Positions 1-64,000 of a DNA stretch of 64,000 nt are shown in pieces (positions within the stretch are counted from its first letter, which is position 1; every line of letters begins with the position of its first letter). A program made the translations under genes and the position numbers. The notes below the pieces were generated by a model. The model ran no database searches, was not told where the DNA came from, and saw only the letters and a list, made by a program, of their open reading frames with translations. Origin of the DNA: Planctomycetota bacterium (GTDB taxonomy: Bacteria > Planctomycetota > JACOTG01 > JAJDCM01); the NCBI GenBank assembly GCA_029260825.1, contig JAJDCM010000112.1:1-64000 (forward strand), in the 5' to 3' direction.

Positions 1-288
1 ATCCAAGGCAGTGAAGTAGAGGAGCGCCTCTGGACTTCGTTCCCTGTGCAACCGATCCGAGTACGGCCAAGGGATGCCGTCAACGTGGGGGGCGTTTGTT
101 TGGATGTTGGCTGGTTTTCGCGGCCGAGGAAGTTGACCCCAAACAGGCCCTCAAAAAGATTTTCGTTTTTCTTTGCCGGATGCTGTCTCCGGTTTCCGTG
201 TCACTGGCAAGGAAGCAGAGTCAGGGCGAGGACGATTCGTCCGGACTCGTGCGATACAACCCAGTAACCCTCACACGGAGACAGAAGC

Positions 289-3129
289 ATGTTCTTTACC
301 AAGCAACAGTGTGTGACCCGGCCATTGACGAACCGTTTTCTGGCGACAGCCTTGACTCTTCTCTGTTGGCCTCTCTCGGCGGCGGCAAACACCCGCGCCA
401 TAGAAACGGTCCTGCCGCCGACCGTACCCACCTGCGATGAGGTCTCTTTCGGGGAATCGACAGGGATCAGTGGCGACTTCGCCATCGTTGGCGCCCCTGG
501 CGACTCCCTCAATGGTCCCCCGAACGCTGGCGTTGCATACGTCTACGCACGAAGCTCCTCCGGCTGGTTGCTCCAGGCTACTCTCCAATCCAACACGCCC
601 ATGACTTCCGGGCGTTTTGGCTGTTCGGTCACGATTGACGGCGATACGCTTGCCGTCGGCGATGACTCCCAAAGTCAGGTCCACGTGTTCACTTTTTCCG
701 AGATCACGTCCACCTGGATCCGGCAGGCGACGCTTCAGGGCGGAGATACTGCGACTTCCGATCAGTTCGGATCCTCCGTCCACATGAACGACGATACCCT
801 CGTCGTGGGAGCTATTCTGGACGATGATTCCGGAACGAACGCAGGTGCGGCCTACGTCTTCACCCGGACGGGGGGGATCTGGACCGAGCATTCCAAACTT
901 CTCGGATCCGCGGTGGACGAAAATCACCGCTTCGGAACTTCGGTGTCGGTGCAGGGAGATCACCTCCTCGTTGGATCCCCTCATGGCAACGGGGACCGGG
1001 GAGAGGTCTACGCTTTTGAGTGTTCCGGGGGATCCTGGAACGAAGAAGATCGTTTTGTAGCGGCGAACTCCGTCGCTTCCGATCGATTTGGTTTCTCGGT
1101 CTCGATGAGCGGACAGGTTGCGCTCATCGGAGCTCCCTTCCGTGACGGAGCCGAGGAGAGCGCGGGAGCAGCGTACTTCTTCTCGAGAAGCGAGTCCACA
1201 TGGACCGAGCAGCAAGAGATTTCCGGCGACGCTGGCCATTTCTTTGAATACGGATACTCGGTCGACGTCGATGGAACAACGGCGGTGATCGGCACTCCCG
1301 AGTTCCAGGGGGGTGCCAGCGGATCCATCTACGTCTACACCGTCGCTGGAAACATCTGGTCAATGGAAGAGAAGATGACCGGGAACGGAGGGATCTTCGG
1401 ATCTTCGGTATCCATCTGCGGAGATGACGTCTTTGCCGGAGCTCCTCGCTTTGAATGTCTCGACGAATTCGGTTTTCCGCGAGGCCGTGGTGAAGCCATC
1501 GCCTACTCCCGCATCGGATCGATCTGGAATGAAACGGCGCGCAAGACTCCCATCGGAACCAACCTCATCGAGGACGCCAGCTACGGGACGAGCGTTGCCA
1601 ATGACCGTGGGATCACCGCGGTCGCCGCCCCATTCTACGGTAGCAACGGTACCGTGTTCCTGTTCGGTGTCGGCAACAGTTCCCGACTCGAGGGCGACGT
1701 CGCCGGCGGTCGATTTGGAAGCGCCGTTTCGGTCAGCGGAACCACGCTGGCTGTCGGAGCTGAATCGGAGAACCGGGTTCACATTTATGTCCTCGAGAAC
1801 GGAAGCTGGACTCTCCAGGCGTCTATTGAGGGACTCGACACCTCAAACGGCGATCAGTTCGGTTCGGCAGTCGACCTTGACGGTGATACCCTCGCCGTCG
1901 GAGCCATCCTCGAAGACGGATCCGGGAACAACGCCGGTGCCGTTTATGTCTTCACTCGGACAGGAACGATGTGGACCCAGGAAGCCAAGCTTCTCGGATC
2001 GCTGGTTTCGTCGGATGCAAGATTCGGAACTTCCCTTTCTCTCGACGGAGACTCGCTTCTTGTCGGCGCTCCTTTTGGCGGTCCGAACTTCCGAGGTGAG
2101 GTGTACTCCTTCCAGCGTTCGGATATCGTGTGGACGGAAGAGCAGGTCTTTTTCGGGAATGACTCGACCGATCTCGACCGTTTCGGATTCTCCGTGGCTC
2201 TCAGCGGAAGCTCCGCCCTCATCGGCGCTCCCCAGCACGATGGAGTCAATATGAACGACGGTGCCGCCTACGTTTTCAGTCGTCTGGGCTCTTTGTGGAC
2301 GCAGGAGCAGAAGCTCACGGGTGACACGGGCCACTTCTTCCACTTCGGATGTTCGGTGACGCTCGATGCGGACGTGGCTGTGGTTGGCACTCCCGAATTC
2401 CAGGGGAATGCGACGGGCTCGGCCTACCTCTTTCTTCGGAACGGAGACACCTTCTCGCTGGAGAAGAAGATCGTGGCGAACGACTCCTTCAATAGCGTGA
2501 ACTTCGGCGAAGCGGTTGCGATCAGTCGGGAAAACGACGACAAGGCGACCCTGGTCGTGGGTGATCCCCGAGGCACGATTAGCGGCGTGAACAATGGTTC
2601 CGCCTCTTTGTTCACCATCCGTTGCCTGCCCGACCTCTCTCACCGCATTGGCAACGTCAATGCTGCCGCCGGTCCGGTTGCTGATGTCTTGTTCGTGAAC
2701 GATTCAATCGGTGAGGGGGCGGAGCGACGTGTTGTCTTCGGTTCGAGCGACCCGTTCGAACTGCGCGTAGGTCTTCCCCCGGCCGAGACGACGGCCCCGT
2801 ACGCCCTCTATGTCTGGTTCGGTGCTCCGGTTGCCGGAGACGGCAAAGATCTTCCTTTCGGGATCGGCAGTGGGGTCCGTCCCATGCCCCTGACCTCAAG
2901 CTGCTCCCCTCAACCGGTGCGAATCGCCAACAACCTTGGCTTCACGAGCGTCCTTGGAGCGGAGAATTTTCCCGGGCCCGCGAGCCAGCCCGCGCCCTAT
3001 ACGCTTCTTGACCTGGCCGGCGGACTCGGCGAGACCGGGATCTTCACGATTCAGGTCCTGATCAAGGATTCCAGCTCTCCGCAGGGTCAGGCGGCTGTGT
3101 CCAATGCAATCGTCGTGATCTCAAAATAA
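289..3129 (+). CDS. Secreted FG-GAP (integrin-alpha-like) double beta-propeller protein
   Basis: The 946-residue product opens with a signal peptide (basic start, hydrophobic stretch about residues 17-31 ending SAAA). The body is a run of FG-GAP-like blades, each with an F-G-x-S-V then L-x-V-G-A-P-type strand pair and an A-Y-V-F/Y strand. Residues of about 50-410 are repeated at about 425-770, so the protein looks like two propellers made by tandem duplication. Residues of about 785-946 form the C-terminal domain shared with five other proteins in this window (G-N-V-N-A-A start, D-V-L-F-V-N-D, Y-A-L-Y-V-W, and a V-S-N-A-I-V-V-I end). A GGAG sequence 8 bases before the ATG supports the start. 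A hairpin plus T-run follows the stop. Propellers of this kind usually mediate adhesion or ligand binding at the cell surface. No catalytic motif is visible and the ligand is unknown. Confidence 0.85.
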   Translation: MFFTKQQCVTRPLTNRFLATALTLLCWPLSAAANTRAIETVLPPTVPTCDEVSFGESTGISGDFAIVGAPGDSLNGPPNAGVAYVYARSSSGWLLQATLQSNTPMTSGRFGCSVTIDGDTLAVGDDSQSQVHVFTFSEITSTWIRQATLQGGDTATSDQFGSSVHMNDDTLVVGAILDDDSGTNAGAAYVFTRTGGIWTEHSKLLGSAVDENHRFGTSVSVQGDHLLVGSPHGNGDRGEVYAFECSGGSWNEEDRFVAANSVASDRFGFSVSMSGQVALIGAPFRDGAEESAGAAYFFSRSESTWTEQQEISGDAGHFFEYGYSVDVDGTTAVIGTPEFQGGASGSIYVYTVAGNIWSMEEKMTGNGGIFGSSVSICGDDVFAGAPRFECLDEFGFPRGRGEAIAYSRIGSIWNETARKTPIGTNLIEDASYGTSVANDRGITAVAAPFYGSNGTVFLFGVGNSSRLEGDVAGGRFGSAVSVSGTTLAVGAESENRVHIYVLENGSWTLQASIEGLDTSNGDQFGSAVDLDGDTLAVGAILEDGSGNNAGAVYVFTRTGTMWTQEAKLLGSLVSSDARFGTSLSLDGDSLLVGAPFGGPNFRGEVYSFQRSDIVWTEEQVFFGNDSTDLDRFGFSVALSGSSALIGAPQHDGVNMNDGAAYVFSRLGSLWTQEQKLTGDTGHFFHFGCSVTLDADVAVVGTPEFQGNATGSAYLFLRNGDTFSLEKKIVANDSFNSVNFGEAVAISRENDDKATLVVGDPRGTISGVNNGSASLFTIRCLPDLSHRIGNVNAAAGPVADVLFVNDSIGEGAERRVVFGSSDPFELRVGLPPAETTAPYALYVWFGAPVAGDGKDLPFGIGSGVRPMPLTSSCSPQPVRIANNLGFTSVLGAENFPGPASQPAPYTLLDLAGGLGETGIFTIQVLIKDSSSPQGQAAVSNAIVVISK
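440..1530 (+). repeat. First copy of internal propeller duplication
   Basis: This is copy 1 of an intragenic tandem duplication of about 1.09 kb in the FG-GAP protein. Landmarks recur in the same order in copy 2: D-Q-F-G-S, V-V-G-A-I-L, K-L-L-G-S, R-F-G-T-S, D-R-F-G-F-S-V, A-L-I-G-A-P, G-H-F-F and V-I-G-T-P-E-F-Q-G. Limits are approximate because the copies have diverged. Confidence 0.75.
1560..2610 (+). repeat. Second copy of internal propeller duplication
   Basis: This is copy 2 of the duplication, offset about 1,090 bases from copy 1 with the blade order kept. The shared G-T-P-E-F-Q-G and G-H-F-F segments, which are not part of the generic FG-GAP pattern, show that the whole propeller was duplicated, rather than blade-by-blade expansion. 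Confidence 0.75.
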
Positions 3130-3162
3130 GGACCCGAGCAGGATCTTTTGATTCTTTCCCCG

Positions 3163-3198
3163 GAACGGAGCGGCGCAAGTCGCTCCGTTCTACTTTTT
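3163..3198 (+). terminator. Intrinsic terminator after FG-GAP gene
   Basis: A perfect 10-bp stem, GAACGGAGCG with CGCTCCGTTC (3163-3172 and 3181-3190), has an 8-base loop and is followed by TACTTTTT. It lies 33 bases after the FG-GAP stop and before the kinase ribosome site, so the two genes are probably separate transcription units. Confidence 0.8.
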
Positions 3199-3239
3199 CC
3201 TGTATCATCGAGAGGTGTTCGCTTTCAGGAGACTCCGTC

Positions 3240-6125
3240 ATGGATCCTCGGACCGATCGGTATCATGCTCTCAAGGAGATCTTCCTCGAGGTGGCTCGGC
3301 TGCCGGAGGAAGAGCGCGAGAAGTTCCTGGATTCTGCCTGCAAAGGGAACCCAGCCCTCCGCGGAGAGGTGGAAGAACTCCTCGGTGCCGATGAGCCTGA
3401 TAACCCGGGTGAACTCCTGGCCGGATTGACATCCGGGATTGCCACCGCCGAAGCACCGGAGCAGATCGGGCGGTACCGGCTCGTCGACAAGCTGGGGGAG
3501 GGGGGCATGGGGGTGGTCTATCGCGCCCAGCAGGAAACTCCTCGACGTCAGGTCGCTTTAAAGGTCCTTCGCGCGGGCGCTCTGACTCCCTCCATGCAAC
3601 GGCGCTTCGAGTACGAGGCCGAAATCCTCGCTCGTCTTCAGCATCACGGTATCGCCCAGGTATTCGAGGCGGGAAGAGCGGACACCGAGCATGGCCCCAA
3701 GGGGTTCATTGCGATGGAGCTCGTTCAAGGTCTACCGCTCACGGACTACGCCCGGATGGCTCGCCTCGACGTTCACTCCCGCCTCGAGCTCATGGAAAAA
3801 GTCTGCGAGGCAATCGAGCATGCTCATCAGAAGGGAGTGATCCACCGGGATCTGAAGCCAGGGAACATCCTCGTTGATGGGGCGGGCCAGCCCAAGGTTC
3901 TTGACTTCGGGATTGCGCGGGTCACCGAGTCCGACCTGAAGATGTCGACGATGCACACGACCACCGGCTTCCTGATGGGAACCCTTCCCTACATGAGCCC
4001 GGAACAGGCGACGGGAAAAGCCGAGGACATCGACACCCGTAGTGACGTCTATTCTTTGGGAGTGCTGTGCTACGAACTCCTCACCGGTCGCCTACCCATC
4101 GACATGTCGGATACGGCGATCCTCGAAGCGCTGCGTCTCATTCGAGAAAAAGAGCCAGCTCCGGTTCGGAATCTGAATCGAACATTCCGGGGTGACGTTG
4201 AAACGATTCTGTTCAAATCTCTTGAGAAGGATCCCGACCGTCGTTACTCTTCGGCTTCGGCTCTCGCGGCAGACATTCGACGATACCTCGAGAATCAGCC
4301 CATCGTTGCCCGTCCCCCGAGTGCGATTTATCAACTTCGAAAGTTCACCCGCCGAAACCGTGCTCTCGTCATCGGCGCCTCGGCCACCTTCCTCGCGGTG
4401 GTGATCGGTTTGATCACCAGTCTTTCACAGGTTCAGAAAACGGAGGCGGCGCGCCAGAAGACTCTTGCTGCCAACCGGGACACGGTGCGGGAAGCCCGGC
4501 GAGTGAAGTCGATTAATAAGTTCATCCTGCAGGAGATGCTCGGCGCTCCGGATCCTTGGGATGATCGAGGTGCGGATGTCACGGTGGCTGAGGTGCTGGA
4601 TGATGCGGCGGAACGGATCGAGGAAACCTTTGGCGAAGACCCAGATCTCGAGGCGGAGATTCGACAGACTCTGGGTGGGAGCTACTACGCAAGGGGCCTC
4701 TTCGATAAGGCCTCACTCCATCTGGAAAGAGCTCTGGAACTTCGAAGAGCTCTTCACCCGGAGGGAGACGAGAAGCTCGCTGCGGTCATTCGTGATCATG
4801 CACTGCTCGCTCTGGATCGGGGCCGTTTTGCCGAGGCGGAACAAGGAGCTCGAGAGAGCCTGGCTCTGTATCGATCGACTCGAGGGGGCGATGACATTTT
4901 GGTGGCCGATTCAATCATGCTGATCGGCCGGTCTCTGCTGGCGAGGGCTCGGTACGAGGAAGCAAAGCCGTATCTGGAGGATGCGCTCGCCATGTCCAGG
5001 CGTGTTCTCGGAGAGGAGCACGAGTCCGTCGCGCGGGGGATCACCGAGCTTGGAGAGCTAGCTCTTGCGACCGATGATCTTGACACTGCCCAGGCCTCCA
5101 TGAGCCGCGCTCTTGAGCTCAATCGCTTGATCTATGGCGAACGCAGTCCGCACGTAGCGCTGAGTGCAAGCGACCTTGCAGTCGTTCTGTCTGTTCGCGG
5201 CAATCCAGAAGACCGAGAAAAGGGGGAGACCCTTTATCGCGAAGCCCTCTGGATCGTGCGCGACGCCCTGGGGAACGAACATTCCTTGACGTTGAGGGTC
5301 ATCCGCAATCTTGGGGTCTTTCTCTCCCGGGGGACGAAGCTCAAGGAAGCGGAACAGTTGCTTCGCGAAAGTGCGGACGGATGCCGTTCCCTTCTGGGTG
5401 AGGATCACCGGGACACCTTGCAATCTCTCAACAGTCTTGCGTTCATGCTCCATACGATGGGCCGGATCAGTGAGGCTCGTACCCTTTATTCCGACGTCGT
5501 GGCAGTGTCGGAGAGAACTCTCGGGGAAGATCATCCCGATACTCTGATTCCCCTATCCAACCTCGCTACGCTGGAGCGGGACCAGAAGAACTTTTCGGAA
5601 GCGATCCGCTACTATCGGCGATGTGTCGCCGGACTGAAAAAGACTCTGGGTCCGGACCACGAGAACACATTGATCTCGACCCGAAACCTCGCCGAAGCCC
5701 ACCTCGCCCTGGACGAGTTTGCGCAGGCCGATGTTCTGCTTCAGGAGCTTCTTCTTCGCCATGGCCGTCTGAGCAAGGAGGACAGCATCACTCTTGGGCG
5801 TGCTCTCAACACCATGGGCACGTGGCACCTCGGTGAGGAGCGGTTCGGTCAGGCCGAGGTCTATCTCACGACCTGTCGAGAGATCTGCAAGGCCTACTTC
5901 GCCGCCGACGATTGGCGAACCCTCGATACGGAAAGTAAGCTCGGGGTGTGCTGGCAGTCCCTGGGAAGATTGGACGAAGCCGAGGATCTTCTTCGAGATG
6001 CGTTTGAGTCGCTCAAGAACGCAGGGCGGGCCCGGAGGCGGGAGAAACAAGCGGCCCTTCGACGTCTCGTCCAGTTCTATGAGGATACGGGACGGCCGGA
6101 GGAGGCAGAACTCCTCTTCGAGTAG
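3240..6125 (+). CDS. Membrane Ser/Thr protein kinase with extracytoplasmic TPR array
   Basis: The 961-residue protein starts after an AGGAG sequence 7 bases upstream. Residues 1-70 are a helical N-terminal module found before kinases in Planctomycetota and Acidobacteriota-type genomes. The Hanks-type kinase domain spans about residues 75-345: glycine loop GEGGMGVVY, the VALK lysine near 108, HRDLKPGN near 202, DFG near 222, and the GTLPYMSPEQ activation segment. All catalytic residues are present, so it should be active. One transmembrane helix follows at about 376-398. Residues of about 475-960 are kinesin-light-chain-like TPRs, many ending A-L-x-L-x-R. The kinase should be cytoplasmic and the TPRs outside, giving a receptor-like arrangement. 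The signal and the phosphorylated target cannot be read from the sequence. Confidence 0.93.
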   Translation: MDPRTDRYHALKEIFLEVARLPEEEREKFLDSACKGNPALRGEVEELLGADEPDNPGELLAGLTSGIATAEAPEQIGRYRLVDKLGEGGMGVVYRAQQETPRRQVALKVLRAGALTPSMQRRFEYEAEILARLQHHGIAQVFEAGRADTEHGPKGFIAMELVQGLPLTDYARMARLDVHSRLELMEKVCEAIEHAHQKGVIHRDLKPGNILVDGAGQPKVLDFGIARVTESDLKMSTMHTTTGFLMGTLPYMSPEQATGKAEDIDTRSDVYSLGVLCYELLTGRLPIDMSDTAILEALRLIREKEPAPVRNLNRTFRGDVETILFKSLEKDPDRRYSSASALAADIRRYLENQPIVARPPSAIYQLRKFTRRNRALVIGASATFLAVVIGLITSLSQVQKTEAARQKTLAANRDTVREARRVKSINKFILQEMLGAPDPWDDRGADVTVAEVLDDAAERIEETFGEDPDLEAEIRQTLGGSYYARGLFDKASLHLERALELRRALHPEGDEKLAAVIRDHALLALDRGRFAEAEQGARESLALYRSTRGGDDILVADSIMLIGRSLLARARYEEAKPYLEDALAMSRRVLGEEHESVARGITELGELALATDDLDTAQASMSRALELNRLIYGERSPHVALSASDLAVVLSVRGNPEDREKGETLYREALWIVRDALGNEHSLTLRVIRNLGVFLSRGTKLKEAEQLLRESADGCRSLLGEDHRDTLQSLNSLAFMLHTMGRISEARTLYSDVVAVSERTLGEDHPDTLIPLSNLATLERDQKNFSEAIRYYRRCVAGLKKTLGPDHENTLISTRNLAEAHLALDEFAQADVLLQELLLRHGRLSKEDSITLGRALNTMGTWHLGEERFGQAEVYLTTCREICKAYFAADDWRTLDTESKLGVCWQSLGRLDEAEDLLRDAFESLKNAGRARRREKQAALRRLVQFYEDTGRPEEAELLFE

Positions 6126-6156
6126 GAGGAATGGGGGGCGAGTCCCTACCAACGAG

Positions 6157-6630
6157 CTACCCGGCCTGAGTTTCAAGTAGAACGCGAAGGGCAGCGCGGC
6201 GCTCTTCTTCGTCAAGGGATGAATCACCCCGCAGAATCTCGGCGACACGGGAGGGTTCGGTGTGTTCACGAAGCAGACGACCGACTCTCGGCCCCATCTT
6301 CTCTCGAAGACGTTTGGCCGCCCGATCCTGCTCAAGACGCTTGCCTCTTGAAACCGTGTCCCAGATGCGCACGTCGTGGTCGCCCGATGCGCTGACGAGC
6401 TGGGTGCCATCAGGACTGAAGAGTACCGAATGCACATAGCTACCGTGGCCCTTGATCTCTGCCGCGAGCTTGTAGGAGCTGGTGTCCCACAAGCGAATGA
6501 CCCCGTCCTCACCCCCGCTGACCAGGCGCGTGCTGTCGGGGCTGAAATCGAGGCAATACGTTTTGCCCCCGAGGCCGAGAAGCCGAGCGATTTCACGATC
6601 GCCGGCGCTTTCCCAGACGATGACGCTCTC
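6157..6630 (-). pseudogene. Remnant of a WD40 (probably kinase-WD40) protein
   Basis: About 155 codons read as two WD40 repeats (C-L-D-F-S-P-D-S...D-G-V-I-R-L-W-D, then V-L-F-S-P-D-G...D-H-D-V-R-I-W-D) plus a helical tail rich in R-A-A-L-R-V-L-L. From memory of the family, such tails end large Ser/Thr kinase-WD40 proteins. The similarity begins about 30 bases after the HEAT-gene stop. There is no ATG or GTG at that point and no ribosome site; the longer open frame upstream overlaps the HEAT gene out of frame and looks meaningless. I read it as the 3' end of a much larger gene left by a deletion. A short expressed protein translated by coupling to the HEAT gene is less likely. Confidence 0.65.
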
Positions 6631-6658
6631 CCTGGGCGGGGATGGAGGATTCAGATCT

Positions 6659-7531
6659 TCACGAAGGTTCCTTTTCCAGCAAGGCGATCGTCTGCTGAAT
6701 TGCTGACTCGATTGTCCCGGTTTTATCCCGGCCGATCGACTTGAGTGTTGGCACCGCATTTCGCGCTGCGGGCCCCATTTCGTTCAGGCATCGGAGGACG
6801 CGTTGGAAGCAGCCTTCACACTTGATGTTCGTCTTCAGGGCGGTGATGAGAGCCTTCACGGGAAGCTTGGCGTCACCTTTGATTTCCCAGTACGCAACCG
6901 CAGCGTAGACACGCAGCCCTTCGGCTTCATGGTTCTCCCGGTTGTTGGGCTTCTTCATGAGCCCGATAAGCTTGGGAACGGCCTTTATTGCATCAGGGCC
7001 AATGCTTCCGATCGCCCGCAAGGCAGCAGCTCGAACCTGAAAGTTTTCTCCGGCTACTTTTCCCCGATCTCTTTTTTGCCCCGTTTTCGCGGCGCTCGTA
7101 GCAGTATCTATCAGCATGGGGACCGCCCATTTGACCTTCGGCCCAAGCTCTCTCATGGCTTCCAAGATTAGCCTGCGGTTTTTGCCGGTGCCATTCCTGA
7201 GCAGGGATCGAAGTGACCGAACTCCCGGCTTTCCCATCCGGCCAAGAATTTCGACCACTGCGCTTCGCTGTTGAACGTTGCTGCCAGGGGTTTTCAGGGC
7301 CTCCTCTAGATGAGGTAAGACGCGCTTTCCCTCCTTGGACAGCTCGTCCATTGCACCGCTTCTGATCATGGAGTCGTTTGAGGCCAGGCGGTCGATCAAC
7401 TGCTGGATGTCCGACATACCCGATGCAGGAGAAACGATGAGGATGCCAAGGAGGATTGAGGGCAGGAGAGCGGCCAGGTATCGGTGTGGCCAAAGCTTGG
7501 TAATTGTTGTAACTTCAGCGGGTGAGATCAT
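6659..7531 (-). CDS. Exported HEAT-repeat protein
   Basis: The 290-residue product has an N-terminal hydrophobic segment (about residues 22-37, ending S-P-A-S-G), which is a signal peptide or anchor. Five or six HEAT-like helical repeats follow, with signatures such as R-S-A-V-V-E-I-L-G-R-M-G, R-A-A-A-L-R-A-I-G-S-I-G-P and C-L-N-E-M-G-P-A-A-R-N-A-V-P. HEAT repeats are protein-binding scaffolds and no enzymatic motif is present. I prefer the ATG at 7531 because GGGAG lies about 8 bases upstream; in-frame ATGs at 7537 and 7558 are possible. The WD40 remnant lies directly downstream. Confidence 0.7.
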   Translation of the reverse strand: MISPAEVTTITKLWPHRYLAALLPSILLGILIVSPASGMSDIQQLIDRLASNDSMIRSGAMDELSKEGKRVLPHLEEALKTPGSNVQQRSAVVEILGRMGKPGVRSLRSLLRNGTGKNRRLILEAMRELGPKVKWAVPMLIDTATSAAKTGQKRDRGKVAGENFQVRAAALRAIGSIGPDAIKAVPKLIGLMKKPNNRENHEAEGLRVYAAVAYWEIKGDAKLPVKALITALKTNIKCEGCFQRVLRCLNEMGPAARNAVPTLKSIGRDKTGTIESAIQQTIALLEKEPS

Positions 7532-7566
7532 GTTCATTCTCCCATGAATTCCATTCACGCCTATCT

Positions 7567-7800
7567 TTATCTTGTTACCAACCTTTCCCCATTCTCAACA
7601 CTTTCCTGGATTGAGCAAGAAACAAACCCGTGTCCGCGGGTTTGAACTCCTGTTCGATCCACATCCTTGACTGACACCGCATTGTATTGGGGGCCTTGAA
7701 TCTGTTTCACCCAGGGGCTCTCGTCGCCGGATCCCAGCATGAATGAAGCCAGTGCGACGATAGGTAAAATTATCTGTGCAACGCGGTTTTGTGTGAGCAT
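7567..7800 (-). CDS. Possible small exported protein (hypothetical)
   Basis: This is a 77-codon ORF immediately upstream of the HEAT gene on the same strand. A hydrophobic stretch at residues 10-23 resembles a signal peptide, and a CGGAGA sequence lies 6 bases before the ATG. I recognise no family, the C-terminal half is nondescript, and the length is compatible with chance. It could be a real leader gene of the HEAT operon. Confidence 0.35.
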   Translation of the reverse strand: MLTQNRVAQIILPIVALASFMLGSGDESPWVKQIQGPQYNAVSVKDVDRTGVQTRGHGFVSCSIQESVENGERLVTR

Positions 7801-7950
7801 CGTGGATCTCCGTAAGGGGGATAGAGTGGGCAGCAGTCGTTCTTTACGGCGGAGTTGGTGTTGCGTTGGTTTTCAAGGGAGGAAGAAGGGCGCTTGACGG
7901 ATGGAGAGAGTCGCCATTCCAGCATGCCAGCGCTACGGGGTTGACCCGGG

Positions 7951-8250
7951 TTGCTGAAAGTTGTACGAATGGCGGTATGCGATCGAGTCGCGTTCATGAT
8001 CGACGGGCAGATATCCGTGATCGATACACCGGATGCGTTGCGTCGCCGGTACGGCAAGCGCGAAGTTGAACTTGAGTGGGAGGGCGCTTCTGATAGTGAC
8101 GATGAAACCGAGCGATTTCCACTTGATGGCCTTGCCGACAACCTTGCTTTTCTGGATGGGTTGCGTCGCGGGGGGCTCAAGGCGATTCACTCCCAGGAGG
8201 CCACGCTCGAAGATGTGTTCTTGCAGGTCACCGGGAGGTCCTTGAAGTGA
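7951..8250 (+). pseudogene. C-terminal fragment of an ABC exporter ATPase
   Basis: From about 7965 the frame matches the end of ABC-2-type exporter ATPases: C-D-R-V-A-F-M-I-D-G, then a Y-G-K-R-E-V strand, then E-A-T-L-E-D-V-F-L-Q-V-T-G-R-S-L. Walker A, the signature motif and Walker B are all missing, so roughly 200 N-terminal residues are gone. The only start available is a TTG without a ribosome site, and the preceding 150 bases have no ABC-like coding in any frame. The stop overlaps the GTG of the next gene, the normal spacing for an ATPase-permease operon, so this is a truncation of a once complete exporter. The product cannot hydrolyse ATP. Confidence 0.8.
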
Positions 8251-8951
8251 GTGCACTTTCTTCTACTCTGAGACTCGACGTACGACTCCAGGCCCGAGGG
8301 AAGCTCTACGTCATTGGCATCGTCGTGTCCTTGCTGCTTGGCCTTGCGGGTCGTTTCTTCGTCCATGCCGATTACGCCGGACGGTTCCTAGTAATCTTCT
8401 ACCTGGGGGGCATCGGGGGCACGACATATTTCTTCGGCGCTGCACTTTTCCTCCTGGAAAAGAGCGAAGGGACCTTGCAAGCGCTCCGCACCACTCCACT
8501 CACGTCCACGACCTATCTCACTTCAAAAGTAATCACGCTTACATCTTTTGCGGTTCTCGAAAGCGTAATCATCTATGTCGTCGCCTTCCTTGGAATGTCG
8601 TTGAACCCGGTGCCGATGATCCTTGGCATCGTGTGTTTGGGTGTCATCTACACCCTGGTGGGTCTCGGGCAGGCAGCGTCCCACGACTCGGTGACCGCAT
8701 TCCTTTTTCCGGGGGCAGTGATCGTGAGCGGGGTCCTGCAATTGCCGATTTTCTATGTGATTCTCGGGCCGGCTCCGGGCTGGTACTTCTTCCCGACCCA
8801 AGGTTCGCTGTTGCTGATGCTGGGTGGGACTGAGTCTCTTGAGGTCTGGCAGTGGGCGTATGCGATGGTTGTCTCACTGGTTTCGATCGTCCTGGCATTC
8901 TGGTGGAGCAAGCGCCGTTTTGCTCGTTTTGTTGCACTTCAAGAGGGCTAG
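8247..8951 (+). CDS. ABC-2-type exporter permease
   Basis: The 234-residue integral membrane protein has about six hydrophobic helices and a conserved-looking E-K-S-E-G-T-L-Q-A-L-R-T-T-P-L loop, typical of ABC-2 permeases of the fluoroquinolone/antibiotic exporter type. The GTG start overlaps the stop of the truncated ATPase. The second permease starts 3 bases after its stop. The frame is intact even though the cognate ATPase is broken. Either the pair is decaying or it uses an ATPase encoded elsewhere. Confidence 0.85.
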   Translation: MSALSSTLRLDVRLQARGKLYVIGIVVSLLLGLAGRFFVHADYAGRFLVIFYLGGIGGTTYFFGAALFLLEKSEGTLQALRTTPLTSTTYLTSKVITLTSFAVLESVIIYVVAFLGMSLNPVPMILGIVCLGVIYTLVGLGQAASHDSVTAFLFPGAVIVSGVLQLPIFYVILGPAPGWYFFPTQGSLLLMLGGTESLEVWQWAYAMVVSLVSIVLAFWWSKRRFARFVALQEG

Positions 8952-8954
8952 CCC

Positions 8955-9695
8955 ATGGTCTCTGCCACCGTCGTTCGCGGTATGTTAAGAACCGATGCCT
9001 TGCGGCTATCGCGGGACCGGTTCTTGATCGGAATTACGGTCTATTTTGTTGGGATTTCCTTTCTCGTCGGAAAGGTGCTTCCGAGAATAATCGATGCTAT
9101 CGGTTCCGGCTGGAATCTTGACCTGGACCCGTATCATTCTCTGATCGTCAGCTATCTCATCGTTCAGCTGGCACCCATGGTTCCGGGCATGATCGGCGGC
9201 TTCCTCCTGCTTGAGAGTCGAGAGGATGGCACGGTCAAAGCGCTCCTTGTGTCTCCAAACCCTCTGACGAGTTATCTCCTGGTCGTCTGCATCGTGATGT
9301 CTCTTACCGCCGTGATTTTGACGGTTGGTCAGGGTGCAATCATTGCTTTCGCATTGCCTCCGCTACCGGCTCTTTTTGCGGTGGGGTTCGCGGCCGCGCC
9401 GGCGGCACCTATGCTTGCGTTACTGACTGCTGCATTGGCTGCAAACAAGGTCCAGGCGTTCGCTTATTTGAAGATTTTCGGCCTTGGCCCGATGCTTGTT
9501 ATTGGTGCTTTTTTTCTTCCCGAGCCTTGGCAGTGGCTCGTTGCAATCTATCCGCCGTATTGTGCATCCAAGGCGTACTGGGTAGCAGAGGCAGGCGGGA
9601 GTGGATGGTTGTTGTGGGCGATTGCCGGACTGATCTCCTCAGCGGTCTGGTTCATTTTTCTTCAGCATCTTTATCTGAGAGCCGCTCGAAAATAG
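8955..9695 (+). CDS. ABC-2-type exporter permease
   Basis: The 246-residue protein has six or so hydrophobic helices and the loop L-E-S-R-E-D-G-T-V-K-A-L-L-V-S-P, parallel to the E-K-S-E-G-T loop of the preceding permease. The two are expected to form a heterodimeric membrane channel. The ATG lies 3 bases after the upstream stop, so the genes are co-transcribed. No frameshift is visible. The substrate is unknown. Confidence 0.85.
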   Translation: MVSATVVRGMLRTDALRLSRDRFLIGITVYFVGISFLVGKVLPRIIDAIGSGWNLDLDPYHSLIVSYLIVQLAPMVPGMIGGFLLLESREDGTVKALLVSPNPLTSYLLVVCIVMSLTAVILTVGQGAIIAFALPPLPALFAVGFAAAPAAPMLALLTAALAANKVQAFAYLKIFGLGPMLVIGAFFLPEPWQWLVAIYPPYCASKAYWVAEAGGSGWLLWAIAGLISSAVWFIFLQHLYLRAARK

Positions 9696-9726
9696 ATGTT
9701 TGATTTGTCCGCGCTGACGACTCAAT

Positions 9727-9751
9727 GGGGCATCACGTTTGATGCCTCTTT
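9727..9751. terminator. Weak hairpin between convergent genes
   Basis: A 9-bp stem (9727-9735 with 9740-9748, one G-T pair) has a 4-base loop and is followed by TTTA. It sits between the second ABC permease and the convergent DLNGDGD gene. The T-run is short, so termination strength is doubtful. Confidence 0.4.
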
Positions 9752-9823
9752 AGACCACACATATTGATGCTCCTCTCAGTTCGTGAGCGAGTCGCGACCC
9801 GAAGCTCGAAGAGCGAAGGCTGG

Positions 9824-11956
9824 TTATTCGATCGACAGCACGACCGCGTTGGTCACGCTGAATCCCTTCACATTTGCCGCGCCCGAATCCTCGATCAAAC
9901 CCTGAAAGGTTATCTGAAGGGGCCGGCTTGTGCCGGGAGACATCAGAACTACGGGGCCGCGCCCCGGTCCGGGCAGTGCAGGGACGCCTTGACAGCCCCT
10001 CATCATGAGTGCGCCGGTCCCGAGGCAGCGAAATGGTCGGGGCAGAGCAAAGGTCATGGCCGGTGTCGGGTTCACCGTACAGCCGAGTAGCGCCCCGCCC
10101 GAAGACTGTACATCGTAGGAGGAAGTCGGGCCTTGTCGCCACGCCCAGAGAAGATAGCGTGGCTTTGCGGGTCCCATCGGGGAGGCCGATAGGGTCAGCT
10201 CAAGAGGCGAAGAAGTGGACGCCGTGACGTCACCGGTTTCCCCGTTGATCCGAAGCACGTCGGCAACGGCTCCCGCCCCCAGGTTCACGGTTCCTTCCCG
10301 GCATGATTGAACGGAGGGCATGCGGATCACATGAACGATCGCATCGTCAAGATCCGAGTCCCCGTTCAGGTCCCGACCTTCCCCTTGCTCCAGGATTGGC
10401 ATGAAGGCAAGTTCGGAACCAAGCGCATTGGTAAAGCTAGTGGCGCGCTGCAGGTTCATGGTGGAGCCACCCGTTGCAAAGGAACGGAAGTGGGGGATTC
10501 GATCCGTGCTGTCTCCGTCTCCATTCAGGTCGGTCGATCCCTGGGCGGTTTCGGAGACGGAGAAGAGGGCGGTGGAGTTGGTGATGGAAACAGCACCCGA
10601 TACGGCGAATCTGGAATTCTCGGGTGAGGTCATCCCGTCAAGGGTGCCGAAATAGAGGATCTCATCTTCGATGTCTCCGTCCCCGTTCAGATCCGTCTGC
10701 CCTTCCCAGATTTCTCGGACGATCCCGGCAAAGCGATTTCCGGAGACGATGGCCCCGGAGAATCCCCGAAAGGAAATCCCTGAAATTCGCGTGTTCGTCA
10801 GGGTTCCGGAAGCAAAGCAAAGCGTGTGGTAGACGAAATCCGTCGCGTCGCCGTCCCCGTTGAGATCCTGGTTGCCGTGATCTTCCTCGAATGCTGCAAA
10901 CACCGCACCGAGTTCACCCAGGGCAGGGGGGCCTGATTCGGCAAACCCGAGGTTTCTCAGGATACTCCCACCGGTTCCGTATACATGGGGTACATCATCA
11001 AGCGTGTCTCCGTCGCCGTTGAAGTCGGTGAGCTGTCCTGACTCGGAGACCGATATCACGATTTGATTCCCCCGGGTGGAGGGAATCCGGGCGGTGGCTA
11101 CCTGGAGGTTGAAGGTGAATGCGCCGTCAGTATCATAAGTGTGAGCCACCCGATCGAGCACGTCTCCGTCCCCGTTGAGGTCCAGGCCTTGGATCGTTTC
11201 CCAGACTTCGAACGCGATGCGTTGACCCGTGCATGGACCAACATCGCCCGCCAGGCCAAGATTGATCATCTGCCCGGTGCCGCGGTCGAACACATGAATG
11301 ATCCGGCCACTCCCTGCCGGAAATGTTACCTGGTCTCCGGGAGGGACTCTCTCGGTGGAAAGACCCGTATTGATCACGGTTTGCGTTTCCGGGTGCAGGA
11401 TGTGAACGATTGAATCGAAGGCGTCTCCATCTCCATTGAGATCGGTCATCCCCTGGGCTTCTTCCGAAACAAGGCAAGACATGAGGTCGAGGTGGACCTG
11501 GATCGAGTCCCTTTCCGTTCGGGCCAGGCCGAGGTTGTGAAGCATGCCGGTTCGAGCAGCGATGAGGTGAAGCACGTCATCGTCAAGATCTCCATCGCCG
11601 TTGAGATCGGTTCCTTGATCGGCCTCGGAGGCGGCGAACAAGAAGTAACCCTGAGAGAGCCCGTGCTCCCGGCGATCGGTTGCGCTGAGAGCGGCGGCGA
11701 TCGGGATGACCCGGATCTGCCCATTGACCGCGTCATAGAGGTGGGGGATCAAATCATCGATGTCAGCATCGGCGTTGAGATCACTTCCACCGTTCGATTC
11801 GGGGGAGAGAAACACCGCAAAGCGGCCGTCAACCGAGTAGGCAAGGTCCTCGAAGGCTGAAGTTTGTAGGTTCAGCAAGGGCTGTGCGTTTATGCACGAT
11901 GCCAGGAGTAAGATCGCCCACGCAAGACATGCTAACCACCGATAGCATCCGTTCAT
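9824..11956 (-). CDS. Exported DLNGDGD-repeat protein with shared C-terminal domain
   Basis: The 710-residue protein has a signal peptide in which L-A-S-C at residues 18-21 would also fit a lipobox, so it may be a lipoprotein. The body holds nine spaced copies of an acidic D-L-N-G-D-G-D-x-x-D loop (including D-L-N-A-D-A-D and D-L-N-G-D-S-D variants), one about every 55-65 residues. Each is followed by an H-x-Y/H-strand and an N-L-G-L/F turn. The loops resemble EF-hand or dockerin calcium sites embedded in a beta-propeller-like repeat. Residues of about 550-710 are the shared C-terminal domain (G-T-V-N...V-L-R-I-N...S-V-T-N-A-V-V-L-S-I). GAGGAG lies 8 bases before the ATG. A paralogue lies at about 36.8-38.9 kb. 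Surface calcium-dependent binding is a guess. Confidence 0.8.
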   Translation of the reverse strand: MNGCYRWLACLAWAILLLASCINAQPLLNLQTSAFEDLAYSVDGRFAVFLSPESNGGSDLNADADIDDLIPHLYDAVNGQIRVIPIAAALSATDRREHGLSQGYFLFAASEADQGTDLNGDGDLDDDVLHLIAARTGMLHNLGLARTERDSIQVHLDLMSCLVSEEAQGMTDLNGDGDAFDSIVHILHPETQTVINTGLSTERVPPGDQVTFPAGSGRIIHVFDRGTGQMINLGLAGDVGPCTGQRIAFEVWETIQGLDLNGDGDVLDRVAHTYDTDGAFTFNLQVATARIPSTRGNQIVISVSESGQLTDFNGDGDTLDDVPHVYGTGGSILRNLGFAESGPPALGELGAVFAAFEEDHGNQDLNGDGDATDFVYHTLCFASGTLTNTRISGISFRGFSGAIVSGNRFAGIVREIWEGQTDLNGDGDIEDEILYFGTLDGMTSPENSRFAVSGAVSITNSTALFSVSETAQGSTDLNGDGDSTDRIPHFRSFATGGSTMNLQRATSFTNALGSELAFMPILEQGEGRDLNGDSDLDDAIVHVIRMPSVQSCREGTVNLGAGAVADVLRINGETGDVTASTSSPLELTLSASPMGPAKPRYLLWAWRQGPTSSYDVQSSGGALLGCTVNPTPAMTFALPRPFRCLGTGALMMRGCQGVPALPGPGRGPVVLMSPGTSRPLQITFQGLIEDSGAANVKGFSVTNAVVLSIE

Positions 11957-12067
11957 CGTCGCTGCTCCTCACTTTCAGGGTCACTTCAGATCGTGCAGAG
12001 GCTCTCCAGAGTAGAACGATCGAAATCTTAGCAAGACTTGTGCCGATTTTGACTCTATCCACGCGGG

Positions 12068-13612
12068 CTAGGCTGGAATCGTGGCTCTCTTTTTCGGCTC
12101 TGGAATCACGAGGACGGGTTTGTCGCCTTCTTCGCAGAGCCAGTTGATCCAGAGTTTCTGGTCCGTGCCGACCTCGATCGTTGTGCAGTTCCGTTGACGC
12201 ATGTATTGAGGTCCTCCGGCTGGCTTACCCATCTCGAGATGGAAGCGTCCATCCAGAGTGTAGGGTTTGTCGTTGCTAGTGGCGAGAATCCCTTGCCACT
12301 GGAGATAGCTTGGTGGGGGATGCCGGATGCCAGAGGAGATGATCTGGTGGAGATCAAGCCCTGCGTGCGTGTCGCGGATCAGACCGGTTGCCCCGACATG
12401 GACGTCACCGGAGAGGATGATCGAGCGACATCGACCTCCGTCCGAATTCTGTCGATCAATCAGCTTGAAGAGGTTGTGCAGGAGTTTCAGGCGTTCTTGT
12501 TCGTGGTCTTTGTGACTCCAATGATCACGAACATCGTCCTCGACGCTGTCTCGTATGTCATCTCGTCGGAGCCACTCCGTCCAGTTCAGTAGGTTGCTGG
12601 CACCGACGAATCGTCGATAGAGCACGGGAACAGCGATGAGGATAATAAGATTTACGACCTTGTTTTTCTTCGCGGGCTCTGTTTTTTCGATCCAACTCTT
12701 GACGGCGAGCCACTGATCTTGGCTCATGATTTGGTTCTGTTTTCTTTCTGCTCGATTATCCAGAGCCAGAATCAGGTAGTCCCGAAACTGAAAGCCCCAT
12801 GCATAGTGGTCCTCATTCTTCGACAGAAGGGATCGGTTTGACTTCGAGCGGATTTGAAAGAGCTCAAAGTATGCCCGGGCCGTTTCATAGATGGCCTGGT
12901 AGACCTCGCAACCTAGCATCTCGTCCGAGTACGACCCCCAGCCATCGAAGATGTCATGATCGTCCCACATCATACATGTCGGGATCGAAGCCATCAGGTC
13001 GATCATGTATTCATAGGACCATTGATCCACGTAGAGTTCTTCGTAGAACTTCTTGAGCTCCTTTCTCATGTTGGGGCCGGCTTTATGTTTGAGCTGATCT
13101 CTTCTGTTTTTGTCAGCCCATTTTCTTGTGAGGGGTGCCTGTCGGCTCTTCCAGAGACTATCGGCGTAAAGCTGGTCGCCCCCCATGAGAAGGAGGGAGA
13201 AGGGTTGTTCCTCATGTTCTTTGGCGAGACGCCTCCAGAGGGCCAGGGGCTCCTTTTCGTTTTGAACGAGCTTGGGATCCGAAAAACCATTGCAGGAAGC
13301 ATAGGCGATCCGAGGGGGCTCTGACTCGCCGGGGACATAGAAACTCCAGGAGCTCTTGCTTGCGTTGGAGAGCTGGGTGGGACCGTCCTGGATCGAGTAT
13401 GTAACCCGGGTGCCATTGTCGGCGGGAGGGAGGCTTAATTCCGATCGCCAGAAGTTTCCGCTAGGAGTTGGTGAGCACAGGGTGAAGGGATGTTTCGATG
13501 ATCCTACATGTAGAAATGGTTGAGCGACATTTTTCTTGGCGACGATGCAGAGGGTGTAGAGATTGTCGCCCTCGAATCCGAGCAAAGGACCTAATATGAT
13601 TGATTTTGACAT
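12068..13612 (-). CDS. PhoD-like metallophosphoesterase
   Basis: The 514-residue product belongs to the PhoD/alkaline phosphatase D-like family. Metal-binding motifs appear in order: G-G-D-Q-L-Y-A-D near residue 142, W-D-D-H-D near 217, a L-D-N-R strand, and S-G-D-V-H-V-G near 402. An N-terminal beta domain (about 1-110) precedes the catalytic domain. No signal peptide is visible, so unlike secreted PhoD this one is probably cytoplasmic, as in the fungal-like branch of the family. I prefer ATG 13612 because AGGAGA lies 6 bases upstream; an in-frame ATG at 13630 lacks one. It hydrolyses phosphomonoesters or diesters by family; the substrate is unknown. Confidence 0.85.
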   Translation of the reverse strand: MSKSIILGPLLGFEGDNLYTLCIVAKKNVAQPFLHVGSSKHPFTLCSPTPSGNFWRSELSLPPADNGTRVTYSIQDGPTQLSNASKSSWSFYVPGESEPPRIAYASCNGFSDPKLVQNEKEPLALWRRLAKEHEEQPFSLLLMGGDQLYADSLWKSRQAPLTRKWADKNRRDQLKHKAGPNMRKELKKFYEELYVDQWSYEYMIDLMASIPTCMMWDDHDIFDGWGSYSDEMLGCEVYQAIYETARAYFELFQIRSKSNRSLLSKNEDHYAWGFQFRDYLILALDNRAERKQNQIMSQDQWLAVKSWIEKTEPAKKNKVVNLIILIAVPVLYRRFVGASNLLNWTEWLRRDDIRDSVEDDVRDHWSHKDHEQERLKLLHNLFKLIDRQNSDGGRCRSIILSGDVHVGATGLIRDTHAGLDLHQIISSGIRHPPPSYLQWQGILATSNDKPYTLDGRFHLEMGKPAGGPQYMRQRNCTTIEVGTDQKLWINWLCEEGDKPVLVIPEPKKRATIPA

Positions 13613-13728
13613 GACGTTTCTCCTGTTCACGATTCATGATTGTGATACTAATCGGAATCGATCCGGGAGGCAAAGAAGAAAGTGACGCATCATGTAACAC
13701 CAAAAAATCAATCCGTGCGAGAATGGAG

Positions 13729-14403
13729 CTAAAGAACATCCCTCTTCTGGAATCTCAGATACACCGATCCCAGAAGAAGGACAAGAATTCCTGCGATAAG
13801 AACCAGAAGAATCCCAGCGTGGGTCGAGTTCCAGGCCGCCACCGGGCCATCGATTGTCGATTGGATCCCCGTGAGGTCAACGAGCTGCCAAAGTCCCATC
13901 TGGGTGCCGATGTTGCCGACCACCGTGGCGACGATTGTTGCTCCAAGACCGTTCGACACAAGAGCCGTCACCAGCATGATGGTATAGGCAAAATACATGG
14001 CTACGAGAACGATGCAGACGAAGGGAAGCATGCCATCCGGCATCCCTTCCTCTCCCGCAAAGAGGATCACGAGGCTTGCCCCCGAAAGCGTTGCCCAGAC
14101 GCTGGTGAAGATTGACAGGTTGATGATGATCTTGGAGAGAGTGTATTCCCGGATCGTAACCGGGAGACTCATGATCAGAGGGAGCTTGTGTTCCGTACGC
14201 TCGACCACGATGGTCTGCATGATCGCATGGATTCCGACCGCACCCAGAGCTGTTACAAAGAGAATCATCGCGGCGATGCCGAGCCCTTCGCCGCCAAAGA
14301 TGGCGATGAGGATCGAGGCGATGCCTCCCAGCCAGTAAGCGATCACGTACTTTCGCATGATCTGCCAGTCTTTTAGCACGAGTTGGCCTACGATTCCGTT
14401 CAT
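13729..14403 (-). CDS. ABC transporter permease subunit
   Basis: The 224-residue protein has six strongly hydrophobic helices and almost no soluble domain, matching ABC-2 permeases of YtrA-type operons. A short basic loop with the sequence E-H-K-L-P-L-I-M-S-L-P-V resembles the coupling region of these permeases. Its ATG overlaps the stop of the ATPase gene (ATGA at 14400-14403), so translation is coupled. It is the last gene of the minus-strand operon that starts with the GntR regulator. The substrate is unknown; relatives respond to cell-envelope stress. Confidence 0.85.
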   Translation of the reverse strand: MNGIVGQLVLKDWQIMRKYVIAYWLGGIASILIAIFGGEGLGIAAMILFVTALGAVGIHAIMQTIVVERTEHKLPLIMSLPVTIREYTLSKIIINLSIFTSVWATLSGASLVILFAGEEGMPDGMLPFVCIVLVAMYFAYTIMLVTALVSNGLGATIVATVVGNIGTQMGLWQLVDLTGIQSTIDGPVAAWNSTHAGILLVLIAGILVLLLGSVYLRFQKRDVL

Positions 14404-15293
14404 GATGCTACCTCGTTCCGTGCTTGCTGTGCATTTGCCACGAAGATTTCTTCCAGGGTCATTCGCTCCACCGCCTGAACGCTGCTGCCATCTGATTTGA
14501 GGTCGGCAATCATCTCTTCCGTGAAGTCCCGGGTCGTCAGGACGGCAAGGCTTCCGCTGTGTTTGATATCAATCACACCGTCATGCTGGGGTAGGCGAAA
14601 GTCTTCCGGGACTTGCAGGCGAATGCGACGCCAGCTGTCGAGAAACGTCTCTTTGTCTTTTGAATCGATAATTCTGCCATTCAAGATGAATGAGATCGAG
14701 TCCGAGATCTGCTCCACATCCAGAGTGTTGTGGGAGGAAAACAGAATCGTTCGGGTCTCATCTTCGATGATGTGCATGAGTTGATCGAGAATCTCGCGCC
14801 GGGCAACGGGATCGAGGCCGGTAGTCGGTTCATCGAGCACGAGGAGTCTTGGCCTTCTTGCGAGAACGAGGAGCAGCAGGGTTTTTACTCTCTGTCCGTG
14901 AGATAGCCCCTTGGTTTTTTGCCCGCGGATCAGGCCGAATCGCTTCAACAGATCATCGGCGTATCCATCATCCCAGGATGGATAGACAGACTTGAAGAAG
15001 TTCATGTGGAAACCGATGGTTTCTGATTCGAAGAGCCGCATGTCCTCGGAAATGAATCCGATGTCCCGTTTGGCCGCGATCTGCTCGGCGGGCATCGAGT
15101 GACCGAGCACATCAACCGCACCTTCGTCCTGGCAGACGAGCCCCATCAGGATTCTCATGGTGGTAGATTTGCCGGCGCCATTGGGCCCTACAAACCCCAT
15201 GACCGAACCTTCCTCCACCATGAGATCGACGTGATCGAGGGTGAAATGGGGGTAGCGTTTCACGACCCCCTGACATTTGATTGCGAAGTTCAT
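14400..15293 (-). CDS. ABC transporter ATP-binding protein
   Basis: The 297-residue ATPase has Walker A GPNGAGKST at residues 36-44, the signature LSHGQR at 130-135 (S-H-G-Q rather than S-G-G-Q), Walker B L-L-V-L-D-E-P at 150-156 and an S-S-H-N switch histidine near 192. The remaining about 90 residues are the family's accessory C-terminal domain. All catalytic parts are intact. It follows the sulfatase-like gene by 15 bases and overlaps the permease gene, forming the energising subunit of the exporter. Confidence 0.92.
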   Translation of the reverse strand: MNFAIKCQGVVKRYPHFTLDHVDLMVEEGSVMGFVGPNGAGKSTTMRILMGLVCQDEGAVDVLGHSMPAEQIAAKRDIGFISEDMRLFESETIGFHMNFFKSVYPSWDDGYADDLLKRFGLIRGQKTKGLSHGQRVKTLLLLVLARRPRLLVLDEPTTGLDPVARREILDQLMHIIEDETRTILFSSHNTLDVEQISDSISFILNGRIIDSKDKETFLDSWRRIRLQVPEDFRLPQHDGVIDIKHSGSLAVLTTRDFTEEMIADLKSDGSSVQAVERMTLEEIFVANAQQARNEVAS

Positions 15294-15308
15294 CCAAAGA
15301 GCCTTCTT

Positions 15309-18095
15309 TCAATTTGCTTCCGGCGATACACCCGCCTTCAGGGCGAGGTCTTCAATTTCGGACAATTCGCTCCGAGAGCAGGGGAGCTCAGAGAGAAGAA
15401 GGTCGTCGACATAGACATGAATTTTTTCCAGAGCAGGAGAGAGGAGCAAAGAAGTTGTGTGTCCTCGGAATTCGGCCTGGAGGGCGAGCCGCGGGGAAAC
15501 GCCTTCTTTCGAAGTAAGAGATCTTCCTCGAGCAAGGCCGCGCCAGAGGGCCTCTGAGAGCTTGTCCCGTTGGGCCTCCGAAATTCGTTCCCGATCGAGG
15601 ATCGTGAAACCGTGAAGCGTCTTGCCGGCCGAACTTGGTTTGACGGCTTGTCGGTTCGGATCCAGGGCAAGCAGATTCCACCGTCGATCTCCCTCGAGGA
15701 CTGCCCGGGCTAGCCCGGGTAGCAGCCTCCGCCCGGAGGACACGAGGTCTTCTTCGGAATTCTCGTCGGTGATGTAGCCGAGCTGGCGCAGAGCCTCGAG
15801 GCTTGCCGCATCCACGTCTTCGGAGGCGACTTCATCTGCGGTAACGAGTCCAAGATTTGAAGCAGACCAGTCCAGGAGTTGCTGTTCCAGCCTGGCAACC
15901 AGCTCGGGATGATCACTGGCTAGATTTTGACTCTCCTTGGGATCGGCGATCCGGTCGAAGAGCTCGTGGCGATCCCGTTTGCGCCCCTGGGGTGAGCGCA
16001 GGCTCAGGATGAACTTCCAGCGACCCTCGATGACGGACAGGCCAAGGCCCGTGCCGGATCCCAGCATGCGTCCGCCGGGATCTTCGGTTTGTTCGGAATA
16101 GATCGGTGTTGCCGGAGTGCTTTTCGGATCTTTGATCAGCGGCAAGAGACTCCGGCCGCGCAAATCTGCGGGAGCCTCAAGATCGAGGAGGTCCAGCAGT
16201 GTGGGATAGATGTCAATCGAGGCCACCGGCTGGTCGATCCTGAGGCCTTCGGGCAGACGGCCGGGGGCGAAGATCATGAGAGGGACATGAATCAACTCCT
16301 GGTAGAGTCCATATCCATGACAGGTCCCGCCGTGCTCGAAGAACTCTTCTCCGTGGTCGGACGTCACCACGACGATCATGTCGTCACCCCATGCGTCCGA
16401 GCCTCCGGCCTTTTCGTCTCCCCGGGCGAGTCGTTTCCAGAGTCGGCCGATCTCCGTGTCGTTGGCCAGGATGTCAGCATCGTAGAGGTTCTTACCGTGG
16501 GCAATGAAGGAAGCCGAATCGACACCGGCCCGGTCAAAATTATCTTGAGTCAGGTGGTTTCCCGGTACCGGGGGGCGAGACGAAAGAAGAGCCTTCCATT
16601 GCCTTCTGTATGCATGCATTTTCTCCGGGTCCGAGAATTCGCGCATGTAGGCGGGATCGGGCTCATATTCTTCGTGGGGGTCGACCGAGTGAACATAAAG
16701 CATGTTCGGCCAGGTATCATTGGAGTCCAGCCACTTGAAAACACTCTCGTTCAGCTTCCGAGCCGATCCACTGGCATAGCGAATGGGATCCGCGGCGTTG
16801 ATATCGTAAGACTCGACGAATTCCTTGAATCCCTGGGTGTAGTTCGACATTCCCCCCATGAGTGGGTTGGCAGAGAACCCGGCCGTATGCCAACCTCCGC
16901 TTTCAAGGGCTTCGGGAAACGTGACGACCTCGGAGGAGAGGCTTGCGAATGTGCGAGTCATGCCGACTTCGGAGGGGTAGCGAGAGGTCAGGATGGCGGC
17001 CATGGAGGGCTTCGTCCACGGGGCCTGGCTGTTGCAGTTTTCAAAGACCACGGATCGCTTCGCAAGCTCATTCAGAAAGGGTGTAGTGAAGTGAGGAGCG
17101 TTGTGAATCCCCATTCGATCGGCGCGGCAAGTATCGATCAGGTAGAACAAAACGCTCGGTTTTCGAGTCGATGTCTTGCTGGTGGGAGTCCTGTTTGTCG
17201 CGGGCCGTGTCACGGGGGATTTCGTCGTCTCCTCCTCGGTCTTCTGTGCTGTCGCTGTCGGGAGAGTTGCCTCGTGGAGTTTCTTGATGGAAAGGGGCAT
17301 TTCAAACAGGGAGTCTTCCAGGACCTTGAAGTCAACGGACTCGGTTCCTGAGACGACTTCCAATCCCTGGAAATTCTGGCGTTTGATCGTGGGAAGCAGA
17401 GTGTCCTGGAAGGGCTTGTATTCGGTGGTGACGGTCACGATCGTGACCGCACCGGTTGGTGGATCAATGAGCTCCACCCTGCCGCGCATCAAGCCCGATT
17501 CGACTTCGAAGAAGCCATGGGACGTGCGCACTTTGAGAGTCGACTCGGAGTCCATTCCGGGAAGAGGTTTGGCGATGAACCTGACCTTGTAGCAATCAAC
17601 CCCGTCGAATTTCTCTCGGCCAACGGTCTCGACCTTTTCGTAGAACTTGTCCGGGTGCAAAAGTACATCAGGAACCGACTGGAGAATCTCGCTGAGGACT
17701 TCGCCTCCCTGCAGAAGGCGGTGGCCTTCCATGGGGTGGATCGACCACCCGGTTGGGCCGATGAATCCTCTTTCAATCACTCCAATTCCGTTGAACCGGA
17801 CCTGGCTGACGGAACGATCCGGTTTCTTTCGAAAAGACTCAAAACTTCCCTCGAGACCGAAAGCCGTGAGCTCGATCCAGCCCTTGGTACTCTGGTGGGA
17901 TGTATTCGTGGCCATATGGGAGAGATTGGTGATGTCGGTGAATTGTTTCACGATCGCCTTCGCCTCGGGAAGATCCGGGGAGGGGACCGCGCCTGCTTCA
18001 GTTTGGGCGACCGACGGGGCCGCTCCGAGTGAAGTATATAATGCTACTATCAGGGCCAGGTAGATAGCCCGTGGGTGCCGGATGGCTGACTTCAT
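15309..18095 (-). CDS. Exported sulfatase-superfamily enzyme with N-terminal LolA-like domain
   Basis: The 928-residue protein has a signal peptide (cleavage likely after S-V-A-Q). Residues of about 35-280 resemble an outer-membrane-lipoprotein-carrier-like or related beta domain (F-D-G-V-D-C-Y-K-V and E-V-E-S-G-L-M strands). Residues of about 310-760 are an alkaline-phosphatase-superfamily sulfatase domain with the first metal Asp in Y-L-I-D-T-C near 319, P-W-T-K-P-S-M near 355 and S-D-H-G-E-E near 578. The nucleophile position carries Thr, not the Cys or Ser of formylglycine sulfatases, as in phosphoglycerol-transferase-type members, so phosphotransfer or phosphodiester cleavage is as likely as sulfate removal. 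The last 150 residues have no recognised fold. It sits between the GntR and ABC genes. Confidence 0.8.
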   Translation of the reverse strand: MKSAIRHPRAIYLALIVALYTSLGAAPSVAQTEAGAVPSPDLPEAKAIVKQFTDITNLSHMATNTSHQSTKGWIELTAFGLEGSFESFRKKPDRSVSQVRFNGIGVIERGFIGPTGWSIHPMEGHRLLQGGEVLSEILQSVPDVLLHPDKFYEKVETVGREKFDGVDCYKVRFIAKPLPGMDSESTLKVRTSHGFFEVESGLMRGRVELIDPPTGAVTIVTVTTEYKPFQDTLLPTIKRQNFQGLEVVSGTESVDFKVLEDSLFEMPLSIKKLHEATLPTATAQKTEEETTKSPVTRPATNRTPTSKTSTRKPSVLFYLIDTCRADRMGIHNAPHFTTPFLNELAKRSVVFENCNSQAPWTKPSMAAILTSRYPSEVGMTRTFASLSSEVVTFPEALESGGWHTAGFSANPLMGGMSNYTQGFKEFVESYDINAADPIRYASGSARKLNESVFKWLDSNDTWPNMLYVHSVDPHEEYEPDPAYMREFSDPEKMHAYRRQWKALLSSRPPVPGNHLTQDNFDRAGVDSASFIAHGKNLYDADILANDTEIGRLWKRLARGDEKAGGSDAWGDDMIVVVTSDHGEEFFEHGGTCHGYGLYQELIHVPLMIFAPGRLPEGLRIDQPVASIDIYPTLLDLLDLEAPADLRGRSLLPLIKDPKSTPATPIYSEQTEDPGGRMLGSGTGLGLSVIEGRWKFILSLRSPQGRKRDRHELFDRIADPKESQNLASDHPELVARLEQQLLDWSASNLGLVTADEVASEDVDAASLEALRQLGYITDENSEEDLVSSGRRLLPGLARAVLEGDRRWNLLALDPNRQAVKPSSAGKTLHGFTILDRERISEAQRDKLSEALWRGLARGRSLTSKEGVSPRLALQAEFRGHTTSLLLSPALEKIHVYVDDLLLSELPCSRSELSEIEDLALKAGVSPEAN

Positions 18096-18134
18096 GGTAG
18101 TTCTCCGCTTAGCCTGATCTGCTGGATCAGAGGT

Positions 18135-18527
18135 TCATTTTTTCCTTGTTTGTTCCATCACTTCGACCAGCTGCTTCTTGAGTTCGGCCCTGTCGATTCC
18201 CAGGGTTGTCGCCAGCTCGACCGCTTTTATCAGATGTTCAAGCAGGTCTTTTCGACGAAGCTCCTCCTGGATCCCGGGTCGCTCGGCGACGAAGGATCCT
18301 TTTCCCTGCTGGGTGATGATGGCCGCTTCCCGTTCGAGCTCGAGGTAGGCCCGTTTCACCGTGATCACGCTGACCCGTAACTCCGCCGCTAGACCTCGAA
18401 TCGAGGGGAGGGCGAATCCAGGGGGCCAGTCCCCGATGGCGATCCGATGCTTGATTTGATCCATGATCTGCAGATACATGGGCCGACTGTCTGTGGCGGA
18501 TAGATCAAAGAGGACCGGGTTGTTCAT
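18135..18527 (-). CDS. GntR-family regulator, YtrA subfamily
   Basis: The 130-residue protein has an N-terminal winged helix with the GntR hallmarks P-M-Y-L-Q-I-M-D-Q-I-K, G-x-x-L-P-S-I-R-G-L-A-A-E-L, V-S-V-I-T-V-K-R-A-Y-L-E-L-E and G-K-G-S-F-V. A short helical tail of about 50 residues follows, which is the YtrA layout. YtrA members sit at the head of ABC-transporter operons and repress them. I place the start at 18527 and not the longer frame up to 18782, because the upstream codons are not GntR-like and a strong promoter ends 6 bases before this ATG. The sulfatase and ABC genes follow on the same strand. Confidence 0.92.
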   Translation of the reverse strand: MNNPVLFDLSATDSRPMYLQIMDQIKHRIAIGDWPPGFALPSIRGLAAELRVSVITVKRAYLELEREAAIITQQGKGSFVAERPGIQEELRRKDLLEHLIKAVELATTLGIDRAELKKQLVEVMEQTRKK

Positions 18528-18533
18528 GGACAC

Positions 18534-18562
18534 AGTATACACAGTGTGCACAGGTGGGTCAA
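18534..18562 (-). promoter_or_regulatory. Sigma70-type promoter of the GntR operon, near-leaderless
   Basis: Read on the minus strand, TTGACC (18557-18562) and TATACT (18534-18539) are separated by exactly 17 bases. Only six bases, GTGTCC, separate the -10 box from the GntR ATG. Transcription would start at or next to the A of the ATG, giving a leaderless or near-leaderless message. No Shine-Dalgarno sequence is present, which agrees. Confidence 0.75.
18535..18551. promoter_or_regulatory. Probable GntR/YtrA operator
   Basis: A 17-bp imperfect palindrome, GTATACAC-A-GTGTGCAC, matches in 6 of 8 arm positions and overlaps the -10 box and spacer of the GntR promoter. Its size and position fit autorepression by the adjacent YtrA-type regulator. 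The assignment rests on position and symmetry only. Confidence 0.65.
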
Positions 18563-18748
18563 GGCCTTTCTTTTCTTGCAGTGGTTTTCGTTCCTGGGTC
18601 TGAAGGGTGGGGGTAAAGAGGCGGTGAATGTTTGATGAAGATGCCCGTGGTGGTTTTTCTTGTGTGCTAGGTTGCCCCTCGAGCATCCTGACGTGAAGGA
18701 TGCCTGTTCTTTGACGTGGATTTGACGGCAGGAGAGAAGGAGGCCGTG

Positions 18749-20014
18749 ATGTGCGTATTTCTTGGGGACGGATCGATCTCAATAAAGGTAATTCAGGGGT
18801 TGTGCGCCCTTTTGATCTCGTTTTGTTGGTCCGCCTCTTCTCAGGCTCACGAATTGCGCCTGGTCGATGTTGTCGACGGGACCACCGTCAACGACTCCAG
18901 CTGCTCCTGGCAGAAGTCCGCCATCGGCTGCGGGTCAATGATCAAGATGCAACGATTGTATCCGCCCGATACCATCGCCACCGATATCGAATCCTACAGC
19001 GTGAGACTTGCCGAAGATGCCTGTCCCGGGACATCGTATGAGGCAAGTTGTGTTTCCTTGAGTCCCACAGAGACGCAGGGTGCGATTTTTGCCGTCGCGG
19101 GCGAGATGGCCGAAGTGTCTGGATCCGTCTTTCCTCCGTTCCCCGGCCCGAACCTGAGGATGGATTTCTGGGTTCGAAGGGGTCAGAGTGGCAACCCTGT
19201 TTTTTTGGTCGATGACGCTTGCCGTGTTCGGTTACGGGTTGCGGGAGTGGTTCAGACCACGGGCTCCGTTCAGGGGTTTTCGTTGAAGTTTGGTAGCGGG
19301 AGTGGCTGTGTTGCAATCCAGTCTGATGGAGCGTTTGAGGATACTCTCCTTGTGGATCCGCGCAGTGTGATGCCACCGGATCCCGGTCCCAGTCTTTCGG
19401 TGACCCTTGACTACCAGGTAGGAATCCTTCAGTCTAGCTCTCCCGGGGCGCTGGACATTTCCTTCACCATTTCGATTGACGAGGTGATTCTCGACGAGTA
19501 TTGCACTCGATTCGGGCGAGTGGGAACGTACAGAAATAACGGTGAGGAAGCGGTTCCGGTTGTTTCGGTGAACGGCTTTCCCGCACCCGTCGATTTTCCC
19601 CGGGTTTGGCAGCCCGGTTCCGGGGCTCTTTTTGTGCAGGTCCAGGGTCACCAGGCCAACATGATGGATACGCCGTATGTCCTTTATCTCTGGGGTCGAC
19701 AGCCGACGGCTGCAACAGCGTCATCTCTGGGGGTGGAGTTAGGCGGTCCTCATTATTTGGCGTTCCCACCGCCGTTTGATGGAATGCCGAGTCCGGGTCT
19801 GAGGTCAGTCTGGAATAGCATCGGAAATCCGCGAGCAGGAGAGCATGCTCCCGTCAACGGTGCGCCTCCTTGTCTTGCTCCTTGCACGGTGTTTGCAGGC
19901 GAGGTGCCTCAGCGACTGATCGGAAGAAACTTCACTCTCCAGGGCATCATGCGAGACGAGGATGCTCCTTCGAAGTATTCGGTGACCAATGCTGTGGTGA
20001 TCCAGATCCGATGA
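18749..20014 (+). CDS. Secreted protein of unknown function with shared C-terminal domain
   Basis: The 421-residue protein starts at ATG 18749, where AAGGAGG lies 4-5 bases upstream; an in-frame start at 18716 has no such site. A signal peptide ends near S-S-Q-A-H. The middle (about residues 30-255) is cysteine-containing, beta-rich and unlike any family I know. From about residue 256 it carries the shared C-terminal domain: a divergent G-T-Y-R-N-N opening, Y-V-L-Y-L-W, and L-Q-G-I-M-R-D...S-V-T-N-A-V-V-I-Q-I. The gene is divergent from the GntR operon. It is a useful outgroup for that domain because its opening motif is degenerate. Confidence 0.75.
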   Translation: MCVFLGDGSISIKVIQGLCALLISFCWSASSQAHELRLVDVVDGTTVNDSSCSWQKSAIGCGSMIKMQRLYPPDTIATDIESYSVRLAEDACPGTSYEASCVSLSPTETQGAIFAVAGEMAEVSGSVFPPFPGPNLRMDFWVRRGQSGNPVFLVDDACRVRLRVAGVVQTTGSVQGFSLKFGSGSGCVAIQSDGAFEDTLLVDPRSVMPPDPGPSLSVTLDYQVGILQSSSPGALDISFTISIDEVILDEYCTRFGRVGTYRNNGEEAVPVVSVNGFPAPVDFPRVWQPGSGALFVQVQGHQANMMDTPYVLYLWGRQPTAATASSLGVELGGPHYLAFPPPFDGMPSPGLRSVWNSIGNPRAGEHAPVNGAPPCLAPCTVFAGEVPQRLIGRNFTLQGIMRDEDAPSKYSVTNAVVIQIR

Positions 20015-20214
20015 CCAGGTTCGCACTTCGAGCCCCGGCGGGTTTGCGACTGCTCACAAACTGACGCCCAAGCGATGTTGAGACCCACGCTCGATTATTT
20101 ACCTCAACTTCTTTTTCCGCTTACGTTCTCCTAACACCGCATCTTTATCTTGTCCGTCTGAGTTCGCTCGAGTATCCGGGAAAGCAGAACCAGGATCGTT
20201 GCGAAAATCCCCTT

Positions 20215-23200
20215 TTGTTAATTCTCAGCGGAACAAGACAGACATTGCGAACCAGAAGATTTTATGGGTGGTTTTGGGGGAGCATATTTCTTCTCATGTC
20301 CAACGTCGGGTCAGCTCAAGAACGAGCTGGCTCGATCCGTGGAGTTGTCTATGACAAGGACTTTGATGTCCCGTTGGCGCTTGTTCAGGTGGTCGTCCTC
20401 GAAACCGACCTCAAGGTGATCAGTTCAGAGCAAGGGACATATTCTTTCCCGGAGCTGAAACCTGGCCAATATACCCTTGTCTTCTCCAAAGAAGGTTATG
20501 CACGATCGGTCAGGCCGGATGTGCTTGTAACGCCAGGAAAATTGACCGATGTGAACGTCTCTCTTGCCGGCGAGTTTACCGACATGGACGAGTTCGTCGT
20601 GGAGGACCTTCTTCCGGGGAATGCGGGTTCGGAAATTGCCTTGCTGAACCTCAGGTTCAAGAGCCCCGCGTTGCTGGATTCCATCAGTTCTGATTTGATG
20701 AGTCGAGCCGGTGCAAGTGATGCCGCGAGTGCTCTGCGTCTCGTTCCGGGTGCTACGGTCACCGATGGGAAGTTCGCCGTCATTCGCGGACTACCCGACC
20801 GCTACGTCAGTTCCCAGCTCAACGGATTTCGACTTCCGTCGGCGGACGAGGACACACGAGCAGCCGAGCTGGATCAGTATCCGTCGTCGATCCTCGACAG
20901 CATTCGAATCAGCAAGACCTTCACACCAGATCAGCAGGGAGATGCATCCGGAGGAGCCGTCGATGTACGACTCAAAAGAGTTCCTGAACGGACGATCTTT
21001 CAGTTCAGTTCCCAGACAAGCTTCAACACCCAGGTGGCCGGGCGCAGCAATTTTCTCTCCTATCGGGGAGGCGGAGTCAATGGGAGTGGGCGTGACAATC
21101 ATCGTCGAAGGATCCAGTTCGAGAACATCGGAGATGATTGGACGGGAGCAGTGGGCACTAGCCGGGAGGAGGCCCCCATCGACTACAAGCTCAACGGAGC
21201 AGCGGGTGGAAGCTACGAGTTCGACACGGGGATTCGTTTTGGTGGCTTTGCCAGTGCTTTCTATGAACGGGATAGCTCGTTCTTCGACGATGGAGAGGAC
21301 AACTCTCTCTGGGTCACGAATCCAGGTGAGGGACTCGTCCCGGAGACCGTCCAGGGTGTCCCTCAGCCAGGAGAGACCCCTCCAGGGAATGCGGGCGACT
21401 TCAAGACGGCGTTGTTTGATGTGACTCAGGGAAAGCAGTCGGTTCAGTGGGGTGTACTCGGGACTCTCGGAGTCGAGACCGAAAACCATCAGATCGGTTT
21501 CACCTATCTATATACGCGCAATGCCGAGGACAAAGCCACCCTTGCCGAGGATACGCGAGGGAAAGAGTACTTCTTTCCCGGCTATGATCGAGATGATCCT
21601 ACCCACATTGGTAACGAGGAAGGAAACCGGAGTGCTGCGCCCCACATCCGGACGGAAACGCTGGAGTATACCGAGCGGGTCACTGAAACCTTCCAGCTCA
21701 ACGGCAATCACCGGTTGCCTACCGAAGAGTTCGAGTTGACCGACACTCTCACCGTTCTTCCGCCGGAGATTGATTGGGGTTTTGCCAGTAGTTCGGCAAG
21801 CCAGGATCAGCCGGATAAGCGCCAGTTTGGAACCCTCTGGCAGGCTGCATCATTTGTTCCCGGTCGTCCGCCGTTTTCCGAGGACAAAATTGAACCGGCC
21901 GAGCACTTTCCTTTCAAGCCGGCGGCAGTGTTTTCCCTGGGCAACTTGCAGCGCATCTTCAAGAGGATCGAAGAGGAAAGCGATCAGTATTTCATCAACT
22001 TCAAGGTGCCGTTCCGACAATGGACGGACAGTGAGGGGTACTTCAAGTTGGGCTTCTTTGATGACAGGGTCGACCGTGAGTTTCGACAGGAAACTTTCAC
22101 AAATTCTGGTGACTTCTCGACATTTCAAGGTGACTTCGATGACTATTATTCGGGCGTGTTTCCCGGTGAAGATGGTCACGATATCCTCGCTTCCGACTTC
22201 GATGTGGACTACGACGGGAAGCTGGATGTCTCCGCCTGGTATTCAATGTTGGATCTTCCCATCACTTCGTACTTGAACGTGGTCGGCGGGTTTCGAGTGG
22301 AGTCAACCGAGATCGAAGTCGTTAACATCCCTGAAGAATTCGCCACCTGGTTTCCTCCGAATGCTCTGGGACCGGTTGAGCTGGAGCCGGGCGACGCGGA
22401 TGTGGTTATCAGTGAAGACGATCTTCTTCCCTCGTTCGGTTTGGTTGTGAAGCCCGTCGAGCAGGTTACGCTACGAGCCTCCTACAGCGAGACGATTGCT
22501 CGTCCCACGTTCAAGGAGCTCACACCGGTCCTGCAGCAAGAGTTTCTTGGTGGCCCCATCTTCATCGGCAACCCGGAGGTTCAGCTCAGCAAGGTCAAGA
22601 ACTATGACATTCGTCTCGATTACAAGCCCTACGAGGGCGGGTTCCTGTCTGCCTCCTGGTTTACCAAGGATATTGATGGAGCCATCGAGAATGTTCAGAG
22701 GTTTGTGAACTTCAACTTTACCACCCCGAGAAACTTCCCGGAGGCGACTCTGAAGGGTTGGGAATTCGAAGCTCGCCAGAACCTGGGGAATTTCTTTGAT
22801 GGCTTTGAGCCGTTTTCGGTGGGAGCGAATGCCACTCTGATCGACTCCGAGGTGAGACTCCCGGCCGATGAGCGGGCGCAGTTTGACCTGCCGAATATTC
22901 AAGCGCCCCAGAGCAAGCGCGATGCCACCAATGCTCCGGAGCATCTCTACAATATTTACCTGAACTTTGACTATCCCTCGACCGGAACCAGGGCTGGGCT
23001 CTTTTACACCGTAAGGGGAGACACGCTTGTGGCAGGAGCGGGAACCTCGGATGGGAATTTCGTGCCGAGTGTTTACGAGTCGGAGTTCGATACACTCAAC
23101 TTTACCGTCTCCCAGACTCTCTGGGACAACTTCATGCTGAGTTTCAAGGCGAAGAACCTCACGAACCCCAAGATCAAAACAGTCTACCGCTCGGCCTACG

Positions 23201-23283
23201 TTCCAGGTGGAGATGTGACAAGAACATCGTTTAGCAAAGGCGTCGAGTTCTCGCTCTCTTTGAGCGCCCGGTTCGAGTTCTGA
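20215..23283 (+). CDS. TonB-dependent outer-membrane receptor
   Basis: The product of about 1,022 residues has a signal peptide (ends G-S-A-Q) and a carboxypeptidase-regulatory-like domain at about 40-125 (G-S-I-R-G-V-V-Y-D, Y-S-F-P-E-L-K-P-G-Q-Y). A plug domain follows at about 150-260 (A-L-R-L-V-P-G-A, V-I-R-G-L-P-D-R-Y, D-A-S-G-G-A-V-D-V), then a beta-barrel ending in R-F-E-F with a terminal aromatic residue, as expected for Bam-dependent insertion. The start is uncertain: TTG 20215 is the first in-frame start and no clear ribosome site precedes it; TTG 20245 is also possible. It lies 45 bases before the Ttp energy genes and should be their client. The substrate is not evident. Confidence 0.92.
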   Translation: MLILSGTRQTLRTRRFYGWFWGSIFLLMSNVGSAQERAGSIRGVVYDKDFDVPLALVQVVVLETDLKVISSEQGTYSFPELKPGQYTLVFSKEGYARSVRPDVLVTPGKLTDVNVSLAGEFTDMDEFVVEDLLPGNAGSEIALLNLRFKSPALLDSISSDLMSRAGASDAASALRLVPGATVTDGKFAVIRGLPDRYVSSQLNGFRLPSADEDTRAAELDQYPSSILDSIRISKTFTPDQQGDASGGAVDVRLKRVPERTIFQFSSQTSFNTQVAGRSNFLSYRGGGVNGSGRDNHRRRIQFENIGDDWTGAVGTSREEAPIDYKLNGAAGGSYEFDTGIRFGGFASAFYERDSSFFDDGEDNSLWVTNPGEGLVPETVQGVPQPGETPPGNAGDFKTALFDVTQGKQSVQWGVLGTLGVETENHQIGFTYLYTRNAEDKATLAEDTRGKEYFFPGYDRDDPTHIGNEEGNRSAAPHIRTETLEYTERVTETFQLNGNHRLPTEEFELTDTLTVLPPEIDWGFASSSASQDQPDKRQFGTLWQAASFVPGRPPFSEDKIEPAEHFPFKPAAVFSLGNLQRIFKRIEEESDQYFINFKVPFRQWTDSEGYFKLGFFDDRVDREFRQETFTNSGDFSTFQGDFDDYYSGVFPGEDGHDILASDFDVDYDGKLDVSAWYSMLDLPITSYLNVVGGFRVESTEIEVVNIPEEFATWFPPNALGPVELEPGDADVVISEDDLLPSFGLVVKPVEQVTLRASYSETIARPTFKELTPVLQQEFLGGPIFIGNPEVQLSKVKNYDIRLDYKPYEGGFLSASWFTKDIDGAIENVQRFVNFNFTTPRNFPEATLKGWEFEARQNLGNFFDGFEPFSVGANATLIDSEVRLPADERAQFDLPNIQAPQSKRDATNAPEHLYNIYLNFDYPSTGTRAGLFYTVRGDTLVAGAGTSDGNFVPSVYESEFDTLNFTVSQTLWDNFMLSFKAKNLTNPKIKTVYRSAYVPGGDVTRTSFSKGVEFSLSLSARFEF

Positions 23284-23306
23284 TCTTCCTGGTTGAACCA
23301 GGGATC
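23282..23306 (+). promoter_or_regulatory. Intercistronic hairpin between receptor and energy genes
   Basis: GATC-tt-CCTGG / CCAGG-GATC forms a hairpin with a TTGAA loop, starting at the receptor stop codon. There is no T-run, so it is more likely an mRNA stability or attenuation element than a full terminator. It could let the receptor be expressed above the inner-membrane motor genes. Confidence 0.45.
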
Positions 23307-23328
23307 TCATGATGTGGAAGGAGTGAAT

Positions 23329-24165
23329 ATGAGAAGCAGCACGGATGATCAAGTCCGGGCAAACCGAGCCGGCATCAGACGTTCGGCCATCAAGTGGGTT
23401 GCCTTCATCCTGATCGCGGGTGTCTTTTCCTCGGAGACGATGCACGCGGGTGAGGTAGTAAAAGAAGGAAAGGATGGGCGATCTTTGCTCCAGGAGTGGA
23501 TCGGTCTCCGGAAAGCGATCTCCGATGAGGGTCGAAAGTGGGAGCTTCGACGGGAGCTTCTCAAGGACCGGATCGAGCTTGCCCGGCAGTCGATCAGCTC
23601 GTTGCGAGAAAGCATCGGGAAGGTCGAGGAGGGCGTCTTGGAGGCCGACAAGAAGCGATCGGGTCTGGTCGAAAGGGAGGTCGCCCTCAAAGAAGCTACG
23701 GTTGGAGTTCGTGGGAGGATTGGCGAGTTCGAGTCCCGGGTCAAGGTGCTCTTGAAGCAGATCCCCGTGCCGGTTCAGGAGAAGGTGAAGGCTCTCAGTC
23801 AGAGGTTTCCGGATGATCCAGAGTCAATCGAGGCTTCTGCTTCGAAGAGGTACCAATATCTCATTGGCGTTCTGGCCGGGATCAACAAGGCAAATCGAGA
23901 AGTCTCCGTGAATAGCGAGATCAGAACTCTTGCGGATGGAAGCACTCTTGAAGTGGCAGTGTTGTACATCGGGATTAGCCAGGCCTACTTCGTCAATATT
24001 GACAAGACGGTGGCTGGTGTTGGTGTTCCCTTCGGGGATGGGTGGAGCTGGACTCCGGCGAACGATGCTGCGGAGAAGATTGCACATGCCATCGCGATAC
24101 ACGACGGAGAAAAACCCGCTGAGTATATTCCTTTACCGGTCACCATCGATCAGAAGGCTGAGTGA
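23329..24165 (+). CDS. DUF3450-like periplasmic coiled-coil protein of Ttp system
   Basis: The 278-residue product starts at ATG 23329, with AAGGAG 5 bases upstream; a TTG at 23293 is inferior. It has a signal peptide or anchor near residues 17-40, then a long charged coiled coil at about 55-140, then a globular end containing A-V-L-Y-I-G-I-S-Q-A-Y-F-V and G-W-S-W-T. These match DUF3450, the protein that regularly precedes TtpC in extended TonB systems. It probably works in the periplasm with the coiled coil of the next gene product. Its stop overlaps the next start. Confidence 0.85.
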   Translation: MRSSTDDQVRANRAGIRRSAIKWVAFILIAGVFSSETMHAGEVVKEGKDGRSLLQEWIGLRKAISDEGRKWELRRELLKDRIELARQSISSLRESIGKVEEGVLEADKKRSGLVEREVALKEATVGVRGRIGEFESRVKVLLKQIPVPVQEKVKALSQRFPDDPESIEASASKRYQYLIGVLAGINKANREVSVNSEIRTLADGSTLEVAVLYIGISQAYFVNIDKTVAGVGVPFGDGWSWTPANDAAEKIAHAIAIHDGEKPAEYIPLPVTIDQKAE

Positions 24166-25811
24166 ATATCATCATGAAGAAGAAGAAGATCATCGTCGCT
24201 TCCCTGGTTCTTTTTGGTTGGCTGAATGCGGCCTACGGACAGAATCGAGAAGAAATGGAGACTGCTAGCTATGCTAGCGCGACCGAGAACTTGACCCGGC
24301 AAGTTCGTGAAAGCGTAGAGGAGCTCAACGAACTTCGGCGCAAGGTCGCGGACGAGCAGCTTCCTCTTGCTCGGCAGCTTCATGAGCTGGAAGTCGAGCT
24401 CATCGAGGCTCGTCGGGAGTTCGAAGACAGGACACGTGCTCTGGATGCTCGCACTCTTGGTCTCTCCCAGCTGGATAAGGACAACCAGACAAGGGATGAG
24501 GAGATTGACTATCTCACCACGCTCTTCATCGATTACGTTCGTGAGTTTGATGCTCGGCTTCACATTGTAGAGAAACAACGTTATCGGGAGCAACTGGAGG
24601 AAGCGCGGCTTGCCGGGGAGAATACGAGTCTGTCCGACCGGGAGCTCTTCGATATCCAGCTGCAGGTTCTCGATCTATCCATCGCTCGATTGTTTGAAGT
24701 TCTCGGCGGTACCCGTTTCGAGGGCCAGGCTGTCAGTCAGGCCGGGGGATTGGTCGATCACGGCACTTTCCTTCTGATGGGGCCGACTGCGTTGTTTCGA
24801 TCAAGGGATGGCAAAAACGTCGGGATTGCTGAGGAGCGATTGAACTCGCAGGAGCCAGCTCAGATCGGTTTCGCCAGTCTTGAGGACAAGCAGTTTGCGG
24901 ATGATCTTGTTGCATCCGGAACGGGCTTCTTTCCCCTCGATCCGACGTTGGGAGATGCCCATAAGATTGAATCGATCGAGAGTGAGACATTCCTTGAGCA
25001 CGTACAGAATGGCGGGCCGGTGATGATTCCGATCTTCGCTCTGGCCGCGATGGCCCTCCTGGTTGCGCTCGCAAAGTGGCTCGGAATGCTCTTTTTGCGA
25101 AATCCTTCCAGGAAGAAGATGAAGGGACTGTTTGATGCGCTTGGGCAACGGGATGAGGAGCTTGTCAAGAAACGGTCGCAGGAAATCCGCGGACCCTTGG
25201 GGGCGATGCTTGCAGCTGGTGTCGAGCACATCCGACAACCTCGGGAGCTCATCGAGGAAGTGATGTATGAAACGGTGCTAGCTACCCGTCTCAAGTTGCA
25301 AAGGATGCTCCCGTTCATCGCGATTTGTGCCGCTTCGGCACCGTTGCTGGGGCTCCTGGGGACGGTGACCGGAATCATTTCTACGTTCAAGCAGATCACT
25401 TTGTTTGGATCGAGTGATGTTCGAGCCCTGTCCGGCGGGATCTCCGAGGCCTTGATCACTACGAAGTTCGGACTCATCGTGGCAATTCCCGCACTTCTCT
25501 TGCATGCGTTTCTTTCCCGGAAGGCTCGAGGAGTTGTGACTCGGATGGAAATGGCGGCGGTGTCATTCTTGAATCGCGTCAGCAAGCGTTCAAGCATTCG
25601 AGGCCTTGGTGGGCAAGGGGAGGGCGAACGAATGTCCGTGAGTTCAGATGCGATTGACACGAAGATGCGGGAGATCGTAGATCGTCTTCATCGTTCTCTG
25701 GTGGCGGACGACCGCCATACCGATGACTCCCGTCGACCGCTTGGTTCATCTGAGGTTGTTTTTGCTGAATCGAGTCCCGCGGGAGAGGTCGTGAGGGAGC
25801 CTTCCTCATAA
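24162..25811 (+). CDS. TtpC-like MotA/TolQ/ExbB proton-channel protein with periplasmic coiled coil
   Basis: The 549-residue protein has a signal peptide (ends A-A-Y-G-Q), a coiled coil at about 35-180 and a periplasmic domain to about 280. A TM helix follows at about 286-312, then a MotA/TolQ/ExbB domain at about 365-465 with the core motif P-L-L-G-L-L-G-T-V-T-G. This is the layout of TtpC, the extra ExbB-like subunit of Vibrio-type TonB2 systems. The GTG at 24162 overlaps the preceding stop and has AGAAGG 4 bases upstream; ATG 24174 is an alternative. It should span the envelope to link the ExbBD motor with periplasmic partners. Confidence 0.9.
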   Translation: MNIIMKKKKIIVASLVLFGWLNAAYGQNREEMETASYASATENLTRQVRESVEELNELRRKVADEQLPLARQLHELEVELIEARREFEDRTRALDARTLGLSQLDKDNQTRDEEIDYLTTLFIDYVREFDARLHIVEKQRYREQLEEARLAGENTSLSDRELFDIQLQVLDLSIARLFEVLGGTRFEGQAVSQAGGLVDHGTFLLMGPTALFRSRDGKNVGIAEERLNSQEPAQIGFASLEDKQFADDLVASGTGFFPLDPTLGDAHKIESIESETFLEHVQNGGPVMIPIFALAAMALLVALAKWLGMLFLRNPSRKKMKGLFDALGQRDEELVKKRSQEIRGPLGAMLAAGVEHIRQPRELIEEVMYETVLATRLKLQRMLPFIAICAASAPLLGLLGTVTGIISTFKQITLFGSSDVRALSGGISEALITTKFGLIVAIPALLLHAFLSRKARGVVTRMEMAAVSFLNRVSKRSSIRGLGGQGEGERMSVSSDAIDTKMREIVDRLHRSLVADDRHTDDSRRPLGSSEVVFAESSPAGEVVREPSS

Positions 25812-25834
25812 GCTTTTCAGGAGGGGGTGGATCA

Positions 25835-26557
25835 ATGGATAATATCATCGACGTGCTTTTTCAGGAGGCGGTGGGGCTCGGAACCGAAGCGGTCAAGATC
25901 TGGCTTTCTGGCGGTTGGGCCATGGTGGCGATCGCTTTGCTAGCGGTTCTCCTGTTCGCCATCGGTATGCATGTCTTCCTTCGGCTCCGCTTTACCGGTT
26001 ACCTTTCGATCGCGGAAAGTGTCTGGCGCAAATGGATCGAGCATCCGGCTGAGCGGCGAGGTCCGGTCGGAGACATACTTGATCTCGTAACCGGGGAGGC
26101 GGCATCTCTTGAGGATACCCGGGTCTACTTTCGTCAGCTTAGAACGACCGATATGGCGCCCTTTGAGAGGGAGCTCAGGGTGATGAGGGTTTGTGTCGGA
26201 GCAGCGCCGTTGGTGGGACTCCTCGGCACGGTGACCGGGATGCTGGCCACCTTCAATGCCCTTTCTTCCGGATCGGGTGGAGAAAAGACCATGGAGATGG
26301 TTGCTGCCGGAATCTCGGAAGCACTCATTACTACCGAGACGGGCCTGGTGGTGGCGTTGACCGGATTGTTCTTTCAGTATCTTCTCGATAGGACCTTCGG
26401 GCGTTGCAAGGCGTTCTTGGAAAGGCTTGAAACCGTCTGTACCCAGAAGTTGCATCGAGTTGTTCGTGGCAACGAAGAGGCACGGGTTTACCGGGTGGCT
26501 CAAGAGCGGGTCGTGAGTGCCTTTTCAGAGAAGCTTCGGGAGAGGGCGTTGGGGTAG
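25835..26557 (+). CDS. exbB: ExbB/TolQ-family proton channel subunit
   Basis: The 240-residue protein has three membrane segments (about 27-50, 125-147, 170-190) and the family motif A-P-L-V-G-L-L-G-T-V-T-G-M, followed by I-S-E-A-L-I-T-T-E-T-G-L. The length is normal for ExbB. A strong AGGAGG site precedes the ATG. With ExbD it forms the proton channel that drives TonB. It is separate from the TtpC-like ExbB paralogue upstream, as in all Ttp modules. Confidence 0.92.
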   Translation: MDNIIDVLFQEAVGLGTEAVKIWLSGGWAMVAIALLAVLLFAIGMHVFLRLRFTGYLSIAESVWRKWIEHPAERRGPVGDILDLVTGEAASLEDTRVYFRQLRTTDMAPFERELRVMRVCVGAAPLVGLLGTVTGMLATFNALSSGSGGEKTMEMVAAGISEALITTETGLVVALTGLFFQYLLDRTFGRCKAFLERLETVCTQKLHRVVRGNEEARVYRVAQERVVSAFSEKLRERALG

Positions 26558-26625
26558 TTTGTTTGTCCTGCATGTCGGGGTATGGCGTTGGTTCAGGGAA
26601 TTGATCGAGAGAGAAGGATTTTTTC

Positions 26626-27042
26626 ATGGGACGTTTTCAGGACGCCGGAGCGGATGAGGGAAATGAGACCGGCTTCGATATGTCTCCGCTCATTGATTGT
26701 GTGTTTATTCTGCTGATTTTCTTCATTGTCACCACAGTTTTCGTGGAGGAGACGGGGGTGGAAGTGGATAGACCCGAGGCCGCATCATCCGTACAGCTGG
26801 AAAAGACGAGTATTCTGATCGCACTGACGAGCAAGGGGGAAGTCGTCTACGGGGGCCGGGAAATCGGTGTGGGTGGGGTCTTCTCGGTCGTCAAGCGGGC
26901 TCTTGCAAAAGAGAAGGAGACCCCGGTGATCATTCAAGCGGACCGGTTGGCTCAGGCGGGCACCCTGACCCGGATCGTGGGAGAGGCGAGGCTGGCGGGA
27001 GCGGTCAAAGTTAGCGTAGCTACCCGCGCCGGAAATGGATAG
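26626..27042 (+). CDS. exbD: ExbD/TolR-family subunit
   Basis: The 138-residue protein has one N-terminal TM helix with the proton-carrying aspartate at residue 24 (M-S-P-L-I-D-C-V-F-I-L-L-I-F-F) and a periplasmic ExbD domain (V-I-I-Q-A-D, then V-G-E-A-R-L-A-G). Both features are canonical and complete. It lies 68 bases after exbB with AAGGA before the ATG, and 3 bases before tonB. Confidence 0.94.
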   Translation: MGRFQDAGADEGNETGFDMSPLIDCVFILLIFFIVTTVFVEETGVEVDRPEAASSVQLEKTSILIALTSKGEVVYGGREIGVGGVFSVVKRALAKEKETPVIIQADRLAQAGTLTRIVGEARLAGAVKVSVATRAGNG

Positions 27043-27045
27043 GCG

Positions 27046-27714
27046 ATGCTAAGGACTGGCAAGCAGACACCTCTGATCCTCAGGTGTGTTGAGGTGATCC
27101 TGGTCGTTATCGGCGCGGTACTGCTCACGTCGATTCTTTTCCTCATTCTTCCATTGACTCAGGCAATCAGTAAGCCCCCGCGTGCGGATGTTCAGCTTGC
27201 AGATTTTGATGCTGCGAACATTCCTCCACCGCCTCCGCCCATCGAGGATGAACCGGAGGAGCCGGAGTCGGAAGATGTCGAACCGCCGAAGCTGGAGGAA
27301 GATCTCCCTCTCCCGGATCTTTCTCAGCTCGAGCTGGCGATGAATCCCGGTCTGGGAGATGGGCTTCTTGGCGGCGATTTCACGATCAACCTGGACAAGG
27401 CCATTTCGGGTAAGAAGGACATCGATGCGTTGTTTTCGTTGAGTGACCTGGATCAGCCTCCTCGCGTGATTCATCAGACGCAGCCTGTCCTCACGGCTGC
27501 CATCAGAAAGAAGGCTCCGGGGACCGTCTGGATCGCGTTCGTGGTCAATGACAGAGGAAGGGCCGAGGCTCCCAAGGTGATGAGTTCCTCGGATGCGGTC
27601 TTTGATCAGGCAGCTCTCAAGGCTGTCATGCAATGGAAGTTTGAACCGGGAAAGCGGAAGGGCAAGCCTGTGCGCTTCCGGATGCGAGTTCCCTTTACGT
27701 TTCCGAAAGGATGA
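27046..27714 (+). CDS. tonB: TonB energy transducer
   Basis: The 222-residue protein has an N-terminal membrane anchor at about 14-38, a short proline/glutamate-rich linker (P-P-P-P-P-P-I-E-D-E-P near 60) and a C-terminal TonB domain at about 140-222 (G-T-V-W-I-A-F-V-V-N-D-R-G-R, A-V-M-Q-W-K-F-E-P-G, V-P-F-T-F). It transmits proton-motive energy from ExbBD to the outer-membrane receptor. The linker is short compared with E. coli TonB, as in TonB2 proteins, where TtpC-type partners are thought to compensate. It overlaps the TPR lipoprotein gene by 4 bases. Confidence 0.93.
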   Translation: MLRTGKQTPLILRCVEVILVVIGAVLLTSILFLILPLTQAISKPPRADVQLADFDAANIPPPPPPIEDEPEEPESEDVEPPKLEEDLPLPDLSQLELAMNPGLGDGLLGGDFTINLDKAISGKKDIDALFSLSDLDQPPRVIHQTQPVLTAAIRKKAPGTVWIAFVVNDRGRAEAPKVMSSSDAVFDQAALKAVMQWKFEPGKRKGKPVRFRMRVPFTFPKG

Positions 27715-29237
27715 TGACGATGATTCGGGTCTCAGTTCTGGTCGTTGGATTTGTTATGGCGCTGTCGTCTTGTGCTCTGGCCCCGAAGGAGGAGGCGATG
27801 GCGGGGGATGGTTCGCTTGAGTCGTCCGGAACCAAGAAGGATGACACTCCCGCATTATCCGCGAATTCCGATGCGACTTCCGCACCCGTCCGGCCTCCGG
27901 CAATCGCAGTGGATCCGGCCGGAGGTATTGTCTCCTCGGTGACAGCTAGTTCACTTTCGATCTGGAAGGATCCGGCCTTCAGGAAGCGATTCACCGAGAG
28001 TTATGTCGCGGAGACGGAGATCGAGCCGCTTGTTACGTTGGTCGAGCGTGACTTGATGCAAGAAGTCTTCGAGTTCATGTCTTCGGGCGATCTCGATAAG
28101 GCCCGTTCCCTCGTGAACAAGAAACGTGGCGATGAGGCCAGCGCGGTCCTTGATTTTACCCTGGCAAATATTCATTTCGAGCAGGATCGGCTTGAACCTG
28201 CCGCTCGAATCTACGAGATCGCCGTGGAGAAGTGTCCCAAGTTTCGACGAGCCTGGAAGAATCTCGGTCTGGCCCATGTCCGTCTTGCGGATTTCAATTC
28301 TGCTCTTCCCGCCCTGCTGAAAGTCATCGAGCTTGGAGGGGGCGATGGGCTGACCTTTGGCCTGGTTGGCTATTGTTATTACAACCTGGAGAACTTTCTC
28401 CCGGCGGAATCTGCATACCGAATGGCTTCCTTGCTTGATCCGAAGACGATGGACTGGCAGGTCGGGCTCGCGCGTAGTCTTTTCAAGGAGGAGCGGTTTG
28501 CGGATGCGGCCTCCCTTTGTGGCAGCATGATCGCCGGGAATCCCGATAGCGCGGATCTTTGGCTTCTGCAGGCAAATGCGTTTCTTGGTCTCGAGCGCCC
28601 CCTTCGCGCCGCCGAGAACTTCGAGATGGTTGATCGGATGGGGCGCTCGACGCCGGAGAGCCTGAACCTCCTGGGAGATATTTACGTCAGCGAGAACCTT
28701 CTTGAGCTGGGTGCCGCAACCTATATAAGGGTGATCGAGAAGGGCTCGAAGAATGAAGTGAATCGGGCGATTCGATCGGCGAAGAATCTGTCTGCCCGAG
28801 GAGGCACTGAATCTACGCGAAATGTAATTCAGAGTATTGAATCCCGCTACGAGAGCAGTCTCACGGGGGACCAGAGTAAAGATCTGTTGCGGTTGAAGGC
28901 GCGAATAGCTGTTGTTGAAGGGGCCGGAGAAGAAGAGATGAGGATCCTTGAAGAAATCGTCGAGCTTGATCCCCTGGACGGAGATGCCCTCATTCTGCTA
29001 GGGCGGTACTATGGTCGCAACGAAGAGTCGGAAAGAGCCGGACTGTATTTTGAGCGCGCCGCGGATCTCGAAGGTCATGAGCCGGAAGCGAAGCAGCGCC
29101 ATGGACAAATGCTCGTGCGACTGGGTCGGTATACCGAGGCTCTTCCACTGCTCAAGCGATCACAGGTATTGAGGCCCCGTGACACATTGGACGACTATGT
29201 CCGGCAAGTGGAACGATTGGCTCAGACCCGGCGTTAA
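27711..29237 (+). CDS. TPR lipoprotein of the Ttp system
   Basis: The 508-residue protein has a lipoprotein signal with lipobox L-S-S-C (Cys20), a low-complexity Ser/Pro/Ala stretch, then about ten TPRs from residue 110 to the end (A-W-K-N-L-G-L-A-H-V, E-S-A-Y-R-M-A-S-L-L-D-P, G-L-Y-F-E-R-A-A-D-L). A TPR protein closes most DUF3450-TtpC-ExbB-ExbD-TonB operons, and this matches. The first ATG overlaps the tonB stop; other ATGs follow at 27714 and 27720. It is likely a membrane-anchored periplasmic scaffold. Confidence 0.88.
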   Translation: MMTMIRVSVLVVGFVMALSSCALAPKEEAMAGDGSLESSGTKKDDTPALSANSDATSAPVRPPAIAVDPAGGIVSSVTASSLSIWKDPAFRKRFTESYVAETEIEPLVTLVERDLMQEVFEFMSSGDLDKARSLVNKKRGDEASAVLDFTLANIHFEQDRLEPAARIYEIAVEKCPKFRRAWKNLGLAHVRLADFNSALPALLKVIELGGGDGLTFGLVGYCYYNLENFLPAESAYRMASLLDPKTMDWQVGLARSLFKEERFADAASLCGSMIAGNPDSADLWLLQANAFLGLERPLRAAENFEMVDRMGRSTPESLNLLGDIYVSENLLELGAATYIRVIEKGSKNEVNRAIRSAKNLSARGGTESTRNVIQSIESRYESSLTGDQSKDLLRLKARIAVVEGAGEEEMRILEEIVELDPLDGDALILLGRYYGRNEESERAGLYFERAADLEGHEPEAKQRHGQMLVRLGRYTEALPLLKRSQVLRPRDTLDDYVRQVERLAQTRR

Positions 29238-29255
29238 CCCGGTGAAGTAAGTGTC

Positions 29256-29279
29256 ACATTCTTCCCGCGAGAATGTTTT
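29256..29279 (+). terminator. Probable terminator of the Ttp operon
   Basis: The 7-bp stem ACATTCT/AGAATGT (29256-29262 and 29270-29276) has a 7-base loop and runs into TTTT. It lies 18 bases after the TPR lipoprotein stop. The stem is AT-rich and moderate in strength. Confidence 0.5.
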
Positions 29280-29305
29280 GAGGAACATTCAAGCGTCCTT
29301 CACTT

Positions 29306-29322
29306 TTGCTTCATAGAAGCAA
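29306..29322. promoter_or_regulatory. Perfect interrupted palindrome upstream of beta-helix gene
   Basis: TTGCTTC-ATA-GAAGCAA is a perfect 7-3-7 palindrome located 89 bases before the GTG of the next gene. No T-run follows, so an operator is more likely than a terminator. The cognate regulator is unknown. Confidence 0.4.
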
Positions 29323-29410
29323 TCTAGGATGTCTGCACACGGGACAAATAGTTCGGAGGAGATCGTCTCCTCGGTCACCGTGAGGAAATCTTGTTTAAGG
29401 AGATTTTGCA

Positions 29411-31234
29411 GTGAGAAAGTTTCTCTTGGCCTCGGCAGTCGGTGTCTTTTCCTTGGCGGGTGTGGCGCACGCCGCGAACATTGATGTGTGCGGAGACATC
29501 TGTGTTCCCACGGCGTGGACAAGCGATAATGTTTACAATCTTACCAAGCAGATCTACGTCAAGCCAGGTGCAACCTTGACCATCGAGGCTGGAACTGTTG
29601 TGGCGAGCGTTCCTACCCCGAACGGCGCCGGTGGTCTCGCTGTCACCAAAGGCGCGCAGATCTTCATCTGTGGCACCGAGAGCGATCCGGTCATCTTTAC
29701 CTCCACGGCGGATGTTGCTACGTGGACTCCGGATGCTAGCCATCCCACAGGTGGTGATCCGAAGACAGGTGTGTGGAGGGAGTCGGCGCTCGAGTGGGGC
29801 AATCTCACGATCATGGGGTGTGGCTATATTTCTGAGAATGCGACTCCGGGCAATGTTGCCACTTGTAACGCAAGTAATGTTGCTCAGATGGAAGGTCTGG
29901 TCCCCTCCGGTCCTGGCGATACCTCTGTTCTCTACGGAGGGGGGGACGACGATGACGACAGCGGGAAGATCTCATATCTGTCCATCCGGTACGGCGGTCG
30001 GGTCATCGGCCTTGCTAACGAGTTGAACGGCCTGTCTCTGGGTGGAATCGGTCGTGGGACCGATATCGACCACGTGGAAATCATGAACAACGTTGATGAC
30101 GGCATCGAGATCTGGGGTGGAGCCGTCAACATCAAACACTTCAGCATCTGGAACATTGGTGACGACAGCTTTGATGTGGACCAGGGTTGGCGAGGGAAGG
30201 CTCAGTTTGGTCTCATCGTTCAAGGCTACAGCCTCGACGCAAGCCAGGGTTCGGGTGTTGGTGACAACTGTTTCGAAACCGATGGAGCCGAGGATTCCGA
30301 CTGGCAGCCTCAAACCGCGGCGACAATTTTGAATTGCACTGTGATCGGTCAGCCCCTCGATGGCGACGGTGGAACCGCCTGGCGGGATAACGCCAAGGTG
30401 CAGTATCGAAAGTGTATTTTCATGGATCTTGGCGAGCGTCTGGTTCGCTTCGATAATCTGGATGGCGACGGTGCAAACGGCTACGGGTTCAATGGCACGC
30501 TCTCCTGGAAGGATCACTGGACGACCCAGGCTACCTATCGTGAGCCCGTGAATGGCTGTTCGAATCCGGAAGAGATCTATGGCTGCCAGATCCAGGATGG
30601 AAATCTGAATGAGATCAAGGACAGTGTCTTCTTCCGCAACCTCGCCCCGGACGCTTACACCGAGGCCAAATGCGTGGGCGTCTTTGATGCCAACTGCCTT
30701 CCCCTTTGTGACAACGTTCTGATTCCAGGAGTCGCTGATGTTGACGGTCCGGTCAAGGCGATCACCCGGGCACCCCTCGTCACCCGTGGTGGCAAGGATA
30801 TGCTTCGGGTGACTTTCCTCGATCCTCGGGCGAACAACGAAGCTACGACTTGCGAGACCGCCACTCCCGACAATGGGTTCTTCTGTCCCACCAAGTACCG
30901 TGGTGCATTCGACCCGGCAACGAACTGGCTCGGCAGTTGGACTTCCTCGTTTGCCTACGGATTCACCCCCAACTATCAGGTGCGTTGCTTCGATATGAAG
31001 GTCGGAGGCCCGAATCCGGCGGCTACCCTGAAGCTGACCCGAACTCCGCAGGGTTTCGTGGCATCCATCGTCGATCGTCAGGGTTGCTGGCGGTGCGTGT
31101 GTGAGGAGCTTCGAGTCACCAGTCCTCGGAGCGCCGAGTTTGATTGCGGTCCGGTGACCGTTTCGATTTCACTGCAAGGTGGCGTGATCAGTTTCAGCGC
31201 TGGCCCGTTTCAAGGGACCCTCTGCCCCCAGTAA
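29411..31234 (+). CDS. Exported beta-helix-like protein linked to TonB system
   Basis: The 607-residue product begins at GTG 29411, with AAGGAG 8 bases upstream. A clean signal peptide ends V-A-H-A-A. Residues of about 40-370 show repeated short strands and Asp/Gly turns typical of a right-handed parallel beta-helix (L-T-I-E-A-G-T-V-V, I-D-H-V-E-I-M-N-N-V-D-D-G-I-E, F-S-I-W-N-I-G-D-D-S-F-D-V-D-Q). An acidic G-G-G-D-D-D-D-D-S-G stretch lies near 178, and paired cysteines occur throughout. No enzyme motif is recognised. Its position after the Ttp operon suggests a surface or periplasmic partner of the receptor, which is inference. Confidence 0.75.
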   Translation: MRKFLLASAVGVFSLAGVAHAANIDVCGDICVPTAWTSDNVYNLTKQIYVKPGATLTIEAGTVVASVPTPNGAGGLAVTKGAQIFICGTESDPVIFTSTADVATWTPDASHPTGGDPKTGVWRESALEWGNLTIMGCGYISENATPGNVATCNASNVAQMEGLVPSGPGDTSVLYGGGDDDDDSGKISYLSIRYGGRVIGLANELNGLSLGGIGRGTDIDHVEIMNNVDDGIEIWGGAVNIKHFSIWNIGDDSFDVDQGWRGKAQFGLIVQGYSLDASQGSGVGDNCFETDGAEDSDWQPQTAATILNCTVIGQPLDGDGGTAWRDNAKVQYRKCIFMDLGERLVRFDNLDGDGANGYGFNGTLSWKDHWTTQATYREPVNGCSNPEEIYGCQIQDGNLNEIKDSVFFRNLAPDAYTEAKCVGVFDANCLPLCDNVLIPGVADVDGPVKAITRAPLVTRGGKDMLRVTFLDPRANNEATTCETATPDNGFFCPTKYRGAFDPATNWLGSWTSSFAYGFTPNYQVRCFDMKVGGPNPAATLKLTRTPQGFVASIVDRQGCWRCVCEELRVTSPRSAEFDCGPVTVSISLQGGVISFSAGPFQGTLCPQ

Positions 31235-31273
31235 TTCGCTGTGAGTCAGGGTCGTAGTAAAGAATACGCTCCC

Positions 31274-31359
31274 GACCCGTTTTTGCGGGTCAGCCCTTGT
31301 CGATGGGCCCTTGGGCCTATCGTTCTGGGACCTCCATTTCGGTGGGGGTCCCAGTTTTT
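31274..31359 (+). terminator. Triple-hairpin terminator region
   Basis: Three hairpins follow one another: GACCCG/CGGGTC (31274-31291), CGATGGGCC with its near-complement (31301-31322), and CTGGGACC/GGTCCCAG (31325-31354). Five Ts follow the last one. The third is a textbook intrinsic terminator for the beta-helix gene. The first two may stabilise the 3' end. Confidence 0.75.
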
Positions 31360-31448
31360 CTTGACCGAAACCAAGAACAGGCGTCTGGCAGAGTGGACAA
31401 GAGATTCACCCGTATGTCGCCTCGTTCGCAAAGATAGCGTGGAACCGA

Positions 31449-32759
31449 ATGATTTCAAAATCTCCGTTCATTGTGTTGACTGCCGTTTTCATCGGTCTGG
31501 TCGGTACCCTTGTCGTTGTCCTCAATCTTGCCTCGGACCCCACTGCGGAGGCGGATTCGATTGAAAGCCTCCTCCCTGGATCGGAACGTGGTTTTCAAAC
31601 AGCGGAAGTCAGAACCAGAACGATTGCGGAGTTGCTGGAGGACGAGACGATTGAACCTTTCCGCTTCCAGCTTCTTGAGCTGGCCTACGAAGCGGCCTCC
31701 TCGATGCCATTGCATCCTCACATCAAGAACCGTTCCAGGGCCCAGGAGGAAGTCTTCCGGTCTTCTGTCGAGTTGGGGCAGATGCGTACTGCGTTTCGAT
31801 ACGCCCGAGGAATTGAGAACTGGCGACGAGGGGTTGCTTATGGAAAGCTCGCCTATCTTTGTGTTGAGGGCGGTAAGGAAGAAGCTGGTGACCGGCTTAT
31901 CCATCTTGCGGAAAAGGAAGTCGAGAGGGGGGAAACCCAACAGTGGCGTGTCGATAGGATTCGGGTCGAGATCGGCAGGGTTTATGCGTTGCTGGGTGAC
32001 GACGAAAAAGCCGACTCCTGTGAGATGGGTCTTGAAACTTCGGAACTTGGAAAGATCGACAGTGTACGGGCGGGGCTTTTTCCGGACGTTGACTTCGAGG
32101 CCTATTTGCATGAGCTGGATGAGACCTTGACGACGCCGAACTTCGATCAGGCCCGGAATGCTCTTGCCGTTTGTGCAAGGTTATTTGATCGTTTCTATGA
32201 GGATGCGGGGCGCCGAGCGCAGCTTGAAGAGAGGGTCAAGACTTCCTGGAGGAGGCTGCCTCTTCAAGTGAGAATCGAACTTGTCCTTGAGCTTGTGGAG
32301 TCTGCCATCGCTCACACTGATCGGGAGAAGGCATTGTCGCTCGTCAACGATGCTGAAACACTATTCGAAGCAGTGGAATGGATCGCCCAGGACCGGATCC
32401 CCCTGCTCGGGCGGCTTGCAAGCTTTCGGTATCGAGCCGGTGATGAAGAGGGAGCTCGAAGGCAGGCGGATGAAGCTCTCTCCTTGTTCGAGAAGGAGGT
32501 GCACACCATCGTCGACGTCTTTCGGTCCGAGACCCTCCTGCCTCTGGCTGAGTGCTTCATGATCATGGGAAGGAAAGAGCGATCTCGAACGATCTATGAA
32601 CTCGCCGTGAAGCAAGGAATGGAGAATCCGAACTCCTGGCCTCGATCGGTTGATCTGACCTCCGCAAGCTGTTCCATGGCCAGATACAGTTTGGAGCCTT
32701 CCGAGGAGATCTGGCGTGACATGAAGGAGATCCTTACCGGGTTGGCTCTCGGCTGGTAG
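31449..32759 (+). CDS. Membrane-anchored alpha-helical repeat protein (unknown)
   Basis: The 436-residue protein has one N-terminal TM helix (about residues 7-27, no clear cleavage site) and an otherwise entirely helical, charged body. TPR/SEL1-like segments occur, such as G-V-A-Y-G-K-L-A-Y-L-C-V-E-G-G-K and L-A-S-F-R-Y-R-A-G-D-E-E-G-A. I recognise no named family. It probably acts as an inner-membrane-anchored periplasmic scaffold. The spacers on both sides are long, so it looks monocistronic. Confidence 0.7.
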   Translation: MISKSPFIVLTAVFIGLVGTLVVVLNLASDPTAEADSIESLLPGSERGFQTAEVRTRTIAELLEDETIEPFRFQLLELAYEAASSMPLHPHIKNRSRAQEEVFRSSVELGQMRTAFRYARGIENWRRGVAYGKLAYLCVEGGKEEAGDRLIHLAEKEVERGETQQWRVDRIRVEIGRVYALLGDDEKADSCEMGLETSELGKIDSVRAGLFPDVDFEAYLHELDETLTTPNFDQARNALAVCARLFDRFYEDAGRRAQLEERVKTSWRRLPLQVRIELVLELVESAIAHTDREKALSLVNDAETLFEAVEWIAQDRIPLLGRLASFRYRAGDEEGARRQADEALSLFEKEVHTIVDVFRSETLLPLAECFMIMGRKERSRTIYELAVKQGMENPNSWPRSVDLTSASCSMARYSLEPSEEIWRDMKEILTGLALGW

Positions 32760-32832
32760 TCAAGTCAACGGAGAGTTTCCGGGTCTCTCGGGTACTCCTG
32801 GAGTCGACGGGCCGCCGATCTTTTTCCGATCT

Positions 32833-32862
32833 TTGCGGGGTCTTTACATTGTCATGTAAACT
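32833..32862 (+). promoter_or_regulatory. Candidate promoter with palindrome upstream of Ppx/GppA gene
   Basis: TTGCGG (32833-32838) and TAAACT (32857-32862) are 18 bases apart. Inside lies the palindrome TTTACAT-tgtc-ATGTAAA (32843-32860), which overlaps the -10 box. The 7-bp arms are perfect, suggesting a regulated promoter for the gene at 32915. Confidence 0.4.
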
Positions 32863-32914
32863 CTGGTCCTTCAACGCCTTTGACCTCTATTTCTTCCCCC
32901 TGGAGGAACCGTCT

Positions 32915-33880
32915 GTGTCGAATTCACTCATGGCCATCGATATCGGATCGAACGGGATCCGAATGTCCATTGTTCGGAAGACTTCGAAAGGAAGCTACCG
33001 CAGGCATTGCAAGGAGCGGTATTCGGTTCGACTCGGGAAAAGCGTTTTTACGACAGGGAAAATCGGCGACGAGGAGATGGCCAGCACCCTCTGCGCTTTC
33101 CGCCGCATGCGACGAGCCATGGATCAGCACGGTATTCAGCACTATCGAGCCGTGGCCACAAGCGCCTGCCGAGAGGCGGCGAACGCCAAGGTCCTTCTGC
33201 GTCGGATCGAGCGAAAGACGGGCATTCGGGTCGAAGTGATCAGCGGTATCCAGGAGGCACACCTCATTCGATCCGCCGTCACTGAATTGATGGACGTTCT
33301 CACTCCCACGTTGATCGTTGATCTCGGTGGGGGGAGTCTCGAGATTAACGAGCAGCAAGGCGATCGTTTGCTACGGAGCCACACGCTTCCCCTCGGCACT
33401 CTTCGATTGATGGAGAGGTTCGGTTGCGCGGGAGCAATTGGATCCAAGAAGGAAAAAAGGCTCCGACGGTTCATCGATCGGGCTCTGGAGGAAGCTCTTC
33501 CGTCAGGTCTGATCGAAGGCGGCGCTACCGTCGTGGCTTGCGGTGGCAATCCGGAAGAGCTTGCGAGGATAGCTCCTGCCAAGGGCCCACAGCTGTACGA
33601 CCTACTGGATCTCAGGCGTCTCGACCGGGTTCTTCCTGATCTGCTAGAGCGCGATGTGGTGTCCCGCCAGAAGAAGTACGATATCGGTCGGTCCCGTGCG
33701 GAAGTAATATCCATCGCTGCGATCGTTCTCTCACGTCTTGGCCGACACGTCAGGTCGAGGTCCTTTGCGATTCCGGGAGTGGGACTTCGGGAGGGACTCC
33801 TGTTGTCTCTGCAGAAAAGGGTTGAGCAGAAAACGAGGAGGAATGCCGGGGACCAACGGCGGATTCCAGCTGTCTCCTGA
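32915..33880 (+). CDS. Ppx/GppA-family phosphatase
   Basis: The 321-residue product starts at GTG 32915 (TGGAGGA about 7 bases upstream); the longer frame to 32849 adds non-family residues. The ASKHA-type phosphate motifs are present: A-I-D-I-G-S-N-G-I-R near residue 7, A-T-S-A-C-R-E-A near 82, V-D-L-G-G-G-S-L-E-I near 134, and V-V-A-C-G-G-N near 205. Only the about 310-residue Ppx-GppA core is present, without the C-terminal HD-like domain of E. coli Ppx. It hydrolyses polyphosphate or pppGpp by family; which one cannot be decided here. Confidence 0.9.
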   Translation: MSNSLMAIDIGSNGIRMSIVRKTSKGSYRRHCKERYSVRLGKSVFTTGKIGDEEMASTLCAFRRMRRAMDQHGIQHYRAVATSACREAANAKVLLRRIERKTGIRVEVISGIQEAHLIRSAVTELMDVLTPTLIVDLGGGSLEINEQQGDRLLRSHTLPLGTLRLMERFGCAGAIGSKKEKRLRRFIDRALEEALPSGLIEGGATVVACGGNPEELARIAPAKGPQLYDLLDLRRLDRVLPDLLERDVVSRQKKYDIGRSRAEVISIAAIVLSRLGRHVRSRSFAIPGVGLREGLLLSLQKRVEQKTRRNAGDQRRIPAVS

Positions 33881-34289
33881 TTCGATTCGTGATCGGTTCG
33901 TTACCCACATGAAATCGTGAAGCGCCCTTTTTGAATGGGATTGAGGTATGTTGTGCCTCTTCCGATCTCGTTCTCGACGATGGTAATCGTGGATTCTTCT
34001 CGGTTGTCGCTCTCACACCCGACTCCTACTCTCCTCGACGCAAGAGCCGTGGTCCGGACTCCAGCTTGGTTCGTCAGGAAGCCCAGAGGTCGATCTCCCG
34101 GATCTTCGATCCGGTTTCGGGCAACATCAGCTGAGATTCGACTCCGACCGCTTTTTTTCAGGTTCACAGACTCCTTTGAACAACCGTGAAGTTGTGCACC
34201 GCGTGAATCTCATTCCTAACTTCTTCCGGGGAAGTTCGTAGGAAGAGTTGATTGATGTCATTTCGGAAATCACGGTCAGGAGCCCTAGA
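33881..34289. other. Gene-free spacer
   Basis: Short ORFs on both strands have no family signature and no ribosome sites. A small hairpin AACTTC/GAAGTT with a 7-base loop lies at 34218-34236, before the PQQ-like gene. I see no clear promoter boxes. Confidence 0.5.
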
Positions 34290-35642
34290 ATGTATCCTCG
34301 CTTCCATGTTGCAAGAACCAGCGCTGCAAGAACCTGTGCTGCAAGAACATGTCATTTCTTCCTGCTCCTCCTGGTGCCACTCCTCCTCTCTGCCTCCCAA
34401 GCCGAGGCATCGTCGCCGGATTGGCCTCAGTTCCGAGGCCCTGAGCGAGACGGAAAATCTCCGGCTACGGGTCTCCTCAGCGAATGGCCGGAAGGCGGGC
34501 CGGCTCTTGTCTGGAGAGTCGGAGATCTGGGTGGTGGTTATTCATCCGTATCAGTGGCAGGCGACAGCATCTACACCCTGGGGGATGTTGGCCGTGCCCA
34601 GTATGTTTTTCGACTCAAGCGTGCTGATGGCTCGCTGGTGTGGAGGGTCAAGATCGGCCGGGCCTGGAAAGACAAATATCGGGGGCCCCGATCCACTCCG
34701 ACGGTCGATGGGGATCGGATCTTTGTCCTGAATACCGAGGGAGATCTCTCTTGCCTGGACAAGAAAGAAGGGGAGGAGATTTGGCGCTGTCGACTCACCA
34801 AGGAATACTCGGGCATGATGATGAAGTATCGGGATCGGATTGACTGGAAGTTTTCGGAGTCTCCTCTCGTGGATGGTGAGAGGGTCATCGTGACTCCGGG
34901 TGTCCCCGATGCAGCCCTGGTAGCCTTGAACAAGAAGACCGGCAAAGAGATCTGGAAGACGTCCATGCCTCCGTTCGGAGAGAAGGGGGCGGATGGCGCG
35001 GGCTATTCGTCCGTGGTGGTCGGGCAGGGAGCAGGGGTTCGTCAGTATGTTCAACTACTCGGTCGAGGAGCGATCGGCGTCGAGGCGAATACCGGGCGAT
35101 TCCTTTGGGGATACAATAGAATTGCGAACGGTACAGCTAACATTGCCACGCCGGTCGTTCACGGAGATTCTGTTTTTGTTTCGACCGGATATGACACCGG
35201 GTCAGCTCTCGTCAGTCTGGCCTCCAAGGGGCAGGAAGTCGAGGCGGCGGAAGACTACTTTCTTCAGCCCAAGACGATGCAGAACCATCATGGGGGAGTG
35301 ATTCTTCACGAGGGTTATCTCTATTCCGGAACCGGGCACAACAAGGGGTTCCCGCTCTGTCTGGAGCTGAAGACCGGAAAGGTCGCCTGGGGGCCCATCC
35401 GGAACAAAGGCCGTGATTCGGCCGTGATCTCCTACGCCGATGGCCATCTGTATTTCCGCTACCAGAATGGCCTCATGGTTCTGATTGAGGCGAACCCGAG
35501 AGAATACCGGGAGAAGGGATCGTTCATGATTCCCGACGTGGAGATGGAGAGCTGGGCCCAGCCGGTGATCGCGGGAGATAAGCTCTACTTACGGGAGCAG
35601 GAGAATCTCTTCTGTTACGACATCCTTGCCAACGAGGGGTAG
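34290..35642 (+). CDS. Exported PQQ-like (BamB/quinoprotein-type) beta-propeller protein
   Basis: The 450-residue product starts at ATG 34290, with CAGGAG 7 bases upstream; an in-frame start at 34248 lacks a site. A signal peptide spans about residues 20-40. The propeller has repeated L-x-W-R/K strands (G-P-A-L-V-W-R-V, G-S-L-V-W-R-V-K-I-G, G-E-E-I-W-R-C, G-K-E-I-W-K-T) and the opening W-P-Q-F-R-G-P-E-R-D-G, which is typical of PQQ-like proteins common in Planctomycetota. It lacks the residues that bind PQQ in true dehydrogenases as far as I can tell, so a structural or carbohydrate-related role is more likely. The signal peptide n-region contains a 15-base tandem repeat. Confidence 0.85.
   Translation: MYPRFHVARTSAARTCAARTCHFFLLLLVPLLLSASQAEASSPDWPQFRGPERDGKSPATGLLSEWPEGGPALVWRVGDLGGGYSSVSVAGDSIYTLGDVGRAQYVFRLKRADGSLVWRVKIGRAWKDKYRGPRSTPTVDGDRIFVLNTEGDLSCLDKKEGEEIWRCRLTKEYSGMMMKYRDRIDWKFSESPLVDGERVIVTPGVPDAALVALNKKTGKEIWKTSMPPFGEKGADGAGYSSVVVGQGAGVRQYVQLLGRGAIGVEANTGRFLWGYNRIANGTANIATPVVHGDSVFVSTGYDTGSALVSLASKGQEVEAAEDYFLQPKTMQNHHGGVILHEGYLYSGTGHNKGFPLCLELKTGKVAWGPIRNKGRDSAVISYADGHLYFRYQNGLMVLIEANPREYREKGSFMIPDVEMESWAQPVIAGDKLYLREQENLFCYDILANEG
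34310..34354 (+). repeat. 15-bp tandem repeat in signal-peptide coding region
   Basis: Three tandem 15-base units begin TGCAAGAAC (34310, 34325, 34340) and encode A-R-T-S-A, A-R-T-C-A and A-R-T-C-H in the n-region of the PQQ-like protein. Units stay in frame, so copy number can change without breaking the gene. Confidence 0.8.
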
Positions 35643-35843
35643 ACCATCGTGATCGAATGGTCGGGGATTGGAGATCGGTTGGACCGAATCGCTCACTGTT
35701 TCTCGAATACGCATCCCCTATCGGTAACTCGTTTTCCGGCCTTCCTGAGATCGGAGCTTTCCCTGATGCTGGTCTCTTACCTGGAAAAACCAGGTCGACG
35801 GGGTGGTCGTTGATTTTTCCATGAAGTAGAGAGGATCGAGATC

Positions 35844-36632
35844 ATGCGGCGTCTCACGCTCTCTGGTTTGACCGTGCTCATCGCCCTCGCCTGTGGCGGC
35901 TCTCCAGCCCGGAGCCAAACCCCAGTCCCAAACGTCCGGGCGGTTTGGGTGGAGCTGATGGGCTCCTGGTATGGCGGTGACGTTCAGCAGCTCGAGGCGC
36001 TTTTGATGCGCCTGGAAGGCCTTCTTGAAAAGGCCCCGGATGATGCTGGTAAGAGTCATTGTCATTACTACACAGGACTTGCCTACCGCCAGAAGAGTGC
36101 TCTCTTGTCGCAACAAAGAGACGATCTTCTCACTGCAGCAAAGCACTTCGAGGCTGCGATCGAGCTGAACTCTGAATTCGCGGAAGCACACGCTTTTCTT
36201 GCCAATGTCTATCGCATGTTGATCGGGAGCGGCAACCCGGACCCCGCCTGGTTCCACCGGACTCGTGAACATCGTGAGGCCGCTCTTTCGATTGCTCCAA
36301 ACAATCCGGCCGTTTTGATGTTGGAGGCTTCGGCTCTGATTTTTATTCCCGAGAACCGGGGAGGAGACATCGAACAGGGTCTGGAAACTGCCTTCGAAGC
36401 AGCCGGTCGATTCGAACTCGGTCCTCAAACTCCGGAAACCGAGTGGGCGCGAGTCCACACCTGGGCCCTCATCGGGACTGCCTATCAACGAGAAGGGCGC
36501 CCACGCGAGGCCTTGTCCGCATTCAAGAAGACGCTGGAGCTGGAAAAGAACTGGTCCCATATCAAGAATACCGTGGTTCCAGAACTGAGGCGGCAAACCG
36601 AACAGCTGGAGAAGAGCGAAAAGTCAAAGTAG
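35844..36632 (+). CDS. Secreted TPR protein
   Basis: The 262-residue product has a signal peptide ending P-A-R-S-Q and three or four TPRs (A-K-H-F-E-A-A-I-E-L-N-S-E-F-A-E-A-H near residue 95, the last near 215 with G-T-A-Y-Q-R-E-G-R-P-R-E-A-L-S-A-F-K-K-T-L-E-L-E). It ends in a lysine/glutamate-rich tail. No catalytic motif is visible. A GAGAGGATC site lies upstream of the ATG. It is convergent with the second DLNGDGD gene and separated from it by a strong hairpin. Confidence 0.75.
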   Translation: MRRLTLSGLTVLIALACGGSPARSQTPVPNVRAVWVELMGSWYGGDVQQLEALLMRLEGLLEKAPDDAGKSHCHYYTGLAYRQKSALLSQQRDDLLTAAKHFEAAIELNSEFAEAHAFLANVYRMLIGSGNPDPAWFHRTREHREAALSIAPNNPAVLMLEASALIFIPENRGGDIEQGLETAFEAAGRFELGPQTPETEWARVHTWALIGTAYQREGRPREALSAFKKTLELEKNWSHIKNTVVPELRRQTEQLEKSEKSK

Positions 36633-36712
36633 CTCCTGGTTCGCAATGAAATCGCGGAATCCGGAACCACCGTCAATTGGCCGGAGTGATGACATGATGG
36701 GGGAGATGATCT

Positions 36713-36742
36713 GGCTGGCCCCGGATTCTAGCGGGGCCAGCC
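36713..36742. terminator. Bidirectional hairpin between convergent genes
   Basis: GGCTGGCCCC pairs perfectly with GGGGCCAGCC (10 bp, all but one pair GC) around a 10-base loop. It lies between the stops of the TPR and DLNGDGD genes. T-runs are absent on both sides, so it may act as an mRNA 3'-end stabiliser as well as a terminator. Confidence 0.55.
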
Positions 36743-36750
36743 TATCACGA

Positions 36751-38946
36751 TTACTCTTCCGTGATCCGGACCTGGAGAGTTACCGCGTTCGTGACGCTCC
36801 ACCCCAGGGGATTTCCGGCGCCCGCATCCTCGATGACCCCTTGGAGAGTCATCGTTATCGGCGCGGGAAGACCCGGGAGACTCGAAACGACGAACGGTGT
36901 TTGATCTGGTCCCATTTTCCGGGTGGTGGTTCCCGAGCAGGCAAGCGGCGGGATGTCAGCGCCGGTCAGGCAGAGGAATGGTCTTGGACTGACCTCCGTC
37001 ATGAATGGGGTCGGGTTGATCGTGTGTCCAAGAGAGTTTCCACCTGCCAGGAGCTCCTGCTCGTTTGCCGAGCGGCCGACCCAGCCCCACAAGATGTATC
37101 GACCTGTCGGTCCAAGAGGCGCCGAATCGAGTGAAACGGTAAAAGGTGTGCGTGGGCTCACGGTTACTGTGCCCGGAAGTTCGTTAATGCGCAGTACCTC
37201 AACAACCTCGCCCTGACCCGAATTGACGCTCCCTGTTCCATAGGGCTCATTGATCCGCGCCACGTGGAGGACGTCGTGGGTTAGAAGGCCGTCCCCGTCG
37301 AGATCCTCTCCGGCATCCTTCTCGTTTACCTGGTAGGCAATGGTGTGTTCGGAGCGGCTCATCTCACTCCGGATTTCCAGGCCCAGGTTGGTGAGGAGAC
37401 CGGTTGAAGCGTCATACAGGTGAACCACCCTGTCCATCCTGTCACCGTCGCCGTTGAGGTCCGCTCCCTGTCGGCCCTCCCGCACGTCGATGAAGATACG
37501 ATTCCCGTAGGGCAAGACCCGATCGAGCTCGGGAACGACGCTCGTGTTTGTCACGCGCTCCGTGTTGCCGTCGTAGACGAACACGACATCGTCATCGGGA
37601 TTGTTGAACTCACCATCGCCATTGAGATCGACTGCGCCGACCCGGCTCTCATCCACGGTGAAGCTGAGGAGTTTGCCGACGCCGTTCACCTTGATCGAAG
37701 AACCTTGGATCGGGAATCCGATGTTGGTCAGCCGATCGGTTTCTGGATCCCAGGCATGGAGGATCAAGTCGAGAAAATCTCCATCCCCGTTCAGATCGGT
37801 GAGTCCCTGCTGGGTTTCATTCACTTCGATCGAGACCAGGTCGCCGGTCACGTCGGGAATTCCCGCGACCCCGAGATTGGTGATTTGCAGGGTGTCCGCA
37901 TTGTAGGAGTGGGTCACGAGATCGAAGATGTCTCCGTCGCCGTTGCGGTCGGCGAATGCCTGATCAAACTCGTCGACCGCGAAAAAAACCTCGCTGCCAA
38001 GGATGTCCGGGCTGCCATCGCAGGTGGAGGCCAGTCCCAGATTGCTGAGGATCTCCGTCCGGTGATCATAGACGAAAACGACCTGATCGTCGAGATCTCC
38101 GTCCGCATTGAGGTCTTCGGATTGGCGCCCTTCGTCAACATAGAAGCTAAGGAGTGGACCTTCTACGATCGGGCAGTAGCAATCGAGTCCGAGATTGGTC
38201 AGCTCCTGGGTCACTGGATCATAGACATGGATGACCCAGTCATCATCATCTCCATCTCCGTTGAGATCGGTGTTGCCTTGCCCTCGCTCCGAAATGCTCG
38301 CCGCAAGGAAGTCATCGCTAACCCGGAACGTGACGGAGGAAGCGCCCAGGTTGCGCGTCACCGGCGTGACGCCGAGATCCACGTTGAAAAGGATCGAAGT
38401 GTCATTGGTGTCGCCGTCTCCGTTGAGATCCGTGCCTTCTTCCCGAACCTCGAACGCCAACCGTCTCGGAGATTTGCCAATGAATGAGATGGAGGTCACG
38501 CCCAGGTTGGTCGCCTCTCCGGATTCGCGATTCACAATGTGAAAGACATTGTCATCCGAGTCTCCGTCCCCGTTCAGATCGATTCCACCCTGAGCACTCT
38601 CCCGGACGTTCATCAGAATCCAGCGACCGTGCAGTTGAGGAGGGCGTCCTGAGCGGTTCGGCGCGAGGCCCAGGTTGCGAATCTCGAGGGTCCGAAGGTC
38701 GACGATGTGGAGGACCCGGTCGTCCATGTCTCCATCGCCGTTCCGATCTTCGCCGACATCCTCCTCCCGGATCTGGATGAGGAGGAATGGCTCCTGCGAA
38801 TTAGCTTTGTTGATCTTTCCTGCGACTCCGAGGTTCTGCACGTCCCGGAGGTTGGGTACGCCCCAGGCGGAGGAGACCGAAAAGAGGCACGCAGCGGCTA
38901 AAATCGTGCTGCAGAGGTGACGGGTAGCGTCGCTATTTCGTCCCAT
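36751..38946 (-). CDS. Exported DLNGDGD-repeat protein with shared C-terminal domain (paralogue)
   Basis: The 731-residue product starts at ATG 38946 (GGAG about 8 bases upstream); the ATG at 38997 adds a non-signal-like leader. A signal peptide ends S-S-A-W-G. Ten acidic loops of the D-L/R-N-G-D-G-D-x-x-D type recur about every 55-60 residues, each followed by a V-x-H-x-Y/D strand and a N-L-G turn, as in the 9.8-12 kb paralogue. The last about 165 residues are the shared C-terminal domain (G-S-V-N...V-L-R-I-N...I-L-W-G-W...L-Q-G-V-I-E-D...S-V-T-N-A-V-T-L-Q). The two paralogues align along their whole length including the P-T-P-F/A-M segment, so they share an ancestor. Confidence 0.82.
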   Translation of the reverse strand: MGRNSDATRHLCSTILAAACLFSVSSAWGVPNLRDVQNLGVAGKINKANSQEPFLLIQIREEDVGEDRNGDGDMDDRVLHIVDLRTLEIRNLGLAPNRSGRPPQLHGRWILMNVRESAQGGIDLNGDGDSDDNVFHIVNRESGEATNLGVTSISFIGKSPRRLAFEVREEGTDLNGDGDTNDTSILFNVDLGVTPVTRNLGASSVTFRVSDDFLAASISERGQGNTDLNGDGDDDDWVIHVYDPVTQELTNLGLDCYCPIVEGPLLSFYVDEGRQSEDLNADGDLDDQVVFVYDHRTEILSNLGLASTCDGSPDILGSEVFFAVDEFDQAFADRNGDGDIFDLVTHSYNADTLQITNLGVAGIPDVTGDLVSIEVNETQQGLTDLNGDGDFLDLILHAWDPETDRLTNIGFPIQGSSIKVNGVGKLLSFTVDESRVGAVDLNGDGEFNNPDDDVVFVYDGNTERVTNTSVVPELDRVLPYGNRIFIDVREGRQGADLNGDGDRMDRVVHLYDASTGLLTNLGLEIRSEMSRSEHTIAYQVNEKDAGEDLDGDGLLTHDVLHVARINEPYGTGSVNSGQGEVVEVLRINELPGTVTVSPRTPFTVSLDSAPLGPTGRYILWGWVGRSANEQELLAGGNSLGHTINPTPFMTEVSPRPFLCLTGADIPPLACSGTTTRKMGPDQTPFVVSSLPGLPAPITMTLQGVIEDAGAGNPLGWSVTNAVTLQVRITEE

Positions 38947-39293
38947 GATGGTCTCCTCGATTCTCTTTGTTAAGGAAGCACCGCGTACCCGCGACATCCA
39001 TTGTCCCCTTCAAGCCACATCATAAGCCAAGTACGACGGTCTTTTCAACCTCTTGCGGGCCCGGCCATGCCTTGCGGGGAAAGGCTAGAAAGAGGTCGTG
39101 CCGTTGCCTCTTGAGCCCTTCATTCAGCGACGCTTCGATCGTCTGACGTTTCCCCGCAGCCTCTCCGGTGTTCTTCGGTGGGGGCAGGTTGAAGCCTCTC
39201 TGGATTCCTGGTAATCTTGATGGGAGTTAGAGAGATTTCCCTTGGACTGTAACCGGATGTTCCAAAAAGAATTATTGAATCAAAGGAGGTTTT
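38947..39293. other. Divergent spacer
   Basis: This 347-base region should hold promoters for the DLNGDGD gene (minus) and the haem peroxidase (plus). I found no convincing -35/-10 pair. A direct repeat CTTGCGGG occurs at 39052 and 39071, 19 bases apart, about two helical turns, which could bind a dimer. Confidence 0.4.
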
Positions 39294-40904
39294 ATGATTC
39301 ACCGCAGGCTAGGAATCATGGGGGGAGCGAAAGGGCTCGCGATTGTCGCAGCGTCAGTCTTCTTTCTCCACGGGCAGATGGGGCGAGCTTATCCCGATTT
39401 TCGCACCATCGACGGGTCGGGCAACAACATCGCCAACCCGGACTGGGGTGCAGCTGACACCCAGCTGATCCGAAAGGCTACAGAGTCTTACGGCGATGGG
39501 ATCGAAACCCTGGCCGGGGCGACCAGGCCGGGCCCCCGGGAAGTCAGCAATGCAGTGTGTGCTCAGTTCGTCAGTATCTTCAATCCGGAAGGGGCATCGG
39601 ACTTTGTCTGGCAGTGGGGACAGTTCCTCGATCACGACATCGATCTCACCGAGGGCGGTGTGGAAACGGCGGATATTGCAACTCCCCTGGATGACCCGTT
39701 CTTCCTCGGTAGCCCGATTTTCTTCACCCGGTCTATTTTTGATGCGGCGACCTCCGTTCCCGGAGTTCCCCGTCAGCAAATGAACCAGATCACGTCTTAC
39801 ATTGACGGGTCGAACGTGTACGGTTCCGATGCGGTTCGCCTTGCCTTTCTTCGGGATCCTTCCGACTCGATTTTCCTGAAGACGAGTCCTGGCAATCTTC
39901 TTCCGTTCAACACGGCCGCATTGCCGAACGCCGAAGGCCCTGGCTTCGATTCAGATGAGTTCTTCATCGCCGGAGATGTTCGAGCCAACGAGCAGGCAGC
40001 CCTCGCCTGCATGCACACTCTCTTCATGCGGGAGCACAATTTTCTCGCCCGGAAGATTCGAATCCGACGGCCCGACCTGAACAACGAACAGGTTTTCCAG
40101 TACGCACGACTTGTGATCGGCGCTGAAATCCAGGCCATCACTTACAACGAGTTTGTTCCCGTTCTTCTCGGCCCTGGCGCTCTTGATCCGTATGCGGGTT
40201 ACGATGCGGGAGTGGACGCGAGCACGGCGAATTTCTTCTCCAGTGCGAGCTACCGTTTCGGTCACAGCATGCTCTCGACCACCCTCCTCAGGCTTGACGA
40301 GAATGGACAAGAGACGGTCGACGGTCACCTTTCGTTGTCGGATGCATTCTTTAACCCGACCCGAATTCTTGATGAGGGGGGAATTGCCCCGATCTTGCGC
40401 GGTCTTGCGACCCAGGTCCAGCAGAACGTTGACACTCAAGTTGTGCCCGACATTCGGAATTTCCTTTTCGGTCCTCCGGGCGCGGGCGGTTTCGATCTGG
40501 CATCTCTGAACATCCAGCGTGGCCGGGACCACGGACTCGCCGACTACAATTCGGCGCGAGTCAGCTACGGACTGGCTCCGGTTGCTACGTTTGCCGACAT
40601 CACCTCGAGCATCGAGCTTCAGGCCGCTCTTGAGCAGCTTTATGGCAACGTCAACGATATCGATCCTTGGGTGGGTGGGTTGGCGGAAGACCATGTTCCC
40701 GGCGCTCTCGTCGGTGAGCTACTCTTTACGGTTCTCAAGGAGCAGTTCGAGCGAATGAGAGATGGAGATCGATTCTTCTATCTCGAGTATTTCGATGCGT
40801 CAACGATTGCAGCGATTGAAGACCAGACTCTGTCCAGGATCATCACCCGGAACACGGAGATTTTGCCGGGAGAGCTCCAGGACGACGTCTTCATCGCCCA
40901 GTAG
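39294..40904 (+). CDS. Animal-type (peroxidasin-like) haem peroxidase, exported
   Basis: The 536-residue product has a signal-like N-terminus ending Q-M-G-R-A and a full An_peroxidase domain. The distal region is W-G-Q-F-L-D-H-D-I-D-L-T near residue 103, with His and the calcium-site Asp. Further motifs are R-E-H-N-F-L-A-R near 245 and the proximal-side Y-R-F-G-H-S near 320. L-N-I-Q-R-G-R-D-H-G-L near 405 is diagnostic of the superfamily. A strong AAAGGAGG precedes the ATG. It oxidises halides or organic donors with peroxide by family, probably outside the cytoplasm; the partner is unknown. An intrinsic terminator follows. Confidence 0.92.
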   Translation: MIHRRLGIMGGAKGLAIVAASVFFLHGQMGRAYPDFRTIDGSGNNIANPDWGAADTQLIRKATESYGDGIETLAGATRPGPREVSNAVCAQFVSIFNPEGASDFVWQWGQFLDHDIDLTEGGVETADIATPLDDPFFLGSPIFFTRSIFDAATSVPGVPRQQMNQITSYIDGSNVYGSDAVRLAFLRDPSDSIFLKTSPGNLLPFNTAALPNAEGPGFDSDEFFIAGDVRANEQAALACMHTLFMREHNFLARKIRIRRPDLNNEQVFQYARLVIGAEIQAITYNEFVPVLLGPGALDPYAGYDAGVDASTANFFSSASYRFGHSMLSTTLLRLDENGQETVDGHLSLSDAFFNPTRILDEGGIAPILRGLATQVQQNVDTQVVPDIRNFLFGPPGAGGFDLASLNIQRGRDHGLADYNSARVSYGLAPVATFADITSSIELQAALEQLYGNVNDIDPWVGGLAEDHVPGALVGELLFTVLKEQFERMRDGDRFFYLEYFDASTIAAIEDQTLSRIITRNTEILPGELQDDVFIAQ

Positions 40905-40945
40905 TCGATCGAGATTTCCTGCAGACGTAATCCAGGATCAAGACA

Positions 40946-40977
40946 AAGGCCAGCGCTATCAAGCGTTGGCCTTTTTT
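40946..40977 (+). terminator. Intrinsic terminator after haem peroxidase
   Basis: AAGGCCAGCGCT pairs with AGCGTTGGCCTT (12 bp with one G-T) around a short loop, followed by further Ts (six in a row at 40972-40977). It lies 41 bases after the peroxidase stop. Confidence 0.85.
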
Positions 40978-41108
40978 GATGGCTTTGGCAACTTCAGGGT
41001 TCGTTTTGTGGTGTTCCTGGTTCCTCCTTCGCGCAAGCTTGTGCTACATTGATAGGCCCTGGGACTTTGCACCTGTCGGTTGATCTCCTTACAGATCGGA
41101 GTATCACC

Positions 41109-42866
41109 GTGCGGATTTACGACTCCAACACTCCCCATCAAAAGATGCGGACTCTCCTCTTCGTTGCGATCCTTCTCGTTGTTGTTTCTCCTGGTGCCAC
41201 TGGCGCCTGGGGGATGGAGGTCGAGCGTTTCCTCTTCGAGTCCGTGCTTTCCTCCGAGTCTTCCTCGCAGCGAGGAATCCTGACCGCGGAAGTGCTCGGT
41301 CTGCGTCCTGGTGATCGTGTCCGGGGTCAGCAGATCGTGTTTGAGTTGTTACCGGGCCTCATCGCCGAGGGTCGGATTGAAGGAGTCAAGAATCCAGCTC
41401 TTTCCGATGCTCTGGTCTTTGGTTCCATCGACGACCATCCCGGAGGCTGGTTTCACCTGGTGGTGAACGGGGAGGTTGCGGCCGGGGAGATCTCGCTTCC
41501 CGGAGTCGGGCATTTCCTTCTTCGGCCCGATGTTGGCGATGAGGGCCATGTGGTTCGGAGGGTCGATCCTCGACATCGTTTACGTTGTCTCGGTGCAGTC
41601 GATCCCGGGGATTTTTTCGAGGGGACGGGATCTTTTGCGAGTGCGAGAGGGGCTTCCGATTGTGCCCGGGGTTATCCGCTTTTGATCGACCTCATGGTGG
41701 TCTACACACCTTCTTCGCGGGCCGCGTTGGGCGGAGTCGCCGCGATCGAGGCGGTGATTGACTCTCACGTCGACTTTACCAATGCGGCGTATGAGAGGAG
41801 TGGGGTTGCTCATCGTCTTCGACTGGTCCACGCGAGCGAGATCGCCTATATCGAATCGGGAAACTCGCTCACGGATCTGGCCCGGCTTCGCGCTCTTTCG
41901 GACGGTTTTCTCGATACTGTTCATCCGTTGCGGGATCAATTCGGGGCGGATCTTGTGAGCTTGGTCAATACTTCAGGCTCGGCGGGTACGGGCTACAAGA
42001 TGGACGTGTTGGGGCCTCAGTTCGCTTCGTCGGCATTTAGCGCCATCGGGCATGATGTGGGCGGAATCGTCCTGGCACACGAGACGGGGCATAACCTGGG
42101 TTGTGACCACAACAATGGTGCGGGCGCCGCCCAGACGATCTTTTGTTATTCATTCGGTCATCGCACTCAAGGGCAGGAGTTTCGGACCATCATGTCGAAC
42201 TCTCCCGGCACCTACGTTGATTTCTTTTCCAGTCCGGATCTGGATGTGGGGGGGCTGGCCCTGGGAGTCTCTGGCGATGGTTGTCCACAGACTGCGGCTC
42301 ACAACGTGCGCTCCCTCAACAATGCGGCTGCGACCGTGGCGCAATTTCGCTCCACGGTCATCCCCGAGGAACTGCATCTTGCCTGTCGTTACGGCAACGT
42401 GAATGCTGCGGGTGGAAGTACGGTGGATGTTCTCTTTGTCAACGATTCGGCCGGGCTCGGTGAGGCAAGGGAGGTGATCCTTGGGCAAGACGACTCTCTG
42501 AAGATCAGCATGTCTCTTCCGCCTTCGATGCCGGTTGCCGCTCCTTTTGTGGTTTACGTGTTCACGGTCTTGCCGGATATGGCGAGCTCGCGAAGTTTGC
42601 CGGCTGGCATCGGAACTTTTTGTCTGGCCAATCCAATCACCGATCAGAATCCACTCGGGTTGCGAGCAATCTTCAACAACAAGGGATTCAACAACGTCTT
42701 GGGCAGCGCCACTCGCCCGTCGACTCCGGCTCCGAGTGATCTTGTGTGCCTACCCCAGGGTGCGCAGCGCACCGGGTCAGTCTTTCTGCAGGGAATCATT
42801 GATGACACCCAATCCTGTCATGGGTTGGTCGCGATAACAAACGGGGTCGTGCTCCGATTGGAGTGA
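41109..42866 (+). CDS. Secreted reprolysin-like (M12B-type) metalloprotease with shared C-terminal domain
   Basis: The 585-residue product carries the metzincin zinc motif H-E-T-G-H-N-L-G-C-D-H near residue 323, with a downstream I-M-S Met-turn candidate (F-R-T-I-M-S-N-S). GTG 41109 has CGGAG about 8 bases upstream and leaves a signal peptide after a 12-residue n-region; ATG 41145 is possible and the longer frame to 41049 is not supported. A prodomain of about 190 residues precedes the protease. The shared C-terminal domain covers about residues 425-585 (G-N-V-N-A-A-G-G...D-V-L-F-V-N-D...V-Y-V-F...L-Q-G-I-I-D-D...I-T-N-G-V-V-L-R-L). It is a secreted endopeptidase; the substrate is unknown. 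Confidence 0.88.
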   Translation: MRIYDSNTPHQKMRTLLFVAILLVVVSPGATGAWGMEVERFLFESVLSSESSSQRGILTAEVLGLRPGDRVRGQQIVFELLPGLIAEGRIEGVKNPALSDALVFGSIDDHPGGWFHLVVNGEVAAGEISLPGVGHFLLRPDVGDEGHVVRRVDPRHRLRCLGAVDPGDFFEGTGSFASARGASDCARGYPLLIDLMVVYTPSSRAALGGVAAIEAVIDSHVDFTNAAYERSGVAHRLRLVHASEIAYIESGNSLTDLARLRALSDGFLDTVHPLRDQFGADLVSLVNTSGSAGTGYKMDVLGPQFASSAFSAIGHDVGGIVLAHETGHNLGCDHNNGAGAAQTIFCYSFGHRTQGQEFRTIMSNSPGTYVDFFSSPDLDVGGLALGVSGDGCPQTAAHNVRSLNNAAATVAQFRSTVIPEELHLACRYGNVNAAGGSTVDVLFVNDSAGLGEAREVILGQDDSLKISMSLPPSMPVAAPFVVYVFTVLPDMASSRSLPAGIGTFCLANPITDQNPLGLRAIFNNKGFNNVLGSATRPSTPAPSDLVCLPQGAQRTGSVFLQGIIDDTQSCHGLVAITNGVVLRLE

Positions 42867-43036
42867 TTCCCTGCGCGAAATGGGGCCAGGTCTTCACACC
42901 ACGCCTCATTCCTTCTCTGACGCGTTCCTTCTCCTGCTTTCAACGGTTCCCTCCTCTCGGACGGATTTTGTCCGCTGTGGGGGCGTCTGGGTGCCTCCAG
43001 AGCAAAACCACTGGAAATTCTGGATTCTTTGAAATA

Positions 43037-43052
43037 GAATTACGCGTAATTC
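43037..43052. promoter_or_regulatory. Perfect 16-bp palindrome, candidate operator
   Basis: GAATTACGCGTAATTC is fully self-complementary and sits 17 bases before the ATG of a ribbon-helix-helix-like gene. RHH proteins commonly repress their own promoters from such sites. Autoregulation is inferred from position. Confidence 0.5.
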
Positions 43053-43069
43053 GTAAGAAAGGAGGCGCC

Positions 43070-43513
43070 ATGGCCAAGAAATCACCGAAGAAGATGACGG
43101 AGGAGGGCCTTTGGACCCTCGTCAAGAAGAAGATTGCCGAGCAGGGAATCCGACTCGAGGAGGTGCTTGAGATCCTCTCCACCACGGACGAGGCGGATGT
43201 GAAGGTGATCTGCGCGGTGGATGATCTTTCCTCGAGCTTGATCGAGCTCGGGGACTCCACGCGAGACCAGGTCTTGATGGTCCGGGTGGATGCAACAACC
43301 ACCGAGCAGCTTGACGCCTGGTCCGAGAGCGGTGCGGTCAAGAGTCGTTCGGAGGCGGCCGCTCTCTTCATCAAGGAGGGATTGAAGCTGCGAAGCAAGG
43401 AGCTGGGGGAGTTGCAGGAGTCGATCGATGCGGTCAAGTCGGCCAAGGCAAAGTTGCACAAGAGGGCGAAGAAGGTCTTCGGGGGAAGTTTTCCGGATAA
43501 AAAAAAGGAGTGA
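43070..43513 (+). CDS. Small ribbon-helix-helix-like protein
   Basis: The 147-residue product starts at ATG 43070, with AAAGGAGG about 5 bases upstream; the longer frame to 42863 is shadow. The middle (residues of about 75-120) reads as a strand-helix-helix unit: V-L-M-V-R-V-D-A-T-T-T-E-Q-L-D-A-W, then K-S-R-S-E-A-A-A-L-F-I-K-E-G-L. This fits a ribbon-helix-helix DNA-binding fold. Lysine-rich ends flank it. A perfect palindrome lies just upstream. Its stop overlaps the first possible start of the S41 protease gene, so the two are co-transcribed. Regulation of the protease is plausible but unproven. Confidence 0.6.
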   Translation: MAKKSPKKMTEEGLWTLVKKKIAEQGIRLEEVLEILSTTDEADVKVICAVDDLSSSLIELGDSTRDQVLMVRVDATTTEQLDAWSESGAVKSRSEAAALFIKEGLKLRSKELGELQESIDAVKSAKAKLHKRAKKVFGGSFPDKKKE

Positions 43514-43518
43514 GAACG

Positions 43519-44898
43519 ATGTTGCTCAGTCGATGGATGCTCAGGTTGTTTGTGGTTGTCCTGCCGATCCTCGCCGGAACGAGCGGGAGTGCGGAGGAGT
43601 TCCGGGACCACGCTCTCGAAACGTTCGACAGAGTCTGGCAGATCGTTCGGGATACTCATTTTGACCCGGACCTGAACGGAGTCGACTGGGATGAGGTCAA
43701 GGCAGAGCTTCGACCTGATGCAGGGGAAGCGAAGAACAACGGGGATCTTCGGCGGGTAGTCACCTCGATGCTTTCTCGTCTCGGTCAATCTCACTTTGCG
43801 ATCGTTCCGGGAGAGACGGAGTGGCCAGAGGATGCTTCCGCGGATGAACGAGCTCTTGAGGAAGCGCTCGCCGCCATACCCGCGTTCGAGTCTCGTGCGA
43901 CTCCTGGCATTGACGTTCGGCTACTCGATGACCGAGTTGTGGTTTCGGAGGTTCGTGAAGGTCATCCCGCAGCATTTGCGGGAGTGAAGACGGGCTGGCA
44001 AATCTTGACTCTTGATGGCCAACCGATGTCTGACTCGCTCAAGTACATTTCGGATGAGATGAAGAGGAGAGGGATGGGGGATGCGCTCGAGCGAGAGCAT
44101 GCGGTGATCGTGTGGGGTTTCGTTCGGTCGAGGCTGGCGGGGGAAGAGGGAAGCCGGATCGACGTCGAGTTTTTGAAGGGCGATGGTTCACGGGAGTCCC
44201 TGGAGCTTGCGAGGAAGCCTTCTTCGTGGCCCATGGAAGCTACCGGGGGGATGCCTGCGTTTCCTGTTGAGGTGACGTCTCGAACGGTTGCGCCGTCGAT
44301 CACCGTGATTCGAATTGTCGGCATGTGGTTGCTCGGGGTCGTACCTGCTTTCGACGAGGCTTTTGGCCGTTCTCGATCGAGCCGGGGAATGATTCTCGAT
44401 CTTCGGGGGAACCTTGGCGGAATCTCGACCATCGGTCAGGCGGTTGCCGGGGCTTTCGTGTCAAAACAGGAGCGCCTGGGGAAGTTCGTGATGCGGGGTC
44501 AGGAGATACCGATGCCGATTCTTCCCCGCAAGGTTTCCCATGGTGACGAGATTCTCGAACCGTACGACGGACCTCTGGCGATCTTGATTGACGGCCAAAG
44601 TGGAAGCACAACCGAGCTCTTTGCAGCCGCCCTTCAGGACATGGGACGGGCCCTTATCTTCGGGGAGCCCTCCATGGGAGCAGCCCTTCCTTCGGCACTG
44701 ACTCCGTTGCCCAACGGGGACAAGCTTCTTCATGCGATCGCCGATTTCATCCGACCCTCCGGGGGCAGTCTCGAGGGACATCCAGTTGTTCCGGATCACG
44801 CGTCTCCCCTCACCCGGGAGTCTCTTCTCGAAGGGCGAGATCTCGCCATGGAGTCGGCGGTGCAGTGGATCGAGAAGGTGAGTGGCAAGGATCGATGA
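43519..44898 (+). CDS. Exported S41-family (C-terminal processing-type) peptidase
   Basis: The 459-residue product has a signal peptide ending G-S-A-E, a helical N-terminal region, and a PDZ domain at about 135-215 (V-V-V-S-E-V-R-E-G-H-P-A, G-W-Q-I-L-T-L-D-G). An S41 catalytic domain follows at about 255-450 (I-L-D-L-R-G-N-L-G-G; I-D-G-Q-S-G-S-T-T-E-L-F-A with the likely Ser near 360). The G-E-P-S-M-G-A-A-L motif lacks the Lys of CtpA, as in the S41 branch that uses a different base. ATG 43519 has AAAGGAG 8 bases upstream; a GTG at 43510 overlaps the preceding stop. It is a periplasmic or secreted protease. Confidence 0.85.
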   Translation: MLLSRWMLRLFVVVLPILAGTSGSAEEFRDHALETFDRVWQIVRDTHFDPDLNGVDWDEVKAELRPDAGEAKNNGDLRRVVTSMLSRLGQSHFAIVPGETEWPEDASADERALEEALAAIPAFESRATPGIDVRLLDDRVVVSEVREGHPAAFAGVKTGWQILTLDGQPMSDSLKYISDEMKRRGMGDALEREHAVIVWGFVRSRLAGEEGSRIDVEFLKGDGSRESLELARKPSSWPMEATGGMPAFPVEVTSRTVAPSITVIRIVGMWLLGVVPAFDEAFGRSRSSRGMILDLRGNLGGISTIGQAVAGAFVSKQERLGKFVMRGQEIPMPILPRKVSHGDEILEPYDGPLAILIDGQSGSTTELFAAALQDMGRALIFGEPSMGAALPSALTPLPNGDKLLHAIADFIRPSGGSLEGHPVVPDHASPLTRESLLEGRDLAMESAVQWIEKVSGKDR

Positions 44899-44942
44899 GG
44901 AGGGGGGGGGCGACGCTTCTGTTCCGGATCCGGAAAGTTGAA

Positions 44943-45037
44943 CGTTCGGGATCGAACGACTGAATGAGTCGACCTGGGGTGCGTTTGTCCTGGATGGTGA
45001 CTGGCGTTGAGTCAACGGCGACGGGTTTGACTCAACG
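44943..45037. terminator. Two hairpins between convergent genes
   Basis: CGTTCG-ggat-CGAACG (44943-44958) is a small hairpin. A perfect 11-bp stem, CGTTGAGTCAA/TTGACTCAACG (45005-45037, 11-base loop), follows. They lie between the S41 protease and the arylsulfotransferase-like gene. No T-run follows either arm, so termination is uncertain; the second could be a protein-binding inverted repeat. Confidence 0.45.
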
Positions 45038-45094
45038 ATCCGGGCTCGGCCGCGGAGGTTCTTTTCTCCCGGTGCGGCCGAACCCGTTCCTTGG

Positions 45095-47182
45095 CTATTG
45101 AATCTTCACGACGAAACCGTTCGTCACGCTGAAGGGAACGGTGCCCTGAGAGCAGTTGTCTTCGATGATCCCTTGGACGGTCACCGTCACCGCTCTCCCC
45201 AGACCGGACGGAAGCGAAGCGAGCTCGAAAACACCACTGTCGGGAATGACGGGTATCGGTCCGGGAACGTTGTCGATTCCAAGGCTTTCCTCGTAATCAA
45301 GGCTATTCCATATTCTGATCGGACTCCGAGTTGCGTTCACGAAGAGGCCAAAGCACATGGGGCCCAGGCCTCGTGGCAAGTTTACCTCGTCCTTTGGGCT
45401 CGGTTCGCCCAGCCACACGTAGATGCAGGCGTTCGTCGGATTCCCATCCCCCTGCCGCGAGCCGGGCTCCGCCAGGGTCAAGCTGACAGGCGTTGCTTGG
45501 GTGAGCGAGATCTCCCGGGCGAGGCCGCCTGCCATGCCGTTGAGGAGTAGGACGTCTTCGACCGGACCGCAACTTGCGTTCACTGTCCCGGCACCACAGG
45601 CAGCGATGGACGAGGGAGCGACAACAAAGTTGGCCTGGACCGTTGAGTCGGAGCCGCCCATCGGGACGGTCGTGTGGACAGCGCCTGCATCGGGGATGAC
45701 GAGCGATCCGGACTCCACCGTCCAGCCGGTGAAGACGAATCCCGGCTCGGCCCCGGCGATGAGGGTGGCGAGTTGACCCTCTCCGTAGGCGTAGGTTCCC
45801 TCGGGCCGGCTGGTCATTGAGCCACCGGCCGTGCTCTGAAGGGTCAAGTTCGCATAGTTGTCCCAGGTCTCGAGCTCGCCGGTTGGTGTGAGGTCTCTAC
45901 CAGCGAATGCGGGATGATCGCGACCGTAGCGTGTCGCCCTGAAGATGGAGTTCGTCTGGCCGGGACCTTGTGGCCCGGGGATATCCATTGAACCGAGGAT
46001 CCCGCCGTCGGTGACGGGGTTCACGTATTCCCAGACCACCTGTCCGTCCCGGGTCACTTCGAAGATTGTGCCGGACGCGCCCGAGTCAATGAGGGTATTG
46101 TTGTTCGGAAGCCGTTGGACGCTCGAGATGAACACGGAGAAGAAATCGGTGTTGGGAGTTGCCTCGTACGTCCACGTGGGAGCCGTCGGCTCATAGGCGG
46201 AGCCCGGTGTGTGGGAGTAGGTGAATCCATCGACCGGTGGGACGATTTCGTCAATCGTTGAGAAATCAGCGTGATTGAACCTGCTTCCTCCGTTGTTGAA
46301 GACCAGGATGTTGCCGGCTCCCGGCAGGCCGGGCTTGATCCACTGGGTGTCGTGTTGCCCGAAAAGCTGTCGATCGCTGAGATCTCCGGCGCGGTAGGTC
46401 TCGGGATTCCCCCAGCGGTAGAGAATGTCTCCTCCCATTCCGCTGTTGCCTCCAGCGTGGCTCGCTGCCTCGGCGGTCGTCGTACTGTGATCGATGACCC
46501 AGGCCTCGCAGAAGTGCCGGACTGAGACGATGATCTGGTCCAGGTCCGGGTTGTACTCCATCGCGTTGGTGTGGTTCCAGTTGTTTGAAGTGTTGAAGAT
46601 GTAGTTGATGTCGACAAGTTCGGGATGGTCATCCACCATGGCGAAGTTGTCCTTGGTCTTGTCATGATCTTGCACGAGATGATCCCAGAGGTGCCATTCC
46701 CAGACGATGACGCCAGGAAAGGCAATCTCATAGATGGCGAGGGGCTTGAGGTCGTCGTCAAGCATGCTCGGATCGCGTCCCGCGTCGATCGATTCCTGGT
46801 TCGAAAAAGAATCGCGAGAGATCATGAGCACGTTGCCGTTGGGAAGGGGCTCGATATCGTGATGTGCATCCGGGTCGTCATACTCCCAGATGACGGTTCC
46901 TTCCCAGGTCAGCTCCGCGAACGAGGTTCGTCCCTTGGCGAGTAGGTTACCGTTGTCGAGCAGATAGCCCGGGTGGGTGTTGTCGTTCCCTTTGTCCCAG
47001 GTGTGAACGACGAGGCCGGCGTTGTCGATCAAGTAGGTGAGGCCGCCCTTGGAGAGCATGGTGAAACCGTCGAAGGCTCGCGGATCATTCTGAAACAGCC
47101 CGACTGTTTGCTGGGCAGTCGCCATGCCACTCATGCCCAGAGTCACGATCAGCCAAAGTGCAAGATTCAGCAGTTTCCTCAT
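45095..47182 (-). CDS. Exported arylsulfotransferase-like protein with InlB-type repeat and shared C-terminal domain
   Basis: The 695-residue product starts at ATG 47182, with GAGGAG 8 bases upstream. A signal peptide ends M-A-T-A-Q-Q. Residues of about 25-420 form an ASST-type propeller: H-H-D-I-E-P-L-P-N-G-N-V-L, N-W-N-H-T-N-A-M-E-Y-N, G-Q-H-D-T-Q-W and L-P-N-N-N-T-L-I-D-S-G. The histidine-bearing strands match the arylsulfate sulfotransferase (pfam ASST/Arylsulfotran_2) pattern. Residues of about 445-520 resemble a divergent InlB B-repeat (G-F-V-F-T-G-W). The last about 165 residues are the shared C-terminal domain (G-T-V-N-A-S-C-G...D-V-L-L-L-N...I-Y-V-W-L...V-Q-G-I-I-E-D...S-V-T-N-G-F-V). 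Catalysis is possible but not certain. Confidence 0.82.
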   Translation of the reverse strand: MRKLLNLALWLIVTLGMSGMATAQQTVGLFQNDPRAFDGFTMLSKGGLTYLIDNAGLVVHTWDKGNDNTHPGYLLDNGNLLAKGRTSFAELTWEGTVIWEYDDPDAHHDIEPLPNGNVLMISRDSFSNQESIDAGRDPSMLDDDLKPLAIYEIAFPGVIVWEWHLWDHLVQDHDKTKDNFAMVDDHPELVDINYIFNTSNNWNHTNAMEYNPDLDQIIVSVRHFCEAWVIDHSTTTAEAASHAGGNSGMGGDILYRWGNPETYRAGDLSDRQLFGQHDTQWIKPGLPGAGNILVFNNGGSRFNHADFSTIDEIVPPVDGFTYSHTPGSAYEPTAPTWTYEATPNTDFFSVFISSVQRLPNNNTLIDSGASGTIFEVTRDGQVVWEYVNPVTDGGILGSMDIPGPQGPGQTNSIFRATRYGRDHPAFAGRDLTPTGELETWDNYANLTLQSTAGGSMTSRPEGTYAYGEGQLATLIAGAEPGFVFTGWTVESGSLVIPDAGAVHTTVPMGGSDSTVQANFVVAPSSIAACGAGTVNASCGPVEDVLLLNGMAGGLAREISLTQATPVSLTLAEPGSRQGDGNPTNACIYVWLGEPSPKDEVNLPRGLGPMCFGLFVNATRSPIRIWNSLDYEESLGIDNVPGPIPVIPDSGVFELASLPSGLGRAVTVTVQGIIEDNCSQGTVPFSVTNGFVVKIQ

Positions 47183-47627
47183 GATGTAACTCCTCATATT
47201 CGAGGTGCTGGCCAGGCACGGTTCATGCGGGGTACGGGTCGTTCTTTGCGTTGGGTCGTCTTCTGGAAGGGCGGCCTCGCCCCATCTTGACGCTTCGAAG
47301 GGGAAAGGTCACTAGAATTCGGCAGAATCCAGCGAGCGGTCGAAAGACGCGGAGTGAAACGAGGAGGCGAACGGGGACGCCAACGCATTCTGAGCCTTTC
47401 GGATAGCGTGATAAATCGACGGTGAATCGTAAAGCTCACTCGGATCACCTTGATCGGGACGCTCCCTGCTTAGCAAAACCCACTCGCGGAAACCCTTGGT
47501 AAGAGCTCGGGCAAAACCGCTCCCCTGAATGGTATTCTCCGGCAGGGGGACGTGAGAGGTTTTCTGTTTGCGTCGCTCTCGTAGATCCAATTGGTGTTGA
47601 GCACGAGACAACCGGGGACACACAATC
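47183..47627. other. Divergent spacer
   Basis: This 445-base region separates the ASST-like gene (minus) from the LEA2 lipoprotein gene (plus). ORFs on both strands are short and lack ribosome sites. I see no repeat or clear promoter. It should contain both divergent promoters. Confidence 0.4.
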
Positions 47628-48551
47628 ATGAGGCGATATCGAATCTTCAGGACAGAAGGAGCTCTTTTTTGCGCCGCGGGCACCTCACCCACTGGCTTTG
47701 CCGTCGGCCTCGCCGCGGCGATCGTTCTGTCGGGAGCCTTCTTCGGGTGCACGACGGTCAGCGAGATGCTGAAGGCCACCGAGAATCCGACCGCCCGGAT
47801 CTCTTCAGCCAGATTTTCGGGTCTCGATGCAGAGTCGATCAGCGTAACGTTTGACGTGGAGATCACGAATCCTTACCCGGTTTCGTTGCCTCTGCTTGGG
47901 CTCGACTATCGGCTCTCGAGCGCCGGTACTCCATTCCTGACGGGGGCGGCGAAAGACACCGGGGCGATCCTGCCGGGTGATAAGAAGATCGTTCCCGTGA
48001 TGGCGAAGATTCCTTTTCTCGCCACTCTTGCGCTGCTTGAAGATGTTCGGCCGGGAAACGTTGTTCCCTACACGGCATCGTTTACGATCAACGCCAGGGC
48101 CCCCGGCCTGGGAGTGGTCCATCTCCCGCTTGAGACAGATGGTGAGTTTCCGATTCCGGTGCCCCCAAGGGTTGGGGTTTCTAGCCTCGACTGGGAATCC
48201 CTCTCTCTTACCAATGCGGTCGCGGTCTTGAACATCGAGGTGACGAACGGGAACGATTTCCCGTTGAGCATGACTCGGCTCGCGGTGGATCTTGCCCTCG
48301 CGAAGGCAAGCATCGCAACGACCACGATCGAGGAGCCTCATTCCTTTGGCGCTGGCGAGGGAAGAGTGTTGCCGGTTCGGCTTTCGCTGCGTCCCGGCCA
48401 GCTTGGCATGGCGGTCTTTCGCATGTTGTCCCAGTCGTCGGTGAGCTATGACCTTGCTGGCGATATCAGTTTTTCGACCGGCTTCGGTGCCCTCAGCTTG
48501 CCGATTTCCAGCTCGGGAACAACGCCGATGTCTCGGCTCGGGAGTCCGTGA
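47628..48551 (+). CDS. LEA2/WHy-domain lipoprotein
   Basis: The 307-residue product has a long basic n-region, a hydrophobic segment and a lipobox-like G-A-F-F-G-C at residues 37-42. Two copies of the LEA14/WHy fold follow: one at about 55-170 (V-T-F-D-V-E-I-T-N-P-Y-P-V-S-L-P-L) and one at about 185-300 (V-L-N-I-E-V-T-N-G-N-D-F-P-L-S-M). WHy domains occur in desiccation and stress proteins and in bacterial outer-membrane lipoproteins. The ribosome site is weak, so the start is less certain. It is convergent with the giant TIG gene, with a gap of 23 bases. Confidence 0.8.
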   Translation: MRRYRIFRTEGALFCAAGTSPTGFAVGLAAAIVLSGAFFGCTTVSEMLKATENPTARISSARFSGLDAESISVTFDVEITNPYPVSLPLLGLDYRLSSAGTPFLTGAAKDTGAILPGDKKIVPVMAKIPFLATLALLEDVRPGNVVPYTASFTINARAPGLGVVHLPLETDGEFPIPVPPRVGVSSLDWESLSLTNAVAVLNIEVTNGNDFPLSMTRLAVDLALAKASIATTTIEEPHSFGAGEGRVLPVRLSLRPGQLGMAVFRMLSQSSVSYDLAGDISFSTGFGALSLPISSSGTTPMSRLGSP

Positions 48552-48574
48552 GTCCTTCCAGCTAGCCATGGTAT

Positions 48575-49945
48575 CTAGCGATCCGACGCTCCTGAGAGTC
48601 CCTCCCCAAATGAATCCCCAGGTGTTCCGCGGAAGATTGCTGCGTCGCCGAACGAGAGTGCTTTCCACCATCCACTTTCTCTTCGGTAGACATTGACTCG
48701 TCCCGCGGGTGAGCCCGGAGTCTCGGCTTCGGAAACGACGATCTCTCCGATCCCATCCCCGTCGAGGTCGAGTACCGAGATCTGGATACCAAAGCGCAAC
48801 GAGGAAGTGGCTCCTCCGATGAGGATCGACGGATTCTTGAGTCCTTGCTGCCTGCCGAACGGTTTTTGGAAACCGAACACCCTCCCGGTCGAGCCCGACC
48901 ACGGTGTGGGTGTGGCGGCGATCAGCGCTTCCGGAATCCCGTCTCCTGAGACATCTCCCACGGCGACTTCAGCTCCGAACCGATCGCCGTCTTGTTGGCC
49001 CCGCAGGACGGCGGCAGCTTCTTCAGGCGCCCGAGTCTGGAAATCGGTGCCTCCCACGAAGAGGAGTGCGGCGCCCGTTTCAAGCCCCTGTTCGGCATCG
49101 AAGGGGGCACCGACAAGAATATCGTCGGCCTTGGATCCAATGAGTCGGCCGGCGGCAAGAGAGCTTCCAAACCGCCCTCCGATCGAGCGTCCGGACAAAG
49201 TTACCTGAGCGTCCTTGGCCGAGCTTTGCCACGGGGTGGAGTCACCAAGGAATACGGAAACGGACCCGGCGTTGCGTCCTGCCCGATCGTTTCCGGGAGC
49301 GCCAACGAGAAGGTCGATACGACCGTTGGCGTCCACATCCGCACATTCAAGGCTGGCGCCGAATCGATCTCCTTCTGCTTCCCCATCAAGGATCCAGTCG
49401 ACTAGAACCAGGCGACGTTGTTTCAGGGAGGGACCGCCAAACAACACATAAACCCGTCCTGCTTGAATCCTCCCGTTCGGGATGGCACGAGGGGCACCGA
49501 TGATGAGGTCCGCGATCCCGTCGTGATTCAGGTCGCCTGACTCAAGAACAGAGCCAAACTCCGAGGAAAGAGAGAAGTTCTCACCGTAGATGATGTGATC
49601 GGCTGCGTCCTGGGTCCAGCGCTCGTCTCCGTGAAGAGGGCCTTCGAACACGTAGACCGCACCTCGATCGATTCCGCCTGTGTCATCTCTCGGTGCGCCT
49701 ACACAGAGATCGGCGATCCCGTCACCGGTGAGATCGCACACGGTCACGGCGGTGCCGAAACGGCTTTCCGGTTGATTGTGGACGATTGTTGGCTCGAGAA
49801 GGAGTGTCGGGTCGAAGATCTCCTCTCGATCGTTCGTTCCTCCTGAGACGATGAAGATTGCTCCTGCATCGGGTCCGTGGAATCCGTGACCAGGTGCTCC
49901 GATGACCAGGTCGGCAATACCGTCTCGATCGAGGTCATTGGGTGT
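48575..49945 (-). other. C-terminal FG-GAP propeller domain of giant protein
   Basis: About 455 residues form roughly seven FG-GAP/integrin-alpha blades with calcium-loop motifs D-L-D-R-D-G-I-A-D-L, D-L-T-G-D-G-I-A-D-L, D-L-N-H-D-G-I-A-D-L, D-V-D-A-N-G-R-I-D-L and D-L-D-G-D-G-I-G-E-I. Each is paired with V-I/V-G-A-P and R-F-G strands. These loops are intact in most blades, so calcium binding is likely. It lies at the C-terminus, the expected exposed or anchoring end. Confidence 0.85.
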
Positions 49946-52900
49946 CTCCTTGCGGTAGCGATAGGATCGCCTCAATCGGGTCGAACCGTTCTTGTTCTTC
50001 AGCAAGATATCCCCCGCCGTGCCCGGCACCCCGGGGGGAGCAACACAGGTCGCGACTCCATCGGAAAGGACTTGCACTTCGGATGCAAGCCGACCAGCAA
50101 ACCAAACCGTGTTCAATCCAGGCTCATCGAGGAGGAAGCCTGAGCCAGCGAGTGTGACCAAAGTCCCTCCGCGAGAGGCACCGTGGCTCGGTGACGCAGC
50201 GATGAGGTGGGGCTTTTCGTTGTAAGTGAAGCCGGAAAGAAGAGTCGCTGCACCAACCGGAGTGACCACGGTCACATCGACGGGTGTTCCCGCCTCTCCG
50301 GCAGGAGTGAGGCAACTCAGGAGTTGTGGAGTCAGGACCCTCACCGCTGTCCCTGGTTTCGAGCCGAACCAAACGGTGGGAGGTCCCGGCTCTTCCGGAT
50401 TTTCCCCGTCGAATCCAGATCCGGAGAGAACCACCCGTGTTCTGCCGAGGGAACTGCCACGAGACGGAGCGACCGAGCTGACGGTCATCGTGTCATCACC
50501 GCTCAGGTTCTGATTCGTTGCGTAGCTGAACCCGTCCGGAAGGGTTGCTTGTCCGTTCAGATTGCTGATCATGACGTCGACGGTCGTGCTCGGTGGGCCG
50601 GGAGGAGTGTCGCAGGTCAGCGAAGTGTCCCCAAGAACCGTCACATTGGAAGCATTGTTCCCATCGAACGTCACCGTGTTCGTCCCTGGCGAGTTGCTCT
50701 GGAAACCGCTTCCGGTGACCGTCACGGTGGTGCCGCCTCCGTAAGGACCACTTGTGGGATCGACGGCGGTAAGAGTGGGAATTGGATGATATGTGAAAAT
50801 ACCGGAAAGAGATGCGCTACCGTTGTCGTTCATGACCTCGACAGTGACGGTGATGTTGGCGATGCCGGCCGGTGTGTCGCAGGTTATTGTCGAATTATCT
50901 ACGACGACAATATTGGACCCAGGGTTTCCGCCAACGACGACGGTGTTGGTTCCGGCAGCGTTGTCAAGAAACCCGCTTCCAGAGAGAGTGAGGGTCGTTC
51001 CGCCCAGAGACGTGCCGCTCGATGGAGTGACGGAAACAAGAGTCGGTCCGGCATGATATGTGAATGTTGCCGGGAGATTTCCTTCGCCGTTTGCGTTGGT
51101 GACGACCACTTCAATCGTTGCGCCTGGAGTACCTGCTGGTGTCTCGCAGGTGAGCATGGAATCGTTGACGATCGAGAGATTCGTGGCCGTGTTGCCGTCC
51201 AGGTAGACGTTGGTGGCACCCGGGCTATTCGCCTGGAAGCCGGAGCCGGTAAGGGTCAGGGCTGTGCCTCCAAGCGGCGTACCGGTTGTCGGGTCAACGC
51301 TGCTCAGAATCGGCTCGGCGGAGATCGACCGAACAAAGATGTCGCGGACTGCGTTTGTATCTCCCACGACCAGGTTCGTGGCGTCGGCCGCGAACGCGAG
51401 GTGACGTCCGTCGCCAGAGATCGACGGGGAGACGCTCGCTCCATCGGTTTGGCCGGAAACGTCCCCATGACTCGATCGCGTGGTGGATCCTGACGAACGT
51501 CGGTGCACGAAGATGTCGCTCACGCCGTTGGTGTCGCCGGTCGCAAGGTTGGACGCGGTTGATTCGAAGACGATCCTTTCTCCATCGTTCGAGATCGAAG
51601 GGGAGGAAGAGGCTCCGTTCGCCCCGGCTCCCGAGCTGTTCAAACTGACCCGGCTCGTCTGGCTTGTGGATCGTACGTGCACGAATATGTCGGCGGCGAC
51701 GTTCGTGTCTGCCGGGACCAGGTTGGTCGAGAGCGATCGGAATCCGACCTCGTTTCCGTTTTCTGAGAGGGCCGGTGCGAAGCTGTCGTCATCGCCCTCG
51801 TTACCCAGCGAGTCAAGGCTCACCCGACTCGTCTGACCCGTTGAGATTACATGGACGAAGATGTCGCGTTTGACGTTGCTATCGCTCGCCACCAGGTTCG
51901 TGGCGCCGGATTCGAAAGCAGCGAGAGAGCCGTCCGCAGAGAGGGCCGGATTCGAGCTCGGCCCATTCGATTCCGCTCCCATCGAATCGACGCTGATGCG
52001 TGAGGTGACTCCCGTCTCTCTGTTGTGAAGGAAGATGTCAGAAGCTGCGTTGCTGTCACCCGAAACCAGGTTGGTGGCGCTCGATTCGAAGAGGACCAGG
52101 TGTCCGCTCGCGGAAATGTTCGCCCCGAAGCTGTCGTCGTCTGCTTGCGTTCCCACCGAGTCGATACTGACGCGATCCGTGGCGCCGGTTTGGCGATCGT
52201 GGATGAAGACATCGAGCTTTCCGTTTGTATCAGCGCCGACAAGGTTGGTCGCCACCGACTCGAAGATAACGAAGCGTCCACTTGCCGAAACTGCGGGGTT
52301 TTCGCTGTCACCGTTTGCCTCGGACCCCATGGAATCGACACTGACTCGAGTCGTGGTGCCCGTCACTTGATCGTGGACGAAAACATCCGCGCTACCGTTT
52401 GTGTCCGATCCGATGAGATCGGTGGCGATGGAGGAGAAGACGATGAATCGGCCATCGTGAGAGATCGCTGGATCGTCGTTGGCGGCTCCCGCTTCCATGC
52501 TTGCAGAAGTCAAACTGGCCCGGAGGAGAGGCGATCCTGTCGCCGGCCCGTCCTGAACATCGATTGAACCGGAAGTCACTTCGGCAAGAATCGGGGTGCT
52601 CGTTGCCCGAAGGACGATGGATTCGACCGAGTCGTGGGAGATATCCGTGAACACCGCGCGTCCAGCGCTGACGGTTTGGAGAAGGGTTCCGCTCATGGAT
52701 CCGGCCCCGGAATCGAGCGACACCTGGATTTGGGTCGTGTTGTCCGTCGTGACTCGGAAGCCAAGAGAGTCCTTGACTTCGACTACGAAGAACCCAAAGA
52801 CAGTATCAAGTTGCTCGATGGATGATGGAGCCACCGCGAGAACGAGCTGAGCGGGTTTTCGATCGATGGTCACGGGCGTCCCGAGGATTCTCGTCAGTCC

Positions 52901-55900
52901 CGGGGAAGTGATGTCGAAGCTGATGACCTCGGGGGTATTGTAGGAAAGATCGTCAAAGGTGGCGAAGCCGTCGAGCTGATCGTGGGAGAGGGTTCCCTGG
53001 ATCGCGTCGCTCCCGGTGACGAGGCTGATGGTAACAAGGGATGCCCAGGTTCCCACCAGGTTGCCTGAGCTATCCTCCACCCTGACCGTGAACGGTGCCC
53101 AGGTCTCTTCCGCGGTTTCGTTGGCCGAAGGAGGGGTGCCAAATACAAGTTTTGTGGCAGGACCAGAGACGCTGAGTGCGAATGAGTTGGATGTCACTGG
53201 AGCGTTGGTTCCGTCATCGACCGAGATCACGATCCCCGCAGTCGTAGTGCCGATGTCTCCAGGCCCTGGAGTTCCGCTGATCTCGCCTGTGGTCGGGTTG
53301 AGACCGGCCCAGCCCGGAAGAACCGTTCCCGTCGAGGAGTACATCAGCATATCGGAGGGATCAGGGTCCGAAGCGCTGATCGTATGGGAAAAGGCGATTC
53401 CGTCGATCGCCCAGAGATTTGCGACCGGATCGATCAATGGAGGATCATTGTACGAGTAGCTCGAAGCCAAGGTGTCCGTGCCATTGACGTTTGTCAAGAC
53501 AACATCAACGGTCGTGTCGTTGGTCCCGGCTGGCGAGTCGAAGGTCAAGCTGGTGTTGGAAAGCACCATCACATTTGTCGCCGGGTTGCCGCCCACCGTC
53601 ACTGCGTTGGGTCCGGGGCTCTCGTCCTGGAATCCGCTACCTGTTAGGGTGACGGTGGTTCCTCCCAAAGCGATGCCGAAGGCGGGATCGACAACGCTCA
53701 GTGTGGGTACGTTGTGATAGGTGTAGCCACTTGAAAGCGTCACGTCCCCATTCTCGGTGCCGACGATCACGTCCACGACTGTCCCCGGTGCGCCGGTCGG
53801 GGTGTCGCAGGTGATCGTCTCATCTGCCAGGATGATGAGGTTGCCAGCGGCATTCCCATCAAAGGTGACGGTTACCGTACCCGGGTCATTGTCGGCGAAC
53901 CCGCTCCCGGACAACGTCACTTCGGTGGCCCCAAGCGACGTTCCGCCGGCTGGTGCTACGGTCGTAAGAGCGGGGGACGGATGGAATGCATAGCTTCCGG
54001 TGAAAGTGTCTGATCCGTTGTCGTTACTGACCACGATGTCGACCGCGGTTCCCGGTGTTCCCGCGGGTGTGTCGCAGGTGATCATCGTGTCGGAAAGAAC
54101 GGCCACGTTGCTGGCCGGGCTACCCTCAATCGTGATGGAGTTAGTCCCGGCGTCATGATCCTGGAAGCCGGTGCCGGACAAGGTGACGCTTGTTCCTCCA
54201 AGAGGTGTTCCCGATGGCGGTGAGATCGTCGTGAGCGCCGGCTCGGGGTGATACGTAAAGCCGCTCGAGAGAGCGACGGATCCATTGCTATTGCTGACCA
54301 CGACATCGACCGCGGTCGCTGGTGTTCCAGTCGGGGTGTCGCAGCTGATCATCGTGTCGGACAAAACGGTGATGTCGGTGGCCGAGCTGCCCTCGATGGT
54401 AACGGTATTGCTGCCTGCGTCGTTCACCTGGAATCCGGTTCCGCTAAGTGTGATCCTGGTGCTTCCCAGGGACGTCCCGGCCAGAGGGTTTACGGAGGTT
54501 AACGTCGGAAGGGGATGATACAGATAGCCGCCCGCAAGGGCCCCGGATCCGTTCAGATTGTTGATGACAACATTGACCGATGCACCCGGTGTTCCCGAAG
54601 GGGCCTGGCATGTGAGCATCGTGTCCGTGAGCACGACGACGTTGGTGGCGTTCGATCCATCGAACGTGACCGTGCTGGTTCCAGGAGAGTTGATCTGGAA
54701 GTTCGTGCCCGTAAGGGTAACCGTCGTGCCGCCCAGTGATGTTCCTACCGAGGGAGACGTCGCAGTCAGGCCTGGTTCCGGGTGATAGAAAAATCCATTG
54801 GACAGGGTTTTCGATCCGTTGTCGTTGCTGATCTGAAGATCAACGAGGGTTCCCGCGGTTCCGGGAAGAGTCACGCAGGTAATGGTCGTGTCGCTGACTA
54901 CGACTACGTTCGAGGGAGTCGACCCGTCAATGAGCAAGGTGTTCGTTCCGGCCCCATTGACAACAAACCCGGATCCAGTGAGGGAAAGAGCGGTCCCGCC
55001 GAGGGAGGTCCCGCTTGCCGGTGTCACGATGTCGATGGATGGCGAGGGATAGTAGGTGAACCCCTCCGAGAGGGTGCCGCTTCCGTTGTCGTTGGTGATC
55101 ACGACGTCGATCCCCATGCCCTCGGGTCCGGCCGGAGTTACACAGGTAATGGTCGTGTCGGAGAGTACGACGATGTTCGTCGCCGGAGATCCGGAGAGGG
55201 ACACGGTGCTTGACCCGGCCGCATTGGCAACGAAGCCAGTGCCGATGACGGTTACCGGAAGACCACCCAAGGGACTTCCGTCCGCAGGAGAGATGGAACT
55301 CACCGTCGGGCTTGGATGATAGGTGAACCCATCGACCAGAGTGCCGGGTCCGTTGTCGTTTGTGACGACGATGTCGGCGCTGGCGCCGGAAGTTCCGGCG
55401 GGGGTGTCACAGGTTATCGTGTTGTCATTGAGGACCATGACATTGGTGGCTGCGGCACCGTCCACCGTGACAACGTTCGGTCCTGCCGCGTTGTCCAGAT
55501 ACCCGGTTCCACTCAGAGTGAGTCCCGTGCCTCCAAGAGGAGTCCCCGAGGATGGGCTCGCGGATGCCAGGGAAGGATTTGGATGGTATGTATAGCTGTT
55601 AGTAAGGGATCCGGATCCGTTGTCGTTCGAGACGGTGACATTGACAGCGGATCCTCCGATTCCTCCGGGAGTGTCGCATTCTATGGTCGTGTCGCTGATG
55701 AGGACCACGTTGGGCGCAGGGTTTCCGTCGAAGGTAACGGTATTCGTCCCTGCCGTATTGTTCAGGAACCCGGTGCCGGTGACCGTCACCATGGATCCAC
55801 CGACCGGAGTTCCTACCACGGGAGATACGGAGGAGACGGTTGGAGCGGGGTAGTAGGTGAACGAAGATGCAAGGCTTCCATTTCCATTGTCGTTAGAAAT

Positions 55901-58900
55901 CTGGACGGTCACGGTTGTGCTCTCCGTTCCCGCAGGAGTGTCGCAGGTGATGCTCGTGTCGTTCAACACCGTCACGTTCGTCGCCGGGTTGCCGCCCACA
56001 TCCACCGTGCTCGTCCCGGCTTCATTGTCCGTGAAACCCGTTCCCGACAGAGTGATTGTGGTCCCGCCCAGAGAGGATCCGTCTCCGGGAACGACCGAGC
56101 TCAGTGAGGGAGCCGGATGATAGGCGAAGATCGATGCGAGAGTGGCTGATCCGTTGTCGTTATTGACGACCAGGTCAACCGTGATTCCCTCGGTGCCGGC
56201 GGGCGTGTCGCAGGTGAGGCTCGTATCGCTCAGAACCGAGATGTTCGTTGCCAGGTTGCCATCCACGGTGACTGAATTCACACCGGCGTTGTTGATCTGA
56301 AGTCCGGTGCCGCTCAGAGTGATGCTTGTTCCTCCCGATGACGTTCCCGCTGCAGGCGAGACCATGGTCAACGTGGGCTCGGAATGATACATGAATCCGT
56401 CGGTGAGAGAGCCGGATCCGTTGCTATTGCTAACGGCCACGTCGACCGCTGCTCCGGCCGTTCCGGAAGGAGTTTCACACGTGATGGAGCTGTCGTTCAC
56501 CACCGCTACATTCGTTGCGGCGTTTCCGTCAAATGTAACCGCGTTGGTCCCGGCGTCGTTGGTCTGGAATCCTGTGCCGGTGACCGTGACCGTACTTCCA
56601 CCGAGGGAACTGCCGTTCGATGCGTTGACCATCGTGACGGTGGGGGCTGCATGATAGGTGAAGCCGCCTGCGAATGTGCCGATGCCATTGTTATTGGTCA
56701 CGACCACATCCACCGCCATTCCCGCCGGCCCCGGGGGAGTCTTGCAGCTGATAGATGCGTCGGTGAGGGTGATGATCGAAGTCGCGGCCACTCCATTGAA
56801 GGTCACGGAGTTGATGCCGGAGGTGTTGCTCAGGAATCCTGTGCCGGTGATTGTGACCGGAGTTTCTCCCTGGGATGTTCCCGCATTCGGTGTGACCGAG
56901 CTGACGGTGGGCTCGGGGTGATAGGAGAAGGCGGAGGCCAGGGTCGCGCTGCCGTTGGTGTTGCTCACGACGACATCGACCGAGGAGCCGGAAGTCCCGG
57001 ATGGAGTGTCGCAGGTCAACGTGGTGTTGTTCAGCACCGTGACGTTGGATGCCGGATTTCCACCGAAGGTGACAGTATTGGTTCCAGGGCTGTTGTCGAG
57101 AAATCCGGTTCCGCTGAGGGCGACGGTGGTTCCGCCGAGAGGAGCCCCACCGGACGGGCTGATCGAAGCGAGGGTCGGCAACGGGTTGAATGTGAAGGCG
57201 TTGACCAGGGTGTCGTTCCCGTTCCCATTCGTCAGGGTTACATTGACCAGCGCTTCTGGAGTTCCTGCCGGAGTATCGCATGTAATCGTATCGTCTGAGA
57301 GCACGGTGACGTTTGTTGCGGCAGCTCCTCCGAAGGTGACGCTTGTGGTGACGGTGCTGTTGTTCTGAAATCCCGTGCCGGTCAGCGTAACCGCTGCACC
57401 GCCGAGGGATGTCCCTGTTGTCGGGTTCACCGACGTGACGTCGGACAATGGGTTGAAGGTGAACGCGCTCGCAAGAATTGACATCCCGTTGTCATTGCTG
57501 ATGACGGCGCTCACGGTCGTGCCACTCGTTCCTCCCGGTGCATCGCAAGTCACGGTGGTGTCGTTGACGACGGTGACGTTGTTTGCGCCGCCTCCACCGA
57601 AAGTGACGCTGGTCATGCCGATGCTGTTGTTTTGAAACCCGGTACCGGTGAGAGTAACGGTCGTTCCTGAAAGAGGTGTTCCGGTGGTCGGGTTCACCGA
57701 CGTGAGGAAGGGCATCGGGTTGAAAGTGAAGGACATGGAGAGAGACGGGGTTCCGTTGTTGTTCGTTACGGTGACGTCCACCGTCGTTCCGGGAACACCA
57801 CTCGGGGTATCGCAGGTGATGGTTGTGTCGCTAGCGACCATCACGCTGGTCGCCATATTGGCTCCCACGGTCACGGTGGTCGTTCCCGGGTCGTTGGCGA
57901 CGAACCCGGTTCCAGTCAAGGTGATGGTGGTGCCGCCGCCCGTGTGGCCGCTGGTGGGCGTAAGAGAGGTGAGGGTCGGGCTCTGGAAGTATGTATAGAT
58001 ACTCGATAGAGTGGCGGATCCATTGTTGTTTGTCACCGCCACATCCACCGTTGCTCCAGGGGATCCGGCGGGGGAGTCGCAGGTAACGGTGGTATCGTTG
58101 ACCACCACCACGTTGCTCGCCGCGTTGCCGTCCAGAGTCACCGTGTTTGACCCGAATCCATTCGTCGCGAACCCGGTGCCGGTCAAGGTCACAGAGGTTC
58201 CGCCCAAAGTGTGTCCACTTGTCGGGTTGACGGTGGTCAGGGTGGGGACGGGGTGATAAGTATACGCGGAGGATAAGCTGGCCTCCCCGTTGCCGTTCAC
58301 CACAATGACGTCGACGGTTGCCCCCGCGGTTCCAGTGGGAGTATCACAGGTCAGGGTGGCGTCGTTCGAGACGGAAACGCTGGTGGCGTTGTTGCCGTCT
58401 ACAAAGACCGTCGTCACTCCGGCGATGTTGTTCTGGAATCCCGTGCCGGTCAGGGTGAGCGTCGCTCCCCCGAGCGAAGTCCCTGCCGTCGGATTGATCA
58501 GCGTAAAGGTTGGATTCGCGTTGAGCGTTCGCGCAAATGCATCCGAGGCCGCATTGGTATCCCCGGCCACCAGGTTGGTGGCGACCGATTCGAAGGTGAC
58601 GTGCATGCCATCTCCGGAGATGGATCCGGATCGACTGGCACCGTTTCCTTCTCCCGAGGTATCGCCAGCACTCAGGCGAACTGTACTTCCCCCGGAGCGA
58701 GAATGAGCGAAGACGTCTCTCTCCCCGTTGGCGTCTCCGGTAACGAGGTCGGAGGCCAAAGATTCAAAGACGACCGTATTGCCGTCTTCCGAGATGGACG
58801 GCGCGCTCGAAGCCCCGCTTCCCTGGGTCCCCGCGTTGTCGATGCTGACCCGGGTCGTTTGGGAAGTGGAGAGAACGTGGACGAACACATCGTCAGCTCC

Positions 58901-61900
58901 ATTGGTATCACTGGCGACCAGGTTCGTTCCGGAGGAGCGGAAAGCAACTTCGTTTCCGTCCCCGGAGAGTGCTGGCTCGAAGCTGTCATTGTTTGATTCA
59001 GCACCGATGGAGTCGACGCTCACCCGGCTCGTTTGGGTCATGGCAAGATCACGCACGAACACGTCACGCTTTGCGTTTGTGTCACTGGCAACCAGGTTGG
59101 TGGCGTCCGACTCGAACGACGCGATCGTTGCGTCCGAGGAGAGGGCCGCGCCGTAGCTTGCCCCGTCGGATTGGGCCTCCATGGAGTCGACACTGATTCG
59201 TGTGGTTTCTCCGGTGGCTTGGTCATGAAGGAACACATCCGAGACACCGTTGGTATCTCCCGCCACAAGGTCGGAGGCTACGGATTCGAAGACGACGAAC
59301 CGGCCGTTTGCTGCGATGTCGGGCTGGTAGCTGGCATCCCCTGCCTGACTTCCTGCGGAATCGACACTCACCCGGGTGGTCGTTCCGAGGTCGCGGTCGC
59401 GAAGGAAGATGTCCGACTTCCCGTTCGTGTCGCTCGGGACCAGGTTCGTTCCCACTGATTCGTAGACCACGAACCGACCGCCCGATGAAATCACTGGCTG
59501 GAAGCTGTTTCCGTTCGACTGGGCTCCGACGGAATCGACGCTGACTCGGGAGGTATTTCCTGTTATCTGATCATGCACGAAGATATCGGCACTACCGTTC
59601 GTGTCCCCGGCCACCAGGTCAGTGGCGAATGAGGAGAATGCGATGAATCGTCCGTCATGAGTGATCGAGGGGTTGGTGCTCGCTCCATCGGACTGAAGGG
59701 CGGCGTTGTCCACGCTTCCCCGGAAGAGAGGGTAGCCTGTCGCAGGGTTGTCGTCCAGGTCGATCGTTCCGGATACCGGTGTGGTTGTGGCGGGAACACT
59801 GACGGCTTGCAACGTAATTATCTGCATCTTGCTGTATGACAGGTCGTCAAACACGGCTCGTCCAAGTGAGACGGTCTTGACGAGCGTGCCCGAGAGGGTG
59901 CCGTCCCCGGAGGCCAGAGAGATGGTGATCTGTGTCGTGTTGTCACCGGTTATCCTGGCTCCCATCGAGTCCTGGACCTCAACCACGAAGAACCCGAACA
60001 ATACATCCTTCTGCTCGTCTGTCGAGGGGCCCTGGACGAAGGAGATTCGAGTGGGCGATCCGGCGTCGATGGTGATCGAGGTACCCAGGATACCGGTGAG
60101 CCCGGGAGAAGTTGCATCAAATGTGATGGTCTCGGGGGTGTCATAGGAGATGTCGTCGAAGGTGGCAACGCCGTCGACCTGCTCCTGAGCCAGGGCTCCG
60201 TTCAGAGTATCCATCCCGGTAGCAAGAGACAGAGTGATCGTTGATCCCCATGCTCCTACCAGGTTGGCGGAGGCATCCTCCACTCGCACCGTAAATGACG
60301 TCCAAGCTTCTTCTGCCGGTTCATTCGACAGGGGAGCGGTACCGAAGACGAGAGTCGTCGCGGGACCGGATACCGTGAGATCAAAGGAGTTGGAAGGTAC
60401 GGGTGAATAGCTCCCATCATCAACAGAAATGATCACACCATTTGTGGTCCCGATGTCTGACATGCCCGGTGTCCCACTGATTTCACCCGTTGAAGTGTTG
60501 AGCATGGCCCAGGCCGGAAGGGCGGTGCCGGTGGACGAGAAGGTAAGGGGATCTGAAGCGTCGGGATCGGTGGCGGGAACCGTGTAGGAGTAGGCTTCTC
60601 CATCAATTCCCCACTGATTGTCGATGAGCATGATTTCGGGAGGATCATTGAAGCTGAAGGCCGAGCTGAGAGTGTCCGATCCGTTTGAGTTGCTGATTGT
60701 GATGTTCACCGTCGTGTCGTTGAGACCGACCGGAGTGTCGATGGTCAGGCTGGTATCGCTCAGCACCATCAGGTTCGTTGGTGCGTTTCCTCCAACCGTG
60801 ACCGTATTGGTCCCAGGATCGTTGTTCTGGAATCCTGTTCCGGTAACGGTGATCGTTGTACCTCCTTCTGCGGTCCCGAAGGTGGGGGTTGCCGATGTGA
60901 TTGTTGGTTCGGGGTAGTAGGTGAAGCTGGAAGATAGAGTGTCGCTTCCATTGGAGTTCGTGATCACAATATCCACCGAGGCGCCCTCGGTTCCCGTGGG
61001 CGTGTCGCAGTGGATCGTTGTGTCACTCACAACGACGACGCTGGTGGCGTTTGACCCGTCTACGGTGATGGTATTGGTGCCTGCATCGTTGTTCAGGAAT
61101 CCTGTTCCGGTGAGGGTAACGCTCGTCGCCTGGATCGAGGGTCCGTTTACCGGATTCACAGTGGCAAGGGTCGGGGAGGCGTTGTATGCGTACGCGCTGG
61201 TAAGAGTATCTGTCCCGTTGTCGTTCATGAGGACCACGTCGACCGGGGAGCCGGCTGTTCCTGCCGGGGTATCGCAAGTCAGGCTGGTATCGCTAATTAC
61301 CGATACGCTGGTGGCGGTATTGCCGTCAAAAGTCACGATGTTGGTTCCCGGGCTATTTTCCTGGAAGCCGGTGCCAGTCAGGGTAACGGTGGTTCCACCG
61401 GATTCGTTTCCATGATCTGGATTCACGGCGGAGAGAGTGGGCCTGGCAAAGTAGTTGAACGCGCCAAAGAGCGTATTCGTTCCGTTGTCGTTGGTCAGGA
61501 CCACGTCCACGGTAGAGCCCGCGGTCCCAGGCGGGTTGTCGCAGGTCAAGCTGGTGTCGCTGACGATCATCACATTCGTGGCCGCATTGCCGTCGAAGGT
61601 CACAACGTTGGTTCCCGGGCTATTGTCCTGGAAGCCGGTGCCGGTCAAAGTGACTGTCGTGCTTCCGATCGGGGCTCCACCGGTGGGGCTCACGGCGGTG
61701 ACCGTGGGCTCAAGGTGGTAGGAGAATCCACTCGGAAGTGTGTTCTCCCCGTTGTCGTTGCTCAGGTGTACGTCCACCGATGTTCCCGCGGTTCCCGCCG
61801 GGGTCTCGCAGGTGAGCGATGTGTCATTGACGATAATGACGTTTGTGGCGAGGGCGACTCCGAAGGTCACGGTGTTGGTGCCGGCGTTGTTGTCTTGAAA

Positions 61901-64000
61901 GCCGGTTCCTGCCAATGTGACGGTGGATCCGCCGAGGAACGTTCCTCCGGAGGGAGTGACGGAGGTTACTGTGGGAAGGGCAAAGTAGGTGTACGCGGCG
62001 GTCAAGGATGCGGATCCGTTGATGTTGTCGACCACTACGTTTACCGACGCACCCGGGGTACCGATTGGGGTGTCGCAAGTAAGCGACGTATCGCTCAGCA
62101 CCATTACTGATGTGGCGGAGTTTCCGTCAAAGGTGACGGTGTTGAGTCCCGGGTCGTTGTCCGAGAATCCGGTGCCGGAGAGAGTCACGGTGGTTCCTCC
62201 CAGGGAGGTTCCGCCAGTTGCCATGAGAGAGGTCAGGGTTGGGACGGGGTGATACGTATATCCGTCGGTCAGAGTCCCGGTTCCTGCGCCGTTCACGGCC
62301 GCGATGTCAACCGACATGCCGGGAGTTCCCGCGGGGGCGTCACAAGTGATGCTAGTATTCGATTGGACGACGAGGTTGGTGGCTGGGACTCCATCGAAAG
62401 TCACCATGTTCGTTCCTGCTCCGTTGGCCAGGAACGCGGTTCCGGTGAGTGAGACGTTGGTGCCACCCAGGGATGATCCAAAAGAGGGCGAAGCGGCCGT
62501 CACTGTGGGGGCGGGATTGTAGCTGTAGGAACTCGAAAGTGTCGAGTCTCCATTGCTGTTGGTGAGCACCACATCGACGGTAGTGCTTGCGGGTCCCGCA
62601 GGAGTGTCACAGGTGATGGTGGTGTCATTCAAAGCGGTGACGTTGGTTGCGGCTACACCAAAAAAGGTGATGGCGTTCGTTCCTGCGTCGTTGTTCAAGA
62701 ACCCGGAACCACTCATGACAACCTGGGATCCACCTGGGACCGGACCGTTGGAAGGACTCAGCGAGATCAAGGATGGTTCCGGATGATAAGTAAATCCGTC
62801 GGACAGAGTTGCGACTCCATTGTCATTTGTCACGACGACGTCTTGGCTGCTCCCGGGAGGGCCCGCGGGTGTCTCGCCGGTGATGGTCGTGTCGCTCATG
62901 ACGACCAGATTCGCGACGGGTATCCCACCAACTGTAACTACGTTCATTCCTGCATTGTTGACTTGAAAGCCGGATCCGGTGATCACGACCGAAGTGCCGC
63001 CGAGTGAAGTTCCCTCCGTTGGTGCTATGGAAGCGGTCACCGGAAGCGGGAAGTAGGTGTAGGCGTCACCGCTGGTTCCTGTTCCATTCTGGTTGCTCAC
63101 CGCTACCGCTACAAGTGCTCCGGGGGTTCCGGCGGGGGTGGTGCAGGTGAGGCTGGTGTCACTTACAAGCGTCACGTCGGTTGCCGCGTTTCCGTCAAAG
63201 GTCACCGTGTTTGCGCCGGCGTCATTGATCTGGAACCCGGTCCCGGTCACGGTCACGGTTTCGCCGCCTTGCCACCGTCCCGAGGTGGGATTCACCGCCG
63301 AAGCCGTGGGGCGGGGATGGAATGCGAAAGCTGAGGTCAGGGTTGCTGATCCGTTGGTATTGGTGACGACGACGTTCACGTTGTCTCCATCCGGCCCGGA
63401 TGGAGTGGTGCAGGTGAGCGATGTATCACTGAGAACGGAGATGCCGCTCGCTGAGTTTCCGCCGAAAGTCACCGAAGCGGTGCCCGCATTGTTGTTCGTG
63501 AACCCGGTTCCGGTGAGGGTTACGATGGTTCCACCCAGCGAGGTTCCCACCACGGGAGAAATGTTCGTCAGTGTGGGCAGAGGATGGTAGGCGAAGGATC
63601 CGGCCAGGGTTGCCGTTCCGTTGCTGTTGGAAATCATGAGGGTTGCCGCTGAACCGGGCATCCCTGCGGGAATGTCGAAGGTGATGGAGGTGTCGCTTAT
63701 GACCATCACGTTCGATGATGAGTTTCCGGCGAGGGTAACGCTATTCGTTCCTGCATTGTTTGCAACGAATCCGGTCCCGGTAACGGTGACGTTCGTTCCC
63801 CCCAGGGAGCTCGCACCGCCTGGAGCGATGGATGTGGCGGTGGGTGCGGAATGGTAGCTGAAACCACCGACAAGTGTTGCTGTTCCGTTCGTATTCGTGA
63901 CGACCACGTTGGCCGAGGTTCCCTCCGTCCCCGAGGGGACTTTGCAGGTGATGGTGGTGTCGCTCTGAACGATGATGACGGTGGCGCTATTCCCATCAAC
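48575..64000 (-). CDS. Giant IPT/TIG-repeat surface protein (partial, N-terminus beyond window)
   Basis: The frame is open from 64000 to its stop at 48575, giving more than 5,110 residues with no start reached. From the N-terminal side the order is: a TIG block (12 complete repeats plus a part), an Ig-like/propeller cassette, a TIG block of 19, a second cassette, a TIG block of 5, and a C-terminal FG-GAP propeller. Each TIG repeat is about 85 residues with a G-G-T-x-V-T-L-T-G-T-G-F core, a V-T-F-D-G-N-x-A-T-N-V strand, D-T-S-L-T-C-D-T-P-A-G and a V-x-N-x-N-G-S end. It lacks the shared C-terminal domain of other exported proteins here. It is most likely a cell-surface adhesin or stalk-like fibre; ligand and secretion route are unknown. 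No frameshift or stop interrupts 15.4 kb, so it is under selection. Confidence 0.9.
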   Translation of the reverse strand, partial: VDGNSATVIIVQSDTTITCKVPSGTEGTSANVVVTNTNGTATLVGGFSYHSAPTATSIAPGGASSLGGTNVTVTGTGFVANNAGTNSVTLAGNSSSNVMVISDTSITFDIPAGMPGSAATLMISNSNGTATLAGSFAYHPLPTLTNISPVVGTSLGGTIVTLTGTGFTNNNAGTASVTFGGNSASGISVLSDTSLTCTTPSGPDGDNVNVVVTNTNGSATLTSAFAFHPRPTASAVNPTSGRWQGGETVTVTGTGFQINDAGANTVTFDGNAATDVTLVSDTSLTCTTPAGTPGALVAVAVSNQNGTGTSGDAYTYFPLPVTASIAPTEGTSLGGTSVVITGSGFQVNNAGMNVVTVGGIPVANLVVMSDTTITGETPAGPPGSSQDVVVTNDNGVATLSDGFTYHPEPSLISLSPSNGPVPGGSQVVMSGSGFLNNDAGTNAITFFGVAATNVTALNDTTITCDTPAGPASTTVDVVLTNSNGDSTLSSSYSYNPAPTVTAASPSFGSSLGGTNVSLTGTAFLANGAGTNMVTFDGVPATNLVVQSNTSITCDAPAGTPGMSVDIAAVNGAGTGTLTDGYTYHPVPTLTSLMATGGTSLGGTTVTLSGTGFSDNDPGLNTVTFDGNSATSVMVLSDTSLTCDTPIGTPGASVNVVVDNINGSASLTAAYTYFALPTVTSVTPSGGTFLGGSTVTLAGTGFQDNNAGTNTVTFGVALATNVIIVNDTSLTCETPAGTAGTSVDVHLSNDNGENTLPSGFSYHLEPTVTAVSPTGGAPIGSTTVTLTGTGFQDNSPGTNVVTFDGNAATNVMIVSDTSLTCDNPPGTAGSTVDVVLTNDNGTNTLFGAFNYFARPTLSAVNPDHGNESGGTTVTLTGTGFQENSPGTNIVTFDGNTATSVSVISDTSLTCDTPAGTAGSPVDVVLMNDNGTDTLTSAYAYNASPTLATVNPVNGPSIQATSVTLTGTGFLNNDAGTNTITVDGSNATSVVVVSDTTIHCDTPTGTEGASVDIVITNSNGSDTLSSSFTYYPEPTITSATPTFGTAEGGTTITVTGTGFQNNDPGTNTVTVGGNAPTNLMVLSDTSLTIDTPVGLNDTTVNITISNSNGSDTLSSAFSFNDPPEIMLIDNQWGIDGEAYSYTVPATDPDASDPLTFSSTGTALPAWAMLNTSTGEISGTPGMSDIGTTNGVIISVDDGSYSPVPSNSFDLTVSGPATTLVFGTAPLSNEPAEEAWTSFTVRVEDASANLVGAWGSTITLSLATGMDTLNGALAQEQVDGVATFDDISYDTPETITFDATSPGLTGILGTSITIDAGSPTRISFVQGPSTDEQKDVLFGFFVVEVQDSMGARITGDNTTQITISLASGDGTLSGTLVKTVSLGRAVFDDLSYSKMQIITLQAVSVPATTTPVSGTIDLDDNPATGYPLFRGSVDNAALQSDGASTNPSITHDGRFIAFSSFATDLVAGDTNGSADIFVHDQITGNTSRVSVDSVGAQSNGNSFQPVISSGGRFVVYESVGTNLVPSDTNGKSDIFLRDRDLGTTTRVSVDSAGSQAGDASYQPDIAANGRFVVFESVASDLVAGDTNGVSDVFLHDQATGETTRISVDSMEAQSDGASYGAALSSDATIASFESDATNLVASDTNAKRDVFVRDLAMTQTSRVSVDSIGAESNNDSFEPALSGDGNEVAFRSSGTNLVASDTNGADDVFVHVLSTSQTTRVSIDNAGTQGSGASSAPSISEDGNTVVFESLASDLVTGDANGERDVFAHSRSGGSTVRLSAGDTSGEGNGASRSGSISGDGMHVTFESVATNLVAGDTNAASDAFARTLNANPTFTLINPTAGTSLGGATLTLTGTGFQNNIAGVTTVFVDGNNATSVSVSNDATLTCDTPTGTAGATVDVIVVNGNGEASLSSAYTYHPVPTLTTVNPTSGHTLGGTSVTLTGTGFATNGFGSNTVTLDGNAASNVVVVNDTTVTCDSPAGSPGATVDVAVTNNNGSATLSSIYTYFQSPTLTSLTPTSGHTGGGTTITLTGTGFVANDPGTTTVTVGANMATSVMVASDTTITCDTPSGVPGTTVDVTVTNNNGTPSLSMSFTFNPMPFLTSVNPTTGTPLSGTTVTLTGTGFQNNSIGMTSVTFGGGGANNVTVVNDTTVTCDAPGGTSGTTVSAVISNDNGMSILASAFTFNPLSDVTSVNPTTGTSLGGAAVTLTGTGFQNNSTVTTSVTFGGAAATNVTVLSDDTITCDTPAGTPEALVNVTLTNGNGNDTLVNAFTFNPLPTLASISPSGGAPLGGTTVALSGTGFLDNSPGTNTVTFGGNPASNVTVLNNTTLTCDTPSGTSGSSVDVVVSNTNGSATLASAFSYHPEPTVSSVTPNAGTSQGETPVTITGTGFLSNTSGINSVTFNGVAATSIITLTDASISCKTPPGPAGMAVDVVVTNNNGIGTFAGGFTYHAAPTVTMVNASNGSSLGGSTVTVTGTGFQTNDAGTNAVTFDGNAATNVAVVNDSSITCETPSGTAGAAVDVAVSNSNGSGSLTDGFMYHSEPTLTMVSPAAGTSSGGTSITLSGTGLQINNAGVNSVTVDGNLATNISVLSDTSLTCDTPAGTEGITVDLVVNNDNGSATLASIFAYHPAPSLSSVVPGDGSSLGGTTITLSGTGFTDNEAGTSTVDVGGNPATNVTVLNDTSITCDTPAGTESTTVTVQISNDNGNGSLASSFTYYPAPTVSSVSPVVGTPVGGSMVTVTGTGFLNNTAGTNTVTFDGNPAPNVVLISDTTIECDTPGGIGGSAVNVTVSNDNGSGSLTNSYTYHPNPSLASASPSSGTPLGGTGLTLSGTGYLDNAAGPNVVTVDGAAATNVMVLNDNTITCDTPAGTSGASADIVVTNDNGPGTLVDGFTYHPSPTVSSISPADGSPLGGLPVTVIGTGFVANAAGSSTVSLSGSPATNIVVLSDTTITCVTPAGPEGMGIDVVITNDNGSGTLSEGFTYYPSPSIDIVTPASGTSLGGTALSLTGSGFVVNGAGTNTLLIDGSTPSNVVVVSDTTITCVTLPGTAGTLVDLQISNDNGSKTLSNGFFYHPEPGLTATSPSVGTSLGGTTVTLTGTNFQINSPGTSTVTFDGSNATNVVVLTDTMLTCQAPSGTPGASVNVVINNLNGSGALAGGYLYHPLPTLTSVNPLAGTSLGSTRITLSGTGFQVNDAGSNTVTIEGSSATDITVLSDTMISCDTPTGTPATAVDVVVSNSNGSVALSSGFTYHPEPALTTISPPSGTPLGGTSVTLSGTGFQDHDAGTNSITIEGSPASNVAVLSDTMITCDTPAGTPGTAVDIVVSNDNGSDTFTGSYAFHPSPALTTVAPAGGTSLGATEVTLSGSGFADNDPGTVTVTFDGNAAGNLIILADETITCDTPTGAPGTVVDVIVGTENGDVTLSSGYTYHNVPTLSVVDPAFGIALGGTTVTLTGSGFQDESPGPNAVTVGGNPATNVMVLSNTSLTFDSPAGTNDTTVDVVLTNVNGTDTLASSYSYNDPPLIDPVANLWAIDGIAFSHTISASDPDPSDMLMYSSTGTVLPGWAGLNPTTGEISGTPGPGDIGTTTAGIVISVDDGTNAPVTSNSFALSVSGPATKLVFGTPPSANETAEETWAPFTVRVEDSSGNLVGTWASLVTISLVTGSDAIQGTLSHDQLDGFATFDDLSYNTPEVISFDITSPGLTRILGTPVTIDRKPAQLVLAVAPSSIEQLDTVFGFFVVEVKDSLGFRVTTDNTTQIQVSLDSGAGSMSGTLLQTVSAGRAVFTDISHDSVESIVLRATSTPILAEVTSGSIDVQDGPATGSPLLRASLTSASMEAGAANDDPAISHDGRFIVFSSIATDLIGSDTNGSADVFVHDQVTGTTTRVSVDSMGSEANGDSENPAVSASGRFVIFESVATNLVGADTNGKLDVFIHDRQTGATDRVSIDSVGTQADDDSFGANISASGHLVLFESSATNLVSGDSNAASDIFLHNRETGVTSRISVDSMGAESNGPSSNPALSADGSLAAFESGATNLVASDSNVKRDIFVHVISTGQTSRVSLDSLGNEGDDDSFAPALSENGNEVGFRSLSTNLVPADTNVAADIFVHVRSTSQTSRVSLNSSGAGANGASSSPSISNDGERIVFESTASNLATGDTNGVSDIFVHRRSSGSTTRSSHGDVSGQTDGASVSPSISGDGRHLAFAADATNLVVGDTNAVRDIFVRSISAEPILSSVDPTTGTPLGGTALTLTGSGFQANSPGATNVYLDGNTATNLSIVNDSMLTCETPAGTPGATIEVVVTNANGEGNLPATFTYHAGPTLVSVTPSSGTSLGGTTLTLSGSGFLDNAAGTNTVVVGGNPGSNIVVVDNSTITCDTPAGIANITVTVEVMNDNGSASLSGIFTYHPIPTLTAVDPTSGPYGGGTTVTVTGSGFQSNSPGTNTVTFDGNNASNVTVLGDTSLTCDTPPGPPSTTVDVMISNLNGQATLPDGFSYATNQNLSGDDTMTVSSVAPSRGSSLGRTRVVLSGSGFDGENPEEPGPPTVWFGSKPGTAVRVLTPQLLSCLTPAGEAGTPVDVTVVTPVGAATLLSGFTYNEKPHLIAASPSHGASRGGTLVTLAGSGFLLDEPGLNTVWFAGRLASEVQVLSDGVATCVAPPGVPGTAGDILLKNKNGSTRLRRSYRYRKETPNDLDRDGIADLVIGAPGHGFHGPDAGAIFIVSGGTNDREEIFDPTLLLEPTIVHNQPESRFGTAVTVCDLTGDGIADLCVGAPRDDTGGIDRGAVYVFEGPLHGDERWTQDAADHIIYGENFSLSSEFGSVLESGDLNHDGIADLIIGAPRAIPNGRIQAGRVYVLFGGPSLKQRRLVLVDWILDGEAEGDRFGASLECADVDANGRIDLLVGAPGNDRAGRNAGSVSVFLGDSTPWQSSAKDAQVTLSGRSIGGRFGSSLAAGRLIGSKADDILVGAPFDAEQGLETGAALLFVGGTDFQTRAPEEAAAVLRGQQDGDRFGAEVAVGDVSGDGIPEALIAATPTPWSGSTGRVFGFQKPFGRQQGLKNPSILIGGATSSLRFGIQISVLDLDGDGIGEIVVSEAETPGSPAGRVNVYRRESGWWKALSFGDAAIFRGTPGDSFGEGLSGASDR
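49946..51313 (-). repeat. TIG block C (5 repeats)
   Basis: Five TIG repeats lie between cassette 2 and the FG-GAP propeller. The last two are divergent (G-R-T-R-V-V-L-S-G-S-G-F and R-G-G-T-L-V-T-L-A-G-S-G-F, with P-T-V-W-F-G and N-T-V-W-F-A strands), unlike the homogenised blocks A and B, which suggests they are older. Confidence 0.85.
51314..53449 (-). repeat. Cassette 2: Ig-like domains plus seven-blade PD40/TolB-type propeller
   Basis: The order is a cadherin/He_PIG-like domain (L-P-G-W-A-G-L-N-P-T-T-G-E-I-S-G-T-P), two Ig-like domains (F-T-V-R-V-E-D-S-S-G-N-L-V-G and F-F-V-V-E-V-K-D-S-L-G), then seven blades. Each blade has S-x-D-G-R-F-I-V-F-S-S, D-T-N-G-x-A-D-I-F-V-H and T-S-R-V-S-V-D-S strands. 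The propeller covers about 51314-52545. The cassette is homologous end to end with cassette 1. Confidence 0.85.
53450..58513 (-). repeat. TIG block B (19 repeats)
   Basis: Nineteen consecutive TIG repeats of about 255 bases each lie between the two cassettes. Repeats are homogeneous (most read G-T-S/P-L-G-G-T then V-T-L-T/S-G-T-G-F), pointing to recent tandem expansion or gene conversion. Confidence 0.88.
58514..60649 (-). repeat. Cassette 1: Ig-like domains plus seven-blade PD40/TolB-type propeller
   Basis: It has the same order as cassette 2: a cadherin/He_PIG-like domain (L-P-A-W-A-M-L-N-T-S-T-G-E-I-S-G-T-P), two Ig-like domains, and seven blades with S-D-T-N-G-x-S-D-I-F-L and T-R-V-S-V-D-S strands (about 58514-59735). 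Length is within a few bases of cassette 2 (about 2.14 kb each), so the pair arose by duplication of a whole cassette. Confidence 0.85.
60650..64000 (-). repeat. TIG block A (12 complete repeats, more beyond window)
   Basis: Twelve complete and one partial TIG repeat lie at the N-terminal side of cassette 1. The reading frame continues across the window edge with TIG-like sequence (V-I-I-V-Q-S-D-T-T-I-T-C), so the block is longer than seen here. Confidence 0.88.

Follow-up and report, generated by a model that had tools for sequence, protein, structure and literature searches.

A mobile, folded C-terminal domain on unrelated exported proteins of a planctomycete, probably a tag for envelope sorting or anchoring

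The stretch of DNA analysed here, a 64-kb segment of a planctomycete genome hereafter called the window, contains six genes whose products end in the same segment. The copies of this segment, each placed by alignment and by a profile match, and the proteins that carry them are as follows.

2638..3126, plus strand: C-terminal domain copy 1, in carrier 289-3129 with its FG-GAP_2 propeller; the stop is 3 aa further
9827..10306, minus strand: C-terminal domain copy 2, in carrier 9824-11956 with its DLNGDGD repeats
19511..20011, plus strand: C-terminal domain copy 3, the most divergent, in carrier 18749-20014; profile match of 103 bits
36754..37245, minus strand: C-terminal domain copy 4, in carrier 36751-38946 with its DLNGDGD repeats
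42381..42863, plus strand: C-terminal domain copy 5, in carrier 41109-42866, a reprolysin-like metalloprotease of the M12B type; target of the AlphaFold2 prediction
45098..45601, minus strand: C-terminal domain copy 6, in carrier 45095-47182, which is arylsulfotransferase-like
289..3129, plus strand: carrier with signal peptide, FG-GAP_2 repeats and C-terminal domain (Pfam)
9824..11956, minus strand: carrier with DLNGDGD repeats and C-terminal domain
18749..20014, plus strand: carrier with an N-terminal region of unknown type and C-terminal domain (Pfam)
36751..38946, minus strand: carrier with DLNGDGD repeats and C-terminal domain
41109..42866, plus strand: carrier with M12B-type metalloprotease and C-terminal domain (Pfam)
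45095..47182, minus strand: carrier with arylsulfotransferase, Flg_new_2 and C-terminal domain (Pfam)

The six segments are one domain of about 160 residues, and they can be aligned over their whole length up to the stop codons, seven columns being invariant; all six are present where the first-pass annotation had placed them. A profile of the domain, when run on the window, returned exactly these six matches and none in the giant TIG protein or the haem peroxidase, both of which had been said to lack it. Copy 3, whose opening had been described as degenerate, is the most divergent of the six and is nevertheless a full-length member. The modules that precede the domain had been called unrelated. 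Pfam identifies FG-GAP_2, M12B, and arylsulfotransferase with Flg_new_2 in three carriers, and no Pfam family scored over the cut-off in the front parts of 18749-20014 and of both DLNGDGD carriers. On the minus strand, positions 48575-63907 form a single 5110-aa ORF with the appearance of TIG repeats; it lacks the C-terminal domain. Directly downstream of carrier 18749-20014 lies a TonB cluster (20215-29237) with genes for a CarboxypepD-type TonB-dependent receptor, DUF3450, a large MotA/ExbB protein (TtpC-like), ExbB, TonB and a TPR protein. An association of TonB-dependent receptors with protease export has been described for Myxococcus.

The genome from which the window derives (8.37 Mb in 425 contigs, 90% complete) was searched with the six-segment profile. 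Dozens of hits had been anticipated, and at least 150 of the 285 candidates matched the domain, with an E of ~2e-24 for the weakest match listed. Full-length copies with the stop codon in view were taken from about 100 regions of this genome and from the window, and in 134 of these 136 the distance from the end of the domain to the stop codon is 0-8 residues; the protein terminates in a β-strand such as SVTNAVVLxIx, at most 8 aa from the stop. The two non-terminal copies lie on the minus strand in ORFs of 1338 aa (L111) and 687 aa (L145), where they are followed by FG-GAP repeats and by an F5/8-like stretch (by eye), respectively. Among the copies examined in this genome, there were no cases of two C-terminal domains in one protein.

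A signal-peptide-like N-terminus was found in 95 of 113 complete carriers (84%) with a simple heuristic test, which internal positions of the same proteins passed in 3 of 107 cases (3%); the prediction that nearly all carriers would be signal-peptide proteins is thus largely upheld. Neighbouring ORFs passed the same test in 51 of 92 cases (55%), which may comprise other exported proteins as well as false ORFs. Only four of the 95 carriers that passed have a lipobox. In 36 carriers of this genome an A-x-A cleavage motif can be recognised, and in 12 of them it is followed directly by Q, resembling the Q-rule for signal peptidase I in Bacteroidetes (PMC5837995). The front parts of about 120 carriers belong to dozens of Pfam families of extracellular type. 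FG-GAP types dominate, and the others include TIG, lactonase and other propellers, Kelch, HYR, LamG, M12B, subtilase, M23, transglutaminase, ASST, chordin (CHRD), sortilin and β-helix families.

AlphaFold2, applied to copy 5 (42381-42863) with 70 sequences, predicted an all-β sandwich with a pLDDT of 97.8 and a pTM of 0.92, and thus a confident, independent fold, with about ten strands and one short helix over 161 aa. A Foldseek search with this model returned no PDB or viral match at E < 0.001, the weak hits being for the most part Ig-like and related sandwiches. For none of 70 members did a Pfam or NCBIfam model score above noise, Pfam models of CBM and SLH families included, and no PDB sequence matched the domain. 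A relationship to a known enzymatic or carbohydrate-binding family, which had been named as an argument against sorting, is therefore not seen in Pfam, NCBIfam or the PDB. The databases and open literature searched likewise held nothing relevant on a planctomycete C-terminal sorting domain, and the family appears to be undescribed there.

A GTGC-type consensus, which we take to be that of a planctomycete C-terminal domain and which served as a lead only, gave real matches in 12 of 59 genomes. This GTGC type occurs in 81 of the 392 genomes of our phylum sample, with 26 matches in the window's own genome, and searches of Pfam, NCBIfam and the PDB gave nothing above noise for it. Like the window type it is almost always C-terminal (62 of 64 sequences) and forms a β-sandwich (model pLDDT 96.2) with the same strand order and a terminal S/T-N hairpin. 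It is shorter (about 120-130 aa versus about 160 aa) and lacks one strand as well as the opening G-x-V-N...D-V-L-x-V-N-G-S of the window type. When matched by their order along the sequence rather than by superposition, the GTGC-type strands E14, E28, E40, (E53, E57), E66, E79, E100, E116 and E122 have as counterparts E18, E40, E56, (E71, E79), E94, E119, E132, E150 and E156 of the window type. Both types carry a conserved Q within the long penultimate strand, with a conserved D just after it (Q137 and D142 in the window type, Q104 and D109 in the GTGC type). The weak structural neighbours of the GTGC type include a porphyran-binding CBM.

An hhalign comparison of the two profiles gave a score of 34.7 and a probability of 78%, over the last ~30 columns only; the highest score among 150 column-shuffled decoys was 20.0, and TIG tails, taken as an example of unrelated domains, gave 13.3. 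Each of the 18 genomes with the window type lies among the 81 GTGC-positive genomes of the 392. With genomes, genera or families treated as independent, P for this nesting is ~9e-14 at the level of genomes, 2e-9 at that of genera and 3e-6 at that of families, the last assuming 94 families, and all three values are optimistic because the genomes are related. The two types share their fold and the placement of Q and D, and their profiles are similar over those closing columns; we conclude that the window type is a lineage-expanded branch of a planctomycete C-terminal superfamily that includes the GTGC type. The domain had been called unlike any recognised one, which holds for named families but not with respect to this wider superfamily.

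The window type matches in 18 of the 392 sampled genomes, with copy counts in that survey limited by the candidates scored, and is sparse outside the window's order. It is massively expanded in all three genomes of the order that were analysed, each from a different family: the window's own genome and one other have at least 150 copies each, and the third has 126. A genome of another family (G127) has 34, and most of the remaining positive genomes have a few. A pattern scan based on a four-member alignment located the domain in the Planctomycetota MAG JACOTG01 and in the unassigned MAG JAUIME01. All 22 copies from the order genomes and the named MAGs end within 10 aa of the stop. Of 24 copies from distant families for which a stop was seen, 16 are terminal; a constant tail of ~163 residues, read as two TIG domains, follows in seven, and PKD repeats with a haem-type stretch follow in one. 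Strict C-terminal placement, proposed as a general feature, is thus a property of the expanded order and not of every lineage. The two-TIG tail (loci L152, L153, L155, L159, L161, L163 and L169) usually ends in TTYTY or a close variant, and its carriers are lectin-like and DUF1028-like proteins (families by eye); it may be a third terminal module.

Based on its sequence and position, the domain most likely serves as a tag for envelope sorting or anchoring and would work in the manner of a type IX secretion system (T9SS) CTD without being one. The full explanation, a folded C-terminal tag for targeting to the envelope, is one that we consider somewhat more probable than not. Sorting, anchoring and secretion are readings that would look alike at this level.

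An alternative is that the tail is a non-covalent surface-binding domain that holds secreted proteins to a surface glycan, a protein coat or an extracellular matrix and has no part in crossing the outer membrane. The β-sandwich fold is common among binding modules, the carriers are typical surface and matrix proteins, and the porphyran-binding CBM among the weak GTGC-type neighbours points in the same direction. Binding modules, however, are usually found at either end of a protein or internally, and in several copies, whereas here a single C-terminal copy is the rule in the order, and none of the CBM or SLH families matches; we therefore regard this alternative as unlikely, although it is the strongest of those considered. 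The dominance of repeat and propeller proteins among the carriers would suit an adhesive tail of this kind, or a purely structural one.

A structural role would make the domain a stable cap that protects or closes repeat proteins such as the propellers and DLNGDGD proteins and that has spread by gene duplication. Duplication does contribute, as front parts are related in all 43 pairs whose domains are at least 65% identical, and many carriers are repeat proteins. Among pairs with 45-55% domain identity, however, front parts lack detectable similarity in 269 of 337 (80%). Such similar tails on unrelated fronts indicate that the domain moves as a unit, and both classes of pairs taken together therefore indicate spread by shuffling as well as by whole-gene duplication. 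Moreover, proteases, a transglutaminase, ASST and chordin-like proteins also carry the domain, and a cap would have no need for the same conserved Q, D and N, which makes this explanation improbable. The C-terminal domain is a mobile, confidently folding module found on unrelated types of protein.

The reading as a targeting tag invites comparison with known C-terminal signals. T9SS CTDs (TIGR04183 and relatives) are likewise folded, Ig-like C-terminal domains on many unrelated signal-peptide proteins. In rich T9SS genomes, the number of carriers is comparable to that of the window domain. The window domain resembles these CTDs in its place at the extreme C-terminus of Sec-exported proteins (134 of 136 copies; 84% signal-peptide-like) but belongs to another phylum, has no NCBIfam sequence match and is about twice as long as their compact Ig-like 3+4 sandwich of 67-108 aa (PMC11285876). 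That it is itself a divergent T9SS CTD, read by a T9SS, is barely credible: the logic is the same (C-terminal, Ig-like β-sandwich, many carriers per genome) and the C-terminal end of T9SS CTDs is functionally important (PMC11285876), but its 160 aa fall outside their size range, the SprA model TIGR04189, run without a positive control, matched in none of the 18 domain-bearing genomes, none of the 70 members is matched by an NCBIfam model, those of T9SS CTDs included, the 50 best structural matches include none named as a T9SS CTD, and PMC11285876 states that phyla beyond the FCB ones lack T9SS genes.

The PEP-CTERM/exosortase, GlyGly-CTERM/rhombosortase and LPXTG/sortase systems likewise attach a C-terminal label common to unrelated exported proteins, and labels of this kind can be discovered by phylogenetic profiling (PMC1569441, PMC3237569). 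Their signals consist of a short motif, a membrane helix and a basic tail, none of which is found in the large, folded window domain, and the corresponding NCBIfam models match none of the 70 members. In type XI (Slam) secretion, a folded C-terminal β domain of the substrate can act as the recognition unit for an outer-membrane translocon. The handle domains of Slam substrates are barrel-like and occur in Proteobacteria.

As an envelope tag, the domain could operate as follows. Carriers would leave the cytoplasm through Sec by means of an ordinary signal peptide, the step that their N-termini support, and the tail, a self-folding β-sandwich, would fold in the periplasm after export. A dedicated machine of the outer envelope would then read a conserved surface of the last strands, presumably the stretch Q-G-hydrophobic-hydrophobic-x-D together with the S-V-T-N-A hairpin, and would pass the carrier to the cell surface or fix it there. 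Within the window's order the tag would have spread until each genome had well above a hundred carriers, while the rest of the phylum would mostly use the shorter GTGC type, probably with the same machine. A common machine is suggested by the nested distribution of the two types, which could also stem from the shared ancestry of one clade.

The reading as a sorting, anchoring or secretion signal thus agrees with the number of copies, their position, the signal peptides and the fold, but the sorting machine expected to co-occur was not found: no recurrent neighbour gene could be singled out around the domain loci of the own genome. Ser/Thr kinases, which are part of the largest neighbour cluster (19 loci), were rejected because they are as common elsewhere, with 8 of 118 lying within 1.5 kb of a domain versus ~7 expected. 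Secretins do not discriminate either: all 18 genomes with the window type have them, and so do all 16 examined without it, one of which (G031) has the GTGC type.

To our knowledge, it is unsettled how planctomycetes transport their large repertoire of surface and extracellular proteins across the outer membrane. Tentatively, and with slightly more doubt than conviction, we propose that Planctomycetota may own an undescribed outer-envelope system that sorts proteins by either of two related folded domains at their C-termini; in one order it would serve well above a hundred proteins in each genome, and in other families dozens. With at least 150 labelled proteins in a single genome, such a domain allows the exported or surface proteome to be predicted directly from sequence, and the nested distribution of its two types provides a ready phylogenetic profile for finding the machine.
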